In this document: piece by piece, positions 1 through 64,000 of the stretch
How positions within the stretch are numbered: position 1 is the stretch's first letter
Layout: each line of letters starts with the position of its first letter
Source: Acholeplasma hippikon
GTDB taxonomy: Bacteria; Bacillota_I; Bacilli_A; Acholeplasmatales; Acholeplasmataceae
Direction of reading: 5' to 3'
DNA length: 64,000 nucleotides
Assembly: GCF_900660755.1 (NCBI RefSeq)
Contig: NZ_LR215050.1
Span: 1,392,176-1,456,175, forward strand
The notes under the pieces: generated by a model
Databases searched by the model: none
Seen by the model: the letters and a program-made list of their open reading frames with translations, nothing else
What the model was told of the DNA's origin: nothing
Position numbers and translations under genes: made by a program

Positions 1-48
1 CAATTGATAAGTGTTGTTTGTAAAAGATTAAAAAAAAATGAGTAATAG

Positions 49-54
49 TATAAT
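49..54 (+). promoter_or_regulatory. Candidate -10 box for uvrB
   Basis: TATAAT lies 35 bases before the uvrB start. No convincing -35 box is found 16-18 bases upstream, so only the -10 box is supported. The gene has a strong ribosome site (GAGGAGG) just before its ATG. Confidence 0.4.
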
Positions 55-88
55 TTATTAATAAAGAGTATTAAAAGAGGAGGTTTAT

Positions 89-2044
89 ATGTTTACCCTT
101 ATTGCACCATATGAACCAAAGGGTGATCAAATCACCGCAATCGAAAAATTGAGTGAAAATTTTAATAAAGGTATTAAAGAACAAATCTTACTTGGTGCTA
201 CTGGTACTGGTAAAACTTTTACCATGGCACATATGATTCAAAAATTAGGTAAAAAAACTTTAGTATTAGCACACAACAAGACTTTAGCTGGACAACTTTA
301 TGGCGAGTTAAAGTCTTTTTTCCCTGAAAATAGAGTAGAGTATTTTATTTCATATTATGATTACTTCCAACCAGAAGCATATGTAGTATCTTCAGATACA
401 TATATTGAAAAAGATGCATCTATTAACGATGAAATCGATGAGATGAGACATAGTGCAGTAGCATCATTACTCACAAGAGATGATGTCATCGTGGTTGCAT
501 CTGTTTCATGTATATATGGTATTGGGGATCCGGATGATTATAAAAACGCAACCATCTTTTTAAGAGTTGGTGAAGATTATGGTAGAAACAAACTCTTAAA
601 TAAATTAGTTGAACTTCAATATGCTAGAAATGATATTGATTTTCAACGTGGAACATTTAGAGTTCGTGGTGAATCAATTGAAGTGATTCTAGCTAATGAA
701 CGTAGTAATGGACTACGTATTACTTTCTTTGGTGATGAAATTGATGAGTTAACTATTTTTGATCCATTAACTGGTGTTGCTAAAGAAAGAACTGGATTTG
801 CTACGATATTCCCAGCGACACTCTTTATGTCAAGTAAAGAGAAGTTAAAGGAAAGTATTAGAAGAATTAAAAATGAACTACAAGAACAAATTCATTATTT
901 CCAATCAAAAGGACAATTATTAGAAGCACAACGCATTGAAATGCGTACGAAGTATGATATTGAAATGTTAGAAGAAGTTGGATTTACTCCAGGAATTGAA
1001 AACTATTCAAGACATATCGCATTACGTGAAGCCGGTGAAACACCAGCTACACTGGTTGATTTCTTTGGTAATGATTATTTATTAATAGTTGATGAATCAC
1101 ACGTTACAATTCCACAAATCAGAGGTATGTACTTTGGTGATAGATCAAGAAAAGAAAACTTAGTAAACTACGGATTTAGATTACCAAGTGCTTTAGATAA
1201 TCGCCCATTAAAGTTTGATGAATTTGAAGCAAGAAGAGATAAAACAATTTATCTATCAGCTACGCCTGGTCCATATGAATTAGAACGTGGCTTACCAATT
1301 GTTGAACAAATTATTAGACCAACCTATCTATTAGACCCTGAAATTATTGTTAAACCAACAATGGGTCAAATAGATGATTTATATTTTGAAATTAAAAAAC
1401 GAATTGAAAATAATGAAAGAACTTTAGTTACAACATTAACCATTCGTATGAGTGAAGATTTAACGGCTCACTTTAAAGAATTAGGATTAAAAGTAGCTTA
1501 TCTTCATAGTGAGGTTAAATCACTAGAAAGAACGGCTATTTTAAGAGACTTACGTTTAGGTAAATATGATGTCTTAGTCGGTATCAACCTTTTAAGAGAA
1601 GGTCTAGACTTACCTGAGGTAAGTTTAGTAGCCATTCTAGATGCTGATAAACAAGGCTTCTTACGTTCAGAACGGTCATTAATCCAAACCATTGGTCGTG
1701 CAGCACGTAATATTAACGGTAAAGTTATTATGTATGCTGACACAGTTTCAGAATCAATGCAATTGGCAATTGATGAAACAAACCGCCGTCGTAAGATTCA
1801 AGAAGAGTTTAATAAAAAGAATAATGTTAAACCTTACCAAGTGGTTAAAGATATTAGAGATAATATCTCAATTAAAGGTGAGATTATTGAAGATAAAGGT
1901 AAGAAAGAAAAATTATCAGCTAAACAATTAGAAAAAGAAATTAAACGATTAGAAGTCTTAATGAAACAAGCAGCCAAAGATTTAGACTTTGAAAAAGCAA
2001 TGGAAATTAGAGACTTAATCTTTGATTTAAAATCAGGTAATTAA
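89..2044 (+). CDS. uvrB: UvrABC system protein B
   Basis: Excision-repair helicase-like subunit that loads onto damaged DNA with UvrA and then recruits UvrC. The 651 residues are full length for the family. Walker A (GATGTGKT) is at residues 36-43. The beta-hairpin region with [10 protein letters not shown] follows near residue 90, helicase motifs such as [10 protein letters not shown] and QTIGRAARN lie in the second half, and a C-terminal UVR helical pair (about residues 612-648) is the UvrC contact site. The start follows a GAGGAGG ribosome site. The downstream peptidase begins 11 bases after the stop, so the two may be co-transcribed. uvrA and uvrC are not in this window. Confidence 0.97.
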
Positions 2045-2055
2045 AAGGAGAGAAC

Positions 2056-3810
2056 ATGCAAGAAATTAACTGGAATTTAGATGATTTATATAAAGGTTTT
2101 GACGATAAATACAACGAAGATGTAGAAGCGTTAGATAGCCTAATTAAAGCATCTATCAAACATCTTCAAAGTTATGATGGAGATGATTTAAAGTATATTG
2201 AAAAATATATTGAAAATGAAGAAAAACTACAAATCTTAGTAGGTAACTTATATTCATATGCTTCATTATCTGCATCTACTGATGTAACAAATAATGTTGC
2301 ATTAGGATATATTTCTAAATTAAGTAATATTTTAAGACAAACAACGGCTGAAAGTGTTAAGTTTAGTCGTTACTTAGCTACAGTAGACTTAGATAAGTTA
2401 GCAGAAAAATCAAGTAAGATTAAAACTTATTTAACAATCTTCAAACGCCAACAAAAGAGTGCTAAACACTTATTATCAGAACAAGAAGAAATTCTATATG
2501 GTAAGTTAAGTGAATTAAGCTCAAGATCTTGGAGTCAAATTCAAAGTTTAGCAACTGCTAATTTAATGGTTGAAATTGATGGTAAAGAAGTAACTTTCTC
2601 TCATGCTAGAAACTTAGCATATGATGCTAACCAAGAGGTACGTAAAGCTGCTTATGAAGCAGAATTAAAAGCATATGAAAAAGTAGATGACTTTGTTGCT
2701 TTAGCATTAACAAATATTAAACGCGAAGTTAATACAATGAATGAACTTCGTGGATATAAATCAGCTTTAGAAAAAACATTAGAACAATCTAATATGACTG
2801 AAGCAACTTTAAATGCAATGATTGAAGCAATTAAAGAATATCGTCCATATTTTGCAGAATACTTAAAAGCTAAAGCAAAATATTTAGGACATGAGAATGG
2901 ATTACCTTGGTATGATTTATTTGCCCCAGTTGGGTCTTTAAATAAAACATATAGTTATGAAGAAGCTAAAGATTTAGTAGCTAACGCTTTTGATAGTTAT
3001 TCAAATAAATTAGGTGATTTTGCTCGTCGTGCATTTCTTAACAATTGGATTGATGTTTATCCTAAGAAGGGTAAACGTGGTGGAGCGTTTTGTTCTAACC
3101 AACCTCAAATTGGCCAATCAAGAATCTTACTAAATTTCACTGGTTCATTAGATAATGTATCAACATTAGCGCATGAACTAGGACATGGTTATCATGGTGA
3201 TGTGATTCAGGCAAATGAACCACTACATTGGGATTACCCAATGCCACTAGCAGAAACTGCATCAATTTTCTGTGAAGCCATTATGAATAATTATTTACTA
3301 AGTCAAATTACTGATCCAAAAGAAAGATTATCTATTTTAGAAATGAGTCTACAAGGCGATACACAAGTGATTATTGATATTCTTTCTCGCTTCTTATTTG
3401 AAAGTAAAGTATTTAGCGAAGCAGACCGTCCAATTGCTAAAGAAGAAATGAAAGCATGGATGTTAGAAGCACAAAAAGAAGCTTATACAACAGGATTAGA
3501 CCATAATCAATTACATCCATACATGTGGTTAGTTAAAGGACACTATTATAGTGCTGGGTTAGGTTATTATAACTTCCCATATGCATTCGGATTACTCTTT
3601 GGTAAAGGCTTATATGCACAATACCTAAAAGATAAGGAATCATTCTTAAAAAATTATGATGCATTACTTGCTTTAACATGTAAAGAAGATGCAGAAGTTG
3701 TTGCCATGTCAATGGGAATTGATATTACCAAAAAAGAGTTCTGGATGGATTCTTTAGCTATGATTAAAAAGGACATCGATGAGGTCATAGCATTATTAAA
3801 TTTAGAATAA
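2056..3810 (+). CDS. pepF: Oligoendopeptidase F (M3 metallopeptidase)
   Basis: Cytoplasmic zinc peptidase that trims short peptides. It is 584 residues, slightly short of the roughly 600 usual for PepF. The zinc motif HELGH is at about residues 373-377, with the downstream glutamate in the AETASIFCEAI segment completing the M3 metal site. The N-terminus (WNLDDLY) is typical of the family. There is no signal peptide. An AAGGAG ribosome site overlaps the region of the uvrB stop, which suggests a two-gene transcript. The last codons contain the promoter for the next operon. Confidence 0.95.
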   Translation: MQEINWNLDDLYKGFDDKYNEDVEALDSLIKASIKHLQSYDGDDLKYIEKYIENEEKLQILVGNLYSYASLSASTDVTNNVALGYISKLSNILRQTTAESVKFSRYLATVDLDKLAEKSSKIKTYLTIFKRQQKSAKHLLSEQEEILYGKLSELSSRSWSQIQSLATANLMVEIDGKEVTFSHARNLAYDANQEVRKAAYEAELKAYEKVDDFVALALTNIKREVNTMNELRGYKSALEKTLEQSNMTEATLNAMIEAIKEYRPYFAEYLKAKAKYLGHENGLPWYDLFAPVGSLNKTYSYEEAKDLVANAFDSYSNKLGDFARRAFLNNWIDVYPKKGKRGGAFCSNQPQIGQSRILLNFTGSLDNVSTLAHELGHGYHGDVIQANEPLHWDYPMPLAETASIFCEAIMNNYLLSQITDPKERLSILEMSLQGDTQVIIDILSRFLFESKVFSEADRPIAKEEMKAWMLEAQKEAYTTGLDHNQLHPYMWLVKGHYYSAGLGYYNFPYAFGLLFGKGLYAQYLKDKESFLKNYDALLALTCKEDAEVVAMSMGIDITKKEFWMDSLAMIKKDIDEVIALLNLE

Positions 3811-3828
3811 AATAGGGTATGCTATAAT
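3801..3828 (+). promoter_or_regulatory. Promoter of the wzz/kinase/phosphatase operon
   Basis: TTTAGA, a 16-base spacer and TATAAT preceded by TG (extended -10) lie at the 3' end of pepF, 31 bases ahead of the next start. The extended -10 compensates for the poor -35. Confidence 0.55.
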
Positions 3829-3858
3829 AGATTATAGAAAATACTTAAGGAGAAAAGT

Positions 3859-4593
3859 ATGAATAATGAAAATTTAGAAAGTCAAGACCAAGGGATTAGT
3901 CTTGCAGATATTTTCAGGTTACTTAGAATTAACTGGATTTTAATTGTGTCATTTACTTTTGTAGCAATGTTAGCTGCAGGTTTCTATAGTTTCACAATGG
4001 TTCCAAATAAATATAAATCATCATCTGAAATGATGGTATTTATGTACTCAACTGGTTCTAATGTTGATCCTGATAATCCGATCTATGACTTAAATGCTTC
4101 AAGATTATTTATTGATACAGCAATTGGGATTATTAAATCAGATTATGTTATTAATGAAGTAAGAATTGATGCAGAAGAAAACAATGTTGAAATCCCAGGC
4201 TACTTAAGAAATAGCGATATTGTAAGAAATATATCAGTCACATCTTCAAGTACAAGTTTTATCATCAAAGTAAGTTTCATTAGTGAAGATGAGACATTTG
4301 CACAAGACATGGCTAATTTAATTACAAGCGTCACTGTAAAACTTCTACAAGAAGATTTTAATGGTAACTTTATTAAGTTAACAGATGCTTCTACACCAGA
4401 AGATGATTCACCCAATAAGATTTTATACACAATCGTTGGTGCAATGGCTGGGGCAATCTTAGCAGTAGGTATTGTATTCTTAAAACAATTAATTAGAAAT
4501 ACTTATATGTCAAAAGATGAACTTGAAAAAGGTACTGGTATCCAAGTTCTTGGTGTGATTCCTGAGTTCCAAGTGAAGGAGAGAAGAAAATGA
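3859..4593 (+). CDS. Wzz/CapA-type polysaccharide co-polymerase (BY-kinase activator)
   Basis: Membrane protein of 244 residues with two transmembrane helices (about 27-50 and 190-212) flanking an extracellular domain, the Wzz fold. In Firmicutes such proteins (CapA, YveK, CpsC) regulate polysaccharide chain length, and their cytoplasmic tail activates a separate bacterial tyrosine kinase. The next gene is that kinase, and its ATG overlaps this stop as ATGA, so translation is coupled. No polysaccharide polymerase or flippase is adjacent, so the polymer is unknown. A ribosome site (AAGGAG) precedes the start. Confidence 0.85.
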   Translation: MNNENLESQDQGISLADIFRLLRINWILIVSFTFVAMLAAGFYSFTMVPNKYKSSSEMMVFMYSTGSNVDPDNPIYDLNASRLFIDTAIGIIKSDYVINEVRIDAEENNVEIPGYLRNSDIVRNISVTSSSTSFIIKVSFISEDETFAQDMANLITSVTVKLLQEDFNGNFIKLTDASTPEDDSPNKILYTIVGAMAGAILAVGIVFLKQLIRNTYMSKDELEKGTGIQVLGVIPEFQVKERRK

Positions 4594-5339
4594 GACGTAA
4601 AAAACTTTTTCAAAAAGAACGCGTACAACAATATGATTATTTAGTTGTTCATGAACAACCAATGTCATATCATGCGGAAGCCTTCCAAAAAGCATTAGTT
4701 AACTTAGAATACGTTAACGTTGATGGTAACTTAAAGGTATTACAATTTACTTCAAGCTTAGCTGGCGCAGGTAAAACAACAACTATTTCAAATATTGCTT
4801 ATTTAATGGCTAAAAAAGGTAAAAAAGTAGTTGTCCTTGATTTAGACTTAAGAAAACCAAAAATTAACCGTATTTTCAAAGCAGCGAATGAAAATGGTAT
4901 TACAGATTATTTAGCTGGTAAAGTTAAATATGAAAAATTAGTTAGATATGATGAAAAATTCAAAATTCATTATATTGTAAGTGGTGAAAAAACAACTGCA
5001 GTTGTTAACGTCTTAGAAGCACAAAAATTAAAAGACTTAATAGCAAGATTACGTGCAGAGTTTGATTATGTTATTCTAGATTCACCACCAGTTTTAGCGG
5101 TATCAGACTCATTATATATTGCTCGTTTAGCAGATGGTGTGATTTTCGTAGTTGCACAAAATGAGGCGAAACGTGCAGTAATTAATGAAGCAATTGCAAC
5201 TCTTAAACAAAATAATGTGAACATTATTGGTTCAATGTTTACACTAGTAGATGTTAAAGAAAGTGAATTATATGCATATACATATGGTTATGGATATGGA
5301 TATACTTCTTCAGAACAAATTGAAGATACTAAAGAATGA
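4590..5339 (+). CDS. Bacterial tyrosine (BY) kinase, CpsD/YwqD family
   Basis: Cytoplasmic tyrosine autokinase of 249 residues that works with the preceding membrane activator. Walker A (LAGAGKTTT) is at residues 57-65, Walker A' is VVVLDLDLRKPK, and Walker B is YVILDSPP. The C-terminus ends in the expected tyrosine cluster (YAYTYGYGYGY), the autophosphorylation sites. It overlaps both neighbours by ATGA junctions. The family controls polysaccharide export by cycles of phosphorylation, reversed by the phosphatase encoded next. Confidence 0.93.
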   Translation: MRRKKLFQKERVQQYDYLVVHEQPMSYHAEAFQKALVNLEYVNVDGNLKVLQFTSSLAGAGKTTTISNIAYLMAKKGKKVVVLDLDLRKPKINRIFKAANENGITDYLAGKVKYEKLVRYDEKFKIHYIVSGEKTTAVVNVLEAQKLKDLIARLRAEFDYVILDSPPVLAVSDSLYIARLADGVIFVVAQNEAKRAVINEAIATLKQNNVNIIGSMFTLVDVKESELYAYTYGYGYGYTSSEQIEDTKE

Positions 5340-5989
5340 TTGATATTCATACACATATCATGCCAAACGTCGATGATGGGGCAAAAAGTTATGAAGAAGC
5401 TTTAGAGATGTTAAAGATGGAGTTGGCAGGAGGCGTAAAGCGCGTTGTGCTGACTCCTCATGTTCAAAATAGGGTACAAAAAGTATCTAGTCATGAACTT
5501 GAAAGACTTTTTAATGATTTTAAAGCTTATGTATCAAAACATCTACCTGAAATGAAACTTTATCTAGGTGCCGAAGTTAAATACGATGAATTTAAAGACA
5601 CTGATTATGATAGGTACACTATAAAGGGAACCAACTATTTATTAATTGAGTTTTCTCAAACAAAAGAAGAAAACATTGTTGATGTATTATACAATTTAAT
5701 CTCAAAGGGCTATCAACCAATTTTAGCTCATGTTGAAAGATATACATATTTATCAGTTGATCAAGTCAAACGTATTAAATCAGATGGCTCTTGGATTCAA
5801 GTGAATTCAGGCGCAGTCTTAGGCAAAGATGGATTTAAATATAAGCATCTAGCAATGAAATACATTAAGCTAGGGCTAATTGATTTTATTGCATCTGATG
5901 CTCATGATATAATAAAAAGAACTCCAAGTTTACAACAAGCAATAAAGAAAGTATCGAAAAAATTTAAAATGAGAGAGATAGAGATATGA
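5336..5989 (+). CDS. PHP-type tyrosine phosphatase, CpsB/YwqE family
   Basis: Manganese-dependent phosphatase of 217 residues that dephosphorylates the adjacent tyrosine kinase. The PHP metal motif HTH is at residues 5-7 within DIHTHIMPNVDDGA. Further ligands include the HVERY segment and SDAHD near the C-terminus. It is somewhat shorter than the roughly 240-250 residues usual for the family. ATGA overlaps at both ends place it in one operon with the kinase and its activator. Confidence 0.92.
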   Translation: MIDIHTHIMPNVDDGAKSYEEALEMLKMELAGGVKRVVLTPHVQNRVQKVSSHELERLFNDFKAYVSKHLPEMKLYLGAEVKYDEFKDTDYDRYTIKGTNYLLIEFSQTKEENIVDVLYNLISKGYQPILAHVERYTYLSVDQVKRIKSDGSWIQVNSGAVLGKDGFKYKHLAMKYIKLGLIDFIASDAHDIIKRTPSLQQAIKKVSKKFKMREIEI

Positions 5990-6855
5990 GTAAATACGTG
6001 ATTGTAACAGATTCAACAACAGATTTACCTGCAAGTTTTGCAGAAGAATTAGGTTTAATGGTATTACCATTACGCTTTAATCTAAATGGTAAAGAGTATA
6101 CAAACTATTTAGATAACAGGGAATTAGATCCAAAGGTATTCTATGATGCAGTACGTGGTGGTGCACAACCAACCACATCACAAATCAATCCTGAGGATTA
6201 TATTTCAGTTTTAACGCCAGTACTTAAAGAAGGTAAAGATATTTTAATCTTAGCATTCTCAAGTGGATTAAGTGGTACATTCAATTCAGCTAGAATTGCA
6301 GTTGATGAGTTAGCTAGTGAATTTAAAGAGAGAAAAATTCTATTAGTTGATACAAAGTCTGCATCTTTAGGTGAAGGATTATTGGTTACTTTAGCTGCTA
6401 GAGAAGCTAAAGCTGGAAAATCTATTGAAGAAGTTAAAGCTTATGCCGAAAGCTTAGTGCCTCGTTTAGCCCACTGGTTTACAGTAGATGATATTGGTCA
6501 CTTAGTGCGCGGTGGAAGACTTTCTAAAGTAGCAGGGTTTGTTGCTAAGCTCGCTAGTATTAAACCAGTCTTACATTGTAACACTGAAGGTAAATTAGCT
6601 GCTCGTCATAAAGCAATTGGACGTAAACGCGCAATTAAAGCTTTAGTTGAAGAGATGGTTAAAACAGCTAAACCAGGTAAACAAATCGTTTATATTGGAC
6701 ATTCTGATGATTTAGAAGGTGCTGAAGCATTAGCAGCTGAAGTTAAACTTCACTTTGAAATTGAAGAATTAGTTATTAATATGATTGGACCAGTGATTGG
6801 ATCACATGCTGGCCAAGGCACATTAGCTTTATTCTTTGTTGCTGAAAATAGATAA
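5986..6855 (+). CDS. DegV family fatty-acid-binding protein (FakB-like)
   Basis: Protein of 289 residues with the DegV fold. The N-terminal VTDSTTDLP motif and the GLSGTFNSA segment are the parts that hold the fatty-acid carboxylate in FakB proteins. In Firmicutes FakB presents exogenous fatty acids to the kinase FakA, allowing incorporation into phospholipid. The gene overlaps the phosphatase stop as ATGA, so it is the last member of that operon, and a terminator follows. Why it sits with polysaccharide control genes is not evident. Confidence 0.9.
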   Translation: MSKYVIVTDSTTDLPASFAEELGLMVLPLRFNLNGKEYTNYLDNRELDPKVFYDAVRGGAQPTTSQINPEDYISVLTPVLKEGKDILILAFSSGLSGTFNSARIAVDELASEFKERKILLVDTKSASLGEGLLVTLAAREAKAGKSIEEVKAYAESLVPRLAHWFTVDDIGHLVRGGRLSKVAGFVAKLASIKPVLHCNTEGKLAARHKAIGRKRAIKALVEEMVKTAKPGKQIVYIGHSDDLEGAEALAAEVKLHFEIEELVINMIGPVIGSHAGQGTLALFFVAENR

Positions 6856-6912
6856 TATTTAAATTAAACTTGGGTTACATAAAAAACGAAGTCAAAAATA
6901 TAAAAAAATTAG

Positions 6913-6940
6913 AACTCCCTTAGGGGAGTTTTTCTTTTTT
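6913..6940 (+). terminator. Intrinsic terminator after the degV gene
   Basis: AACTCCC pairs with GGGAGTT across a short loop and is followed by a T-rich run broken by one C. Confidence 0.88.
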
Positions 6941-7084
6941 TAGAGTATAATATAAGTAACAATAAAACTTATATGGAGATATAAGGCATATTGACTTACG
7001 ATGTAATGTAAGTTCTTATTCAATTTTAATTATTTTTAGAAGTATATATATAAGTGAATTAAAAAGGGTTAAGGGGGATTTAAC
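6941..7084 (+). promoter_or_regulatory. Leader and promoter region of the glycosyltransferase gene
   Basis: This 144-base stretch between a terminator and the next start holds TATAAT at 6946-6951, a perfect inverted repeat CTTATAT-GGAG-ATATAAG at 6968-6985, and TTGACT at 6991-6996 with a weak TCTTAT 17 bases later. A second short inverted repeat (CTTAC/GTAAG) follows. Either of two promoters could be used. I recognise no known riboswitch. Confidence 0.35.
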
Positions 7085-8185
7085 ATGATCAAATTACTTT
7101 ATATATTACCAGAATTATATTTAACTAATGGGATTACAAGTTATGTAATGAACCATTATGAAAGATTAGACCATACCAAATTTAGTGTGGACTTTTTAAT
7201 TGCTAAAGGTGCAGATAAAAAGTATCTTGATATCATTGAAGGCAATCAAGATAAAATTATCCAAACACCTAAAATTAATGATGCCCATTACAAACAGTTT
7301 AGAAAACATGCGAAAGAAGTATTTAGCACGACAAAATATGATATTGTTCATTCACATGACTTCAATTGGGGTATGCCTTATTTAAGAGAAGCTAAGAAAC
7401 AGGGTGTTAAGGTAAGAATATTCCATGCACACTCAATGAAGGGTTCTGAAAAGTTCTTTAAACGTGTACGCAATGATATCTTTATCCCTAGAACAGTTCG
7501 TGCAGCAAATGAACTATTTGCGTGTAGTTCAATTGCAGGACACAAGTTCTTTAAGAAAAAACCATTCTATTTAGCACATAACGCAATCAATAAAGCTTTA
7601 TTCTTATATAGTGAAAAATTAAGAAAAGAGATTAAGGAAGAATTAGCTATTGATTCTTCCAAGAAAGTGATTGGATACTTTGGTAGATTTAATGAAAGAA
7701 AAAATACTTTATTCTTATTAAGTATTATGAAGGAAATCATTAAAACAAGAACTGATATTCATTTACTCTTAATTGGACATGGTGCTTTACAAGAAGAGAT
7801 ATTTAGGATTGTTGCTGAAGATAATTTAGAAGACTATGTTTCGGTATTAGATCCTAGGGATGATATTTATCGCTATTATTCTGTACTTGATTTATTTATC
7901 TTACCTTCATTATATGAAGGACTACCTGTTGTTGGGGTAGAAGCATTATTTAATGGTGTTCCACAACTTTATTCAAACAATATTACAAAAGAGATTAATT
8001 TACTTAACACAATTACATATTTAAATATTCATGATGATATCAATGTTTGGGTTACTGAAGTATTAAAATTAGTTGATAAGAAGGTAAATAGAAAAGAAGT
8101 TGATTTATCTAAATTAGTAAATTATGATATTGAAAAACAAGCAAAAGTTTTAGAAAATAAATACATTGAGTTAGTAAATAAATAA
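7085..8185 (+). CDS. Glycosyltransferase family 4 (EpsF-like)
   Basis: Retaining glycosyltransferase of 366 residues with the GT-B fold. The N-terminal acceptor domain begins with LLYILPELYLTNGITSY. The nucleotide-sugar domain starts near GYFGRFNERKN and contains the EX7E-type motif in LPSLYEGLPVVGVEA. There is no signal peptide, and it probably acts on the inner membrane face on a lipid or polysaccharide acceptor. Its donor and acceptor cannot be told from sequence. It is a single-gene unit between two terminators, close to the polysaccharide-regulating kinase operon. A GGTTAAGGGGG ribosome site precedes the start. Confidence 0.88.
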   Translation: MIKLLYILPELYLTNGITSYVMNHYERLDHTKFSVDFLIAKGADKKYLDIIEGNQDKIIQTPKINDAHYKQFRKHAKEVFSTTKYDIVHSHDFNWGMPYLREAKKQGVKVRIFHAHSMKGSEKFFKRVRNDIFIPRTVRAANELFACSSIAGHKFFKKKPFYLAHNAINKALFLYSEKLRKEIKEELAIDSSKKVIGYFGRFNERKNTLFLLSIMKEIIKTRTDIHLLLIGHGALQEEIFRIVAEDNLEDYVSVLDPRDDIYRYYSVLDLFILPSLYEGLPVVGVEALFNGVPQLYSNNITKEINLLNTITYLNIHDDINVWVTEVLKLVDKKVNRKEVDLSKLVNYDIEKQAKVLENKYIELVNK

Positions 8186-8193
8186 CAAATTTC

Positions 8194-8225
8194 AAGAGAA
8201 TGTCATGGCACATTCTCTTTTTATA
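8194..8225 (+). terminator. Intrinsic terminator after the glycosyltransferase gene
   Basis: A nine-base-pair stem (AAGAGAATG with CATTCTCTT) is followed by a T-rich run. Confidence 0.9.
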
Positions 8226-8298
8226 TGGGAAAAAATAGATATCTAAATACAAAAAACGTTTTCAGAAGCAAAGGTTTTTTCTTATTCTTTTATAAGCA

Positions 8299-8338
8299 TA
8301 TAATAAGTGCGTTAAAGACGAGCCCATATAAATATGGG
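8299..8338 (+). promoter_or_regulatory. -10 box and leader hairpin of the NADH oxidase gene
   Basis: TATAAT is at 8299-8304 without a clear -35. A leader inverted repeat CCCATA-TAAA-TATGGG (8323-8338) lies between it and the AAGGAG ribosome site. The repeat may be a small operator or an mRNA hairpin. Confidence 0.45.
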
Positions 8339-8357
8339 AAATAAATAAGGAGTTCAT

Positions 8358-9695
8358 ATGAAAGTTGTGGTTATTGGATGTACACACGCAGGTACAGCCG
8401 CAGTCAAAAATATTTTAAAACAAAACAAAGACGTAGAAGTTGTTGTTTTTGAAAGAAATAACAACGTATCATTCTTATCATGCGGGATTGCCCTTTATGT
8501 TGGTGGTGTTGTAAAAGATGTGAATGGATTATTCTACTCAAACCCAGAAGAACTAGCAAGTTTAGGTGCTAAAGTTAATATGGAACATGATGTATTATCA
8601 ATTGATTATGATAATAAAAAAGTAACAGTAAAAAACTTAAACACAGAAGAAACATTTACTGAAAGCTTTGATAAATTAGTATTAGCAACTGGTTCTTGGC
8701 CAATTGTTCCTAATATTGAAGGCATTCGTTCAAAAAATGTATTATTATCAAAGAACTTTAATCAAGCAAACGAAATTATCGCTAAATCTAAAGATGCGAA
8801 GAAAATTGTTGTTGTTGGGGCTGGTTACATTGGTGTTGAACTAGCAGAAGCATTTGAAATGAATGGTAAAGAAGTTGTCTTAGTAGACGGCGAAACAAGA
8901 ATTATGCCTAAGTATTTAGATCCAGAATTTACTGAATTAGCTGAAAATCAATTTACAAAACATGGTATTAAATTAGCTTTAGGACAAAAGGTTAAGGGGT
9001 TTAAAACAAATGGTGATATTGCTACTCATATTATTACTGACAAAGAAGCATTCGAAGCAGATTTAATTATTATGTGTATTGGCTTTAGACCAAACGCTTC
9101 ATTATATCAAGGTCAATTAGATACAACACCTAATGGTGCAATTATCGTCAATGAATATATGCAAACATCTAACAAAGATGTTTATGCTTGTGGCGACTGT
9201 GTGAATGTATACTACAACCCAACTGATGAATACAGATATATTCCACTTGCTACAAATGCAGTAAGAATGGGTGCTTTAGTTGGTTTAAATATCTTAGAAA
9301 ATAAGATTAAATATCAAGGCACACAAGGTACTTCAGGTATTAAGATTTATGATTTATCAATCGCATCAACTGGTTTAACTGAAGGGGTAGCTAAAGCTGC
9401 TGGCATTAACTATGGTGTGGTAACAGTTAAAGATCATAACCGTCCTGAATTCATGCCTACATTTGATGATGTTATGCTAAAGTTAACATTTGATAAAGAT
9501 ACAAGAAGAGTTTTAGGTGGTCAAATATTATCAACATATGATTTAACAGATAAGATGAATATTTTATCAATTGTTATCCAAAATAAAATGACTGTAGAAG
9601 AACTAGCATTCTCTGATTTCTTTTTCCAACCATACTTTAATAAACCTTGGAACTTATTAAATATTGCTGCATTAGAAGCAATTCATATTAAATAA
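8358..9695 (+). CDS. NADH oxidase / CoA-disulfide reductase family flavoprotein
   Basis: FAD- and NAD(P)H-dependent pyridine nucleotide-disulfide oxidoreductase of 445 residues. The N-terminal FAD site reads VVIGCTHAGTAA. A single redox cysteine sits at exactly residue 42 in SFLSCGIALYVGG, the position of the catalytic cysteine in water-forming NADH oxidases, NADH peroxidases and CoA-disulfide reductases. The NAD site is VVVGAGYIGVELAEA, and the second FAD segment is VYACGDCVNV. In a fermentative organism the likely role is oxygen removal and NAD+ regeneration. Sequence alone does not separate oxidase from CoADR. It is a single-gene unit with its own leader and terminator. Confidence 0.9.
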   Translation: MKVVVIGCTHAGTAAVKNILKQNKDVEVVVFERNNNVSFLSCGIALYVGGVVKDVNGLFYSNPEELASLGAKVNMEHDVLSIDYDNKKVTVKNLNTEETFTESFDKLVLATGSWPIVPNIEGIRSKNVLLSKNFNQANEIIAKSKDAKKIVVVGAGYIGVELAEAFEMNGKEVVLVDGETRIMPKYLDPEFTELAENQFTKHGIKLALGQKVKGFKTNGDIATHIITDKEAFEADLIIMCIGFRPNASLYQGQLDTTPNGAIIVNEYMQTSNKDVYACGDCVNVYYNPTDEYRYIPLATNAVRMGALVGLNILENKIKYQGTQGTSGIKIYDLSIASTGLTEGVAKAAGINYGVVTVKDHNRPEFMPTFDDVMLKLTFDKDTRRVLGGQILSTYDLTDKMNILSIVIQNKMTVEELAFSDFFFQPYFNKPWNLLNIAALEAIHIK

Positions 9696-9707
9696 CAAAA
9701 ATTAAGT

Positions 9708-9739
9708 TGATACCTTTTAAAAGGTATCATTTTTTTTAT
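9708..9739 (+). terminator. Intrinsic terminator after the NADH oxidase gene
   Basis: The perfect palindrome TGATACCTTTTAAAAGGTATCA is immediately followed by a run of eight or more T. Confidence 0.93.
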
Positions 9740-9773
9740 TTTTTAGCGCTTGATGTCCGAATACTCATATTGA

Positions 9774-9802
9774 TTGACAGCGCTTTCATTTAGATATATA
9801 AT
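9774..9802 (+). promoter_or_regulatory. Promoter of the mannan operon with a cre/LacI-type operator
   Basis: TTGACA, a 17-base spacer and TATAAT form a consensus promoter. The sequence TTGACAGCGCTTTCAT (9774-9789) overlaps the -35 and spacer and matches the CcpA/LacI-family cre consensus WTGNAARCGNWWWCAW at 15 of 16 positions. A LacI-family regulator bound here would block RNA polymerase. The operon encodes such a regulator at 15243. Confidence 0.85.
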
Positions 9803-9868
9803 ACAGTTACTTAATCGTTAACTTAAACGAGGGAAAGTTAATGATGAAATCCTATAGGGGGAAGAAAA

Positions 9869-12800
9869 ATGAAGAAGTTTTTAGCAGTGCTTTTATTGTT
9901 TGTGGGTGCGCTTGTTCTCATTGCTTGTGATAAACCTGACGATGGTGATAAAACACCTACGGTTGTCGCAACGGGTATCATGTTAAGTGATACAGAAGGT
10001 CAAGGTAGTGCATCAGATCCGTTTGTATTTACCCTTAAAGAAGGGGAAACTATTTCATCAACAATTACGGTAGCACCAACGAATGTCACACGAAACTTGA
10101 TGTTCACACTTGTTAAAAAAGTAGGGGATACTTTCCAACCACTAGCTAGTGGAGATATTGCTGGAATCGAATTAACAAGTGAAAATGGCAATCAAAAATT
10201 AAGTTTTAAAGCACTTAAAGCAGGAACACATTACTTAACTATCGGACAAGATAGTGTTTTAGTTTATGTAATGATTACTGTAACAAGTGATAATGTGGAA
10301 CCAGAACCTGATCCGGATGTTGATTTTACTAAGACACTTAAAGTATTGGCAATTGGTAATAGTTTTAGCCAAGATGGTATGAGTTACTTATATCAAATTG
10401 CTAAATCATATGGTGTTGAAGAAGTTATTTTGGGTAACTTAGTTATTGGTGGAGCAGAATTAAGTCAACACGCAAATAATGCAGCAAGTAATTCAAATGC
10501 TTATTTATACCAAAAAAATACAAGTGGTTCTTGGGTCGATCAAAGTGGTAAATCTTTATTATATGGTTTAGAGGATGAAGATTGGGATATTATCACTGTG
10601 CAACAAGCAAGTGGTAAGAGTGGTCGTCCAGAATATTATGATCCACATCTAGATAATTTATTAACATATATTGAAACACATAAGACAAATGAAAAGGCTA
10701 GAATTTATTGGCACTTAACATGGGCTTATCAACAAAACTCAACACATGCTGAATTCCCATTCTATGAGTCTAAACAATCTGTGATGTATGATGCAATTAT
10801 AAATACCTATAATCAAAAGGTTAAAGTACATACAGAAATTAAAGGTATTATCCCTTCAGGTACAGCTGTACAAAACGTACGTACAAGCTTTATTGGAGAT
10901 AATATGACACATGATGGTTATCACTTAAATAGTAGTGTTGGACGTTATACAGCATCATTAACTTGGTTTAAAGCAATTACTAAATTATCAATTGATAATA
11001 TTACTTACCGTCCATCGGGTGTATCTGATGAACAAGCTTTAGCAATCAAGGAAGGTGTAAATAACGCAATTGTTAAACCATTAGAAATTACATTATCTAC
11101 ATATACTGAAGATGGTGGGGAATTAAACTTAAGTTTACATACGTTATTAACATTAAATTGGCAATTAGGTTATTATGTATCAACAGATTCATATAATATT
11201 TATACCAATGCTTCAAATACGAAGTACTTTACGACACATGATTACATCTTAAGTAAAGAAAACTTACCGGTAGGTAGTGTTTTAATGATTGAAGATGGAT
11301 ATCATTATCGTGTTAACTACTTTAAAGCAATCGAAGGACCAACAACAGGAAATGTTCGATCAGATAACTTAACAGCACCAGTTGTTGTAATTGATGAAGC
11401 ATGGTGGGGGGATTTTAATTATGTAGCATTTAACGTGGCACATAGAGGTAGCTCAACTGATATTACAAATACTTTCCAAACTGTCGCTTCAAAGATGAAA
11501 ATTTATGCAGCGCCAAATGCCACATTACCTCCTCGTCCGCATATTGATATGCCATTAACATTTGTTTCAGGTTATTGGAATGATAATGCAACGCAAATAA
11601 CTAATAATGGTGGTTCATTTGATAAAGGATTTGCAGCATCTAACGTATTAAGTAAAGCTTCACTAGAAATGTATGAAAAAGTAACAATCGCAACTGGTTA
11701 CAAAGTAAGAGTTGTATTCTTTGAATATGATGGATATGGCGGTTATAAAGTACTCTATCGCACAGCTAACGTTCAAGGTACAATCATGTTGGATGAATTA
11801 TTCTGGGAAGACTATTTATACATGGGATTCAATATTTCATCAGAACCTTCAACAGATATTTCAGGTATGTTAGCAGAATTACCATCTAAAATTGTCTTTG
11901 GTGAAAAAGAATTAATTGATCATGAGGATAAACCATTAGGATTTGAATTAGGTTTCTATGAATTAGAAGCAACATCTAAAACACTAGAAGACACATATGC
12001 AACAACAAATATTGTGACACGTCAATACTTATCAAGTATGTTAACAATGACAGTTCTTGAAGGTTATGAAGTTAAAGCAGTCTTCTTTACTTATGATGGT
12101 GCTGGAACTTATAAAGCAGTACATAAGTCAGAAGCATTAACAGGAGAAGTGTTATTAAATAATAATTTCTGGGGTGCACAAGCCTTTGTAGCATTTGAAA
12201 TTACAAAAGTTGAGCCAGCTGATTTAACAGCTGAACTAGAAACATTAATAAGTAAAGTAGTATTTAGTGACCAACCATTAGTAGAACATGAAGATAAACC
12301 TTTAACATTTATTTCTGGTTACTGGGCAGATAATGCAACAAAAGTAACAAATGCGGGTGGTTCATTTGATTTAGGTTTTGCAGCTTCTAATGTATTTAGT
12401 AGATCATATATTGAAGCATATAGCCAAATCATTATTGAATCAGGTTATCAAGTGAGAGCAATCTTCTTAACTTATGATGGATTTGGTGGTTATAAAGTTG
12501 TTTTAAGATCTAGTAATATTCAAGGTACAATTACACTTGATAATGCATTCTTAGGCAATTATGAATATTTCGCATTTAATATTGCATCTGTTCCATCATC
12601 TGATTTATCAGGTCAATTAGAAACATTGCCATCAAAATTAACATTTGTAGAGAAAGTTAATGAAGAAGGTATTAACTACAACTTCGTATCTGGTTATTGG
12701 GCAGATGCGGCAACAAATATTACAAATACAGGAACATCATTTGATTTAGGATTTGCTGCAACAACAAACCCGATGCATAAAGATAAATTTGCGGACATTA

Positions 12801-13783
12801 CATCATTTGTTGTAGCGCAAGGATTCCAAGTTAGAGTAGTTTATTTCACACCTCAAAATGGTGGTTGGAAAGTGCTATATAGAACAGCAAACTTTACAGG
12901 TGAAATCTTTATGGATGATACTTTCTGGGGTACATATGAATATGTAGGATTTAATATTTCTTCAGTACCATCATCTAATCTTTCATCAGTATTAGATACA
13001 TTAGCATCTAAAATCACATTCATGGAAGGTGAAATTATTCCTCACGTTGATGAAGCACTGACATATGTATCAGGTTATTGGAATGATGGCGGAACAGCAG
13101 TTACGAATAATGGTGGTTCATTTGATTTAGGATTTGCTGCATCAAATGTCTTAAGTAAAGCTTATTTAATGAACTACACACATATTTATATTCCATCAAC
13201 ACATCAAGCGCGTATTGTTTTCTTATCTTATGATAACCGTGGTACATACACAGTTTTATTAAGAACTGATAATACGAACGGATTGATTAAAATTGATGAA
13301 TCATTCTTCAAAAATTATCAATATGTAGCACTCACTGTTTCATCTTTACCATCAACAGATTTATCAACTAAATTAGAAGATTTAGCATTAATTATTGAAT
13401 TACAAGTTAATGAACAAACACCAGAAGCGATTGACTTTAGTTTAGGTTATTGGAGTGCTGGTAACTCAAGATTAGATACAACTTCTTCAAATCATGTAAG
13501 TTTTATTGGATCAAATGTTTTAACAAAAGACTTTGTAGGTGTAGAAACAACACTAACAATTGAAGAAGGCTACCAAGTAAGAATTATATTCTTTACAGTA
13601 GATCATAATATTGCGAAAGTTGCCTTACGTACAGATAACTATACAGGAACAGTTTTATTAACTGAAGAATTATGGGGAAGTTATAATTATATCGGATTTA
13701 ACATCTCTAAAGTTGGTACACCAAATATTAGTACAGAAATTGAGTTAACTGCAACTAAAATTACACTTACTAAAGCATCATAA
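9869..13783 (+). CDS. Surface lipoprotein with SGNH (DUF4886-like) hydrolase and seven C-terminal repeats
   Basis: Lipoprotein of 1,304 residues. The signal peptide ends in the lipobox LIAC. After a beta-rich segment (about 30-145) comes an SGNH-type domain with AIGNSFSQDG (Ser nucleophile, about residues 164-173) and a C-terminal DGYHLN Asp-His pair, which resembles DUF4886. From about residue 410 to the end, about seven divergent units of 110-125 residues repeat, each opening with a GYW or GYY motif and carrying a central VRVVFF-like strand. They look like carbohydrate-binding or adhesive beta-sandwich units. As first gene of the mannan operon it may be an acetylmannan esterase with tandem binding modules. 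That substrate is inferred from context. Confidence 0.75.
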   Translation: MKKFLAVLLLFVGALVLIACDKPDDGDKTPTVVATGIMLSDTEGQGSASDPFVFTLKEGETISSTITVAPTNVTRNLMFTLVKKVGDTFQPLASGDIAGIELTSENGNQKLSFKALKAGTHYLTIGQDSVLVYVMITVTSDNVEPEPDPDVDFTKTLKVLAIGNSFSQDGMSYLYQIAKSYGVEEVILGNLVIGGAELSQHANNAASNSNAYLYQKNTSGSWVDQSGKSLLYGLEDEDWDIITVQQASGKSGRPEYYDPHLDNLLTYIETHKTNEKARIYWHLTWAYQQNSTHAEFPFYESKQSVMYDAIINTYNQKVKVHTEIKGIIPSGTAVQNVRTSFIGDNMTHDGYHLNSSVGRYTASLTWFKAITKLSIDNITYRPSGVSDEQALAIKEGVNNAIVKPLEITLSTYTEDGGELNLSLHTLLTLNWQLGYYVSTDSYNIYTNASNTKYFTTHDYILSKENLPVGSVLMIEDGYHYRVNYFKAIEGPTTGNVRSDNLTAPVVVIDEAWWGDFNYVAFNVAHRGSSTDITNTFQTVASKMKIYAAPNATLPPRPHIDMPLTFVSGYWNDNATQITNNGGSFDKGFAASNVLSKASLEMYEKVTIATGYKVRVVFFEYDGYGGYKVLYRTANVQGTIMLDELFWEDYLYMGFNISSEPSTDISGMLAELPSKIVFGEKELIDHEDKPLGFELGFYELEATSKTLEDTYATTNIVTRQYLSSMLTMTVLEGYEVKAVFFTYDGAGTYKAVHKSEALTGEVLLNNNFWGAQAFVAFEITKVEPADLTAELETLISKVVFSDQPLVEHEDKPLTFISGYWADNATKVTNAGGSFDLGFAASNVFSRSYIEAYSQIIIESGYQVRAIFLTYDGFGGYKVVLRSSNIQGTITLDNAFLGNYEYFAFNIASVPSSDLSGQLETLPSKLTFVEKVNEEGINYNFVSGYWADAATNITNTGTSFDLGFAATTNPMHKDKFADITSFVVAQGFQVRVVYFTPQNGGWKVLYRTANFTGEIFMDDTFWGTYEYVGFNISSVPSSNLSSVLDTLASKITFMEGEIIPHVDEALTYVSGYWNDGGTAVTNNGGSFDLGFAASNVLSKAYLMNYTHIYIPSTHQARIVFLSYDNRGTYTVLLRTDNTNGLIKIDESFFKNYQYVALTVSSLPSTDLSTKLEDLALIIELQVNEQTPEAIDFSLGYWSAGNSRLDTTSSNHVSFIGSNVLTKDFVGVETTLTIEEGYQVRIIFFTVDHNIAKVALRTDNYTGTVLLTEELWGSYNYIGFNISKVGTPNISTEIELTATKITLTKAS
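11148..13776 (+). repeat. Seven tandem protein-level repeats in the SGNH lipoprotein
   Basis: Repeat starts lie near 11148, 11560, 11940, 12307, 12680, 13062 and 13437, with a spacing of about 370-410 bases. Shared landmarks per unit are GYW/GYY, GGSFDxGFAASNV, a VRxxFxxYDGxGxYKV strand pair, and a closing SxPSxDxS segment. The first and third units are the most diverged. The DNA copies are not near-identical, so the expansion is old. Confidence 0.85.
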
Positions 13784-13798
13784 TGAAAAATTAAACAG

Positions 13799-13827
13799 TT
13801 TATGGAGAGCGTTTTGCTCTCCATAAA
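13799..13827 (+). other. Intercistronic hairpin between the SGNH lipoprotein and binding-protein genes
   Basis: TTTATGGAGAGC pairs perfectly with GCTCTCCATAAA around a GTTTT loop (12 base pairs). No T run follows, so it is more likely an mRNA processing or stabilising hairpin, or a weak attenuator, than a full terminator. Confidence 0.7.
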
Positions 13828-13847
13828 TTAACTCATAGGGGGTCTCG

Positions 13848-15224
13848 ATGAAAAAATTGTTTGTCATGTTATGTTTCATATTTGCACTATTTGTCTTAGT
13901 TGCTTGTGGTGAAGAACCTAAGATAATTACGTTTTTAACAAATAGAACGGATTTAAGAAATACCATTTTAAAAGAAGCAGCACAAGCTTTTGAATCTAAA
14001 TATGAAGATAAAGGGTATAAGATCAGAATAGAAACAATTACAGATTATGAAAACGTCGTTTCAACAAGAATAAGTGGAAAAAATTACGGCGATGTACTTT
14101 TAATTCCACAAACCGTTGAAAACAAAGATTTAGATAAATACTTTGTTTCATTGGGGAAAACGGATGAAATGACAACAAATGGTTGGAAAGGAATTAATAC
14201 AAAAGCTTTTCAAGGTCATGTTTATGGACTACCTGTTGGATTACAAGCATCAGGTATGTTAATTAACTTAGATGTATTTGAAAAAGCAAATGTAGATCCT
14301 GCAACCTTAACAACACCAGAAGCATTCTTAAATGCAATGGTAACAATTAATAACTATGGAAAACAAAATATACCTGACTTTAAAGCAGCATTTTATACAC
14401 ATACAGCAACAGGTTGGGGTTTAACACAATGGGCTGCAGGTATTACAACTGCAGCTGGAAATAAAGATTATATGAATTTAGTATTACCATGGGATAAAAA
14501 AGCATTTTATAATTCAACAACAAATGAAGCAGGAACGATTGGTAAAATGTATGAATTACTCTTTAACTTAATTACAAGCAATGTGGTTGAGTCAAGTCCA
14601 ACAACTGATGCTTGGGAAGAAAGTAAGGTGTGGTTTGCACAAGGTAAGATTGGCGCAATGGCTGTAGGTAGCTGGGCAATTGTTCAGTTTGAAGAAGCAG
14701 CTGAAAGTTACCAAGCGGGTAAAAGTAAAGATGTAGGCTACATGCCTTATCCATTTACAGGTAGTGATGGAAAATTATATGTATCTATTTCAGCAGATTA
14801 CACCATTGGTGTAGCTAAAAATAGTAAGAATAAATCCCTTGCAGAGTTATTTGCTAAGTTCTTCGTAGAAGAATTTAATTTTGCTGAAAAAACTGGCAAT
14901 ATTCCACCTAAAGCAGATGCAACTTATCCAGAGAAAATTCAAGCATTCCAGGATAGTGGTGCAATCTTAGTGGAAGAAACACCAGCACCACTTCAATATG
15001 AAGGGGCATTAAGCTTAGCAGAAAAAAATGCAGCTAGCAGTATCACAGATGAAAAAAGAATTGCCATTTGGGATTCAGTTTGGATTCTAGATTTTGCAAC
15101 TACTGCATTTGATGTAAGAGATAATAAACAAAATAAAACAGCTAAAGAATTATTAGAAGCAATACAACAAAAATGGAATAATGGCGTAGCTGAAGTCGAA
15201 AAGGCATACGGACAAAAACCATAA
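13848..15224 (+). CDS. ABC transporter solute-binding lipoprotein (sugar, family 1)
   Basis: Extracellular sugar-binding lipoprotein of 458 residues. The signal peptide ends in a LVAC lipobox and is followed by a family 1 binding-protein fold. Landmarks are GLPVGLQASGMLINLDVFEKA and the WFAQGKIGAMAVGSWAI segment typical of MalE/UgpB-like proteins. It presumably delivers oligosaccharides to the two permeases encoded downstream. The neighbouring mannanase, phosphorylases and epimerase point to beta-1,4-manno-oligosaccharides. No ATPase subunit lies nearby. The upstream hairpin may favour high expression of this gene. Confidence 0.88.
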   Translation: MKKLFVMLCFIFALFVLVACGEEPKIITFLTNRTDLRNTILKEAAQAFESKYEDKGYKIRIETITDYENVVSTRISGKNYGDVLLIPQTVENKDLDKYFVSLGKTDEMTTNGWKGINTKAFQGHVYGLPVGLQASGMLINLDVFEKANVDPATLTTPEAFLNAMVTINNYGKQNIPDFKAAFYTHTATGWGLTQWAAGITTAAGNKDYMNLVLPWDKKAFYNSTTNEAGTIGKMYELLFNLITSNVVESSPTTDAWEESKVWFAQGKIGAMAVGSWAIVQFEEAAESYQAGKSKDVGYMPYPFTGSDGKLYVSISADYTIGVAKNSKNKSLAELFAKFFVEEFNFAEKTGNIPPKADATYPEKIQAFQDSGAILVEETPAPLQYEGALSLAEKNAASSITDEKRIAIWDSVWILDFATTAFDVRDNKQNKTAKELLEAIQQKWNNGVAEVEKAYGQKP

Positions 15225-15242
15225 GAAGAAGAGGAAGATTAT

Positions 15243-16241
15243 ATGAATTCAACTGTGAAAATGAGCGATATCGCAAAAGCATTAAACGTAAGCACTGTAA
15301 CGGTGTCAAAGGCACTTTCAGATAAAGAAGGTGTTGGAGAAGAACTTAGACAAAAGATTAAAGATAAGGCCCAAGAAATGGGATATAAGATTTCATCTGT
15401 GTCTAAAGCAATGCGTACAGGCAGACAAAACAACATTGGTATTTTAATCGCGCAAAGATTCTTAGAAGAAGACTCATATTATTGGAGTTTATATCAAAAT
15501 CTTTTAGTTGAATTAAGTAAGAAAGGATACTTTGGTATTCTAGAAATTGTTGATGCAAAACATGAAAAAGAAATGATTACACCACGTGTGATTTTAGAAA
15601 ATAAAGTGGATGCGATTATTGTTGTAGGTCAATTAAAAAGAAGCTATCTAAAACATATCTTTACAGAATCAGGAGAAAAGATTATGTTCTTGGATTTCTA
15701 TGATTTAGAAATCCCAGTAAGTAGTGTGATTGCTGATAACTACAATGGTGGATATGCATTAACAAGATACTTAATTAAACAAGGACATCAAGATATAGTT
15801 TACTTAGGAGATATACAAGCAACCACATCTATTATGGACCGTGGTATGGGATACTTTAAAGCAATGTTAGATTATAGACTTAACTTAAGAACAGAATGGT
15901 ATATTAATGACCGTAATGAAGAAGGATTCTTAATTGAACCTGAATTACCTAAAGTGATGCCAACTGCCTTTGTATGTAATTCTGACTTAGCAGCTAGAAA
16001 ACTTCATAAAGTTTTACTAGAAAAAGGCTATAGAGTACCAGAAGATGTCTCTTTAGTTGGATTTGATAACTTCCCAAATGATCATTATCAAATAGGTATT
16101 ACCACAATGGAAGTAGGTAGAGATAAGTTAGCGAAATCTGCCATCAAAGTGATTGATAATATTTTAAATGGATCAAACACATTAGAAAAAATAAACCTAG
16201 TCGTTAAATTAGTGGAGAAACAGTCAGTAAAAGCTAGATAA
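15243..16241 (+). CDS. LacI-family transcriptional regulator
   Basis: Regulator of 332 residues. The N-terminal HTH carries MSDIAKALNVSTVTVSKAL, the LacI DNA-reading and hinge-binding signature. A periplasmic-binding-protein-like effector domain follows, with conserved DRGMGYFKAM and VSLVGFDNF segments. It lies inside the operon between the binding protein and permease genes, so it is probably autoregulated. The near-perfect LacI-type operator at 9774-9789 in the operon promoter is its most likely target. The effector is likely a mannose-containing sugar, by context. Confidence 0.93.
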   Translation: MNSTVKMSDIAKALNVSTVTVSKALSDKEGVGEELRQKIKDKAQEMGYKISSVSKAMRTGRQNNIGILIAQRFLEEDSYYWSLYQNLLVELSKKGYFGILEIVDAKHEKEMITPRVILENKVDAIIVVGQLKRSYLKHIFTESGEKIMFLDFYDLEIPVSSVIADNYNGGYALTRYLIKQGHQDIVYLGDIQATTSIMDRGMGYFKAMLDYRLNLRTEWYINDRNEEGFLIEPELPKVMPTAFVCNSDLAARKLHKVLLEKGYRVPEDVSLVGFDNFPNDHYQIGITTMEVGRDKLAKSAIKVIDNILNGSNTLEKINLVVKLVEKQSVKAR

Positions 16242-16261
16242 AAATTAAAAGGGGATAAGGG

Positions 16262-17143
16262 ATGAATTATAAAAAACAAAAAAGAGTAATCATCATACTA
16301 TTTTTAAGTGTACCGTTACTGTTACTCTTAACCTTTACTTATCTTCCAACAGCACTGGTGGCATACTTTTCAACATTAAGCTGGTCTGGTACGGATGATG
16401 CAGTATTTATTGGTTTAGAAAATTATCAAGCAATTATCTTAAGTCAAGATATATTTAAACCACTTTTAAATAGTTTGTATTATTTTGGTGGAGCCATTAT
16501 ACAGATGATTATCGCACTGTTTCTAGCTACGATTTTATCTTTTAAATTAAAATTCAAAAATTTGTTTAAAGGGATGTTGTTTTTTCCTTACTTAATTAAC
16601 GGGATTGCCGTAGGTTTAATTTTTACATTTTTCTTTAAAGAAAATGGTGTATTAAATGAAATTTTAAGTTGGTTTGGAAAAAATGAGACAACGGATTGGC
16701 TAAGAGTAAATATCTTAAACAATACGTTACTTGCAGGGGTTTCTGTTTGGAAGTATATGGGGTTTAACTTAGTGATGTTTATTGGAGCGATTCAATCAAT
16801 ATCTAGTGAGATTTATGAAGCAGCAGAAATTGATGGAGCCAATAGATTTCAAATCTTTAAACATATCATCTATCCATCAATAAAAAATATTATTTTATTA
16901 AATTTAATTCTATCCATTAAAGGGGCAATTAGTGTCTACGAACTACCTTATATTATGACAGGTGGACAATGGGATACTTCAACCTTTGTTATTAAGACAA
17001 TACAATTAGGTATTAATGGTAGATTCCTACAAATTGGTTTAGCATCAGCTATGTCATTTGTGTTATTTGGAATCATTATCATTGTGACATTAGTACAGCA
17101 GTTCTTATTTAGAGAAAAAGAAAACGATATGAAGTTAAGTTAG
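16262..17143 (+). CDS. Sugar ABC transporter permease (MalF/UgpA type)
   Basis: Inner-membrane permease of 293 residues with six predicted helices. The EAA loop reads EAAEIDGANRFQIFKHIIYP, the contact for the ABC ATPase. The N-terminal helix (VIIILFLSVPLLLLLTF) is typical of UgpA-type subunits. It pairs with the next gene, 8 bases downstream, to form the heterodimeric channel. A shared MsmK/UgpC-type ATPase must be encoded elsewhere. Confidence 0.93.
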   Translation: MNYKKQKRVIIILFLSVPLLLLLTFTYLPTALVAYFSTLSWSGTDDAVFIGLENYQAIILSQDIFKPLLNSLYYFGGAIIQMIIALFLATILSFKLKFKNLFKGMLFFPYLINGIAVGLIFTFFFKENGVLNEILSWFGKNETTDWLRVNILNNTLLAGVSVWKYMGFNLVMFIGAIQSISSEIYEAAEIDGANRFQIFKHIIYPSIKNIILLNLILSIKGAISVYELPYIMTGGQWDTSTFVIKTIQLGINGRFLQIGLASAMSFVLFGIIIIVTLVQQFLFREKENDMKLS

Positions 17144-17151
17144 GTGAAGAT

Positions 17152-17994
17152 ATGAAAAGAAAACTAAAAACAAAATATTTAATTTCAAGTTTCTTTAAAT
17201 ACACTGTGATGATTATTGCAGTCTTAATTGTTATTGTTCCTTTGATTCCAATTATTTTAGGATCATTTAAAAATGGATTTGAATTTCAATCTTCTGGTGT
17301 ATTTGAGTTACCTAGAGACTTTACACTACAAAATTATGTTACCGCATTTACCGATGGGAATATGTTGTTGGGATTCTTTAATACCGTGCTTATTTTAGTG
17401 ATATCACTAATTGTATCTATCCTAACTGGGGCAATGGTAGCTTATGTTCTCCACCGATTTAGATTTAAAGGACATAGTAAGGTTAAAGCACTGTTTTTAA
17501 TTGCAGCACTTTTACCGTCAATTACAAATAATATCGCAACATTTCAAATCGTATCACGCTTAGGTATATTTAATACAAGATTTGTAGGGATTTTATTATT
17601 TAGTGGAACAGATATTATATCAGTCTATATCATGCTTCAATTTTTAGATAATATATCAACATCACTTGATGAATCAGCAATGATGGATGGGGCAAGTTAT
17701 TTTACGATTTTCTTTAAAATCATACTCCCACTTTTAATGCCAGCAGCAATTACTGTAGGCATTATTAAAGGGGTTGCAATATACAATGACTTTATTACAC
17801 CTTATCTATTTATGCCATCAAGTGAATTAGCAATGATTTCAACCGCATTATTTAATTTCAAGGGGCCATTTGCAGCGCAATGGGAAGTTATTAGTGCAGG
17901 CATTGTCATTACCGCATTGCCAATCTTAATTGTATTCTTGATTTCTCAAAAGTGGATATACAATGGATTGGTTTTAGGATCAGTAAAAGAATAA
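17152..17994 (+). CDS. Sugar ABC transporter permease (MalG/UgpE type)
   Basis: Partner permease of 280 residues with six predicted helices. The ATPase-contact loop is ESAMMDGASYFTIFFKIILP. The extracytoplasmic loop after helix 1 and the C-terminal ILIVFLISQKWIYNGLVLGSVKE segment are classic for MalG-like subunits. It is co-transcribed with the preceding permease and followed 19 bases later by a GH130 enzyme. Confidence 0.93.
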   Translation: MKRKLKTKYLISSFFKYTVMIIAVLIVIVPLIPIILGSFKNGFEFQSSGVFELPRDFTLQNYVTAFTDGNMLLGFFNTVLILVISLIVSILTGAMVAYVLHRFRFKGHSKVKALFLIAALLPSITNNIATFQIVSRLGIFNTRFVGILLFSGTDIISVYIMLQFLDNISTSLDESAMMDGASYFTIFFKIILPLLMPAAITVGIIKGVAIYNDFITPYLFMPSSELAMISTALFNFKGPFAAQWEVISAGIVITALPILIVFLISQKWIYNGLVLGSVKE

Positions 17995-18013
17995 CTTAAA
18001 GGGGATAATTAGC

Positions 18014-18979
18014 ATGAATATAAAAAACTTTCCATGGGAAGATAGAAAAGAAAATGATACATCGCCAGTATGGCGATATAGTAAAAATCCAATCATTGGT
18101 AGATATCCAGTTAAAAATATTGCAAGAATTTTTAACAGTGCAGTATTACCATATCATGATGGATTTGTAGGTATTTTTAGAGCTGAGCAACATGATGGGG
18201 TACCATTCTTACATGTGGGATATTCTAAAGATGCGATTCATTGGGATTTTGAAGAGTCAAAAATTAAAGTATATGATGATAATAATCAATTAGTTGAATA
18301 CAGATATATGTATGACCCTAGATTAGTAGAAATAGAAGGGACATATTATGCAATTTTCTGTACAGATAATCATGGGGCAACCTTAGGGTTAGTTTCTACA
18401 AAAGATTTTAAAACATTTAAGAAAATACCTGATCCATTCTTACCGTTTAATCGAAATGGCGTTTTATTCCCTAGAAAGATTAATGGTAAATATATTATGA
18501 TGTCTCGTCCATCAGATTCTGGACATACACCATTTGGAGATATTTTCTTAAGTGAATCAAAAGATTTAATGTATTGGGGAAACCATAGATGGTTAATGGG
18601 GAAAAATCATCTTTGGTGGCAAAACATTAAAATTGGTGGTGGCAGTATACCAATTGAAACAAAAGAGGGATGGTTAATTTTCTATCATGGTGTTACAGGT
18701 ACTGCAAACGGATTTGTTTACAGTATGGGGGCTGCTATTTTAGATTTAGAAGATCCAAGCATTGTTAAATATAGATGTAATAACTATTTACTTACACCAA
18801 GTGAACCATATGAAGAAATGGGATTTGTTCCTAATGTCATTTTCCCATGTTCAGCATTGTTTGATGAAAAAACAGGAAGAATCGCAATCTATTATGGTGC
18901 AGCAGACAGTTATATCGGACTAGCCTTCACAAAGCTAGATATCGTCACTGACTATATCAAGACCCATGCAGAAAAATGA
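18014..18979 (+). CDS. GH130 beta-1,4-mannooligosaccharide phosphorylase-like enzyme
   Basis: Cytoplasmic five-bladed beta-propeller of 321 residues. GH130 signs are the NPIIGR N-terminal motif, FNSAVLPYHDGFVGIFRAE, and the catalytic aspartate region YDPRL (about D101). The C-terminal part has IAIYYGAADSYIGLA. GH130 enzymes cleave beta-mannosides with phosphate to give mannose 1-phosphate. The short length suits the mannooligosaccharide phosphorylase subgroup. Together with the epimerase and second GH130 downstream it forms a phosphorolytic mannobiose pathway. The subgroup call is by impression and needs a tree. Confidence 0.87.
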   Translation: MNIKNFPWEDRKENDTSPVWRYSKNPIIGRYPVKNIARIFNSAVLPYHDGFVGIFRAEQHDGVPFLHVGYSKDAIHWDFEESKIKVYDDNNQLVEYRYMYDPRLVEIEGTYYAIFCTDNHGATLGLVSTKDFKTFKKIPDPFLPFNRNGVLFPRKINGKYIMMSRPSDSGHTPFGDIFLSESKDLMYWGNHRWLMGKNHLWWQNIKIGGGSIPIETKEGWLIFYHGVTGTANGFVYSMGAAILDLEDPSIVKYRCNNYLLTPSEPYEEMGFVPNVIFPCSALFDEKTGRIAIYYGAADSYIGLAFTKLDIVTDYIKTHAEK

Positions 18980-20093
18980 AATATTTAAAATCTTAATAGA
19001 AGAAATATATCCTTTTTGGAATCATCTATACGATGAACGTGGAGGCTTTTTTGGAGATGTCAAAAATGATGGAACCATTCAGATTAATGCTTCTAAAGGT
19101 GCATTACTTCAACTAAGGATATTATGGTTTTACAGTAGGTTATACCAAGTCTATCCGAAAGATGAAGTAAAAACATATGCCAAACACGCATATGATTTTG
19201 TGAGTAAGTATTTAATAACAAATAAAGGAACGATTTGGGAAGTTGGATCAGACTTTAAAGTAACTGATGATACAATTCATATATATTACCAAGCATTTAC
19301 GGTTTACGCGTTAACAACTTATTATGAATCATTTAAAGATAAAGAGGCATTAAAAAAAGCTTTAAATACTTTTAAGATTATGGAATCGATGCGTGATGAA
19401 AATGGCTATAAAGAGCAATTAAACGATGAGAATCGTTTAGCAGACTTAGGTTTTAAAGCTGATAGAACAATGAATTCTATACTACATATTATTGAAGCTT
19501 ATACGCAACTTTATAAGGTGAGTAAAGATAAGAAAGTATATGAGGCTTTAATTTTTAATTTAAGATTAGTTGTAGAAAAAATCTTTAATAAAGATGAAGG
19601 AAGACTTGAGGTGTTCTTTGATGAAAAGTTAACATCTTTAGTGGATTATCATTCTTACGGACATGATATTGAAGCCAGTTGGTTACTTGATTTAACACAA
19701 GCATTTATTAAAGATAAAAAGTTAAAAGATGATTTAAAACTTGTGACTAAACAACTTGCCAAAGTTACGTTAAATGAAGGGTTTGATGGAAACTTTTTAA
19801 TAACTGAAAAAGTATTAGGACATCAAAGTGAGACCTATGTTTGGTGGCCACAAGCTGAAGCAGTTATTGGATTTGATAGAGCATATGAGGAAACTTATCA
19901 AGATTGCTTTAAAGTTGCAAGAGATAAAATTTTAGAAAATATATTCGTGTATTTTAAAGATAAAAAAATAAAAGAATGGTATTGGGAATTAACAAAAGAT
20001 TTTAAACCAGTTTTAAGTAGACCACTGGTTTCTAATTGGAAATGTCCTTATCATAATGGCAGAATGTTAATTGAACTACTAAAGGAGATTTAA
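18966..20093 (+). CDS. AGE-family epimerase, probable cellobiose/mannobiose 2-epimerase
   Basis: (Alpha/alpha)6-barrel enzyme of 375 residues of the N-acylglucosamine 2-epimerase superfamily. The N-terminus (YPFWNHLYDERGGFFGDV) and the HSYGHDIEASWLL and WWPQAEAVIGF motifs supply the catalytic histidines seen in cellobiose 2-epimerases. Between two GH130 genes it most likely converts beta-1,4-mannobiose to mannosyl-glucose, the substrate of the next enzyme. Its start overlaps the previous gene by 14 bases without a strong ribosome site, so translation is probably coupled. Confidence 0.88.
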   Translation: MQKNEIFKILIEEIYPFWNHLYDERGGFFGDVKNDGTIQINASKGALLQLRILWFYSRLYQVYPKDEVKTYAKHAYDFVSKYLITNKGTIWEVGSDFKVTDDTIHIYYQAFTVYALTTYYESFKDKEALKKALNTFKIMESMRDENGYKEQLNDENRLADLGFKADRTMNSILHIIEAYTQLYKVSKDKKVYEALIFNLRLVVEKIFNKDEGRLEVFFDEKLTSLVDYHSYGHDIEASWLLDLTQAFIKDKKLKDDLKLVTKQLAKVTLNEGFDGNFLITEKVLGHQSETYVWWPQAEAVIGFDRAYEETYQDCFKVARDKILENIFVYFKDKKIKEWYWELTKDFKPVLSRPLVSNWKCPYHNGRMLIELLKEI

Positions 20094-20094
20094 C

Positions 20095-21243
20095 ATGGGG
20101 ATGTTAAGTAGATTAGAAGTTAAGAGAAAAAAATTAGTTAGACGTAAAAACAAAGTGGATAAAACTTTTTATAACGGGGTTGTTTCACGTTATAAATACC
20201 CAGTACTTACCCATGAACACATACCTATTTCATGGAGGTTTGATTTAGATCCTAAAACGAATCCCTATGAGATTGAGCGCTTAGGGATAAATGCTGTATT
20301 TAATAGTGGAGCAATCTACTTTAAAGGTGAATTTTATTTAGTACCACGTATTGAAGGGACGGACAGAAAATCATTCTTTGCCTTAGCAAAATCTAAAAGT
20401 GGAATTGATAAGTTTGAAATGATTGAACCGATTATCTTTGATCGAATTGGAGATGAAACCAATCTTTATGACATGAGATTAACAGAACATGAAGATGGAT
20501 ATATTTACGGTATTTTTTGTAGTGAATCAATTAATCCGGAAAAACGTGAATTAATGGATGCGGTCGCTAAAGCAGGTATTGTTCGCACGAAGGATTTAAA
20601 GACTTGGGAAAGACTTCCAAATTTAGAAACCAAAAGTCCACAACAAAGAAATGTCATTTTACACCCGGAGTTTGTGAATGGAAAGTATTTATTATATACA
20701 CGTCCACAAGATGGATTTATTGATGTAGGTGGTGCAGGTGGTATATCGGCTGGATTTTTAGATTCAATGGAAAAACCAGTAATTGATGAAGAAATTTTAA
20801 TTGATAGAAGAATTTATCACACGATTTATGAAACAAAAAATGGTGGTGGATGTGTACCAATTAAAACAAGATTTGGGTTTATCCATATTGCCCATGGGGT
20901 CAGAAATACAGCGGCAGGTCTTCGTTATGTTTTATACGCATTTATGACAGATTTGAATGACCCATTAAAAGTTACTTATAAACCAAGTGGATACTTCATG
21001 GCACCACAAAATGAAGAACGTGTTGGGGATGTATCGAATGTCTTATTCGCTAATGGAGCGATTTTAAAGGATGATTTAATTTATTTATACTATGCATCAT
21101 CTGATACGAGATTACATGTTGCAACAATTCCAATTGAACGAATGCTTGATTATTTAATAAATAATCCAAAAGAAGCATTTAATACGTATGATTCAACAAA
21201 ACAAAGAATTGAATTAATAAAAAGAAATAAAAAGGGGGAGTAA
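20095..21243 (+). CDS. GH130 4-O-beta-D-mannosyl-D-glucose phosphorylase-like enzyme
   Basis: Second GH130 enzyme, 382 residues, longer at the N-terminus than the 18014 gene and only distantly similar. RYKYPVLTHEHIP, GINAVFNSGAIYFKGEFYLVPRIEG and YDMRLTEHEDG (about D126) are the landmarks. These resemble the mannosylglucose phosphorylase subgroup, which yields mannose 1-phosphate and glucose. Placement directly after the epimerase gene supports that role. A clear AAGGAG ribosome site precedes the ATG by 8 bases. Confidence 0.88.
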   Translation: MGMLSRLEVKRKKLVRRKNKVDKTFYNGVVSRYKYPVLTHEHIPISWRFDLDPKTNPYEIERLGINAVFNSGAIYFKGEFYLVPRIEGTDRKSFFALAKSKSGIDKFEMIEPIIFDRIGDETNLYDMRLTEHEDGYIYGIFCSESINPEKRELMDAVAKAGIVRTKDLKTWERLPNLETKSPQQRNVILHPEFVNGKYLLYTRPQDGFIDVGGAGGISAGFLDSMEKPVIDEEILIDRRIYHTIYETKNGGGCVPIKTRFGFIHIAHGVRNTAAGLRYVLYAFMTDLNDPLKVTYKPSGYFMAPQNEERVGDVSNVLFANGAILKDDLIYLYYASSDTRLHVATIPIERMLDYLINNPKEAFNTYDSTKQRIELIKRNKKGE

Positions 21244-21247
21244 ATAA

Positions 21248-22561
21248 ATGAAGAAACTTAGTCTAATCATTTTATTATTGGTGTTAGGTTTAGCACTTGT
21301 TGCATGTACTGCGCCTACACAAACAGAAGAACCACCTAAAGATGAAACTGCACCTGTGATTAATGGGGTGAAAACAATTTATCATGAAATTGGTGCGGAT
21401 GTACCAAATTTCTTACAAGGTGTTTCAGCATTTGATGAAACAGATGGTAATGTAACCGATAGCTTAGTTGTTGATGCAAGAAACGTCAACTTAGGTAAAG
21501 AAGGGTTATATACCATTACGTACTTTGCTTATGATAAATCAGGAAACCGTGGTAGTAAAGAAGCATCTGTAAATGTATCTGCACCAGATGTTGTTGACTT
21601 AACGCAACCAAACTATCCAGCAAAAGAAGGATTAATTAAAGCAGATATGGGTAGTTATACATCAATTGGTGATGATGAAGCAGAGTTAATTACACTACCT
21701 CCATTAATTACAATTGAATATAATGAAGCAGCATCAACTGATTTAACTTGGCAAACTTATCATGTTTTACAGTTAGCGACAAATAATTATTTAAGAAAGA
21801 CACACCTAGGATTTAATGTTGTTGGTGGCGGGGTTTCAATCTATATTAAATTAATGACTTCTGATGGTAAGTTATTAATGGAAAGAGAAGTTGCCTCAAC
21901 AATGATTTGGAGAGAAGTTGTGATTGAAATTCCTGAAACACAACGTCATTTATTAAATAAACCACTAGAATTATTTATTTATGCGCCAAGACCAACAGCA
22001 ACACCACAATCAGGATCAGTATCTGTTTCTGGTATTTGGTTTGAAGGTGATAAAGAACCAAGTATTAAATTAGAATATGATGAAGTTGATTTTGAAACGG
22101 TTTATACTTTAGATATTTCAGATTTATCAAACCAATTTGATAGTTTTGATGATGAAGGTAAAGCGGGTAATGGATTAATGACGATTAGTTATCAAGCAGA
22201 AACTGGAGTAACTATTCAAAATAATGGTTTTAATGATTGGGCAAACGTTGCCTTTAGAGTACCTGATAAAGATTCAGAAGGTGATCCGTTAGTCTTAAAT
22301 GAAGTAGAATTTGTGGTTATTAAATTATCGATTACAAGTGGTGCAATTGTTAAAGCGAAAGCTGATTGGAATTCACCAGACTTATTTGAATTTGATGGAA
22401 CAAAAGATGGAACTATGCAATATTGGATGTTACCTGTAGGACCGAATGGCTATCCTGCTTGGGCAGCTGTATCAATCGCAGCAAGTTATTTACAACAAGG
22501 AACAAGTAGTGCAACAATCGTCATTGAAAAGATTATACTTGTTAAAAGTATAGGGCAATGA
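21248..22561 (+). CDS. Ig-like (DUF5011-type) surface lipoprotein with C-terminal binding-type domain
   Basis: Lipoprotein of 437 residues. The signal peptide ends in LVAC. Residues of about 28-115 form a DUF5011-like Ig repeat (APVINGVKTIYHEIG ... FDETDGNVTDSL ... YTITYFAYDKSGN). Two beta-sandwich segments of CBM type follow (about 125-275 and 285-435). There are no catalytic motifs I recognise. Its stop overlaps the mannanase start as ATGA. It is probably an accessory glycan-binding protein that holds mannan near the mannanase. Confidence 0.7.
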   Translation: MKKLSLIILLLVLGLALVACTAPTQTEEPPKDETAPVINGVKTIYHEIGADVPNFLQGVSAFDETDGNVTDSLVVDARNVNLGKEGLYTITYFAYDKSGNRGSKEASVNVSAPDVVDLTQPNYPAKEGLIKADMGSYTSIGDDEAELITLPPLITIEYNEAASTDLTWQTYHVLQLATNNYLRKTHLGFNVVGGGVSIYIKLMTSDGKLLMEREVASTMIWREVVIEIPETQRHLLNKPLELFIYAPRPTATPQSGSVSVSGIWFEGDKEPSIKLEYDEVDFETVYTLDISDLSNQFDSFDDEGKAGNGLMTISYQAETGVTIQNNGFNDWANVAFRVPDKDSEGDPLVLNEVEFVVIKLSITSGAIVKAKADWNSPDLFEFDGTKDGTMQYWMLPVGPNGYPAWAAVSIAASYLQQGTSSATIVIEKIILVKSIGQ

Positions 22562-24891
22562 TTGAAAAAGTATTTAGAAAAATAAGTATTGTTATCCTTT
22601 TAACCGTATTAACCTTATTATCAACAAACATCACCTATGGTGCAATTACTAAAAACACACCATTTGTTGAAGCGAAAAATGGAAAGTTTTATATAAGGGA
22701 CGATGAATTTAGATTTGTAGGAACAAATAATTATTATTTACATTATAAAGATAAATTAATGATTGATGCAGTCTTAGATGATGCAAAAGAAGCTGGATTT
22801 AATGTGATTCGCATGTGGGGATTCTTAGATGGAGACTCAAACTCAATTACTGAAAATAAAGCTTATATGCAACCAGAACAAGGTGTTTTTTCAAAGCCAT
22901 CTTGGGCTGAACATGATTTTGTGAGTGGCTGGGACCAAATGGATTATGCTATATCAGAAGCTGCAAAAAGAGATATTCGATTAATTATCGTTTTTACAAA
23001 CTATTGGGATGATTTTGGTGGTATTAGTGAATATGTTAATTGGTATAATGAAAAATATGGTTATACAAGATTCCATCCAAATTATTTGCATAAAAAAGAC
23101 TTCTATACAAATGAAGAAGTTAAATCTTACTATAAAAATTATGTAAGTTACTTACTAAATAGAACAAATCAGTTTAATGGTAGAAAATATATTGAAGATC
23201 CAACCATCTTCTCATGGGAACTAATGAATGAACCAAGAAACCCTAAACTAGAAGGTGGAAAAATAGAAGATGTAACCAATTGGGCTGATGAAATGAGTAG
23301 ATTTGTTAAATCAATCGATCCGAATCATATGGTTGCCTTAGGCGATGAAGGTTCATTTGATAAAAGAGCAGATTGGGATTATATGAAACAAGCTCAACAC
23401 ATTTATGATGGTAGTGAAGGTGTTGACTTTGAAAAGGTATTAGCACTTGAAAAAATAGATTTTGGAACCTTTCACTTATATCCTGAAAGTTGGGGAATTA
23501 ATCACTCTCATATGGAGTGGGGTAGAAAGTTTATTATAGACCACATTAATGTTGGGAAAACTTTAAATAAACCAGTTGTTTTAGAAGAATTTGGGATTAG
23601 TGCGAATCTAGGTAGAAATAGAGAACTCATTTATACTGACTGGCTAACTGCTGTTTATGAAAATGGTGGTGCTGGGGTAATGTTTTGGATGTATGCTAGC
23701 CTAGATACTTCAGATAATGCTGTTGATGGAGGATACTATCCAGATTATGATGGGTTTAGATTAGCTGAAATACCAGGTAAGTATAAAGAACTAGATGTCT
23801 TAAAAGATTTTGCTAAACGTTTTAGTGGTGTTGAAGTTCCGTTTGTTGAAAAGATACATGTAATTAGTCCTTATACAACAACTGGATATATTCAAATCGA
23901 AAGTGATTTATATGAAAATCAAATGTATCCAATTCATGTGATTGTAGATACAAAACGAGATGTTAAAAAAGTTGAAATGTATTTAGATGGTGAACTTTAT
24001 ACAACACTTAAATTCAATAAAGATACAAATCGTTATGAAACAAACTTTAATATGCGTCATATTTATAGAGGTTCTAACGTTTTCTTAGAATTTAAAGCAT
24101 ATGTTGGTTCAAATGTGATTCTATCAGAGGCAATTGAAATCAATCGTTTATTAAAATTTGATTACTTTGTGAACGAAAACTATGACTTTAATACACAGTA
24201 TGGCGGAAATGATGTTCAACTTGTTTATTATGGTGCATATAATGCAGATTTTTTAAGTTCAACATGGTCAAATAAAAATGGTGGGATGATTAAAGTTTCA
24301 GCTAATCATAACCGAGATCACTTCTGGAGTGAAGTAAAACTCGAAGTGATGAACTTAAATAAACAACTCTTAGTTTCTAGCTATGGTGTTAGTTATGATG
24401 TTTATTATGAAAAGAGTAAACTAGTTGAAGGAATATTAAAACCTACCGATGAAGCATATGATACAGCACCAGGCTTTCGCCATTATGCAGCACTTGACCC
24501 AGGTTGGATGAAGATTGGTTTAAATGAACATAATATTAAATATTTTAATGTAGAAGAAGTAACGATTGATGGTGTAGTTTATCTTAAACAACATATCATG
24601 ATTCGTTATAATGCCAATAGTAATCATACAAAGTTGGTTTTAGGTTTAGTAACAAACCACTTACTTTATGATGGTGATATCTACATTGATAATCTATCGT
24701 TTTATGGTAGAAAACTTTCTGGTGATGCGTTAGCTCCGGACGATTATATTGATTGGTATTTAGAGAGAGAAGAACAAAATCGAAAAGATAGACAAAAGAA
24801 ACTTATCACAACAATCTCAATTGTTGGTGGAAGTATAGTTGTCTTAGTCGTTCCTGCAGTTATATTCATCATTAAAAAGAAGAAACAATAA
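22558..24891 (+). CDS. Membrane-anchored GH5-type endo-beta-1,4-mannanase
   Basis: Secreted enzyme of 777 residues. A signal peptide (about 1-29) is followed by a (beta/alpha)8 domain. FVGTNNYYLHY, GFNVIRMWGFLDG, the acid/base glutamate in WELMNEPRNP (about E225), and the nucleophile in VLEEFGIS (about E344) are typical of GH5 mannanases. Residues of about 430-725 form beta-sandwich modules. A C-terminal helix (IVGGSIVVLVVPAVIFIIK) plus a lysine tail anchors it to the membrane, outer face, as expected without a cell wall or sortase. It would release manno-oligosaccharides for the ABC importer. Confidence 0.88.
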   Translation: MIEKVFRKISIVILLTVLTLLSTNITYGAITKNTPFVEAKNGKFYIRDDEFRFVGTNNYYLHYKDKLMIDAVLDDAKEAGFNVIRMWGFLDGDSNSITENKAYMQPEQGVFSKPSWAEHDFVSGWDQMDYAISEAAKRDIRLIIVFTNYWDDFGGISEYVNWYNEKYGYTRFHPNYLHKKDFYTNEEVKSYYKNYVSYLLNRTNQFNGRKYIEDPTIFSWELMNEPRNPKLEGGKIEDVTNWADEMSRFVKSIDPNHMVALGDEGSFDKRADWDYMKQAQHIYDGSEGVDFEKVLALEKIDFGTFHLYPESWGINHSHMEWGRKFIIDHINVGKTLNKPVVLEEFGISANLGRNRELIYTDWLTAVYENGGAGVMFWMYASLDTSDNAVDGGYYPDYDGFRLAEIPGKYKELDVLKDFAKRFSGVEVPFVEKIHVISPYTTTGYIQIESDLYENQMYPIHVIVDTKRDVKKVEMYLDGELYTTLKFNKDTNRYETNFNMRHIYRGSNVFLEFKAYVGSNVILSEAIEINRLLKFDYFVNENYDFNTQYGGNDVQLVYYGAYNADFLSSTWSNKNGGMIKVSANHNRDHFWSEVKLEVMNLNKQLLVSSYGVSYDVYYEKSKLVEGILKPTDEAYDTAPGFRHYAALDPGWMKIGLNEHNIKYFNVEEVTIDGVVYLKQHIMIRYNANSNHTKLVLGLVTNHLLYDGDIYIDNLSFYGRKLSGDALAPDDYIDWYLEREEQNRKDRQKKLITTISIVGGSIVVLVVPAVIFIIKKKKQ

Positions 24892-24892
24892 G

Positions 24893-24923
24893 AAAGAGCG
24901 TGTATCATACACGCTCTTTTTTT
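24893..24923 (+). terminator. Terminator of the mannan operon
   Basis: A 12-base-pair stem (AAAGAGCGTGTA with TACACGCTCTTT) with a three-base loop is followed by seven T. It begins directly after the mannanase stop. Confidence 0.93.
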
Positions 24924-24960
24924 ATAAAAAAGAGACAACTTCATATATGAGTTGTCTCTT
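24924..24960 (-). terminator. Terminator of the minus-strand kinase gene
   Basis: AAGAGACAACT and AGTTGTCTCTT form an 11-base-pair stem. Read on the minus strand it is followed by a U run (the A tract at 24925-24930). With the previous hairpin it separates two converging transcripts. Confidence 0.88.
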
Positions 24961-24974
24961 CATTGTTAAATCGG

Positions 24975-25883
24975 TTATAATTTAATTGCGTATAGTGCAG
25001 CTGCTAGTGCTGGGTCAACTGCAGGTTTTAAGATTTCAATGTGTTCATTGATACGTTTAATTTTTTTATGTAGTAAGTTTTTAAACTTGCCATCTACATT
25101 ACCCAAAGAACCTACAATAACAATTTTTGGATGATGTAATTTTAAACGATGGAAGACTGCTTCAATTGCAAGTGCTAATTCAGATGTGGCACGTTCTACA
25201 ATGATACTTGCAAATTCATGATCTAAGTTTGCATACTTTGTCACAAATGGTGCTAGTGATGCAACTTTGGTACGATTGTTGTGAAGTTCATCCATAATGG
25301 GGATAATATCGCTTGCTTCACTTAAATTAAGTTCAAAAGCGATGTCTTTAGCAAATGAATCCACTTGGTATCTGCCATCAAAACATCTAATCATGTAGCG
25401 AATAGCTTCCATACCTAAATGGTATCCAGAACCTAATTCACCTTCTTTATAACCCCAGCCACCTGCTTTATGACGATTGTTTTGTTTATCAAGACCGAAT
25501 GCAACCATTCCGGTTCCACAAATTAAGCACATACCTTCATCAAAAAGAAGACCTGAGTATAACGCATTATACATATCATTTTCAACTTTAATTTTTGTTT
25601 CAGATGTGACACAAGGCAGTTGTTTTAAGATATCTTTGACTTTTTCTTTATCGTCTTTAAAGACAATCCCACCTAAACCAGCAAAAACGCCAGCAAGTTC
25701 AATGTCGTTTTTATCTAAAAATGGTTTTAAGGATTCATATATGTTTTGATAAGTTAGATAAAGTGGCACCGTATCAATTGATGATGGTCCACCGATACTT
25801 TCATAAATGATCTTTTCGTTTTCATTGATGATGATGACTTTTGTTTTTGTTCCGCCACCATCAATTCCTAAAAAATATTTCAT
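24975..25883 (-). CDS. BadF/BadG-type ATPase, probable N-acetylglucosamine kinase
   Basis: ASKHA-fold sugar kinase of about 302 residues. The phosphate-1 motif is FLGIDGGGTKTKV at the N-terminus. LICGTGMVAFG and GGWGYKEGELGSGYHLG are typical of NAGK-like BadF/BadG ATPases. I choose the ATG at 25883 (MKYFLGIDGGG): it has GGGTGA six bases upstream, while a GTG nine bases earlier would sit at the expected transcript start of the TATAAT box near 25901-25906. It is divergent from the GntR regulator. The substrate could be GlcNAc or another hexose. Confidence 0.85.
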   Translation of the reverse strand: MKYFLGIDGGGTKTKVIIINENEKIIYESIGGPSSIDTVPLYLTYQNIYESLKPFLDKNDIELAGVFAGLGGIVFKDDKEKVKDILKQLPCVTSETKIKVENDMYNALYSGLLFDEGMCLICGTGMVAFGLDKQNNRHKAGGWGYKEGELGSGYHLGMEAIRYMIRCFDGRYQVDSFAKDIAFELNLSEASDIIPIMDELHNNRTKVASLAPFVTKYANLDHEFASIIVERATSELALAIEAVFHRLKLHHPKIVIVGSLGNVDGKFKNLLHKKIKRINEHIEILKPAVDPALAAALYAIKL

Positions 25884-25900
25884 TATAATCACCCAACTCC

Positions 25901-25906
25901 ATTATA
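25901..25906 (-). promoter_or_regulatory. Candidate -10 box for the BadF-type kinase
   Basis: TATAAT on the minus strand lies 17 bases before the ATG start of the kinase, implying a very short leader. No clear -35 is seen. Confidence 0.4.
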
Positions 25907-25928
25907 CCATTTTTATGAATTGTTCCAT

Positions 25929-25946
25929 ATGTATTGTAAATGTATT
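25929..25946 (+). promoter_or_regulatory. Putative GntR operator upstream of its own gene
   Basis: Direct repeat ATGTATT-N4-ATGTATT with an 11-base period. The same arrangement occurs before the 26816 operon. It overlaps a possible -35 (TTGTAA, 25934-25939) paired with TAGAAT at 25956-25961, so binding would repress the regulator gene. Confidence 0.65.
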
Positions 25947-25977
25947 TAATTGTGATAGAATTTAAGTGAGGTAACGT

Positions 25978-26703
25978 ATGAAAAAGATAAGTATTGGTCC
26001 TTTATATCTTCAAGTGAGAAGTCACATGAAGAGTCGAATTGAATCAGGTGAATGGCCAGAAGGCAGTGTTATTCCTGGGGAAAATGAACTTGCTGAATTT
26101 TATAAGGTAAGTCGTGTGACCATGCGTACAGCCATTAAAGCGTTAGTTGATGATGGTACATTAGTAAGAAAAGCTGGATTTGGTACAACGGTTGCTATGA
26201 ATAGAAGTTCAATGTCAAACTTCACCTTGGTGAGATCATTTACCAATGAGATGAATGAAATGGGTTTACCTAGTAAAACCATGCAAGTTGAACTTCGTAT
26301 GATTGAAGCAGATGTTATTTTAGCAAGTATTTTTGGTATTCAACCAGGAGATAAACTCTATAATCTGAGACGTGTAAGAGGTACAGTTGTTCCAATACAA
26401 TATTGTGATACTTACCTTTTACCAGTTGTTGAGATTCCAAATGATAAAGAAATACTTACAGGATCGCTTTATGCATTCTTAACCAAACAAAATGTATTCT
26501 TTTCTCACTTCGAAGAAGTGGTGACTGCTGTAAGAGCACCAAAACCAATTCGTCAAGCGCTTCTCATTTATGATGAATATACACCACAGTTAAAACGTAA
26601 AAGATTTAGTTATGATGACCGCAACAAATTAATTGAGTATACGGAAACCTTTTATCATACTGAACATTATGAATATCGCACAGAAATTTTTTACCGCAAA
26701 TAA
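25978..26703 (+). CDS. GntR-family (HutC/UTRA) transcriptional regulator
   Basis: Regulator of 241 residues. The N-terminal winged HTH shows PLYLQVRSHMKSRIESGEW ... ENELAEFYKVSRVTMRTAIKAL, followed by a UTRA effector domain from about residue 90 to the end. UTRA members usually sense phosphorylated sugars or amino sugars. Matching direct repeats lie upstream of this gene and of the operon starting at 26816, pointing to autoregulation plus control of that operon. The neighbouring BadF-type kinase could make the effector. Confidence 0.92.
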   Translation: MKKISIGPLYLQVRSHMKSRIESGEWPEGSVIPGENELAEFYKVSRVTMRTAIKALVDDGTLVRKAGFGTTVAMNRSSMSNFTLVRSFTNEMNEMGLPSKTMQVELRMIEADVILASIFGIQPGDKLYNLRRVRGTVVPIQYCDTYLLPVVEIPNDKEILTGSLYAFLTKQNVFFSHFEEVVTAVRAPKPIRQALLIYDEYTPQLKRKRFSYDDRNKLIEYTETFYHTEHYEYRTEIFYRK

Positions 26704-26720
26704 AAACTTGCGGTTTTTTT
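26693..26720 (+). terminator. Terminator of the GntR gene
   Basis: ACCGCAA and TTGCGGT pair, with the 5' arm inside the last codons of the gene, and seven T follow. Confidence 0.85.
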
Positions 26721-26734
26721 ATTAAATTTTTTAA

Positions 26735-26752
26735 ATGTATTAAAAATGTATT
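26735..26752 (+). promoter_or_regulatory. Putative GntR operator upstream of the second sugar operon
   Basis: ATGTATT-N4-ATGTATT, the same 7-base direct repeat with 11-base period as at 25929. Its second copy overlaps the -35 of the operon promoter by two bases. Confidence 0.7.
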
Positions 26753-26779
26753 GAACAATGTTTTAATATATGATATTAT
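26751..26779 (+). promoter_or_regulatory. Promoter of the second sugar operon
   Basis: TTGAAC, a 17-base spacer and TATTAT. The transcript would start about 30 bases before the first gene. Confidence 0.7.
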
Positions 26780-26785
26780 TTAATT

Positions 26786-26805
26786 AGAAATCGTTTTCAT
26801 ACGAG
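26786..26805 (+). promoter_or_regulatory. LacI/CcpA-type operator in the leader of the second sugar operon
   Basis: AGAAATCGTTTTCAT fits the cre-type consensus at about 14 of 16 positions and lies just after the -10 box. A bound LacI-family protein would block transcription. The leader also shares the sequence AATCGTT...ACGAGGG with the mannan operon leader at 9814-9834. Confidence 0.5.
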
Positions 26806-26815
26806 GGGGATATCG

Positions 26816-28849
26816 ATGAAAAAAATACTTTTCATACTCCTATGCATAAGTGTTTTATTAATTGCTTGTGTAAAAAAGGAAATCGTACTACCGGGAAATG
26901 ATACATCAAAGTTTACAGAAACCGAAGATGATAAGTTAATCGTAGAAAGTGTTTTAGCCCCTAACTCCACAATTGATGGTTCGTTAGCAGCTTTTGCACG
27001 TTACGAGAAACAACCTAACGAATTTCCACTTACTTTTAAAGAATCTATTACAAGATTCCATCACCTCGTTTTTGAATTTGATGCAGTTTATCCAGTAAAA
27101 GAAATGGTTATCCACAATGAAGATTTAGTTTATATACATATTGAATATAGTTTTGACAAACAAGGATTTACAAGAATAAAGACAACAGACTTAAATAAAG
27201 GAGAAAATAGAATTTCTCTTGATGGAATAAATGCTTATGCCATACGTTTGGTCTTTCCTGATGATAAAAAATACACCATAAACGATGTTTACTTCACACT
27301 TGCCTTAGGCATGATTACTAAACAAAGAGAAGATTGGTTCAATGCTTTTTATCAACGAAAAGGATGGACAGGAGCGGATGGCATTTTTTCTTTTAACTTA
27401 GATGGTACACATCACCTTAATAATGATAGTGAAAAACTATTTATTTTCTCAGATACATTTGTTGGTGAATTATATGAAGAAGCTGAATACAGAAAGACGA
27501 TGGTGATGATTAATAACTCAGTGGGTTATTTAGATCCTAAAAAACCACTAGGAGAAAACTTGACGTTTTTCTATAAAGAATCTTTATTAGGTGCACCTAA
27601 AACTGTTTTTACACCGGAGGCTTATCAAGGAAGACAATTAAGAAATCTGCTTGATTATGATGGGTTAAATCCAGGGGCGAGTAAGGATGGTTTATTAGTT
27701 AAAGATAGTTTTGGTAAACAATATTTAACTGAAGGTAATGAAGCAGAGTTTACAATTGACCTTCAAGCAGTAAAAACATTAAGTAGCATCAATATTTGGA
27801 ACTATAACGATGAAGTAAGTTTTGGGGCAACGGAAGTAAGTATTTATTTATCTAATGACAACTTAACTTATACATTATTTGAAACAACAACATTAGCGCT
27901 TGCATCAGGTTCAAATGAAGAACAACTTACAAAATCTATTGAACTTTCAGAAGAAGCTAGATTTGTTAAGTTTTTGATTAAAAATAACGAATCAAAGATT
28001 GGATTAGGAAAAATATATATTGAAGATCATAACTTAGCACCACTCTTTGGCACTATCTTTGGAAAAGAAGCAGTAACTGAATTAAATGGAGTTGAAAACT
28101 CATCAAGACTTTGGCTACAAGATGGATTAGTTTTAAACAATAAATTTTATGTATATCCAATTTTAGTTAAAGATGTACCTGGTGCATTTAAAGTTCATTC
28201 AGTAAATTTAATTGAAGTACCAATAGTTAATAACAGATTAGTTTATGAAGAAACAAAATATTTAAATACACCACTACAAGTAAGAACTGATGATGGTGGA
28301 GAAATTTTCTATGGTGCAGGCATCATGGAACATGTAGATAAAGATGGATATATTTATATTTATGGTTATAAAGACTTAAACGGTAGATTCTTAACGGTTG
28401 CTCGCTATAAGCCAGAAGATATTAAAGATTTTAATAAGTATGAATTCTTTGATGGTGTTTCTTTCCAACGTGATATTAGAAAATCAGCGCCATTAATGAA
28501 AGGAGTTTCCGCAGAATTATCCGTAACTTACCTTGAAGAAGGTGAAAACAAGGGTAAGTACATGTTAGTTTCGATAGAAAATACCACATCAGGTAGAGTG
28601 GTTATAAGTTATAGTGATACACCATATGGACCATTTAGTCCATTTGAAATGATTTATCAAACAACTGAACATACATATTTAGATGCCTTTACCTATAATG
28701 CAAAGATGCATCCAAGTATTTCTAAACCCGGACGCTATATCATTACATATAACGTCAATTCAACAAATATGAATAGTTTAAGAAATTCACTCATTTATTA
28801 TCCGAGATTTATAGAATTAATTGAGGTTAAGAGAAAGGAAGCGAAATGA
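26816..28849 (+). CDS. Surface lipoprotein, beta-propeller-like (DUF5005-like) with inserted discoidin-type domain
   Basis: Lipoprotein of 677 residues; the signal peptide ends in LIAC. The core shows GWTGADGIFSFNLDG, LFIFSDTFVG, WLQDGLVLNNKFYVYP and YIYIYGYKD, resembling DUF5005/DUF4185-type five-bladed propellers related in fold to GH43/GH130-like enzymes. A discoidin (F5/8 type C)-like beta-sandwich is inserted at about residues 285-405. Its closest relative here is the next gene, which lacks a signal peptide. It is probably a surface glycan-binding or glycan-cleaving protein. The substrate is unknown. Confidence 0.55.
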   Translation: MKKILFILLCISVLLIACVKKEIVLPGNDTSKFTETEDDKLIVESVLAPNSTIDGSLAAFARYEKQPNEFPLTFKESITRFHHLVFEFDAVYPVKEMVIHNEDLVYIHIEYSFDKQGFTRIKTTDLNKGENRISLDGINAYAIRLVFPDDKKYTINDVYFTLALGMITKQREDWFNAFYQRKGWTGADGIFSFNLDGTHHLNNDSEKLFIFSDTFVGELYEEAEYRKTMVMINNSVGYLDPKKPLGENLTFFYKESLLGAPKTVFTPEAYQGRQLRNLLDYDGLNPGASKDGLLVKDSFGKQYLTEGNEAEFTIDLQAVKTLSSINIWNYNDEVSFGATEVSIYLSNDNLTYTLFETTTLALASGSNEEQLTKSIELSEEARFVKFLIKNNESKIGLGKIYIEDHNLAPLFGTIFGKEAVTELNGVENSSRLWLQDGLVLNNKFYVYPILVKDVPGAFKVHSVNLIEVPIVNNRLVYEETKYLNTPLQVRTDDGGEIFYGAGIMEHVDKDGYIYIYGYKDLNGRFLTVARYKPEDIKDFNKYEFFDGVSFQRDIRKSAPLMKGVSAELSVTYLEEGENKGKYMLVSIENTTSGRVVISYSDTPYGPFSPFEMIYQTTEHTYLDAFTYNAKMHPSISKPGRYIITYNVNSTNMNSLRNSLIYYPRFIELIEVKRKEAK

Positions 28850-30618
28850 AACAAGGGGATTTAATTAAAAAGTTAGCACTTAAACAGGGGAATCATACGA
28901 TTGATTTAGATAGAATTTATCCAATTGGTGAAATTAAAGGTGTAACTAGCTATACGCTTTATATAGAAAATAAGAAAAAAACCGATTCAAATTATGCCAA
29001 TAAAGTCGTTGTAGAACTAGATAAGGAAACGGAAGTTGAAATTTATTTAGGCTTAGGATATGTTGCCTTAGAAGAACCGACATGGACAAATCAGTTCTTA
29101 AGAAGTAATGGATGGAGTGGTGGAGACGGTATTTTCTCATTTAATTTAGATACAGGAGAAGATTGTTTCGACCAGGAAAAAGAATCAAATACATTATTTA
29201 TCTTTGGTGATACGTTTGTTGGGCGTAGTGATGAAAAATCACATAAACGCTTAGAACCACATTTAATGATTAATAATTCAATTGCTTACTATAAAGATAA
29301 AAAACTTAATTTTAAAGTCAATGAATTATCGAATGGAAGTATTACTGGATTTTATCATTTAGATCCTAAGTTTGATAAAGTTGGGACAACTGCAGAAGAG
29401 TTAATTCGTGATCGATCACAAAAAAAATTTGGATACTTATCGGGGTATCATCCCAAAGATTTAAAATTAACATTTGATTTCCATAAAGAAAGAACATTTA
29501 CACATTTAGAAGTAGAAAACTATTTTAATCCAGATGCTAGCTTTTTATATAAACGAGGCTTTAAAGAAGTAGAAATTTATGGGTCGAATGATTTAAAGAC
29601 AGAAACACTCATTCAAAGTACAACATTTAAACCAAATGAATCTGGTAAAGAAATTCAAAAATTAGAGTTAAAAGGTCAATATAGATACTTAATCTTAAAA
29701 GGTATTTCTAACTATAATGATAAACAATTTGAAGAAGGTATTTTCGGGTTAAAAAAATTAAGATTTTATAACCATAAACAAGAATATAAAGATATTTATG
29801 CAAGTGCATCATCAACATTATTAGAAGAGGACGAACATTCTTGGATCTGGCTTCAAGATGGTGCAGTTGTTGGGGATACTTTATTCTTCTATCCATTTAT
29901 TGTCAATAGTGATTTAAATCAGCCTGAAGGGTTACAGTTTAGAATTGTTGATATTACCCTTTTCCAAACAAAGATTAAAAATGGTAAGTTAGATTTTTCT
30001 ACAACCAAACAGAAAAAAGCACCATTATTAAAAAAACAAGGCTTAACTGAATACATGTTTGGTGCAGGTGTATTTGCTAATACAGCTCAGGCTAATTCAT
30101 TAAACCCAGATGGCTATATCTATTTATATGGATGTAAGACTACATGGGGATTAAGAGAATTAATTGTATCAAGAGTTAAAGCTGAAAACTATGAGTTCTT
30201 TGATGATTATGAATTTTATAGTAATGGTAAATGGGTAACAGAAATTAGTGAGGCAACAGGTTTATTAGAACATGTTTCAACTGAGTTATCTGTTACTGAA
30301 ATTAGAGAGGGGCATCTAAAAGGTAAATACTTATGTGTCTTCACTTATGATGTGAATACACCTGAAGTAGCCTTTAGCGTAGGTGATAGTTTAGTAGGGC
30401 CATTTAGTAAACCTCAAACAATTTATATTACACCGGAACAATCTATATATAAATCAACAACATACACATATAACGCTAAAGCACATCCACATCTTTCAAA
30501 ATCGAAAAAAGTTTTAGTAACTTATAACACAAATACTTACTCGTTTGACCATAATATGAGTGATTATCGAGTGTATCGACCAAGATTCTTAACACTCAAT
30601 GACACGGAAAGAGAGTGA
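28846..30618 (+). CDS. Cytoplasmic DUF5005-like beta-propeller protein, paralogue of the preceding lipoprotein
   Basis: Protein of 590 residues with the same layout as the previous gene but no signal peptide or lipobox. GWSGGDGIFSFNLD, LFIFGDTFVG, WIWLQDGAVVGDTLFFYP and YIYLYGCKT mark the propeller. A discoidin-like insertion spans about residues 195-310. Its start overlaps the previous stop as ATGA. The pair suggests a surface and a cytoplasmic enzyme acting on the same glycan before and after import. I cannot name catalytic residues with confidence. Confidence 0.55.
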   Translation: MKQGDLIKKLALKQGNHTIDLDRIYPIGEIKGVTSYTLYIENKKKTDSNYANKVVVELDKETEVEIYLGLGYVALEEPTWTNQFLRSNGWSGGDGIFSFNLDTGEDCFDQEKESNTLFIFGDTFVGRSDEKSHKRLEPHLMINNSIAYYKDKKLNFKVNELSNGSITGFYHLDPKFDKVGTTAEELIRDRSQKKFGYLSGYHPKDLKLTFDFHKERTFTHLEVENYFNPDASFLYKRGFKEVEIYGSNDLKTETLIQSTTFKPNESGKEIQKLELKGQYRYLILKGISNYNDKQFEEGIFGLKKLRFYNHKQEYKDIYASASSTLLEEDEHSWIWLQDGAVVGDTLFFYPFIVNSDLNQPEGLQFRIVDITLFQTKIKNGKLDFSTTKQKKAPLLKKQGLTEYMFGAGVFANTAQANSLNPDGYIYLYGCKTTWGLRELIVSRVKAENYEFFDDYEFYSNGKWVTEISEATGLLEHVSTELSVTEIREGHLKGKYLCVFTYDVNTPEVAFSVGDSLVGPFSKPQTIYITPEQSIYKSTTYTYNAKAHPHLSKSKKVLVTYNTNTYSFDHNMSDYRVYRPRFLTLNDTERE

Positions 30619-30622
30619 AAAT

Positions 30623-31501
30623 GTGACCGATAAAGAAAAAGAAATTATTAAACCTTTTTGGACAAGAAAACGTAAAAGAATGGTTAGTAACACAATATTA
30701 CATATCATTCTTTCACTAACCGCAATCATCTTTGTGTTCCCTTTTATTTGGATGTTATTTACAGCATTAAAAACGCCAGCTGAGTTATTAGCTGGAACGG
30801 ATTCTTTTTTTCCAACGAATCCACAATGGAACAACTTCAAAGATGCAATCGAAAAAATTCCATTTTTCTTATATTTAAAAAATAGCTTAGTGATTGTCGC
30901 ACTCGTCATGACTGGGACACTTTTCTCAGCAACCCTAACCGCTTATGCCTTTGCCAAATTAAATTGGAAGGGTAGAGATAAATGGTTCTTAGTGATGTTA
31001 GGAACCATGATGATACCAATGCAAGTCATTCTTATTCCATCATTTATTATGTATGTGCAAATTGGCTGGTTAGGAACCATTTTACCGATGGTAGTTCCTG
31101 CGTTCTTCGGTGGCGGAGCCGCATTCTACATATTCATGCTCCGACAATTCTTTAAGAATATCCCCAAAGACTTGTCGGAGTCTGCGATTATCGATGGTGC
31201 CAGCCACTTCAAGATTTTCTGGCACATTATGTTACCTTTATCAAAACCAGCATTGATTACAGTCGCCTTATTCGTATTTATGGCAACTTGGAATGATTAT
31301 TTTGGACCATTAATTTTCTTAACAGATCCAGATCAATGGACCTTAGCTTTAGGCCTACGATCATTTCAAACCCAATATGGTGGGCGTTATGACTTAATGA
31401 TGGCAGCAAGTATTCTCATTATGATGCCAACATTAATTATTTTCTTTGCAGCACAGAAACAATTTATAGAAGGTATTTCATTTACAGGAATAAAAGGATA
31501 A
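30623..31501 (+). CDS. Sugar ABC transporter permease (MalG type)
   Basis: Permease of about 292 residues with six helices. The ATPase-contact loop is ESAIIDGASHFKIFWHIMLP. I choose the GTG at 30623 because AAAGAGAG lies seven bases upstream. An in-frame ATG at 30599 would overlap the previous gene by 20 bases without a ribosome site. The gene order (MalG, binding protein, MalF) differs from that of the mannan operon, so the two systems are not recent duplicates. Confidence 0.9.
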   Translation: MTDKEKEIIKPFWTRKRKRMVSNTILHIILSLTAIIFVFPFIWMLFTALKTPAELLAGTDSFFPTNPQWNNFKDAIEKIPFFLYLKNSLVIVALVMTGTLFSATLTAYAFAKLNWKGRDKWFLVMLGTMMIPMQVILIPSFIMYVQIGWLGTILPMVVPAFFGGGAAFYIFMLRQFFKNIPKDLSESAIIDGASHFKIFWHIMLPLSKPALITVALFVFMATWNDYFGPLIFLTDPDQWTLALGLRSFQTQYGGRYDLMMAASILIMMPTLIIFFAAQKQFIEGISFTGIKG

Positions 31502-31512
31502 AAGGAGGGTCT

Positions 31513-32820
31513 ATGAAAAAGTTATTTATATTTATTACGCTCATTCCAATGATCTTTATGTTAGCTAGTTGTAAAGATAAAGATATGGAAGGCAAAGTTG
31601 TCATTGATTTTTGGCACATGAGCCCTGTAGGGTCACCATCTTTTTCACCAATGAAACAAATAATTAATGAATTTAATGATTCACAAGATAAATATTTTGT
31701 GAAAGGGACTGGTTTTTCTTTTTGGGATTACTGGGATAAAATTAGTCTTTCTATTTCAGGTAGAACAGCACCAGACTTAGGGTTATCAACAATTGATGAT
31801 GTTTATGGTCGTGCAAAGGGTAAAGTTTTATATAACATCTCTGAGTTAATCGAAAACGATGAATCAGAAAACAACATTGATTTAGATGAATTTAGAGAAA
31901 GTCAATTAGAGTTTGCTAGATATGAAGGTAGTTTATACGCATTACCATTCACTGCAACTGCAAGAGCGCTTTATTATAACTTAGATATCTTAGCTGAAAA
32001 AGGATATGACGAAGATGATATTCCTACCACTTGGAGTGAATTAAAAGCATTTGCTAAAGAGTTTGATAAAGTTCAAAATGGTGAAATCGTTCGTTTAGGA
32101 TTTGACCCTACTTATGGTAATGCGACTTATCATGGATGGTTATGGCAAACAGGTGAAGACTTCTTTGATGAAGAATTAAATCCAACTTTAAACACAGCAA
32201 CACATGTGATGGTCTTAAATTGGATTAAAAACTTTAACAGTGAGTTTACCAGAGCGCAACTTCAAACATTTGGTGAATCCAATAATATTTTAGGTATTGA
32301 TCCATTTGCTGCACAAAGAGTTGCGATGATTGTGCATGATGATGGTTTAGACCAAAAGATTAAAGATGCTGGCGGTACATTTAGATATTCAGTTGCTCCA
32401 ATTCCTGTTCCAGATGAAAACGGAATACATGTGAACTGGGGAAGTGGATTCTCAATTGAAATGTATGACAACGGTAAGAATGATACTGCAAGAAAAGAAG
32501 CAGCATTTGAATTTTTAAAATTCTTAATGAGTAAAGAAACGCAAATTAAATTAGCAAAAGCGAACGGTTGGTTAATGAGCCATAAATCAGCAATGGTTGA
32601 ATACACTGCTGATAAACCAATCTTAAAGAAACTATTAGCAGAAGTTGATTATGCAATGGATAAAGTTTATGTACCATATGCACCAAGCTGGCATGGTAAT
32701 GATTGGCAACCTTTCTATACACAAGCATTAGAAGGAACGAAAACTGTTGAACAAGCACTTGCAGATGCAAGAGCACATTATCTACAAAAGAAACAAAACT
32801 GGGAAACAACTAACAAATAA
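31513..32820 (+). CDS. ABC transporter sugar-binding lipoprotein (family 1)
   Basis: Lipoprotein of 435 residues; the lipobox is LASC. The mature protein starts with a MalE/UgpB-like fold (VVIDFWHMSPVG) and has ALPFTATARALYYNLDILAEKGY and a C-terminal APSWHGNDWQPFYTQALEG segment. It is the binding subunit for the permeases on either side. Phosphomannose isomerases at the operon end suggest a mannose-containing ligand. Confidence 0.9.
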   Translation: MKKLFIFITLIPMIFMLASCKDKDMEGKVVIDFWHMSPVGSPSFSPMKQIINEFNDSQDKYFVKGTGFSFWDYWDKISLSISGRTAPDLGLSTIDDVYGRAKGKVLYNISELIENDESENNIDLDEFRESQLEFARYEGSLYALPFTATARALYYNLDILAEKGYDEDDIPTTWSELKAFAKEFDKVQNGEIVRLGFDPTYGNATYHGWLWQTGEDFFDEELNPTLNTATHVMVLNWIKNFNSEFTRAQLQTFGESNNILGIDPFAAQRVAMIVHDDGLDQKIKDAGGTFRYSVAPIPVPDENGIHVNWGSGFSIEMYDNGKNDTARKEAAFEFLKFLMSKETQIKLAKANGWLMSHKSAMVEYTADKPILKKLLAEVDYAMDKVYVPYAPSWHGNDWQPFYTQALEGTKTVEQALADARAHYLQKKQNWETTNK

Positions 32821-32838
32821 TTAAAAGAAGGTGGCTTT

Positions 32839-33756
32839 ATGCAAAAAGCAGGTTCTTTGAGTAAACTGAAGAAACAAGAAAATCTCATGGGATACTTATT
32901 TGCCTTCCCATGGATGTTCGGACTTATCGTATTTGGAGCATTCCCAATTTTAGCATCCTTATACATCAGTTTTACTTCTTATGACATGATTGCATCTCCA
33001 CGATTTATTGGTATAGAAAACTACAGAATTTTACTATTTAACGATAATATCTTTTGGCAAAGTTTAGGTAATACGATTTATCACGTTGCAATCGCAATTC
33101 CATTAGGCATGATTGTTGGGGTTGGATTAGCGCTATTACTTAACAATAAACTTAAAGGTATTAGTGTTTATCGTACGTTATTTTATTTACCAAATGTTGT
33201 GAGTATTGTAGCAATGTCACTCTTATGGCTTTGGTTATTTAATCCAAATTTTGGAATAATTAATGAAGTCTTAAAACCGGTTTATAAATTATTTGGGATG
33301 AATCCATTAAGATGGTATGCCGACCCTGATTTATCTAAGCTAACCTTAATTATTATGGGGTTATGGAGTGCGGGGGGGTCAATGGTTGTCTATCTAGCAC
33401 AGATGCAAGATATACCAACAGCACTTTATGAATCGGCAGAAATTGATGGAGCAAACTGGTTTCAAAAAATTAGATATATTACTTTACCATTAATGACACC
33501 TTCAATGTTCTTTAACTTCATTATGGGGATCATTGGTGGGTTCCAAGTTTTCACACTAGCATACATTATGACTGGTGGTGGCCCGAGTCGTTCGACTTAT
33601 TACTTCGCATACTATTTATATGACTTAATGATGGCTGACCAAAACATGGGTATGGCATCTGCCATGGCATGGATTTTACTAGTTATCGTATTAGTGTTCA
33701 CTGCAATAGCCTTGAAACTAAATAAATACGTTGTTTATTTAGGGGAAGAAAATTAA
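32839..33756 (+). CDS. Sugar ABC transporter permease (MalF/UgpA type)
   Basis: Permease of 305 residues. The N-terminal LMGYLFAFPWMFGLIVFGAF helix and the contact loop ESAEIDGANWFQKIRYITLP are characteristic. It partners with the MalG-type subunit two genes upstream. As in the other importer, no ATPase gene is linked. Confidence 0.93.
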   Translation: MQKAGSLSKLKKQENLMGYLFAFPWMFGLIVFGAFPILASLYISFTSYDMIASPRFIGIENYRILLFNDNIFWQSLGNTIYHVAIAIPLGMIVGVGLALLLNNKLKGISVYRTLFYLPNVVSIVAMSLLWLWLFNPNFGIINEVLKPVYKLFGMNPLRWYADPDLSKLTLIIMGLWSAGGSMVVYLAQMQDIPTALYESAEIDGANWFQKIRYITLPLMTPSMFFNFIMGIIGGFQVFTLAYIMTGGGPSRSTYYFAYYLYDLMMADQNMGMASAMAWILLVIVLVFTAIALKLNKYVVYLGEEN

Positions 33757-33772
33757 AAAAAGGGGAAGAAAA

Positions 33773-34624
33773 ATGAAGAAGATTTTATTAGTTATCATCA
33801 CGCTAGTTTCAGTATTTATGCTGACAGCGTGTTGGCCAGCTGAAGTAGGCGTTGAAACGACATTTAACGCTGATGGCTCTGGCACAAGAGTATTTGTGAT
33901 TGACATCATGGACGATACGTTATCGCAAACACCAATTATTAACCCTGATGACCCAGAACAAGACGAAGATAAAGGTCCAGTTGTAAATGACAAACACATC
34001 AAAGGTGGATTATCAAAAATCCAAGATTGGTTAGAAGCTAATGCACCAGATTTTATGACAGTGCATCCAATGACAACAGATGGTGTACATCGCTACTTCA
34101 AGATGTCATTTGATTTTACAAGTTTTGAAGATTTCTTAGCTAAGTATAAACAATTAGTTAATTTATCACCTTCAATTTCTTGGGATGATTTTGATGAAAC
34201 TGAATTACCTACATTTAAGGTTGAAGGTAGTGGTTCTATGAAAGACATTACATTCACTGAATCTAAAGTCTTAGTTGAGGCTTCATTAGACTGGGCTGTA
34301 GAAGGGATTTATAAAGATTTATATGATGCACAAGACTTAGCTGGTTATGTCACTAAAGTTGATATTTGGGTTTTAGCAAACGTTAAAATTCAAGTTGGTG
34401 ATGGCAAGTTTGAAGAATTAAGACATTATGATCCAAATGGTGTTGAAGCTGATGGTAAGACAGGTAAGGTTATCTTTGTTGAATCAGAAAGTTTTACAGC
34501 AAAAGGAAAAGGCGAAATTAAATCAGGTATGAGTACACTTGCTGTGGTTGGTATTACTGCAGGTAGTATCTTAGTTGTTGGTGGCGTTTTAGCCTTCTTC
34601 ATGTTAAAGAAAAGAAGCGTATAA
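33773..34624 (+). CDS. Lipoprotein with C-terminal transmembrane helix (LppM-like N-terminal segment)
   Basis: Protein of 283 residues anchored at both ends: an N-terminal lipobox (LTAC) and a C-terminal helix (LAVVGITAGSILVVGGVLAFFML) with a basic tail. The start of the mature region, VGVETTFNADGSGTRVFVIDI, resembles LppM-like/DUF3153 proteins, which have a similar double anchor. The function of that family is poorly known. Its position between a permease and a DUF624 protein suggests an accessory of the importer. Confidence 0.6.
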   Translation: MKKILLVIITLVSVFMLTACWPAEVGVETTFNADGSGTRVFVIDIMDDTLSQTPIINPDDPEQDEDKGPVVNDKHIKGGLSKIQDWLEANAPDFMTVHPMTTDGVHRYFKMSFDFTSFEDFLAKYKQLVNLSPSISWDDFDETELPTFKVEGSGSMKDITFTESKVLVEASLDWAVEGIYKDLYDAQDLAGYVTKVDIWVLANVKIQVGDGKFEELRHYDPNGVEADGKTGKVIFVESESFTAKGKGEIKSGMSTLAVVGITAGSILVVGGVLAFFMLKKRSV

Positions 34625-34633
34625 GGAGTAATT

Positions 34634-35272
34634 ATGGAAAACACCTTAAAAGACTTTTATCGTCAAGTAACTGATGTGATTTATGTACATTTCTTGTGGA
34701 TATTAACAAGTTTTTTAGGTGTGCTTATTACCTTTGGTGCTGCAACAACAGCACTATATAAAGTGATTTTCCAAGTATTTAAAAAAGATGAGCCTACACA
34801 AGTGACAAAGTTATTCTTTGAAACATTTGTAAAAGAATTTAAAGAGTCTACCATTGTGTGGCTCATCTTAATACTGATTGTTACACCACTTATTTTTATG
34901 ACTTTTTATGCGATTAATCAAACAAATTTATTTTTATTAGTTGCATCAATGGTTTGTCTATATCATGTGGTGATGTTATTTACCTATGTATTTCCGATTA
35001 TTGCAATTTTTAAATCGAATTCAATTTTTGAAACCTTAAAAAATACGATACTTATTCAAAACAGACATTTACTAACTAACCTTAAATTAATTGGTAGTTT
35101 AGCAATTATTATCTTAGGCATACTATATTTACCAAATGTCTTTATTTTAGTCTTAATACCGCTTTATGGTTTTTTAGTTGCATTCCACTTAAAAAATGCA
35201 TTAAACCCATATGTTGAAAAATTAAAAACATCTGAATATAAAGGAGACGATTATGAGTTATTTAAACTTTAA
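34634..35272 (+). CDS. DUF624 (YesL-like) membrane protein
   Basis: Integral membrane protein of 212 residues with about five helices. The N-terminus (VIYVHFLWILTSFLGVLITFGAATTALY) matches YesL/DUF624 proteins, which regularly accompany sugar ABC importers in Firmicutes and whose role is unproved. It overlaps the next gene by 20 bases. Confidence 0.8.
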   Translation: MENTLKDFYRQVTDVIYVHFLWILTSFLGVLITFGAATTALYKVIFQVFKKDEPTQVTKLFFETFVKEFKESTIVWLILILIVTPLIFMTFYAINQTNLFLLVASMVCLYHVVMLFTYVFPIIAIFKSNSIFETLKNTILIQNRHLLTNLKLIGSLAIIILGILYLPNVFILVLIPLYGFLVAFHLKNALNPYVEKLKTSEYKGDDYELFKL

Positions 35273-36965
35273 ATCTTTATACGATAAAGATCCAAAAATT
35301 CACATCACAGATAGTGAAGCATTGTTTGATAAAAAAGGTTTAGTAGAAGAATTAAAGAACCTAAAAGAAAAAGTTTTAGTCTTTGAAACTTATCCAGGTG
35401 TTGATGAAGAAGTATTAAAGAAAGATATTTTATTAAAACTTAAACCAACACATTTAATTCATATAGAAGACTATACGAAATCAAGTAAAGAGATAAATGA
35501 AATATTAAAATACAACATTACAGATGATAGAGTATTTGGCGTTTATTCACATCATACGGTTGATGTTTTTTATGATGAAGAGAAAATAAAATCGCTTAGA
35601 GAAGCGATTCATAAGAATGATGGCGTAACTGTTGTTTATGGATTTGGCGCATCTTTAATCAAAGGATTTTTAATTCATGTTGGATTGACACGTTGGGAAA
35701 TTCAATTACGTTTCCGTCGTGGATTAGGTAACTTTAAAGCCAATAATGAAAATGATGATATTTTAAGAAAATATAAACGTGCATTCTTTATTGAATGGCG
35801 AATTGCAGACAGAATTAAAGAAACATACTTAAATGAATTTAAATATTTTATTGATTATAACGATTTAAACAATCCATTAATGATTAAAAAAGAAACATAT
35901 TTAGCAACACTTAAGTTATTAACTTACCGTCCTTTTAGAATGGTGCCTTATTTTGACCCAGGTGTATGGGGAGGACAATGGATGAAAGAAGTTTGTAACT
36001 TAGATGAAAACAACAGTAACTATGCATGGAGTTTTGATGGCGTACCAGAAGAAAATTCTTTAAAGTTAACTTTTGGTTCTAAAACAATTCATATGCCGGC
36101 ACAAGACTTAGTTCAATTTTATCCAAAAGAATTAATGGGTTCACGCGTACACGCAAGATTTGGTAAGATGTTTCCAATTCGATTTGACCTATTGGATACA
36201 ATGGAAGGTGGGAACTTAAGCTTACAAGTTCACCCATTAACCGAGTATATCTTTGATAAATTTGGCATGACTTATACCCAAGATGAATCTTACTATATTT
36301 TAGATACGAAAGATGATGGGGTTGTTTATTTAGGCTTTAAAGAAGGTGTGAAAAAAGATGAATTTGAACAAGCATTAATAGATGCAAATGAAGGTAAAGC
36401 CATTTTAGATGATAAAAAGTATATTAATAAATTTGTCGCTAAAAAGCATGATCACTATTCGATACCTGCTGGAACCATTCACTGTAGTGGTAAAAACACC
36501 ATGGTCTTAGAGATTTCAGCGTGTAACTATATATTTACCTTTAAACTTTGGGACTGGGGACGTTTAGGTTTAGATGGTAAACCAAGACCCGTTCATTTAG
36601 AACATGGATTTAAAAACCTTCAATATGATAGAACAACTTCATGGGTAAAAGAAAACTTAGTAAATCCATTTGTTAAATTAAATGAATTTAGTGAAAAAAC
36701 TGGACTACATGAAAGAGAGTTTTTAAGCACAATAAGATATCGTTTTAAAAAACCTATCAAAATTGAAAATGATGGGACTGTGATGATGGCTAATTTAGTT
36801 GAAGGTAAAGCAGCTTTAATTTCATCGCCTACAAATGTCTTTAAACCATATGAGGTGCATTATGCAGAAACCTTTATCATTCCGGCAGGGGTTAGTGAAT
36901 TTATGATTGAATCCTTAGACCCAAATGAAGAAGCAATGATCATAACAGCGAAGGTACGCGTATGA
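35253..36965 (+). CDS. Class I mannose-6-phosphate isomerase with N-terminal P-loop-like extension
   Basis: Protein of 570 residues. Residues from about 220 to the end form a type I phosphomannose isomerase cupin: YFDPGVWGGQWM, the metal motif NLSLQVHP, DESYYIL, and IPAGTIHCSGKN hold the expected zinc ligands. Residues 1-215 are an extra domain with the pattern of a degenerate nucleotide-kinase-like fold (GVTVVYGFGASLI in place of a clear Walker A). It converts mannose 6-phosphate to fructose 6-phosphate if active. A second, ordinary isomerase follows two genes later. An AAAGGAGA ribosome site within the previous gene supports the start. Confidence 0.8.
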   Translation: MSYLNFKSLYDKDPKIHITDSEALFDKKGLVEELKNLKEKVLVFETYPGVDEEVLKKDILLKLKPTHLIHIEDYTKSSKEINEILKYNITDDRVFGVYSHHTVDVFYDEEKIKSLREAIHKNDGVTVVYGFGASLIKGFLIHVGLTRWEIQLRFRRGLGNFKANNENDDILRKYKRAFFIEWRIADRIKETYLNEFKYFIDYNDLNNPLMIKKETYLATLKLLTYRPFRMVPYFDPGVWGGQWMKEVCNLDENNSNYAWSFDGVPEENSLKLTFGSKTIHMPAQDLVQFYPKELMGSRVHARFGKMFPIRFDLLDTMEGGNLSLQVHPLTEYIFDKFGMTYTQDESYYILDTKDDGVVYLGFKEGVKKDEFEQALIDANEGKAILDDKKYINKFVAKKHDHYSIPAGTIHCSGKNTMVLEISACNYIFTFKLWDWGRLGLDGKPRPVHLEHGFKNLQYDRTTSWVKENLVNPFVKLNEFSEKTGLHEREFLSTIRYRFKKPIKIENDGTVMMANLVEGKAALISSPTNVFKPYEVHYAETFIIPAGVSEFMIESLDPNEEAMIITAKVRV

Positions 36966-37669
36966 GTACATTAGAAATTGTCTTATTAATTATTGTTCTT
37001 TTACTCATTTATGTCGCATTACATCTATATAAGTTTGGCTTAAAAAAAGGAGCCAATGACTTTTTAATGAGTATTATCGCAAGTGGTTTTGAACAAAGAA
37101 TTAATCAATTTAAAGTTCAAAATAACTATGTTAAACCAGGTGGAGTTGTCTTTCTTGGTGATAGTATTACGCAAAACTATAATGTCTATGAATATTTTAA
37201 AGATCATGACTGTTATAACAGGGGAATTGGTGGAGACACAACTGTTGGATTACTAACCAGATTAGAGTGTTCAGTTTATGTTTTAAAGCCTAAGGTTGTT
37301 GTCTTATTAATTGGAACTAATGACTTAAGCCTATTAGATACAACAATTCAAGAAATCGCATTTCGAATTGGTGAAATTGTTAAAGAAATAAAACAACATT
37401 CAAAGGAAACAAAAATCATATTACAGTCAGTATATCCGGTCATAGAGCCAAAAAAACATGTAGAAAAACGTCCAAGAAGAAATGTTGATATTGTTAAATT
37501 AAACGAATTATTAAAAGAAATTAAAGATGTAGTTTATGTTGATATGTTTAGTCAATTAGTTTTAGATGGCATGCTTAATCCACTTTATACATATGATGGG
37601 TTACACGTTAATGACATTGGATACGAAAAAATTACAGAAGTACTTAAAGCATATATTAAAGAATCATGA
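36962..37669 (+). CDS. Membrane-anchored SGNH/GDSL hydrolase
   Basis: Protein of 235 residues. One N-terminal helix (about 4-24) precedes an SGNH hydrolase domain with block I VVFLGDSITQNY, the block II glycine in GIGGDTTVG, block III LIGTND, and the block V DGLHVND Asp-His pair. Positive charges directly after the helix (KFGLKKG) suggest by the positive-inside rule that the catalytic domain faces the cytoplasm. A role in deacetylating imported, acetylated oligosaccharides is an inference. It overlaps both neighbours' ends. Confidence 0.8.
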   Translation: MSTLEIVLLIIVLLLIYVALHLYKFGLKKGANDFLMSIIASGFEQRINQFKVQNNYVKPGGVVFLGDSITQNYNVYEYFKDHDCYNRGIGGDTTVGLLTRLECSVYVLKPKVVVLLIGTNDLSLLDTTIQEIAFRIGEIVKEIKQHSKETKIILQSVYPVIEPKKHVEKRPRRNVDIVKLNELLKEIKDVVYVDMFSQLVLDGMLNPLYTYDGLHVNDIGYEKITEVLKAYIKES

Positions 37670-37692
37670 ATCATAATAAAGGGGATATTATT

Positions 37693-38658
37693 ATGCAAGA
37701 TATTTTGTTTTTTTCAGTGGTTTTAAAAGAAAGACTTTGGGGTGGAAATAAGCTTGCTAGTCGCTATGGCAAAAAATCAGATAAATTAATTGGTGAAGCA
37801 TGGATTTTATCAGGACATAGTGAAGGTGAAAGTGTTGTTAAAAATGGGAGCTTTAAAGGTAGAACATTAAATGACCTATATTTAAATGAAAAACAACTTT
37901 TTGGTGCATCAAACTATGAGAAGTTTCCACTTTTAATAAAGATTTTAGATGCACAAAAGATGTTAAGTGTTCAAGTCCATCCAAATGATGAATACGCGAT
38001 GAAGCATCATCATGATTATGGAAAAAATGAATGTTGGTATATCTTAAGTGCTAAAAAAGGAGCGAATATCATCTACGGGCAAAAGGTTCGCTCTAAAACT
38101 GATTTTAAAGATGCAATTGATAATCAAAAATGGGATGAAGTTTTAAACTATGTCCCTGTGAAGAAGGACGATTTTTATAATGTGCCTGTGGGAACGATTC
38201 ACGCGATTGGTGGAGGTATTGAAATTTTAGAAATTCAACAATCAAGTGATGTAACCTATCGTTTATATGATTTTGATAGAGTTGATCAAAACGGTAAAAA
38301 ACGTGAACTGCATATTAAAGAAAGTTTAGATGTGATTGACTTTGATGTTAAACGTCCTTTAATTGAATTAAAAAAATACGGAGATGTTGAACGTTTAGTT
38401 GAAAACAAGTATTTTACTGTGGATAAAGTAATACCAAAAAGTGAAGTGTATGTTAAAAATGGAACAGATTTATATACCATTTTATATGCTAGAAAACGTG
38501 ATGTAACAATTGTATTAAATGGTAAAAAATATCAAATAAAAAAGAATAAAGTTGCTTTATTAAGTAAAGATGTAAATGAATTTACAATCTTACCAGAAGG
38601 TGAATTATTTATTGTAAAAGAACGTGCATTGTCACTTAATTTAATGTATGATATGTGA
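37693..38658 (+). CDS. manA: Mannose-6-phosphate isomerase, class I
   Basis: Cupin-type zinc isomerase of about 321 residues. LKERLWGGNKLA, LSVQVHPND (Gln/His ligands), the Glu in GKNECWYIL, and VPVGTIHAIGGGIEILEIQQSSDVTYRLYDF match Bacillus-type ManA. I start at the ATG at 37693 because AAAGGGG precedes it by eight bases. An upstream ATG at 37666 would add nine residues unlike the family and has no ribosome site. It links mannose 6-phosphate to glycolysis. Confidence 0.92.
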   Translation: MQDILFFSVVLKERLWGGNKLASRYGKKSDKLIGEAWILSGHSEGESVVKNGSFKGRTLNDLYLNEKQLFGASNYEKFPLLIKILDAQKMLSVQVHPNDEYAMKHHHDYGKNECWYILSAKKGANIIYGQKVRSKTDFKDAIDNQKWDEVLNYVPVKKDDFYNVPVGTIHAIGGGIEILEIQQSSDVTYRLYDFDRVDQNGKKRELHIKESLDVIDFDVKRPLIELKKYGDVERLVENKYFTVDKVIPKSEVYVKNGTDLYTILYARKRDVTIVLNGKKYQIKKNKVALLSKDVNEFTILPEGELFIVKERALSLNLMYDM

Positions 38659-38661
38659 AAT

Positions 38662-38690
38662 ATGCGCATATACGCGCATTTTTCTTTTTT
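38662..38690 (+). terminator. Terminator of the second sugar operon
   Basis: ATGCGC and GCGCAT form a short GC-rich stem followed by a T-rich run. Confidence 0.8.
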
Positions 38691-38710
38691 CTTCCTTATT
38701 GCTTAAATTT

Positions 38711-38719
38711 TGATACAAT
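38711..38719 (+). promoter_or_regulatory. Extended -10 promoter of the c-di-GMP enzyme pair
   Basis: TG-A-TACAAT forms an extended -10 about 22 bases before the start of the first GGDEF-EAL gene. There is no good -35. Confidence 0.5.
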
Positions 38720-38740
38720 TGAATTAAGAGGTTATCTAAA

Positions 38741-41242
38741 ATGAGAAATTACGTTATTAAGTCTTTTATCATCTTTGCGGTAATCTATGCATTTGTAGCT
38801 AGCGTAATTTTAATGATGTTTACATGGTATAACGCATCATTTGAAAAGGACTATGCAAGTGATTTAGGTTATCAACAACATGAAATCTATTTAAATAACT
38901 TAGAAATGAAGTATAGTGAAGACTATGCTTATTTTAGCTCATTAGTAGATAGTAAAACCTTATTACAATTGAATACAGATTTAGATTCAATTGATAGTAG
39001 AGATATTGATTTTGTTGGATTCTATCAAATAAATGATATTGGCATTGAGATTAATGGAACAACTTATCCATTCAAAGACCAAGTATTCTTTGAAAAGAAT
39101 TATGAATCTAATTTATCATTTTTAAGATTAGATGATGTCTTAGTTGGCATAATTGATGATACGTTATATGGTGCATTTATCTATCAGGATGTCATTGGTT
39201 TAATTGATGCTGATAAGTATATGGTTAATTTATTACCACTTCATGCAAGTAATTCAATGATAATTCGTCAAAATGGATTTATCTTAAAGAGTTATAAAGA
39301 AACATCAGCCATCATCTTAAATGACTATGTTTCATCAAGTACAACACAATTGTTTAGTGATTATATTTCTGAAGGTAAATCAGGAAAACAGATCATTTAC
39401 ATTCAAAACGATGAATATTTAATTTCATTTACACAAGTAAAGGATTTACCAATCTATTATTTAACATTCTATAAGATGAATGATTTAATTAGTTCATTTA
39501 CAAATGTTAATCTATATTTATCAGCTGCATTAGTTTCTATAGGAATTGCCTTTTTAATTGCTAATTTATTTACGTTCTATACATCGTTTGTAAGATTTAC
39601 TGATATTGAGAATGCTAGATTAAAGATTTACTTAAATAAACGTTTAATCATAACAATGAATCATAAAGGTAAAATTGTTAACTACAACCGAGTATTTAGA
39701 AAAACAATCTTAAATTATCGAAAGTTTAAACGTATTAAAGACTTTAAGTCAAATCAGTTAGAAGAAGCATCACTTTTATTTGAAAGAGTGAAAAGAGGAT
39801 ACTCATTTACTGTGGAATTGGACACAGTAGATGGATCAAGTTTTGTTATGTTCTTACCTTTAAGAATGGGAATTCATTATGTCTTAGTTGGAGATAACTT
39901 AACAAAAGATGATATGTTATTAAGAGAATACGAATCACTAGCACTATTAAATACCAATACCAAGTTACCTAACTATAACTTCTACCAACAATACATGAAG
40001 GAATTACTAGAAAAAACAGACTTTAGTAAACAGCGTCATGTTGTGGTTGGAATGAACTTACTAGACTTTAGAAGTATTAATAAATTAGTTGGTGAAAAAG
40101 TAGCAAATGAAACATTAGTTGAGTTTGTAAGTACAGTGAAAAAATCACTTAAAGGTTTTAAATATGAAATGTTTAATACCTATGTGGATAACTTCATTGT
40201 AGTTATTAATGAAGTAGAAAAAATGGATGAAGTCTTTGATTGGTTAGAAACATTAATTACCTATTTAGAGGCATCAACAAGCTTAGCGGGAACAACATTA
40301 CAATTAAACTTAAGAGCTGGTATTTATGAATTGATTAATGTTGTATCTGAGGATTTAAACGCAGAAATTATATTTGACCGTGTAATGATTGCCTTAAAAC
40401 ATGCAAATCAAGCGACTACTTCTAAATATGCAGTTTATGATATGACATTACGTGACTTTGTCTCACAACGTCAGCGTTTAGAAAGTAGTTTAATTGAGGC
40501 AATTGAAAAACGAGAATTCGTGATGCATCTTCAACCTCAATTGGATACAAACAGAGGGAGAATTGTTTCATTTGAAGCATTAATTCGTTGGAATAATCCA
40601 AGATATAACCATATTAGTCCACAAGAATTTATTCGTTTAGCAGAAGAAAATAATTTAATTGTTCGTATTGGACAAATTGTGATGGAAGAAACTGCTAAAC
40701 TTGCTAAAAAGTTAGAAAAATATCATGTCACAATCGCGATGAACATCTCACCTGTGCAGATGATTCAAAAAGGATTTGTGAATCAATTAAAAGATATTTT
40801 AGATAAATATCAAATTAATCCACATGCGATTGCATTAGAGGTAACTGAAACATTTATGGTTAACTCAATGCAGTTAATGAGTGAAAAATTAAAGTTACTT
40901 CAAAATTTAGGTATTGATATTCATTTAGATGATTTTGGTATGGGGTATTCATCACTTCTATACTTAAAAGATTTACCTATTAATATGATTAAGATTGATA
41001 AATCATTTATTGATCAAATCACAACCGATAAATATTCTAAAGTAATTGTTAATACAATTGTTTCATTAAGTAAGAATATTGGTGTGGATGTGATTGCTGA
41101 GGGTGTTGAAACTGAGGCCCAAAAACAAGCTGTTAATAAAGCAGGGGTTTCAATTATTCAGGGTTGGTTAATCTCAAAAGCAGTACCATATGAAGAAGCA
41201 CTCTTATTATTAGACAAATATAATGAGAAGCCAAAGAAATAG
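38741..41242 (+). CDS. Transmembrane GGDEF-EAL protein, probable c-di-GMP phosphodiesterase
   Basis: Membrane sensor-enzyme of 833 residues. Helix 1 is at about 7-28, an extracellular sensor domain at about 30-255, helix 2 at about 256-285, a PAS-like linker follows, then GGDEF (about 395-545) and EAL (about 575-825) domains. The GGDEF signature is replaced by YVDNF at 481-485, so cyclase activity is unlikely. The EAL part keeps E612 A613 L614 (FEALIRW), NIS, EVTE, D730-D731 (LDDFGMGYS), KIDKSF and EGVE, the metal and catalytic set. It therefore should hydrolyse c-di-GMP. It is co-transcribed with the next gene, 12 bases downstream. Confidence 0.92.
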   Translation: MRNYVIKSFIIFAVIYAFVASVILMMFTWYNASFEKDYASDLGYQQHEIYLNNLEMKYSEDYAYFSSLVDSKTLLQLNTDLDSIDSRDIDFVGFYQINDIGIEINGTTYPFKDQVFFEKNYESNLSFLRLDDVLVGIIDDTLYGAFIYQDVIGLIDADKYMVNLLPLHASNSMIIRQNGFILKSYKETSAIILNDYVSSSTTQLFSDYISEGKSGKQIIYIQNDEYLISFTQVKDLPIYYLTFYKMNDLISSFTNVNLYLSAALVSIGIAFLIANLFTFYTSFVRFTDIENARLKIYLNKRLIITMNHKGKIVNYNRVFRKTILNYRKFKRIKDFKSNQLEEASLLFERVKRGYSFTVELDTVDGSSFVMFLPLRMGIHYVLVGDNLTKDDMLLREYESLALLNTNTKLPNYNFYQQYMKELLEKTDFSKQRHVVVGMNLLDFRSINKLVGEKVANETLVEFVSTVKKSLKGFKYEMFNTYVDNFIVVINEVEKMDEVFDWLETLITYLEASTSLAGTTLQLNLRAGIYELINVVSEDLNAEIIFDRVMIALKHANQATTSKYAVYDMTLRDFVSQRQRLESSLIEAIEKREFVMHLQPQLDTNRGRIVSFEALIRWNNPRYNHISPQEFIRLAEENNLIVRIGQIVMEETAKLAKKLEKYHVTIAMNISPVQMIQKGFVNQLKDILDKYQINPHAIALEVTETFMVNSMQLMSEKLKLLQNLGIDIHLDDFGMGYSSLLYLKDLPINMIKIDKSFIDQITTDKYSKVIVNTIVSLSKNIGVDVIAEGVETEAQKQAVNKAGVSIIQGWLISKAVPYEEALLLLDKYNEKPKK

Positions 41243-41254
41243 GGGGAATTCATT

Positions 41255-42655
41255 ATGTTAGAAACATTAATGATGATTGCATTACTGGCAGTCATGGTTA
41301 CAATTACATACTTTATTGCAAGAAAAGTTATTTTTGAAATTAAATCAGCAAAAGATGAAAAGTCACTTTTAATTGACGGTATTTTAACGCGCTCTGATAT
41401 TAACAGTGTGATTACTTCATATATCACAAGAATTGCTAAGGGTACAACATTTTCTTTAATCTATATTGATTTAGATAAATTTGGTGACTTAAGTGAAGCT
41501 TTCGGTGAAAAAGAATCTAAGAATATCTTAGAAAATATTGCGAAACGTATTAAAAAATTATTACCAACATCAGCAAAAATTGCTAGATACACTGGAGATG
41601 AGTTTTTAATCTTTTTAAATAACCAGTACAGTCAAAAACAAGTGACTGAATATGGGTATAAGATTTTATATGAACTACGTAATAAAACAAAAGTAGCGGG
41701 TGGTACTGAAATTGATTTAACAGCATCTGTTGCCGTATGTTATTACCCAATGCATGGTAATAGTTTAAAGAATTTAATGGATTCATTAAAGATTGCCATT
41801 TATCAAGCAAAGAAAAATGGTGGAAACTCACTTAAGATTTATTCTGAAGAATTAAAAGATCAAGAAGAATCAATTGAGTACTATTATCAAATTAAACACG
41901 CTATTGAACGTCATGAGTTCCAACTATATTATCAACCGATGATCGATTATACAAATAAAAAGATTTATGGTTATGAAGCACTCTTGCGTTGGAACCATCC
42001 AACTTTAGGTGTGTTAGGACCTGACAAGTTTATTAATATCATGGAACAAACAGGAGATATTCACTGGGTTGGTCGTTGGGGTATTGAATCAATTATTAAG
42101 ACAAGTTATGAATTACGTGGCATTCATTCAATGTATGATGATGTAAAAATCAGTATCAACTTAAGTCCTAAACAGTTATTAAGTGAAACCATTGCATCTG
42201 ACTTTGCGAAAGCTGTAAAAAAATTAAAGGGGAATCCTAAAAATATTATTTTAGAGGTTGGAGAGTTTGCGTTATTTGAAAAACAAGAACAAATCTTTGA
42301 GAACCTAGTTAAATTAAGTGAAGTTGGATTCTCAATTGCTGTTGATGGATTCAGTATTGATTTAGCAACTATTAACAGACTATCTAGAATCAATATGGAT
42401 ATGATCAAAATGCGACAAAAGACAATTACTGAAAACGAAACCAATGGTAAGTACTTAGAACTACTCTTAAACTATGTTAAAACAAACGGTAAATTAGTCG
42501 TTGCAGAAGGTGTAGAAGCACTAGATGAAGTTAAAAAGATTGCTAAATTAGGTGTTGAACTATTTCAAGGTTATTATTTTGGAACACCGATGCCATTTAT
42601 TGAGTTACAAGATTATACCGATAAATTCATGGAAAAATTCGGTAACTTAAATTAA
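41255..42655 (+). CDS. Membrane GGDEF-EAL protein, probable diguanylate cyclase with degenerate EAL
   Basis: Protein of 466 residues with a single N-terminal helix (about 3-22) and no sensor domain. The GGDEF domain (about 45-195) keeps the first metal aspartate in YIDLDKFG and a TGDEF signature at 113-117, compatible with cyclase activity. The EAL domain (about 210-460) has EALLRW (E241) but VDGFS at 363-367 in place of the DDFG motif, and the usual IKIDKSF is MIKMRQKTI, so hydrolysis is unlikely. The preceding protein has the opposite pattern. The c-di-GMP riboswitch begins about 60 bases after this stop. Confidence 0.9.
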   Translation: MLETLMMIALLAVMVTITYFIARKVIFEIKSAKDEKSLLIDGILTRSDINSVITSYITRIAKGTTFSLIYIDLDKFGDLSEAFGEKESKNILENIAKRIKKLLPTSAKIARYTGDEFLIFLNNQYSQKQVTEYGYKILYELRNKTKVAGGTEIDLTASVAVCYYPMHGNSLKNLMDSLKIAIYQAKKNGGNSLKIYSEELKDQEESIEYYYQIKHAIERHEFQLYYQPMIDYTNKKIYGYEALLRWNHPTLGVLGPDKFINIMEQTGDIHWVGRWGIESIIKTSYELRGIHSMYDDVKISINLSPKQLLSETIASDFAKAVKKLKGNPKNIILEVGEFALFEKQEQIFENLVKLSEVGFSIAVDGFSIDLATINRLSRINMDMIKMRQKTITENETNGKYLELLLNYVKTNGKLVVAEGVEALDEVKKIAKLGVELFQGYYFGTPMPFIELQDYTDKFMEKFGNLN

Positions 42656-42666
42656 AAGCATTTGTA

Positions 42667-42695
42667 TTGACAAACCATGTTTAATCACATACAAT
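42667..42695 (+). promoter_or_regulatory. Promoter of the surface-fibre operon
   Basis: TTGACA, a 17-base spacer and TACAAT are almost consensus. The transcript would start near 42702, just ahead of the riboswitch aptamer. Confidence 0.85.
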
Positions 42696-42709
42696 CTATT
42701 GCGTATCAA

Positions 42710-42791
42710 TAAAATACACATGTTAAAGGCAAAACTAGGGAAACCTAGTGACGCAAAGCTATAGGGCCTAATTAATGAAATTTGGTAGCCA
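42710..42791 (+). promoter_or_regulatory. Cyclic-di-GMP-I (GEMM) riboswitch aptamer
   Basis: The leader carries the GEMM-I landmarks in order: an AAGGCAAA segment, a hairpin CTAGG-GAAA-CCTAG capped by the GAAA tetraloop, GACGCAAAGC, AGGGCCTAA, then GGTAGCC. These are the conserved ligand-binding and tetraloop-receptor parts of the class I c-di-GMP riboswitch. The 3' end of the aptamer shares bases with the following terminator stem, so ligand binding should prevent termination (an ON switch). That direction is inferred from the overlap. Confidence 0.93.
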
Positions 42792-42822
42792 GTTGTCATT
42801 TCGGATGACAATTGGCTTTTTT
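42787..42822 (+). terminator. Riboswitch expression platform: intrinsic terminator
   Basis: AGCCAGTTGTCAT pairs with ATGACAATTGGCT (13 pairs with one G-U) around a TTCGG loop and is followed by six T. Its 5' arm includes the AGCC of the aptamer GGTAGCC element. It also lies in the path of any read-through from the GGDEF-EAL genes. Confidence 0.93.
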
Positions 42823-42854
42823 GTTTCCAAAAATCAAGAAAGGGGAGAGTATTC

Positions 42855-43535
42855 TTGAGAATATCTGATGTATTCGTCAGTTCAACAACTAAACCTGTTA
42901 GAAAAATGACCAAGAAATTCTTTCTCTTTGGTGCAGGAATCACAGGTTTAATATCAGGACTGATAGCAATCGTAACATTCTATGGACAGTTTACTGGTTT
43001 ATTCACCCTAACCATGCAGCGGGATGCAATGGATAAGGGGATTGAGTTATCAGTAACACGTGATTTTTTAGAACCAAAGTCAACATTATCAATTGAGCCG
43101 ATGAATGAAATTGGTGATATGCTCGAATCAGATATTGATGTTGATGCAGCAAGAAATGTTGATGGACAATTCTATGATGAACGAATTCCATATTATATCG
43201 CCTATACATACTACCTAAGAAACTCAGGTAAAGAAATGGTAAACATTAGTTACCGATTAAGAGTGATAGATAGTTATAAGGGTGTAGATAAGGCAGTTAA
43301 AATAAGATATATCGTAGAAGATTTAGATACCGGAGAAATAAGGGATAAGACTTACATGAAAAAGGGTGATAACCCATATATCATTGATGAAGTCTTAGAA
43401 CGATTTAGTGAAGGTGCAGTAAAAAAAATCACCATCTTTATGTGGTTCGATGGCGAGTATACAGATGCATCAATGTTTGGTGGAGGTATCAAATTAGATA
43501 TGGCTTATTCAATCTTAAACGCGGTGGTGGAATAA
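42855..43535 (+). CDS. Membrane-anchored TasA-like surface protein, first gene of the fibre operon
   Basis: Protein of 226 residues starting at a TTG seven bases after AGGGGAG. A non-cleaved-looking helix (about 22-46, FLFGAGITGLISGLIAIVTFY) follows a basic segment, leaving an extracellular beta-rich domain. The C-terminal strand pattern IFMWFDGEYTDASMFGGG resembles the ends of the next two proteins (VWVEGWDA...F), which suggests a shared TasA/camelysin-like fold. It lacks the AW motif of SipW substrates. A basal anchor for the fibre is plausible. Confidence 0.6.
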   Translation: MRISDVFVSSTTKPVRKMTKKFFLFGAGITGLISGLIAIVTFYGQFTGLFTLTMQRDAMDKGIELSVTRDFLEPKSTLSIEPMNEIGDMLESDIDVDAARNVDGQFYDERIPYYIAYTYYLRNSGKEMVNISYRLRVIDSYKGVDKAVKIRYIVEDLDTGEIRDKTYMKKGDNPYIIDEVLERFSEGAVKKITIFMWFDGEYTDASMFGGGIKLDMAYSILNAVVE

Positions 43536-43536
43536 G

Positions 43537-44457
43537 ATGATTAAGAAATTATATATATCAATTATTGCCTTTTCATTGGCGATCATAGCAACCACAACAG
43601 CAACCTACGCTTGGTTATCGATGGCAACATCAAATGCCGTTCAAGGTTTAGGGTTAAATACACATAACGGAGATCAATTAGAAATCTCAGTTGATGGTGT
43701 TAATTACTATACGAGCTTACCAAGTGAAGAAGTATTAGGTTTAATTCAAAATTTAGTATTCACAGATATCACTAGTATGGATGGTAAAAAGTTCAGTTAT
43801 GGTGTTAGAAATGATAAATTTGAAGCAATTAAAAACAAAGATTACATATCGATAGACTTTTTCTTCAGAACAGTTTCACCTTATTACCATGAAGTGTTCT
43901 TAACAAATAATATTTCAAACGAGGTGACTTATAATGAGGGAAGGGTTGGAACCTATATCGTTTCAAAAGGAAGAACTTGGATATCTAATGTAGGGTTCCA
44001 GTATGGTCCTGATGAATATATCGATGGTTCAGTTACTAAAACCTATTATGTGAGTGATGCAATGAGAGTTTCATTTGTTGAACACTCAGATAATGGTAAA
44101 GTTAAAATATTTGATTTAAGTGGAAATGAAGAAAGAGGTTATGGAAAACCTTATGGTGCAGTAGCTTACTATGAAGCATTAAAAGGCACACTTCAACTTC
44201 CAAGTGAAGTTCCTGATACAATTTATAAATTATCAGACTTCGACAAAGAAAATCCTTATGCACTAGATAATCGTAGTCATATACTTACACTTAAGTACGA
44301 TGGCCATCATGCCGATAGTGGTCTTCGCTTATATGAAGGAAAAGTGACAATGAATATTTGGGTAGAAGGTTGGGATGCGGATTTATTTGATGCAGTATTT
44401 GGAGATCAGGTAAAGATGCAATTCCAGTTCAAATCAGTTATAGGTATCAAGAACTAA
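43537..44457 (+). CDS. TasA/camelysin-like protein with SipW-type signal peptide (minor subunit candidate)
   Basis: Protein of 306 residues. The signal peptide ends in ATYAWLS, the hallmark of SipW-dependent substrates. The mature part begins with a segment (LEISVDGVNYYTSLPSEEV) close to that of the next gene and ends with VTMNIWVEGWDADLFDAVFGD. The two are clearly homologous. It starts one base after the previous stop. It is probably a minor fibre component or cap. Confidence 0.78.
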   Translation: MIKKLYISIIAFSLAIIATTTATYAWLSMATSNAVQGLGLNTHNGDQLEISVDGVNYYTSLPSEEVLGLIQNLVFTDITSMDGKKFSYGVRNDKFEAIKNKDYISIDFFFRTVSPYYHEVFLTNNISNEVTYNEGRVGTYIVSKGRTWISNVGFQYGPDEYIDGSVTKTYYVSDAMRVSFVEHSDNGKVKIFDLSGNEERGYGKPYGAVAYYEALKGTLQLPSEVPDTIYKLSDFDKENPYALDNRSHILTLKYDGHHADSGLRLYEGKVTMNIWVEGWDADLFDAVFGDQVKMQFQFKSVIGIKN

Positions 44458-44481
44458 TATATTTGGGAGATGTATTAGTTC
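44451..44481 (+). other. Intercistronic hairpin ahead of the major subunit candidate
   Basis: GAACTAATAT pairs with GTATTAGTTC (ten pairs, one G-U) around an 11-base loop. No T run follows, so it probably stabilises or delimits mRNA rather than terminates it. Confidence 0.65.
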
Positions 44482-44530
44482 CTAAAAATAAAATTAAAAA
44501 AAGTTAAATGAAAAAGGGAGAATATATAAA

Positions 44531-45493
44531 ATGAGTTCATTAACAAAAAAATTATTTATATCAGTATTAACATTAATCGTAACGGTTGGTGCATTCGCTG
44601 CAACAACATTCGCGTGGTTCACATTAGGTAACCAAGCACAAGTAGGTCGTATCGATGCAAACGTACAATCTGCAGAAGGTTTAGATATTTCATTAGATGG
44701 TTCAAATTGGAAGAGCAATATTTCATCAGCTGAAATTAACTCATTCTTATTTACTGGAGCTCCAGACTTCACATTTAGAGCATTAACTTCTAAAGATGGA
44801 AAATCAATTCTTAGTCCAAATGATGTAAAAGTGGATGCTTCCACATCACCTGCTCTTGATGAAGATTACTTAACAGAAGGTTTCATTTATTTTGAATTAC
44901 ATTTTAGATCAAATCAAGCTGGTGTCGTTAAATTATCAAATTTAGCATTAACATCAAATCCAGGAACTTTTAACGCTGATCAAACATTCCTTGCAATTAA
45001 TAATTCTGGATCATATACAGTTACATCATATGATCCAGAAGCAGAAGATCATTCAGGAACTCAAGTTATAACATCAGTATTAGATGCAATTAGAGTAAGT
45101 TTTGAATATGGTGCTAATGTAACAGTTTATGAATCAGCGGCTTCAACAACAAATACATTAACAAACGCTACAAATGCTCCAACATTTGCTGGCGCACATT
45201 CATACTTTGTAGAAAAAGGTAATGCATTATTAGGTATTTCAAAAGTGACTAATCCATCAGACTATGAATCACTTTTAACTACTGAATTAGGAAATATCGA
45301 ATTACCTTCAACATCACAAACTTTCCCAACTGGTGGAGCAAATGCATTATCAGTATTAACTCTGGCTTCAGGTGTTTCTCAATCAATTAAAGTAAGAGTA
45401 TGGGTTGAAGGTTGGGATGCACAAGCGTATAACGCAATTTTTGAATCACAATTAGGATTAGCATTAACATTTGATTTCACTCCAAACGCTTAA
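44531..45493 (+). CDS. TasA/camelysin-like protein with SipW-type signal peptide (major subunit candidate)
   Basis: Protein of 320 residues. The signal peptide ends in ATTFAWFTLGN. The mature part has LDISLDGSNWKSNISSAEI, paralleling the previous protein, and a C-terminal VRVWVEGWDAQAYNAIFES motif. It has its own leader of about 70 bases after a stable hairpin, a strong AAAAAGGGAG ribosome site, and a second hairpin after its stop. This layout is usual for the most abundant product of an operon, hence the proposed major subunit. No cysteine or sortase motif is present. Confidence 0.78.
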   Translation: MSSLTKKLFISVLTLIVTVGAFAATTFAWFTLGNQAQVGRIDANVQSAEGLDISLDGSNWKSNISSAEINSFLFTGAPDFTFRALTSKDGKSILSPNDVKVDASTSPALDEDYLTEGFIYFELHFRSNQAGVVKLSNLALTSNPGTFNADQTFLAINNSGSYTVTSYDPEAEDHSGTQVITSVLDAIRVSFEYGANVTVYESAASTTNTLTNATNAPTFAGAHSYFVEKGNALLGISKVTNPSDYESLLTTELGNIELPSTSQTFPTGGANALSVLTLASGVSQSIKVRVWVEGWDAQAYNAIFESQLGLALTFDFTPNA

Positions 45494-45526
45494 TCTTACT
45501 TAAAATAAAAAATATATAAAGTAGAC

Positions 45527-45561
45527 AAGAGGCTTGTATAAGCTCATTATATGAGCCTCTT
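45527..45561 (+). terminator. Partial terminator or attenuating hairpin after the major subunit gene
   Basis: AAGAGGCT pairs with AGCCTCTT. An alternative inner stem GCTCAT-TAT-ATGAGC competes with it. Only a poor T-rich tail follows, so read-through is likely. It could lower expression of the downstream peptidase and ATPase genes relative to the subunits. Confidence 0.6.
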
Positions 45562-45602
45562 ACTCTCTATGAAGACAAAAATCGATATTTAGAATATAAA
45601 TG

Positions 45603-45632
45603 TTAGATTTTCACACAAAAATATCATATAAT
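45603..45632 (+). promoter_or_regulatory. Possible internal promoter before the first signal peptidase
   Basis: TTAGAT, an 18-base spacer and a perfect TATAAT. A 12-base palindrome CATCTATAGATG (45651-45662) follows, touching the ribosome site. The -35 is weak. Confidence 0.45.
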
Positions 45633-45675
45633 GAAATAAAGGCGTATTATCATCTATAGATGGGAGATAAAATTT

Positions 45676-46362
45676 GTGGAACAAGTAAAAAAACAACCAA
45701 CAGGGGTTAAAGTTGCTAAGATCATCTTTAATGTCCTATTCTATTTAATTATTGCAACATTACTCTTATATTCTGTTATCGTAATTGCTTCAAGAGGAAA
45801 TGAAAATAACATTCCAAATATTTTCGGAAATGGCTTCCTTGCAGTAAAATCTGAATCTATGGAAGGAACTAATCCGGATTCATTCTCTAAGAATGATTTA
45901 ATTTTTGTGAAAATTCTTAAAGAATCAGAAAAAGAATTTCAAGTAGGTCAAGTGGTGACCTTTAAAGATCCAGCTAAACGTGGAGAATTAAATACCCACC
46001 GTATCGTAGAAATCATTGGTAATTATTACCGTACACAAGGTGATAACACGAATGAACCTGATTTCTATTTATTAGAAGCAGAAGACATCGTTGCGGTTTA
46101 CACAGGTAAAGCAAAAGGTTTAGGTGGATTCGTTCTATTCATTCAATCACAAACAGGCTTTGCATTATTAGTTTTACTCCCAATTTTCTTAGTGTTAGTA
46201 TATCAAGGTTATAAAGTACTATCTGCAGTATTTGCCATTAAGAAAGAAAAACTAATTCAACAACATGCTGAAGAAAAAGCGAAAGCTCAAGCTGAGTTAG
46301 AAGCTGAAAAAGAAAGAATGAGACAAGAATTATTAGAAGAATTAAAAAAAGAAAAAAAGTAA
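45676..46362 (+). CDS. SipW-type signal peptidase I with C-terminal coiled coil
   Basis: Membrane serine peptidase of 228 residues, GTG start nine bases after GGGAG. An N-terminal helix (about 14-36), the nucleophile S61 in KSESMEGT, H108 in NTHRIVEI, and D123 in QGDNTNE match the Ser-His-Asp archaeal/ER-like type (SipW), not the Ser-Lys bacterial LepB type. A second helix (about 155-178) and a charged coiled-coil tail (about 190-228) follow. It probably cleaves the two preceding TasA-like proteins at the AW motif. Confidence 0.9.
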   Translation: MEQVKKQPTGVKVAKIIFNVLFYLIIATLLLYSVIVIASRGNENNIPNIFGNGFLAVKSESMEGTNPDSFSKNDLIFVKILKESEKEFQVGQVVTFKDPAKRGELNTHRIVEIIGNYYRTQGDNTNEPDFYLLEAEDIVAVYTGKAKGLGGFVLFIQSQTGFALLVLLPIFLVLVYQGYKVLSAVFAIKKEKLIQQHAEEKAKAQAELEAEKERMRQELLEELKKEKK

Positions 46363-46393
46363 ACTAATTTTTAAGAACTCGAGGTAGAAACGA

Positions 46394-47929
46394 ATGTTTG
46401 AATTCGCTAGATATTACATCGATTTCATTAAAGAATTGTTCTCAAATATCGGCAAATTCTTTGGGAGAATATTCCAGGCATTTGCCGATTTATTTTTTAA
46501 TGACATCGTCAATTATTTTAATAGTTTTGCAGCACAAAGTAAGTATTTTAACGGATTAGATTGGATTGCGTCAATATTTGTTATTCTTATCAATACCGCA
46601 TTCATTACCTTTCTTGTCATTCGTTTATACCAACTGCTTAAAAAATACATTAAGTTTGTTAGAACCGAAGTTGAGAAAGAATACTTATTAGAAGAAGTTG
46701 CGTTACTTAGTCAAAGAGCAGTTGAATTAACTGATGAAAAGAACAAGATTTTAGCTTTAAAAATGGAATCATTTGGAATGAATCCAGATTTATTCCAAGC
46801 TAAAGATGAAAATGCTGAAGCTGAAGTTAAAGCTCAAGTTCCTTCTCGTTTTGTTAAGTTAATTGCTGTTGATGAGCAGTATAAAGGTGCAGTTACAACT
46901 GTAACAATGCCTGAATCCGATTTGGTTACATTACCAGAATTAGTGGACCGTTTCATCAACTTTGCAGCTTATAAGTTAAAACTTTACTACAATAAAAAAG
47001 TTGTAGCTACTTACTTTGCTGGTATGGCAACATCTAAGATTCTTATTTTAGAAGGTATCTCTGGTACAGGTAAAACATCTTTACCTTATGCAATGGGTAA
47101 ATTCTTTAATAATGATTCAGCAATCGTTTCTGTTCAGCCATCTTGGCGTGATCGTAGTGAAATGATTGGTTATTTAAATGAATTCACTAAGAAATTCAAT
47201 GAGACTGATTTCTTAAAAGAATTATATGAAACAACTTATAGAGAAGACTTGAACTTTATCGTACTAGATGAGTTAAACTTAGCGCGCATTGAGTATTACT
47301 TTGCAGAATTCTTATCTGTAATGGAAATGCCTAATACAGCAGACTGGAAGATTGATATTGTTCCAGATACACAACCAGGGGACCCTAAACATTTAATTGA
47401 AGGTAAAATTACCCTTCCACAAAATGTTTGGTTCATTGGTACAGCCAATAAGGATGACTCAACATTTACAATCACTGATAAAGTATATGACCGTGCAACT
47501 TCAATTGAAATGAATTCACGTGCTGAATACGTGGATGCACCGCCTACAAATAACATCACAATGTCTTATGACTATTTAGAAAAATTATTTAAAGAAGCAC
47601 ATCAAAATCATCCGTTAAGTCCTTCAGCATTAGTAAACTTAGATAAATTAGACCAATTTATCGCTAAGAAATTTAAGATCACATTCGGTAACCGTATCAT
47701 GAAACAAATCAAACTATTCGTTCCTGTATTTGTGGCATGTGGTGGTAATGAAACAGAAGGTCTAGATTATATTGTGACTAGAAAAATCTTAAGAAAGTTT
47801 GAAAGTTTAAACCTTCCATTCCTACAAGATGAATTACAAGAATTATTAGTATTATTAGACAAATTATTCGGTAAAGGTCAATTTGCTGAAGCAATTAACT
47901 TCATTAATGATTTAAGAAAACAAATTTAA
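46394..47929 (+). CDS. Membrane-anchored McrB-like AAA+ ATPase
   Basis: Protein of 511 residues. An amphipathic N-terminus and one clear helix (about 57-82) are followed by a short coiled coil (about 92-125) and a cytoplasmic AAA+ domain. Walker A is GISGTGKTS at 221-229; Walker B runs into the McrB-family signature VLDELNLARIEYYFAEFLS at about 290-308; the sensor segment is WFIGTANKDDSTFTITDKVYDRA. McrB relatives normally pair with an McrC nuclease in Type IV restriction and are soluble. Here the anchor, the riboswitch-controlled fibre operon and a nuclease-less partner downstream suggest a different job, possibly powering fibre assembly. That role is inferred. Confidence 0.8.
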   Translation: MFEFARYYIDFIKELFSNIGKFFGRIFQAFADLFFNDIVNYFNSFAAQSKYFNGLDWIASIFVILINTAFITFLVIRLYQLLKKYIKFVRTEVEKEYLLEEVALLSQRAVELTDEKNKILALKMESFGMNPDLFQAKDENAEAEVKAQVPSRFVKLIAVDEQYKGAVTTVTMPESDLVTLPELVDRFINFAAYKLKLYYNKKVVATYFAGMATSKILILEGISGTGKTSLPYAMGKFFNNDSAIVSVQPSWRDRSEMIGYLNEFTKKFNETDFLKELYETTYREDLNFIVLDELNLARIEYYFAEFLSVMEMPNTADWKIDIVPDTQPGDPKHLIEGKITLPQNVWFIGTANKDDSTFTITDKVYDRATSIEMNSRAEYVDAPPTNNITMSYDYLEKLFKEAHQNHPLSPSALVNLDKLDQFIAKKFKITFGNRIMKQIKLFVPVFVACGGNETEGLDYIVTRKILRKFESLNLPFLQDELQELLVLLDKLFGKGQFAEAINFINDLRKQI

Positions 47930-47939
47930 GGAGTAATTT

Positions 47940-49835
47940 ATGGAAACTAAAGATATATTTCAATCATTTTACCAAGCATACCAAGAATCTTTTAAAGAAA
48001 TTGAAGCCAATCATACGTTTCCAGAATATTTCTATGATTTATTCTTAGCTGGTAAGGCAACCATTTACCAAAAGAATATTGAAGAAACAAAGACATTCGA
48101 TGAAGAATGGATTAGAACAGTTGAATCATACTTCCCATCATTAAATAAGATTGCTTTAGATCCTAAATCAGTCTTACGTTATGATGAAGAAGTTGTTGCA
48201 GTTGAAAAGGCAAGAAAAGTAAATAGCCAATCAATTCGTCACTTAGCATCAAATACCCATAACATTAAAGAAGTTACTGAAGATGGCAGGGTAATTCCAA
48301 AGAAAATTCTAACTACATTTGCTGAAGTAGAATACGGAACTTATGAAAATAGAATGGTGATGACGTTAATTGATAAATTATTCCACTTTGTTCGTCACCG
48401 ATATGAAATTATTAAAAACAATGTTGAATCTTTCCAAAAGAAACACTTTAACCTAGCGGGAGACTTCAAGTTCCAAGATAAAGATGCAAAGATTAACATT
48501 GATATTGTCTTAAAAGAAGATTTAGATAACAAAGAAATTAATGAATATAACCAAAACTTACTACAACGTGTAGAACATTTAGATAAGTTAGTAACATCGC
48601 TTAAAACAGGTAGTTTTATGAGAATGATGGAAGGACAAAAGAAAGTTTATCCTCCAATCATAAAATCTAACGTTATTTTAAAGAATGTTGATTATAAAAA
48701 TGCCTACATGTTATGGTTATTCTTAGATAGATATAATACATTAGCATTTGATTTAGATATTAAAGAAAAAGACTTAACATTTGATCAAAACTATCTACAA
48801 GAAGTATATCAATCAACACTCGTATACTTCGCAACTGTTTTATATAACCAAGAAAACAGAAAAGAAGTTTATGATGCGATTAAGCCTAGAAAATATGTAA
48901 GACCAAGTATTAAAGTAATCAGACGTTTAGCAGATAGTGTGATTAATAATCCAGATGATTTTGAAGTTGAAGATCACACATTAAATGAATATTATTTAAA
49001 ACAATTTAAGAGTTACTTTAAAAAGAGTTTAATCTATCATGAAGCACAAGCAAAAACATATGAAACATCTTTAAAAAGAGCTTTAAGAGATACACTTCAA
49101 ATCACTAATTCACTTTATGAGTCATTCTTTGAAATGGATGAAGAAGATGACATCTTCAAACGTCTAATTAAAGATCAAGACCCAGTTGTTGAATTAAGAG
49201 AAGCTAAAGAAAAAGCTTTAGTAGCTAAAATGATTAGAGAAGTTAAAGAAGTTGATTATAATGATGCACTTCGCTTAGAAAAGCGTATGTTAACAAAGAT
49301 TGCAAAACTAGATAAGAAGCTAATTGATGCATCTAAACAAAACAAACTATTAACTAGTAAAAAGGTCCGTTCAGTTGAATCATTAAAACATGAAAGAAAA
49401 CTAGCAACTAAACGTAAAAACGCATTAGAACTTAAACTAAAAACAAATAAACTTAAGGATACTGAATTAGCAAACTTAAGAAAGAAAACTACACAAGAGA
49501 TTAATGATTTAGTTAGAAAGTTAGAAAAAGAAGAACAAAAAGAACTAATAGACTATAAAGTTAATTTAAAGAAACAATACGAAGTTGAACTACAAAAACT
49601 TCAAAATGATTATCAAGCAAAATTAGATAAGATTAATGAAGAAAGAAGACTTCAAAAAGAAAAATTATTAAAGCAAAAAGAAGAACGTATTAAACGTGAA
49701 CGTGAAAAAGCGAAAGAAAAGTTAAGAATCGCTAAAGAAAAAGAAAAGGATAAACAAGCCTTAAAGTTACAAAAAGAAAAAGAAAAGTTAGACAAAAAGT
49801 TAAAGACCAAAAAGGAAGCAAAAGTTAGCGTATGA
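47940..49835 (+). CDS. DUF2357-like (McrC-related) protein with long C-terminal coiled coil
   Basis: Cytoplasmic protein of 631 residues with no signal peptide. Residues of about 80-330 resemble DUF2357, with the typical peptide TYENRMVMTLIDKL (E136-N137-R138). That domain usually precedes a PD-(D/E)XK nuclease partnered with McrB-like ATPases. Here the nuclease is not recognisable. Instead residues of about 400-631 are a lysine/glutamate-rich coiled coil. It lies ten bases after the AAA+ gene, so the two likely form a complex. The DUF2357 assignment rests on motif recognition and needs profile confirmation. Confidence 0.6.
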   Translation: METKDIFQSFYQAYQESFKEIEANHTFPEYFYDLFLAGKATIYQKNIEETKTFDEEWIRTVESYFPSLNKIALDPKSVLRYDEEVVAVEKARKVNSQSIRHLASNTHNIKEVTEDGRVIPKKILTTFAEVEYGTYENRMVMTLIDKLFHFVRHRYEIIKNNVESFQKKHFNLAGDFKFQDKDAKINIDIVLKEDLDNKEINEYNQNLLQRVEHLDKLVTSLKTGSFMRMMEGQKKVYPPIIKSNVILKNVDYKNAYMLWLFLDRYNTLAFDLDIKEKDLTFDQNYLQEVYQSTLVYFATVLYNQENRKEVYDAIKPRKYVRPSIKVIRRLADSVINNPDDFEVEDHTLNEYYLKQFKSYFKKSLIYHEAQAKTYETSLKRALRDTLQITNSLYESFFEMDEEDDIFKRLIKDQDPVVELREAKEKALVAKMIREVKEVDYNDALRLEKRMLTKIAKLDKKLIDASKQNKLLTSKKVRSVESLKHERKLATKRKNALELKLKTNKLKDTELANLRKKTTQEINDLVRKLEKEEQKELIDYKVNLKKQYEVELQKLQNDYQAKLDKINEERRLQKEKLLKQKEERIKREREKAKEKLRIAKEKEKDKQALKLQKEKEKLDKKLKTKKEAKVSV

Positions 49836-50404
49836 AGAAAGCAATAGATATTCTAATTACATCATTAAGTATCTTCATCTTTATTTTCTCAATCTATGTG
49901 ATCATCGGCAGTTCACTAGCGGTTAGAAATAATGAATTATTTAGAATATTTGGTTACTCATACGCGTTGGTTCCAACCAACAGTATGGAAGGAACAAATG
50001 AAGATAGTTTTTCAAAAGGGTCCATTGTTATTATTAATCACACGCCATATGAAGATTTAGAAATTGGAGATGTGGTGGTCTATAAGAGTAATGAAGGTAT
50101 CTTAATCATCCATAGAATAATAGAAGAAACAGAAGAAGGATTTATTGTAAAAGGTGATAATAACAGTTCAGCAGATAATGAACTAGTTACACTAAGTAAT
50201 TACCAAGGCAAGCACATTAGACATTTCCAATTTATGAATATTGGATTATGGTTAATCGATGCAAGAGCAATGTTACTTTTAATCCTTGGCATCATCCTAC
50301 TGATTTCTGTACTCTATCAAATGGCTAAGATTGTGATTGAATACAAGAGGGCTAAACTTGAAAAATTTAAAAAGAGTTTAGAGGAAGAGAGCCATGAAGA
50401 ATAA
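49832..50404 (+). CDS. SipW-type signal peptidase I (second)
   Basis: Membrane peptidase of 190 residues. N-terminal helix at about 6-26, nucleophile S51 in TNSMEGTN, H94 in IIHRII, D109 in KGDNNSS, and a C-terminal helix at about 146-168. The Ser-His-Asp arrangement is SipW-like. It overlaps the preceding gene as ATGA and the following substrate gene by 11 bases, so it is probably dedicated to the next two proteins. Confidence 0.9.
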   Translation: MKKAIDILITSLSIFIFIFSIYVIIGSSLAVRNNELFRIFGYSYALVPTNSMEGTNEDSFSKGSIVIINHTPYEDLEIGDVVVYKSNEGILIIHRIIEETEEGFIVKGDNNSSADNELVTLSNYQGKHIRHFQFMNIGLWLIDARAMLLLILGIILLISVLYQMAKIVIEYKRAKLEKFKKSLEEESHEE

Positions 50405-51101
50405 TAGCTTACTTAAATCCCTCATCTTATTTTTCGTCTCATTAACAACACTCTTAGCATCTGCGTTTGCCTGGTTAGCAATCTCCCAAGAAACAAGTAT
50501 TGGAAAAATTATTGGTAAGACTGCTGATTTTAGTGCAGAATTTGCATTTGATGTAAGAAAAAATGATGATGAAGAGTATATGGAGATTGATTCAATTGAA
50601 GATATGCATGCTGCATTCGGCTATACACTTCCAGGGGACATGCTTCATTTTAAAATCAAAATTGAGAATGATGGTACCAAAGATTTCCTAATTGCATTAC
50701 AAATTAGAAATTTACTTAGTGCATTTCAATCAAATAGAAAGATTCTTGATCCGGATTTTGATGCAAATATGTTAGATGTTTACTATCTAAAAGATGGCGA
50801 AATTAAAATTACCACTTATGAAGATGGTCAACCAGTTGTAAATTATGAATATTTAACAGTAAAAAGCGAAACATCAGTTACTTATTTTGAAGGAACTGAG
50901 TATGAAATGACTTTAAAGAAACACAGATTCTCAAACTTAGTAGATGAAGCTTATCATGTTGGAATTATTTCAGGACACCTACTTAAGATAGGTGAGGAAA
51001 TAATAATTGAATTTAGTATTGGTTATGATGAAAACACAAATTATCCAGACTATGAATATGGTGAATTCCATTTAAATAGAATCTATGTGTATCTAACCTA
51101 G
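50394..51101 (+). CDS. Camelysin/TasA-like secreted protein with SipW-type signal peptide
   Basis: Protein of 235 residues. The signal peptide ends in ASAFAWLAIS. The mature domain begins with a beta-rich segment and has YTLPGDMLHFKIKIENDGTKDF, the G-D-x-x-x-F-x-I-x-N-x-G pattern common in camelysin/CalY-type proteins. The AGGAAGAGAG ribosome site lies inside the preceding peptidase gene. It is probably a fibre or matrix component. Confidence 0.75.
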   Translation: MKNNSLLKSLILFFVSLTTLLASAFAWLAISQETSIGKIIGKTADFSAEFAFDVRKNDDEEYMEIDSIEDMHAAFGYTLPGDMLHFKIKIENDGTKDFLIALQIRNLLSAFQSNRKILDPDFDANMLDVYYLKDGEIKITTYEDGQPVVNYEYLTVKSETSVTYFEGTEYEMTLKKHRFSNLVDEAYHVGIISGHLLKIGEEIIIEFSIGYDENTNYPDYEYGEFHLNRIYVYLT

Positions 51102-51110
51102 GGAGGACTT

Positions 51111-51671
51111 ATGAAAAACAAAAAATTACTCATGTTAATATTAGGATTAGTGTTAGCCTTAGGTGTGACAACAACAGGTATTCTAGCTTGGCTGACTGAT
51201 ACAAAAACAACCACACCAATTGAATTTACAGTTGGTGAAGTAAAATACACTTGGAATAGTGGAACAACAAAAACAACACCAGTAGTACCTGGCGAAAATG
51301 TACTTTCAAGTAGTTTCTCATTAACAAATGGTTCGACAGTAACATCAGAATTAAGAATGATAATTTCTGTTATGTATGACACAAATGTTGATGGATTAAG
51401 TCTAGTTGATTTAACATTAGGCAGTAACTGGGTGTTAGATAATGGTTATTACTATTATAGAGTAGGCAATGAAGTAGATGGAAAATATCCAATTCCTACA
51501 ACAACAACTTCAATTTCAGTATTAGAAGGACTTTCATTAAAAGGATCTTTAGTTGGAAATAACTTTATTGGTAAAACTTTTATCATTTCAATTACTTTCC
51601 AAGCAAAACAAAACGATTATGCAACTTGGACTGATTTAGGTTCAATTAACTTCGCAACAGGGTTAGCATAA
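51111..51671 (+). CDS. Small camelysin-like secreted protein with SipW-type signal peptide
   Basis: Protein of 186 residues. The signal peptide ends in TGILAWLTDTKT. The mature part is threonine/serine-rich and beta-stranded (EFTVGEVKYTWNSG, PGENVLSSSFSLTNGS), a typical SipW-substrate pattern. It overlaps the next peptidase gene by one base (TAATG). The role is unknown beyond being a likely surface-fibre component. Confidence 0.7.
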   Translation: MKNKKLLMLILGLVLALGVTTTGILAWLTDTKTTTPIEFTVGEVKYTWNSGTTKTTPVVPGENVLSSSFSLTNGSTVTSELRMIISVMYDTNVDGLSLVDLTLGSNWVLDNGYYYYRVGNEVDGKYPIPTTTTSISVLEGLSLKGSLVGNNFIGKTFIISITFQAKQNDYATWTDLGSINFATGLA

Positions 51672-52117
51672 TGCTTAAAAAAATTGAGACAATTTTCATC
51701 ACTATCCTCGTGTTTTTTCTAGCATCAACATTCCTGCTACAAATTGTTGGTGTACGTACAAGAGTTGTCTTAAGTGATTCAATGTATCCAAAGATTCGTA
51801 TCAATAATTTAGTATATATTAATGAAAAATATAATGTAGATAAATTAAATGTTGGTGATGTAATTGCTTTTGAACAAGGGTCAAAAGAAGTATTACACCG
51901 AATTGTTGAAATTAATGGAGATCTTATTGTAACCAAAGGTGACAATAATAATGTAAATGACCAACCAATTATGAAATCTAACGTAAAAGGTAAGTTAGTA
52001 TTTAATATACCTTTTGGAGGATTCTTAGTAAATATTTATTTATGGATGGTCTTAATTGGATTATATGGAATCTTTCATCTTATTAAAAAGATTCGAAAAG
52101 AGTTCGGAAAGGAGTAA
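51671..52117 (+). CDS. SipW-type signal peptidase I (third, compact)
   Basis: Small membrane peptidase of 148 residues. Helix 1 at about 8-27, nucleophile S37 in LSDSMYPKI, H76 in VLHRIVEI, D91 in KGDNNNV, and a final helix at about 122-139. All three triad residues are present although it is much shorter than the other two. It sits between one substrate-like gene and two more downstream. Confidence 0.9.
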   Translation: MLKKIETIFITILVFFLASTFLLQIVGVRTRVVLSDSMYPKIRINNLVYINEKYNVDKLNVGDVIAFEQGSKEVLHRIVEINGDLIVTKGDNNNVNDQPIMKSNVKGKLVFNIPFGGFLVNIYLWMVLIGLYGIFHLIKKIRKEFGKE

Positions 52118-52120
52118 AAC

Positions 52121-52696
52121 ATGAAGGTAAAAACAGTTGTAAGATTTGTTTTGTTTATATTAACATTACTGTCTTTTATCGGCTCAGCTGTTTTTGCTTG
52201 GAGCACATACGTTAAAAGTACACAACCAATCATGTTTTACTCTGGACGACTTAATGTTGAGGCTAAACTTTACCAATTGATTGACGCAAATTATGATGGT
52301 GAAGATCCTAACAATGAATACATAGAAATTACAGAAGCATATGAGTTTACAAAGTTAGTACCAGGACAAGTCTTCTCATTTAAAATAGAAATGACAAATG
52401 CTGGAACAATCCCTGGATATTTAAAACTAGAAATGGCTTTAAATAGCCTTTCGAATAGTGATGTATTTCAACATTTATTAATTGAATATAATTATCCAGA
52501 AGAAAATTTGGTATCACAAAATATAGACTATAACATGTTATTTTTCCAAAATAAATATTTAAATCCTGGTTTGGCAAATACTTATACGTTCTACTTTAAT
52601 ATAAAAGTTAAGCCTGAACTTGGAAATAATTTTAAATCACTTGATTTAGTAATCGATAAATTTATCGTTACATTAGATCAAGTAGAAACAACCTAA
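52121..52696 (+). CDS. Camelysin-like secreted protein with SipW-type signal peptide
   Basis: Protein of 191 residues. The signal peptide ends in GSAVFAWSTYVKST. The mature part has LVPGQVFSFKIEMTNAGTIPG, the same P-G-x-x-x-F-x-I-x-x-x-N-x-G pattern as the protein at 50394. It follows the compact peptidase by three bases and is probably its substrate. Confidence 0.72.
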   Translation: MKVKTVVRFVLFILTLLSFIGSAVFAWSTYVKSTQPIMFYSGRLNVEAKLYQLIDANYDGEDPNNEYIEITEAYEFTKLVPGQVFSFKIEMTNAGTIPGYLKLEMALNSLSNSDVFQHLLIEYNYPEENLVSQNIDYNMLFFQNKYLNPGLANTYTFYFNIKVKPELGNNFKSLDLVIDKFIVTLDQVETT

Positions 52697-52710
52697 AAAG
52701 AGGGATTATC

Positions 52711-53373
52711 GTGAAAAAAAGACTGATTCTATTTTCACTCATCTTCATCTTATTCATTACAAGCACTTATATTGGTGCTGTTTTAACTTCGCAAGGAAAT
52801 AAGGATGATGATTTTGAAGTAGGATTCGTTAAGGTTGATTTAAATGCTTATTTTGAAAAGAATAATATCATTTATGACAAAGATGATGGAATAGAAGCAA
52901 TCCTTCATCAAGGCGGAGAAACGATAGTTAAAAAAGGTGTTTATGCATTAAACATTACAGACAGTAATCACGTTCAATTTATTGAGAACTTTAGAGTGAA
53001 GTTTAATGTAAGTAGTAATGTGGATACTTACTTTAGAGTTCGTTTTTTAGAATCAAAGATTTTAAGAACAGTAAATAGCCAAGGGCAAATTACTGAATAC
53101 GTATTAATTGGTGGATTCCCATTAAATATAACAAATGATTTCTATTTACATACAGATGGTTATTACTACTATAAAAATAGAGTTCAAAGAGTTGATCAAG
53201 ATACAAAAAGAGAGATTACATTTATTGGGTCATATTTCCCTGGCCAAAGTTTCGCAACAGCACCTGTTGGACAAGAACTTCAAGTAACATTTAAAATTGA
53301 AGCCGTTCAAGCGGTTGGTGGTCCTGTTGAAAACTGGCGATTATTAACACCGCCGTGGGGAGGTAATTGGTAA
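52711..53373 (+). CDS. Secreted or membrane-tethered camelysin-like protein
   Basis: Protein of 220 residues with a GTG start. An N-terminal hydrophobic segment (about 4-24) ends in TYIGAVLTSQGN, without the AW motif of the others but with similar spacing. The mature domain is beta-rich (VKVDLNAYFEKNN, FRVKFNVSSNVDTYFRVRF) and ends with PPWGGNW. Its stop overlaps the giant gene's ATG as TAATG, so the two products are made in step and may interact. Confidence 0.6.
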   Translation: MKKRLILFSLIFILFITSTYIGAVLTSQGNKDDDFEVGFVKVDLNAYFEKNNIIYDKDDGIEAILHQGGETIVKKGVYALNITDSNHVQFIENFRVKFNVSSNVDTYFRVRFLESKILRTVNSQGQITEYVLIGGFPLNITNDFYLHTDGYYYYKNRVQRVDQDTKREITFIGSYFPGQSFATAPVGQELQVTFKIEAVQAVGGPVENWRLLTPPWGGNW

Positions 53374-56300
53374 TGAAAAAATTCATAACAGTTCTTTCAC
53401 TTTTATCGATTGCGGTATTCTTAGGGGCAATCTTAAGTACTTCTAGTGATATTTTCGCAGCAGATGTTGAACCACGTGAAGATTTAATCGAACATGACTT
53501 CGGTTCATTATTACCTAATTTAGAAATTAGTTCATATATTAGTTATTCTGATTTTAGAACAATGTTAAACGGATATATTTCATCAAATCCAAGTAATGTA
53601 AATGCAGTAGTTGACTTAATTGATGAAAATATCTTAGATGAAAATAAAATCATTCGTATTGATACAGCACAAGAACTGTATCGTTTTAGCGTTGATGTGA
53701 GTTTCTTGGATTCAATTAAATACGAATTAGAAACAACTAAATTACCAATTGAAGTTAGAAATAAAATGCTTGATTTAGATTATGCACTTGGTAATCATGT
53801 TGATTATAGTGTCATGAAGTCTCGTCAATTTATTCCAATTGGCTATTCATTTGAAACAATCGATAATACGCCATATGAAAAGTACTTTACAGGTACATTT
53901 AATGGTATGGGCTTTACAATCTCTAATTTAGCAGTCGCTGGATATAATGCAATACATATTATTGAAGGTGAAGATGAAACGGAAATTGAAACAGTTATTT
54001 CACCATACTATTCAATGTTTACACACAATAGTGGAGTTATCACGAATTTTGGATTAGTTAACCCTACATTCGAATTACGTGTAGACCATGAAAACCTAAC
54101 GAAGGCTGCTAACATTGTCGGCTTAAATGAAGGCTTAGTTGAAAAGGTGTATGTCGTAGATGAAAGAAGCCAAGCAGATGCTGGCTTTAGAATGAAAACA
54201 CCAGTAGGGGCAACAACCAGTCAATATGAAGCAGCTGGATTAGTGTATGAAAACGCAGCTGGTGCCGTATTTAAAGACAGTTATTTTGCTGGACGTTTAG
54301 TTGTTAACCAATCTAATGTGAATGCATTTAATGTTCAACCAGTTTTATTTAAAAACAGTGGTACAACAGCTAAGTTAGTTTATGATAACCAACTTTATTT
54401 AACTTCACTAACCGTAGGTGGAAGTACAGTAACAATTACGCCAGTAAATAACTTACATATTGGTGAGGCAACAAATACATTAAAAGGATCATCTAGTTTA
54501 GGTAATGCATTCTTTTATTATCCAACAGATGGTTATCCAAAATTAGTTGGATTAGCTTTTGTTGATAATTATTTTGAAATTCATAATGCATTTGAATTTA
54601 GATACTTTACATTAATGATTACTTTTAATGGTAACTTTAATGGTAAAGCATATCGCCAACATAATTATCGTTTAGTTAATCATATTAACATAGATGATAT
54701 TGCCCCAAATTCTATTAAAACAATTGCAGTAGAATTTGAAGGTATTTTATCTGGTGAAAGTGAAGAAACTGAAAACTATCATATCTATAACTTAAAAATT
54801 TCTGATGGTGTATTAAACCAAGGCGCTTATCATCTAGGATTATTTAGTCTTTTAAAAGGTGAAGTAAAAGATATTAACTTTAAAGACTTTGAATTAACTT
54901 ATACAAATAGTTCTAATTATACAAATATTCATAGTTATATTGGTGCAGTTGCAGCAAGAATGGATGATGGTAAAATCACCAACGTCATGTTAGACTTAAA
55001 TACTAATTTAGGCAATGAAATGATTGGACGATTTAGTTATGGTGCATTTAGTGGATATGCTTCAGGTACGATTTATGGTGCTTATGTTGAAGGCGAACAC
55101 GAAATGGGTAACCATGCACCAAATACAACTTCATATGCTTTTGAAGCATATATTGGTGGTATTGTTGGTAGAACAGCAAATAAACAATTAAAAGTATATA
55201 ACGCACTTAATCGTGCAAAAATAAATAGTTTTGGTACAACAGGATCAGCTCAATATAACGCAAACACTCAAGTCTATGTGGGTGGTGTGATTGGTTATGT
55301 AGAAAACATTGTAGGACAAGTAAATGACTTTGGATTAATTACGAATGAAGGTGAAATTGTTGTTCGCCATATTCAAAGTAATCGCGATGTCAAAGTGTTT
55401 ATCGGTGGAGTCATTGGAGAATCTAGTGGTGCCGCATACATTTTAAATGACTTAAGTGGTATTTGGGTAAATAAAGGTAAATTTAATTTAACACTTCGTG
55501 CAACATCAAACCCTAATGAAACTTATTTATCTGGTGTTGTAAACTCAAGTCATAATGCTTCAACAGAGTTTATTTATCTACAAAATAAAAAGCCTGCTGA
55601 TTTATTAATTACAACATTAACAAACTTTAAATTTGCAACTGTACTATATCATCGTGGTACTGGCGGAATTACTCTATCACAATCATATAATGAAATGGAT
55701 GTAGAGTTTTCATCAACTACACCATATACTCAAGCATACTCTGGTTTATTCCACACAGAAGGTAGTGCCGAAAACCTCTTAAGATTCGTTGAAAACAAAG
55801 GTAATATTATCTTTAGAGGATTTACAACAAATCAAAACTTTATTATATCAGGTATTACAACTGCAACAAATACTGACTTTTTAAATGTAATTCAAAGTGG
55901 TGAAATTGCAGTTTATAATATTACATTTAATCCTACAACAAGAGAAATTATGACTAATAGTGGGACAAATAATAATGATCAAAATATTTGGGTTTCTGGT
56001 ATTACTTATTTACTTTCAAGTGGTAAGTACATTAAGAATTCAATGAATAATGGGGCTATTTACGTAGCCGATATAAATTCAACATCAAATATTTATATTG
56101 CAGGTATTGTAAATAGAAACCAATCTGGAGATTTACATAATAAAGATACTGATAATATTCCTAAAGCAACATATGGTATTTTAAATACTGTTAATAATGC
56201 GAATATTTCATCTACCTTACCAGACCATTATGGTCTTAACAATCATGGCATTAAAGGAAGAGCAAATACTTACGTAGGTGGTATTGTTACCTTTAATGGT

Positions 56301-59300
56301 GCTGATACTGGTGGTAGTATTCAAGATACAATTAACATGGCAGATATTACATTTAGCCATATTGTTACATCAGGGGAATCAAATAGTAGTGTAACTTTTG
56401 CCTCATCATCAAATGGTGGTTACGTCACAAACTATCGCAGAGGTATTATCTTAGGTGGTATTGCAGCTGCAGTTTCACATGGATATTCAAGAATTTATGA
56501 CTCTGTTAATAGTGGTAATATTATTGCTTATTCTAAATACTTTGCAAGAACAGGTGGCGTTTTAGCAATTGCCTTAAGAGATGAATTAGAAATGGGTAAT
56601 GTTAATACAGCATTATTTACCGGTATTACAGCAACTAATGATGATCGAACAATTATTAACTCGGTTTTAAGAAATGGGTTAAACTACGGAAACATCGCAG
56701 CTGTTACAGAAAACTTAGATCCTTATAGTACAGGAAACAGTAGTACTGTTTCACCAACAGTAAGACCGGGTGGAGGAACAATTACGTATCTTGGAGCATC
56801 TGGAACTACAACTAATACGAATTTATCATACAAGCCATCAACAACAGATAGACCAGGTATTACAAGTTCATCTGGTGGTGTTATTGGATATGGTTTATCA
56901 ACCATGAGTAAGATGCTAAACCATGGTCAAATCAGTTCAACTGACGTTGCTGGTGGTGTTGTTGGTGCAACAGTTGTCGTTAACTCATTCCATGTAAAAA
57001 TTGATACGGCAATTAACTATGGTACCGTACGTGCGATTAATAATTCAAGTTATGGAACTTTTGATAAAAAGAATTTTAACTATGATCAAATTAAAAATGC
57101 ATTTTATGATCATAATGCATCATTTATCATTCCAACGATTGATAGAAACCAAATGTGGATAACAGTTGTTCCTGATACAAAAAGAGGTATTGGTGGTGTA
57201 TTTGGTCGTCTTCAAAGAAGAGAACAACAATACATGCGTACTGCAGATGGTATTTTTGACTTTGTTGTAAACATGGATCCGAATGTTGATATGATTGGAC
57301 GCTTAGACCAGTACTATAATTTCTCAACTTCAAATACATATTTTGTGTTTGATGGAGCTTTATATTATTCAGCTAAATTAAATGATACAACACAAGCTGT
57401 ATTTAATGGCCATCGTTATAAAGACGCCTCAAATGCTTATCCAATCACAAGAAGAACTGCAACAAGAACTGTTATTGAAAAGGCATATTACAAATATCGA
57501 GAAGTTGGTAATACAGTTCAAAAGCAACTCATCCATATTAGATATCAGGTTAAAGAATTTGAAGTATCTGGTGGAAGACAATATCTTTACTATGGTTATG
57601 GAAGTGCACAAGAACAAACGCCAGAAACTGTAGTGATTAGAAGAGATTTTGTTGCCAATACAACAACTGAAATAGAGGCAACTGGATGGGTTACTGTGAA
57701 TGAACCTTATCCGGGACCTCGCTCAGAAAATTTCCCAGTTAAAAGACAAGTAATTAGTGAATCTTTTGAAAATCACAACCCATCAGTAACATCGGGTACA
57801 TATTTTCTTGGGTCAAATCCAGTTCCATTTATTTCTGAAGATGAATCATTTGAAAATGACAATCAAAAGTATGTATATCATCCTGAGTTTATTATGCGCG
57901 ATGATTCAACAATGGTTGATAAAAAACCAATTACAAGTTATATTTACTATGTAGAAAATGATATTCTAGGAGAAAGATTCAAAAGTAGTCGTCCAAATGG
58001 TATGTACGTACTTGCAACATCTGCAGGTAGCCAATTGGGTGCGACATTACCGGCAAATATTAAACTAGATCAAATTTATCAATTAAATAGTTATTTACCA
58101 TATCATGTGGATTATGAAAATATTCCTCTTCAATATAAAGAACAACTTGAAGAAGAAGTTCTAGATGAGTATTTATCTTTATTCCAAACATCATTAAATG
58201 ATAAATCTAAACTTTTAACAACCAATCAATTTATTAAAGTTCAAAACACAACAGGTTCAATTAAACTTTATGGTAATTCAGCATCTGTAGATAATGGTTC
58301 AAATACAATTACGTTAAGATTAAATCGTGCAACAACATCATATACTTCAAATCAAATTGTTCAGATGATTGAAGCAGTTTTACCAACAAACGCGAAGATT
58401 GCTAAAACAGCTTCTGATGCAGGTTTTGGTAATAATTTAGAAGCATACCGACAAGCATTATTAAACGAAGGTTATATGGATGTAAGTAATTTATATCGAC
58501 CAGAATTTACACTAACAAATGTTAACTCAGGAACTTATGAGGTAGGAGAATTTGTCTCATATAGCCAAGCAGCTTTAAATCTTTCAAGTTTATTTGTTGA
58601 TGGATATTATTCTACAACCTATACTGTTTATATTGAATACTACAATAATGCTACAACCATTCCTGGACATTATCAACATCAATTTGATAATGGTACGATT
58701 AATACAAGAGGAACACCAAATACCTCGACTGACTTAGAACTTACAGGATCGTTCACATCGATTTTAAGAAATGTTTACAGAATTAACTCAGGAATTAATA
58801 CATCAATTATTACATTAGGTTATGATATTAAAGATAGTTTTAAACTTCAATATAATAACAATGGCACATATATTGATGTAGATGCACAATACTATAGTCT
58901 AACAACCATTCCATTTAGAAATACATCAGGAAGTATTTATGAATTTGAATATACGGTTAACTTTAGTCCAGAACTTAAGGGTGGAAGTTATCGTATCGTG
59001 TATGATTTTGGTCAAGGGCCAAGATATTTAAGAATAACAAAGGCTAAGAGCACAGAAAATAGTATCTTATCAATAAGTCATGAAACTGAACAAATCATAT
59101 ATAATCCAACAACGACATTTACAACAAATATTGATTTTGATTATGATTTATTAAGTTCATATACTGGAGATTATGGTTCAACAATTAACTCAAACATTCC
59201 AGCATATTTAGATAATTATGAACATAATATACCGTTTTTAAATCACTTAAACATATCTAAGTTTGCAAGATTAGAAAATGTAATGGTATCAGGTCCTACA

Positions 59301-60734
59301 TATAATAACGGATATAAAACATATACCGTTACTTATCAAGTGATATCTGAAAATGGCAATATTAAACCATATACACACTATATTGTTGAACGTCCATTTA
59401 CAGTATCAGCAGTTTATAAAGACAATATTTCAGTAAATATGAATAGTTTAACTGCGTTACGTGAAGCAGTTGAAACTGTATTTGGGATTAACTTCCAATT
59501 AAATAATGCATTAATCAATCAAATTATGCAGTTAGAATCAACTAGTAGTTATCAACACTTTGACTTTGTTGTTACTGCAAAATACCCAAATGGTAATACA
59601 ATGCCTTCAAATGAAATTGTGGGTATTAGTTATTCTGTAAGTAATAACTTAAATATTCATATGAGTGATGCAACCATTCCTGGAACATATACTATTACCA
59701 TGCTATATATTAGAGATGGTAGACAAACAACTATTACACCTAATATTGTTATCACTAAAAATCAAGGTACATCAAGTTACTTAAAAGATATTCGATTTGC
59801 TGAAAATAGTCAGGATACAGATTATCCAAATATTTACATCAGTAATGCAAGTGGTGCAATCGTTCAATCGACTTACTTACCAAGTGCATACTACGCTGGT
59901 ATTGACTATGATGGCGCTGATTTAGCAAACATTCGTCATTTTAGAGTTGACGGTACAGTAGCAAATATTCCATTAAATGAATATAGCCCACTCATGATTG
60001 ATTTTTTACCACCAGGTGCAACAATCGCAAGACTGATTAATCCGGTAACAAATCAGTACACCATTGAAATAGGTAAAAATTCATCAGCTGCTGAAAAAGA
60101 ATTATTAAATACTAACTTTACATTAAAATATGATGGTAGTGAACCAACGGATGAAGAAGAAGTTATTATTACTTATCGTGTTACATCTGAAGATGGATTG
60201 ACACAAACTTATTATCATACAACAGTTATGGATAAGACTTATAACTTATCAATTATCTTTGAAGTTTATTATGGTTCAATTAATCCAGAAGGATTATTAG
60301 AAGTTACTCGTTTCTATAACAAAACGTTTGTTATTATGGTAACTAACTTTACAGCTAAAGATAGTAATGGTAATCTAATTCCTAATACAACATTAGGTGT
60401 TCCAAACTTCCCACAATTTGCTTCAGTAGGCCAAATTGAATCAACAGTAAATATGTTCTATTCAGCAATTGATCCAAATATATATCGCTACCGCTTTGGT
60501 AGAAATAAATCAGGATTCTATAACTTTGATGTGTTATTACCAGAAGACGAATTAACTTATCAAATTAAGTTTAATAATGAAATTTTAGGTGATACACCAA
60601 TCTTAGGTGGTAAATATTTCTATATCGTAAATGGTAATAGAAATAGAACGAGAACTTTTCAAATCTTAATTTCTGAAACAAGTGAAGTTGATAAACTATG
60701 GGGATTATATGATTATAAGACCGAATGGAATTAA
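53373..60734 (+). CDS. Giant beta-helical surface adhesin
   Basis: Protein of 2,453 residues. I start at the ATG at 53373, eight bases after GGGGAGGT; a TTG six bases earlier is too close to the ribosome site. A signal peptide (about 1-30) is followed by a short alpha/beta region. A large GLUG-like right-handed beta-helix spans about 130-1280, marked by recurring GG(I/V)(V/I)G, N-x-G-x-I and SxNxGxI rungs. Beta-sandwich Ig-like domains run from about 1560 to the end. There is no sortase motif or C-terminal helix, so attachment must use partners, perhaps the TasA-like proteins. It is the last operon gene and is probably the adhesive tip or matrix protein. Confidence 0.8.
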   Translation: MKKFITVLSLLSIAVFLGAILSTSSDIFAADVEPREDLIEHDFGSLLPNLEISSYISYSDFRTMLNGYISSNPSNVNAVVDLIDENILDENKIIRIDTAQELYRFSVDVSFLDSIKYELETTKLPIEVRNKMLDLDYALGNHVDYSVMKSRQFIPIGYSFETIDNTPYEKYFTGTFNGMGFTISNLAVAGYNAIHIIEGEDETEIETVISPYYSMFTHNSGVITNFGLVNPTFELRVDHENLTKAANIVGLNEGLVEKVYVVDERSQADAGFRMKTPVGATTSQYEAAGLVYENAAGAVFKDSYFAGRLVVNQSNVNAFNVQPVLFKNSGTTAKLVYDNQLYLTSLTVGGSTVTITPVNNLHIGEATNTLKGSSSLGNAFFYYPTDGYPKLVGLAFVDNYFEIHNAFEFRYFTLMITFNGNFNGKAYRQHNYRLVNHINIDDIAPNSIKTIAVEFEGILSGESEETENYHIYNLKISDGVLNQGAYHLGLFSLLKGEVKDINFKDFELTYTNSSNYTNIHSYIGAVAARMDDGKITNVMLDLNTNLGNEMIGRFSYGAFSGYASGTIYGAYVEGEHEMGNHAPNTTSYAFEAYIGGIVGRTANKQLKVYNALNRAKINSFGTTGSAQYNANTQVYVGGVIGYVENIVGQVNDFGLITNEGEIVVRHIQSNRDVKVFIGGVIGESSGAAYILNDLSGIWVNKGKFNLTLRATSNPNETYLSGVVNSSHNASTEFIYLQNKKPADLLITTLTNFKFATVLYHRGTGGITLSQSYNEMDVEFSSTTPYTQAYSGLFHTEGSAENLLRFVENKGNIIFRGFTTNQNFIISGITTATNTDFLNVIQSGEIAVYNITFNPTTREIMTNSGTNNNDQNIWVSGITYLLSSGKYIKNSMNNGAIYVADINSTSNIYIAGIVNRNQSGDLHNKDTDNIPKATYGILNTVNNANISSTLPDHYGLNNHGIKGRANTYVGGIVTFNGADTGGSIQDTINMADITFSHIVTSGESNSSVTFASSSNGGYVTNYRRGIILGGIAAAVSHGYSRIYDSVNSGNIIAYSKYFARTGGVLAIALRDELEMGNVNTALFTGITATNDDRTIINSVLRNGLNYGNIAAVTENLDPYSTGNSSTVSPTVRPGGGTITYLGASGTTTNTNLSYKPSTTDRPGITSSSGGVIGYGLSTMSKMLNHGQISSTDVAGGVVGATVVVNSFHVKIDTAINYGTVRAINNSSYGTFDKKNFNYDQIKNAFYDHNASFIIPTIDRNQMWITVVPDTKRGIGGVFGRLQRREQQYMRTADGIFDFVVNMDPNVDMIGRLDQYYNFSTSNTYFVFDGALYYSAKLNDTTQAVFNGHRYKDASNAYPITRRTATRTVIEKAYYKYREVGNTVQKQLIHIRYQVKEFEVSGGRQYLYYGYGSAQEQTPETVVIRRDFVANTTTEIEATGWVTVNEPYPGPRSENFPVKRQVISESFENHNPSVTSGTYFLGSNPVPFISEDESFENDNQKYVYHPEFIMRDDSTMVDKKPITSYIYYVENDILGERFKSSRPNGMYVLATSAGSQLGATLPANIKLDQIYQLNSYLPYHVDYENIPLQYKEQLEEEVLDEYLSLFQTSLNDKSKLLTTNQFIKVQNTTGSIKLYGNSASVDNGSNTITLRLNRATTSYTSNQIVQMIEAVLPTNAKIAKTASDAGFGNNLEAYRQALLNEGYMDVSNLYRPEFTLTNVNSGTYEVGEFVSYSQAALNLSSLFVDGYYSTTYTVYIEYYNNATTIPGHYQHQFDNGTINTRGTPNTSTDLELTGSFTSILRNVYRINSGINTSIITLGYDIKDSFKLQYNNNGTYIDVDAQYYSLTTIPFRNTSGSIYEFEYTVNFSPELKGGSYRIVYDFGQGPRYLRITKAKSTENSILSISHETEQIIYNPTTTFTTNIDFDYDLLSSYTGDYGSTINSNIPAYLDNYEHNIPFLNHLNISKFARLENVMVSGPTYNNGYKTYTVTYQVISENGNIKPYTHYIVERPFTVSAVYKDNISVNMNSLTALREAVETVFGINFQLNNALINQIMQLESTSSYQHFDFVVTAKYPNGNTMPSNEIVGISYSVSNNLNIHMSDATIPGTYTITMLYIRDGRQTTITPNIVITKNQGTSSYLKDIRFAENSQDTDYPNIYISNASGAIVQSTYLPSAYYAGIDYDGADLANIRHFRVDGTVANIPLNEYSPLMIDFLPPGATIARLINPVTNQYTIEIGKNSSAAEKELLNTNFTLKYDGSEPTDEEEVIITYRVTSEDGLTQTYYHTTVMDKTYNLSIIFEVYYGSINPEGLLEVTRFYNKTFVIMVTNFTAKDSNGNLIPNTTLGVPNFPQFASVGQIESTVNMFYSAIDPNIYRYRFGRNKSGFYNFDVLLPEDELTYQIKFNNEILGDTPILGGKYFYIVNGNRNRTRTFQILISETSEVDKLWGLYDYKTEWN

Positions 60735-60749
60735 ATAAATAAAAAAAAG

Positions 60750-60782
60750 AAGAGTTTGAAAAATTATTCAAACTCTTTTTTT
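60750..60782. terminator. Bidirectional terminator between the adhesin and MscS genes
   Basis: AAGAGTTTGAA and TTCAAACTCTT form an 11-base-pair stem with a T run on the right and an A run on the left. It can end the adhesin transcript and the converging mscS transcript. Confidence 0.9.
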
Positions 60783-60783
60783 G

Positions 60784-61599
60784 TTAAACTTTATTTTCTT
60801 CACGTTTCTTTCTTAAGAAAATCATGATGTCGTGTCTAATTGAACGTTCTAATCCGACATGTTTATTATTTAATGTTTTAAATTGAACGCGTAAGGTAAT
60901 GTTATAGATTTGTGACTCAATGACACCAACAAACCTAGGTGCATCAATCATATCAGGGTGATCAGCGTAACTGTTTAATATATTTTGGAATTCTTCTGTA
61001 TAAAAGACACTAATATCAAATGTTGGTGTAATTTGGAAATCAACAACACCAACTGAGTCTCCAACAGAATATTGGTTGATGACTCTAATATCACCGTTAT
61101 TAATTAGTCTAATCTCATTCTTCCAGTTTCTAATTTTTGTACGACGCATGCCGATTTCTAGTACAGTTCCTTTAAAATCACCAATTTGAATCACATCTCC
61201 GACATCAAATGCATTTTCAAAGACAATAAAGAACCCTGAAATTAAGTCTTTTACTAATTCTTGAGCACCAAAGCCTACTGCGAATCCTAAGATACCAGCA
61301 GAAGCTAATACAGGAGCTAAATCAATACCTAATTCTAAGAGAACCATCATAAACATAATAAACCAGAATAAGTATTTAGCAAGAGATAAAACTAAAGCAG
61401 TAATTGTCTTTTTACGTTTAACTAGGTGTTTTTCCTTAGCCTTAAGTTTATTGATGATACGTTTGGCAATTCTACTGAAGATAAAACCTAAAAATAACCA
61501 AATGGCAATCGCGGTTAATGAAACGAGAGCCTTATTTAATTCTTCACTCATGCCAGTTTGTTCTAATAGATTAAAAATAAAATCTTTTAATATTTGCAT
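60784..61599 (-). CDS. Small-conductance mechanosensitive channel (MscS family)
   Basis: Channel of 271 residues. Helices lie at about 24-42 and 65-90. The pore helix is the Gly/Ala-rich ASAGILGFAVGFGAQELVKDLISG segment at about 105-128. The cytoplasmic beta domain begins with FDVGDVIQIGDFKGTVLEIGMRRTKIRNW, diagnostic for MscS. It releases solutes on hypo-osmotic shock, which matters in a wall-less cell. Its ribosome site lies in the terminator stem of the upstream metNIQ operon. Confidence 0.93.
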   Translation of the reverse strand: MQILKDFIFNLLEQTGMSEELNKALVSLTAIAIWLFLGFIFSRIAKRIINKLKAKEKHLVKRKKTITALVLSLAKYLFWFIMFMMVLLELGIDLAPVLASAGILGFAVGFGAQELVKDLISGFFIVFENAFDVGDVIQIGDFKGTVLEIGMRRTKIRNWKNEIRLINNGDIRVINQYSVGDSVGVVDFQITPTFDISVFYTEEFQNILNSYADHPDMIDAPRFVGVIESQIYNITLRVQFKTLNNKHVGLERSIRHDIMIFLRKKREENKV

Positions 61600-61604
61600 A
61601 AAAA

Positions 61605-61638
61605 AATCACCTCATTCTTATTATAGCATGAGGTGATT
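61605..61638 (-). terminator. metQ terminator that also carries the mscS -10 and ribosome site
   Basis: On the minus strand AATCACCTCAT pairs with ATGAGGTGATT and is followed by a U run. The loop contains TATAAT (complement of 61620-61625), placed to start the mscS transcript near 61613. The 3' arm contains GAGGTGA, the mscS ribosome site. Confidence 0.75.
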
Positions 61639-61643
61639 ATTTA

Positions 61644-62444
61644 TTAAAACGCAGGGATTGCTGCGAAACCGTATTGGTCAATAATCCATTGTCTTACTTT
61701 ATCACTTGTTAGATGTTTGATGAATGTTTGGATATCATCATCATTTAAACGTGATGCTTTAACAACGAATGAAATTGCATAAGTCTTAGTTAGGTCGTTT
61801 AAAGGTTCATTCATATAAATTTCACCTTCATCATAAGAACCTAATGATGAAATAACATAACTTGGATACATGATTGCTAATCCACGACCTGAGTCACGAT
61901 ATTTAGCAGGTGTAACATTGATTGCACTTTGGTCCCAAACTAAATTTTTTGGATTAGCTGCAATGTCATCTAATGTTGAACTTGTTTTAACGATTCCATC
62001 TTTTAAAGTGATTAAACCAGCTGTTTCTAATAAAATTAATGCACGAGATAAGTTAACAGTATCAAGTGGTAAATAAATAGTTTCACCATTTGGAATATCA
62101 TTAATTGTTTCATACTTTTCTGAGAAGATTGCAAACTTAGAATGATATACAGGTTGTGCAATCACTAGATCACCTTTATTTGCATCATTGAATACTTGCA
62201 TGAAATATTGGTGTTGGATTAAGTTACCGTCAATTTCATCGTTATTTAATGGTGTATTTAAGCTGTTATAGTTCATTTGAACCGCCTCAACTTTAATTCC
62301 ATCAGCCTTTAAATCGTCTTTGATTAAATCAACGATTTATGGCATTGGATAGAAGTCAACGCCAATCTTTAATGTGTCTTCTTTACTACATCCTACTAAT
62401 GTGAATAGTAGAACAGTCGTAACGACTAAAAATAATTTTTTCAT
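61644..62444 (-). pseudogene. metQ: metQ-like methionine-binding lipoprotein with an in-frame stop
   Basis: Read from an ATG at 62444, the gene encodes a lipoprotein signal peptide with lipobox LVGC and the NlpA/MetQ start KIGVDFYPMP. A TAA at 62337-62339 (codon 36) then interrupts it. The same frame continues with IVDLIKDDLKADGIKVEAVQ and an otherwise intact MetQ body to the stop at 61644, for a total of 267 codons, normal for MetQ. One base change would restore it. Either it is a recent inactivation or a sequence error. The interrupted C-terminal part could restart only without a signal peptide. metI and metN upstream are intact. Confidence 0.85.
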
Positions 62445-63121
62445 ATTCTGCCTCTCTTTTTTTTATCTAGGTGGCTTGCCAGTAAGCTACCTAAGATTTG
62501 AATAACTTGAACTAAAATGATCATTAAAATTGTTGATGCCCACATCATGGATTTACCCCATGGGTCATTATAACCTTCAACAATTGCGGTATGTCCAAGT
62601 CCACCACCACCAATTACATAAACAACTGAAGAATATGCTAAGAGTGAAACTAAACTTGAAGTATAACCAAGAATAATTGAAGATTTGGCTTCAACATAAA
62701 TAAACTTTGTAAATAACTGGAATTTTGTAGCTCCCATTGTTTTAGCTACATTATAAATATTAGGGTTAATATCAACAATTGCTTGTTCAACTAATCTTGA
62801 AACAGTTGCAATCCCAATAATGCTTAATGAAATTAAAGATGGAATAAATCCATAACTTGTCTTAAAGAATTCATAAGTAAATGGAATGATTAAGACCATT
62901 AAAAGTATAAATGGAATAGAGCGTACGATACTTACTAAAACACTTAAGATATAAGATACGAATTTATTTTCATAGATTCTATTTTTTCCGTATAAGGCTA
63001 AGATAAATCCAACAATTGTACCTAATGGAATGGATATTAATGCACTAGAACCTAAAAGAATAATGGTTTCATAACTTGCTTTAATTAATTTATCAATTTG
63101 AGTAGAGGTTAGATCAAACAT
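62441..63121 (-). CDS. metI: Methionine ABC transporter permease
   Basis: Permease of about 226 residues with five predicted helices, typical of MetI. The ATPase-contact loop is NIYNVAKTMGATKFQLFTKFIYVEA. VSIVRSIPFILLMVLIIPFT and VYVIGGGGLGHTAIVEGYN are family landmarks. I start at the ATG at 63121, preceded by GGGGTG. A GTG nine bases earlier is possible. It overlaps the end of metN and its stop touches the metQ start. Confidence 0.92.
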   Translation of the reverse strand: MFDLTSTQIDKLIKASYETIILLGSSALISIPLGTIVGFILALYGKNRIYENKFVSYILSVLVSIVRSIPFILLMVLIIPFTYEFFKTSYGFIPSLISLSIIGIATVSRLVEQAIVDINPNIYNVAKTMGATKFQLFTKFIYVEAKSSIILGYTSSLVSLLAYSSVVYVIGGGGLGHTAIVEGYNDPWGKSMMWASTILMIILVQVIQILGSLLASHLDKKKRGRI

Positions 63122-63851
63122 TTTCATCACCCCATATAATGCTTTCGTAATCTGTTACAAGTTCTTTCGTGTTTTTTACTTCAGCCAATCGTTTTATCTT
63201 ACCTTTTTCTAAAAGTAGCACACGATCACATAAGTACTTAACCAATTCAGTTTGGTGACTGACAAAGATAATCGTTGTTTTAAACTCTTGATTAATTTGT
63301 TTTAATAAACTTAGAATTTCATAGGCAGTCGCATCATCTAAACTTGAAGTAGGTTCATCAGCGTAGATGACTTTAGGTTGAGTGACTAATGCTCTTGCAA
63401 TCGATATTCTTTGTGCTTCTCCACCAGATAAAGTAATTGGATATTCTTTTTCTTTGTGTATTAAGCCAACATAGCTAAGCATCTTTTTAGACTTTTCTAA
63501 AGCTTCTTTTTTACTGATACCTCTTAAAATTAAGGGAAGTGCGATATTTTCTAACACACTTAAGTTATATAGAAGTGAAAAACTTTGATGGATATATGAT
63601 GTTTCTAAGAGCAATTGTCTTTGTTCATGGTGTGTTAAGTTTTTTGTGTCTTTGTCTAAGAAAATAAATTCACCCTCATCGTAAGTCGATTGAAAGGATA
63701 AAATTTTTAATAATGTAGACTTACCGACACCGCTTTTACCGATTATCCCAAAAATTTCGCCTGACTTTATTTCGAATGTTACGCCGTCAAGGGCTGAAAC
63801 AATATTTTTCTTATCTTTAAAAGTCTTTTTAATGTTAGTTAATTTAAACAT
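63114..63851 (-). CDS. metN: Methionine ABC transporter ATP-binding protein
   Basis: ATPase of 245 residues. Walker A is GKSGVGKSTL (about 37-46), the signature is LSGGEAQR, and Walker B is VIYADEPTSSLD followed by the switch histidine in VSHQTE. It is of the MetN type by position and by the permease partner. The C-terminal NIL (methionine-sensing) domain of longer MetN proteins is missing, so substrate feedback is probably absent. Confidence 0.9.
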   Translation of the reverse strand: MFKLTNIKKTFKDKKNIVSALDGVTFEIKSGEIFGIIGKSGVGKSTLLKILSFQSTYDEGEFIFLDKDTKNLTHHEQRQLLLETSYIHQSFSLLYNLSVLENIALPLILRGISKKEALEKSKKMLSYVGLIHKEKEYPITLSGGEAQRISIARALVTQPKVIYADEPTSSLDDATAYEILSLLKQINQEFKTTIIFVSHQTELVKYLCDRVLLLEKGKIKRLAEVKNTKELVTDYESIIWGDENV

Positions 63852-63883
63852 ATATTCACCCGAATTTCTGCATTTCCCTATAC

Positions 63884-63889
63884 ATTATA
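63884..63889 (-). promoter_or_regulatory. Candidate -10 box of the metNIQ operon
   Basis: TATAAT on the minus strand lies 32 bases before the metN start. There is no clear -35 and no recognisable SAM riboswitch or T-box in the visible leader. Confidence 0.45.
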
Positions 63890-63940
63890 CATGTTTGAAT
63901 ATTATTTTCTCTCATTGTAACTTTTTTTACGAAAAAATCG

Positions 63941-64000
63941 TTATTTTTATGATATGATTAAACTTACTATAAAAATTAATCAAGAGGAATAACGAAAAAA
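63941..64000 (+). promoter_or_regulatory. Leader of a plus-strand gene beginning past the window edge
   Basis: TATGAT (63953-63958) and an AAGAGGA ribosome-site-like sequence (63982-63988) run to the end of the window without a start codon. They suggest a divergent gene starting just outside. Confidence 0.35.

What the first reader, a model, noticed from the sequence alone, without database searches (positions are those of the whole stretch)
38741..60734. A c-di-GMP-switched surface fibre/adhesin system built around an McrB-like ATPase
One contiguous 22 kb block holds c-di-GMP-making and -breaking enzymes, a c-di-GMP-I riboswitch, six TasA/camelysin-like proteins, three SipW-type signal peptidases, a membrane-anchored McrB-like AAA+ ATPase, a DUF2357-like coiled-coil protein and a 2,453-residue adhesin, with no gene on the other strand. 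TasA-SipW fibres are known from Bacillus biofilms. I know of no described system that joins them to an McrB/DUF2357 pair under direct riboswitch control.
Basis: partly seen in the sequence, partly recalled or inferred. Interest (0 to 1): 0.95.

Follow-up and report, generated by a model that had tools for sequence, protein, structure and literature searches.

The report
c-di-GMP-switched fibre operon with repurposed McrBC
In an Acholeplasma-like bacterium, a run of genes behind a predicted RNA switch for the signal molecule c-di-GMP encodes likely surface-fibre proteins, the peptidases predicted to trim them, and a membrane-tethered relative of the DNA-restriction motor McrBC that has no detectable nuclease and likely helps to build the fibres rather than cut DNA.

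Summary
The block is real. A consensus promoter, c-di-GMP-I riboswitch and terminator precede 13 co-directional genes: three SipW-type peptidases, small secreted proteins (five with SipW-type signals), an NxD-motif McrB-like AAA+ protein with a membrane helix, a DUF2357/McrC-stalk protein with a ~155-residue C-terminal helix and no nuclease domain found, and a ~2,450-residue secreted protein. Among loci fetched from a 198-genome class sample, 42 of 54 AAA+ genes of this size class lie with SipW peptidases and SipW-signal or TasA-like genes; 50 of 54 are followed by the DUF gene. The riboswitch is in 29 of 44 SipW-type loci there and 52 of 80 named loci, always co-directional. Its terminator uses the aptamer's own 3' strand (93 of 113; shuffles 17%), predicting an ON switch. 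The upstream GGDEF-EAL pair keeps EAL but not GGDEF motifs: predicted breakers, not makers. A paralogue clade swaps TasA-like cargo and riboswitch for a cadherin-like giant and a protein with degenerate GGDEF and EAL sites. Bell et al. 2024 named the AAA+/peptidase link (CoCoPALM) but deferred its analysis. New here: likely cargo, c-di-GMP wiring, cargo swap. How the AAA+ pair acts is inferred.

The parts
38741..41242 (+). GGDEF-EAL protein 1 (833 aa); GGDEF degenerate (YVDNF), EAL intact; predicted c-di-GMP phosphodiesterase; upstream of the riboswitch
   Evidence: Pfam EAL 220 bits, GGDEF 42 bits; motifs
41255..42655 (+). GGDEF-EAL protein 2 (466 aa); GGDEF site TGDEF, EAL intact; predicted phosphodiesterase
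   Evidence: Pfam EAL 176 bits, GGDEF 80 bits; motifs
42667..42695 (+). promoter-like site TTGACA-17-TACAAT
   Evidence: 11 of 12 consensus matches, best in 42500-60800; such sites as a class are no more frequent than in shuffles
42718..42800 (+). c-di-GMP-I riboswitch aptamer
   Evidence: RF01051 69.1 bits; R1 89.1 bits, but the window row was in R1's own alignment
42787..42817 (+). intrinsic-terminator-like hairpin, 14 pairs; its 5' arm is the 3' strand of the aptamer: predicted ON switch
42855..43535 (+). first gene after the switch (226 aa), one N-terminal membrane helix, no SipW-type signal by the regex; conserved in the loci
43537..44457 (+). secreted protein with SipW-type signal (ATYAWL), 306 aa; conserved
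44531..45493 (+). secreted protein with SipW-type signal (TTFAWF), 320 aa; best fold match is the TasA fibre
45494..45675 (+). 182-nt gap holding an inverted repeat (AAGAGGCT...AGCCTCTT) without a T-run; possible processing or attenuation point
   Evidence: sequence printed
45676..46362 (+). SipW-type signal peptidase 1 with a charged tail (~42 aa after the last membrane helix), predicted cytosolic
46394..47929 (+). membrane-anchored McrB-like AAA+ NTPase, NxD motif GTANKDDS
47940..49835 (+). DUF2357/McrC-stalk protein; predicted helix 473-628 where McrC has its nuclease
49832..50404 (+). SipW-type signal peptidase 2 with a short charged tail
50394..51101 (+). secreted protein with SipW-type signal (SAFAWL), 235 aa
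51111..51671 (+). camelysin-like secreted protein with SipW-type signal (GILAWL), 186 aa
   Evidence: PF12389 20.5 bits (cut-off 22.5); TIGR04088 16.9 bits (cut-off 19)
51671..52117 (+). SipW-type signal peptidase 3, no charged tail
52121..52696 (+). secreted protein with SipW-type signal (AVFAWS), 191 aa
52711..53373 (+). secreted or membrane-anchored protein, 220 aa; no SipW-type motif by the regex
53367..60734 (+). very large predicted surface protein (2455 aa), N-terminal signal-like helix, no C-terminal membrane helix listed; predicted adhesin

Best explanation
This is a conserved operon, predicted to be switched on by c-di-GMP, in which a membrane-tethered McrBC-like AAA+ pair without a detectable nuclease likely powers or organises the maturation and assembly of predicted SipW-processed, TasA-like surface fibres. 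Shown: order and co-direction of the genes; the aptamer and a terminator built from its 3' strand; conserved neighbourhood across several families; NxD motif and membrane helix of the AAA+ protein; McrC-like stalk and long C-terminal helix in the model of the DUF2357 protein; intact EAL but non-canonical GGDEF motifs in the upstream pair. Inferred: (1) high c-di-GMP holds the aptamer closed, so the terminator cannot form and the operon is read; (2) the two upstream proteins break c-di-GMP and so oppose it; (3) the SipW peptidases cleave the AxAW-type signals; (4) the AAA+ protein forms a ring under the membrane into which the DUF2357 stalk inserts, as McrC does in McrB, its long helix replacing the nuclease and reaching the charged tails of the peptidases; (5) NTP turnover of this ring drives or gates processing, release or polymerisation of the subunits, with the ~2,450-residue protein as likely adhesin. 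The wall-less state of Acholeplasma (recalled) would suit an assembly platform at the membrane.
For: Context: in the loci fetched from the class sample (80 loci, 89 AAA+ genes of at least 380 aa; not every match was fetched), of 54 AAA+ genes of 480-570 aa, 42 have an S26 peptidase plus SipW-signal/TasA-like genes nearby and 50 are directly followed by the DUF gene; in the 80 best named loci 79 have S26 nearby, 65 both, 63 the DUF gene next (labels). SipW-signal regex base rate 1 of 76 distant ORFs and 1 of 34 ORFs of the window outside the block. Riboswitch: 29 of 44 SipW-type loci of L030-L089, all 29 co-directional, none in the other 16 loci of that set; 93 matches in 52 of 80 named loci, all on the AAA+ strand; next ORF P1/TasA-like or SipW-signal in 129 of 138. 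By genome, c-di-GMP-I in 39 of 68 AAA+-bearing versus 29 of 130 other genomes, Fisher p 1.5e-6, no correction for kinship. ON switch: terminator arm equals aptamer 3' strand in 93 of 113 distinct tails versus 377 of 2260 shuffled; the same logic was measured for Bc2 RNA of B. thuringiensis (PMC4933901 passages). AAA+: the profile finds only McrB chains in the PDB at E<=0.01 (3 sequences, best 6.7e-4); GTAN[KNRQ]D[DE]S in 136 of 149. DUF. Cargo. Of 16 named AAA+ loci with no DUF gene next (not at an edge), 13 come from an assembly that also has a DUF-bearing locus (my matching of record names and contig lengths), as if the DUF protein were needed. Coupling to surface proteins recurs in the paralogue clade.
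Confidence: 0.6

Rival explanations
1. An anti-phage (type IV restriction-like) system that happens to be carried with surface genes.
For: McrB/DUF2357 families are mostly restriction systems (PMC11090510); PADLOC PDC-M26A hit; other AAA+ types lie by defence genes: type II restriction pair (L188), PglZ (L186), Orf5/HEC-06 (L181), DRT3 pair (L182), and an AbiLi-like ATPase after the cadherin-type locus L056.
Against: No nuclease Pfam family in any of 43 DUF-family proteins; membrane helix in 134 of 134 AAA+ proteins of 480-570 aa; strong linkage to SipW peptidases and riboswitch. PADLOC and Pfam were run on 136 of 162 unlabelled neighbour proteins (only the 25 commonest of 158 and 76 families are shown); of 20 followed up by locus, defence-type hits (a glycogen-enzyme-like C3a214/GlgB match in L057 not counted) fell at L056, L181, L182, L186 and L188, none at a SipW-type locus.
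Confidence: 0.08
2. The AAA+/DUF pair is a membrane quality-control or extraction machine (FtsH-like in role) that clears uncleaved or misassembled preproteins rather than building the fibre.
For: AAA+ machines often unfold substrates (general knowledge); SipW substrates are membrane-held before cleavage; charged tails on the peptidases.
Against: No protease domain other than the signal peptidases seen in the block; paralogues lie beside a giant protein with a C-terminal membrane helix.
Confidence: 0.2
3. The pair is a regulator or gate: it controls SipW activity or surface display in answer to c-di-GMP, without doing mechanical work.
For: c-di-GMP proteins are frequent neighbours; in the paralogue clade a membrane-anchored protein resembling GGDEF-EAL, with neither motif in 9 of 9, precedes the AAA+ gene, which recalls LapD (recalled).
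Against: In the SipW type the sensor is RNA acting on expression, and the adjacent GGDEF-EAL proteins keep EAL; Walker A/B and NxD motifs are kept, suggesting active turnover.
Confidence: 0.2
4. A force-generating device: the AAA+ ring moves or retracts surface fibres for adhesion or gliding.
For: NTPase plus very large surface proteins in many loci; coiled-coil rod.
Against: No motility is known to me for Acholeplasma; no force link across the membrane was seen in the SipW type.
Confidence: 0.04

Closest known systems
CoCoPALM systems (Bell et al. 2024, eLife RP94800, PMC11090510; section 7 and find passages read)
   Same: NxD-motif McrB-like NTPase with N-terminal membrane part, DUF2357 partner with coiled coil, signal-peptidase genes alongside.
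   Different: The main text has no occurrence of TasA, camelysin, c-di-GMP or riboswitch and defers the group to a later paper; supplements not read. Likely cargo, c-di-GMP switch, phosphodiesterase pair and the cadherin-type paralogue are added here.
Bacillus tapA-sipW-tasA and B. cereus sipW-tasA-calY matrix operons (search listings; PMC13082335 abstract and section list only)
   Same: SipW-type peptidase with SipW-signal, TasA/camelysin-like proteins.
   Different: Here three peptidases, an McrBC-like AAA+ pair, a very large surface protein and a riboswitch; none of these extras is part of those operons (recalled).
Bc2 riboswitch-cap of Bacillus thuringiensis (PMC4933901, passages)
   Same: c-di-GMP-I riboswitch with terminator acting as an ON switch for a surface adhesin.
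   Different: Controls an adhesin gene; here it precedes a run of 13 genes.
McrBC type IV restriction
   Same: AAA+ family and McrC stalk domain.
   Different: No nuclease domain found, membrane anchor, NxD instead of NxxD, no DNA-reading domain seen.
PcdA of Staphylococcus aureus (PMC10602043, passages)
   Same: McrB-family AAA+ protein taken over for another cell task instead of restriction.
   Different: Cell-division factor without a McrC partner; Walker motifs degraded there, intact here.

Membership tests
CoCoPALM | NxD signature motif, usually followed by D or E | tested here: met
   GTANKDDS in the window; GTAN[KNRQ]D[DE]S in 136 of 149 AAA+ ORFs, 10 without a regex match, 3 other
CoCoPALM | McrB-like domain fused to an FtsB-like membrane/coiled-coil segment | tested here: inconclusive
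   Membrane helix in 134 of 134, but no FtsB/DivIC Pfam hit in 10 N-terminal segments
CoCoPALM | Signal-peptidase-family genes beside the pair | tested here: met
CoCoPALM | McrC homologue with DUF2357 and coiled coil | tested here: met
   PF09823 in 23 of 43 (not in the window protein itself); helix 473-628; McrC top of VIA
McrBC type IV restriction | PD-(D/E)xK nuclease in the McrC homologue | tested here: not met
   Only DUF2357 found in 43 proteins; model residues 415-628 are helical and the McrC match ends at model residue 265-270
CoCoNuT | HEPN or other nuclease encoded next to a nuclease-less McrC | tested here: not met
   No nuclease family among the block's proteins in Pfam
TasA-SipW fibre systems | SipW-type (Ser/His) peptidase | tested here: met
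TasA-SipW fibre systems | Subunits with SipW-type signal | tested here: met
   5 of 7 small proteins by regex
TasA-SipW fibre systems | TasA fold and fibre formation | tested here: inconclusive
   TasA fibre best but modest match for one protein; fibre formation needs an experiment
c-di-GMP-I riboswitch | Rfam RF01051 aptamer above gathering score | tested here: met
   69.1 bits against 35
LapD-like c-di-GMP receptors (paralogue locus only) | Membrane protein with catalytically degenerate GGDEF and EAL | tested here: inconclusive
   GGDEF and/or EAL Pfam hits in 8 of 9, some below cut-off (one EAL only, 17.2 bits), none in L069; neither motif in 9 of 9; binding untested, no LapG-type protease sought

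The most novel reading that the evidence does not exclude
An McrBC-derived AAA+ ring with a coiled-coil rod is a new class of NTP-powered builder of bacterial surface fibres, unrelated to type IV pili, sortase and chaperone-usher systems. Its c-di-GMP input is interchangeable: an ON riboswitch in the TasA-like version, a dead GGDEF-EAL receptor protein in the cadherin-giant version that arose from it by duplication.
Probability: 0.3. Interest if true: 0.92.

Novelty: new variant of a known kind. Interest (0 to 1): 0.74.

Why it matters
CoCoPALM was named in 2024 from gene neighbourhoods, with its analysis deferred. This locus gives it a likely cargo (SipW-processed TasA-like proteins and very large surface proteins), a signal (c-di-GMP through a predicted ON riboswitch) and cultured hosts (Acholeplasma granularum, A. 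oculi, Paracholeplasma vituli, Peloplasma aerotolerans), so the question of what a nuclease-less McrBC does becomes directly testable. It also suggests that a restriction-type motor family moved to envelope biology, and offers a natural comparison in which the same machine has changed cargo and, likely, c-di-GMP receptor.

Tried and rejected
PDB profile searches with the DUF and TasA-like alignments gave nothing useful. Foldseek with the DUF model: no match at E<=0.001. FtsB homology of the AAA+ N-terminus: not found. The phylum-level search showed only genomes of the same class among its rows, so it added little. A defence reading was tested with PADLOC and Pfam on 136 of 162 unlabelled neighbours (26 dropped for the residue cap; ORFs under 80 or over 1300 aa or cut by an end were not in the 162) and by naming the loci of 20 of them; the family lists are capped at 25 rows. 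PDC-M26 has no paper in the library. Literature: McrB+SipW gave one paper, seen in the listing only and judged unrelated; CoCoPALM 10 papers, of which the eLife paper and its preprint are relevant by title; Acholeplasma+c-di-GMP 4 papers, none on this by title and abstract start, not opened; Acholeplasma+biofilm+signal peptidase 6, likewise; SipW/TasA/c-di-GMP/riboswitch, 20 of 38 listed, none joining them to McrB by title and abstract start; FtsB/McrB/signal peptidase from 2023 on, 3 papers. 'Not in print' rests on these searches of one open-access library; supplements were not read.

Caveats on counts: gene labels rest on my ORF caller, HMMs built from the first loci and a regex; the P1 and TasA-like profiles grew into each other on iteration, so they count as one class; 480-570 aa is my size class; several AAA+ matches were not fetched; the named 80 loci are the best matches to the query, not a random sample, and some are the same contigs as loci of the first set; model R1 was built from 35 riboswitches that lie in the window and the first locus set, so those match by construction; three end-cut riboswitch matches (L061, L075, L111) were left out, the first two being added back.

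Full report
What is there. The window lies in a 1.47-Mb genome (99.5% complete) whose nearest named relatives are Acholeplasmataceae. At 42667-42695 is a promoter-like site with 11 of 12 consensus bases, at 42718-42800 a c-di-GMP-I riboswitch (69.1 bits), and at 42787-42817 a 14-pair hairpin followed by a T-run. Thirteen co-directional genes follow, mostly overlapping or a few bases apart, with gaps of 73, 182 and 31 nt before the third, fourth and fifth. Two GGDEF-EAL genes precede the switch.

The c-di-GMP part. The genome has 13 GGDEF matches, so c-di-GMP could be made elsewhere. The terminator's 5' arm is the conserved 3' strand of the aptamer, so the two folds exclude each other. This holds in 93 of 113 distinct riboswitch tails, against 377 of 2260 shuffled ones; over all riboswitches the test passed in 110 of 141, eight of the rest lacking the GCCAG strand. 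I therefore predict an ON switch, as measured for Bc2-cap (passages).

The cargo part. Five of seven small proteins carry SipW-type signals. The model of 44531-45493 (mean pLDDT 74.4) has the TasA fibre as best match in both aligners, modestly, tied with FimA pilins in the second. Only 51111-51671 hits camelysin by sequence, below cut-off.

Conservation. Of 198 genomes of the class, 68 have the AAA+ protein at E<=0.001. I fetched 80 loci. Of 89 AAA+ genes of at least 380 aa in them, 51 lie with both S26 and SipW-signal/TasA-like genes; of the 54 of 480-570 aa, 42 do and 50 have the DUF gene next. Nine of the other 12 are the paralogue type below. The ten of 800-1000 aa have no S26 in range. 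Among 80 named loci, from Acholeplasmataceae to MAGs labelled Clostridia, 79 have S26 nearby and 65 both. The riboswitch is in 29 of 44 SipW-type loci of the first set and in none of its other 16 loci, and in 52 of 80 named loci. It is often in tandem (up to four copies, L043), and in many loci a further copy stands before the downstream surface genes.

Against. Fifteen of 44 SipW-type loci show no riboswitch, including all seven of family f12. Defence genes do lie beside other members of the AAA+ family: a restriction pair at L188, PglZ at L186, Orf5/HEC-06 at L181, a DRT3 pair at L182, and an AbiLi-like ATPase after the cadherin-type locus L056. None of the defence-type hits that I could place fell at a SipW-type locus, but only 20 of 136 scanned neighbours were placed and the family lists were capped.

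The paralogue. The same genome has a second AAA+/DUF pair (L030) preceded by a 2613-aa cadherin-like protein with a C-terminal membrane helix and by a membrane protein with degenerate GGDEF and EAL. Nine such loci form one supported clade nested inside the riboswitch/SipW clade in a FastTree tree (quick method, some long branches elsewhere). Eight of the nine adjacent proteins still hit GGDEF and/or EAL in Pfam (some below cut-off, L070 EAL alone) and L069 hits neither; none of nine keeps either motif. Three of the giants were scanned and all three hit the cadherin-like family. So the pair seems to follow surface proteins and c-di-GMP even when cargo and receptor change. This is my main argument that its job lies at the surface and not with DNA.

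Known or new. Bell et al. 2024 named CoCoPALM for this branch and deferred it (section 7 read). The main text has no TasA, camelysin, c-di-GMP or riboswitch, and I found no later paper in the library. Membership is met on three of four features; FtsB homology was not detected. I therefore file it as a new variant of a known, named but unexplored kind.

How sure. Operon, switch and conservation: high. ON logic: likely. That the AAA+ pair builds, gates or clears the fibre: inferred from context and anatomy only.

Noticed in passing
L030 (own genome C1:1317001-1337000) and L200: Paralogue AAA+/DUF pair with a 2613-aa cadherin-like membrane protein, degenerate GGDEF-EAL protein and GGDEF-EAL protein; SipW-signal genes and an S26-like ORF lie a few kb downstream.
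   Followed up: partly
L083-L086, L088: AAA-DUF-AAA arrangement: two short AAA+ genes around one DUF2357 gene, beside very large proteins, no S26 label in the locus.
   Followed up: partly
L087, L089, L170-L177: Version with a ~600-aa AAA+ protein, mostly with an S26 protein of ~290-375 aa and SipW-signal proteins; ABC-transporter-like genes follow in L087.
   Followed up: no
L178-L186: Pairs of a ~900-aa membrane AAA+ protein and a DUF2357 protein with no SipW peptidase; near PglZ (L186), an Orf5/HEC-06 gene (L181) and a DRT3 pair (L182), so this branch may sit in defence islands.
   Followed up: partly
L056:12793-14142: AbiLi-like ATPase gene directly after the DUF gene of one cadherin-type locus.
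   Followed up: partly
L043:11425-11876, L041:10183-10506, L105:4167-4552, L107:6053-6368: Tandem c-di-GMP-I riboswitches, three or four in a row.
   Followed up: no
L045:13176-13255, L046:6830-6909, L126:13928-14003, L127:13935-14008, L131:13941-14016: Second riboswitch before the downstream surface genes, without terminator and close to a start codon: possible control of translation.
   Followed up: no
L112, L113, L116, L119, L120, L122-L125, L128-L130, L132, L142, L144, L164: AAA+ loci with no DUF gene directly downstream; 13 of these 16 come from an assembly that also holds a DUF-bearing locus.
   Followed up: partly
G000:C1:484312-485112: Camelysin-family matches elsewhere in the genome, one in a 1073-aa frame.
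   Followed up: no
window 60784-63851: MscS-like channel and NlpA/ABC transporter genes on the minus strand directly after the block.
   Followed up: no
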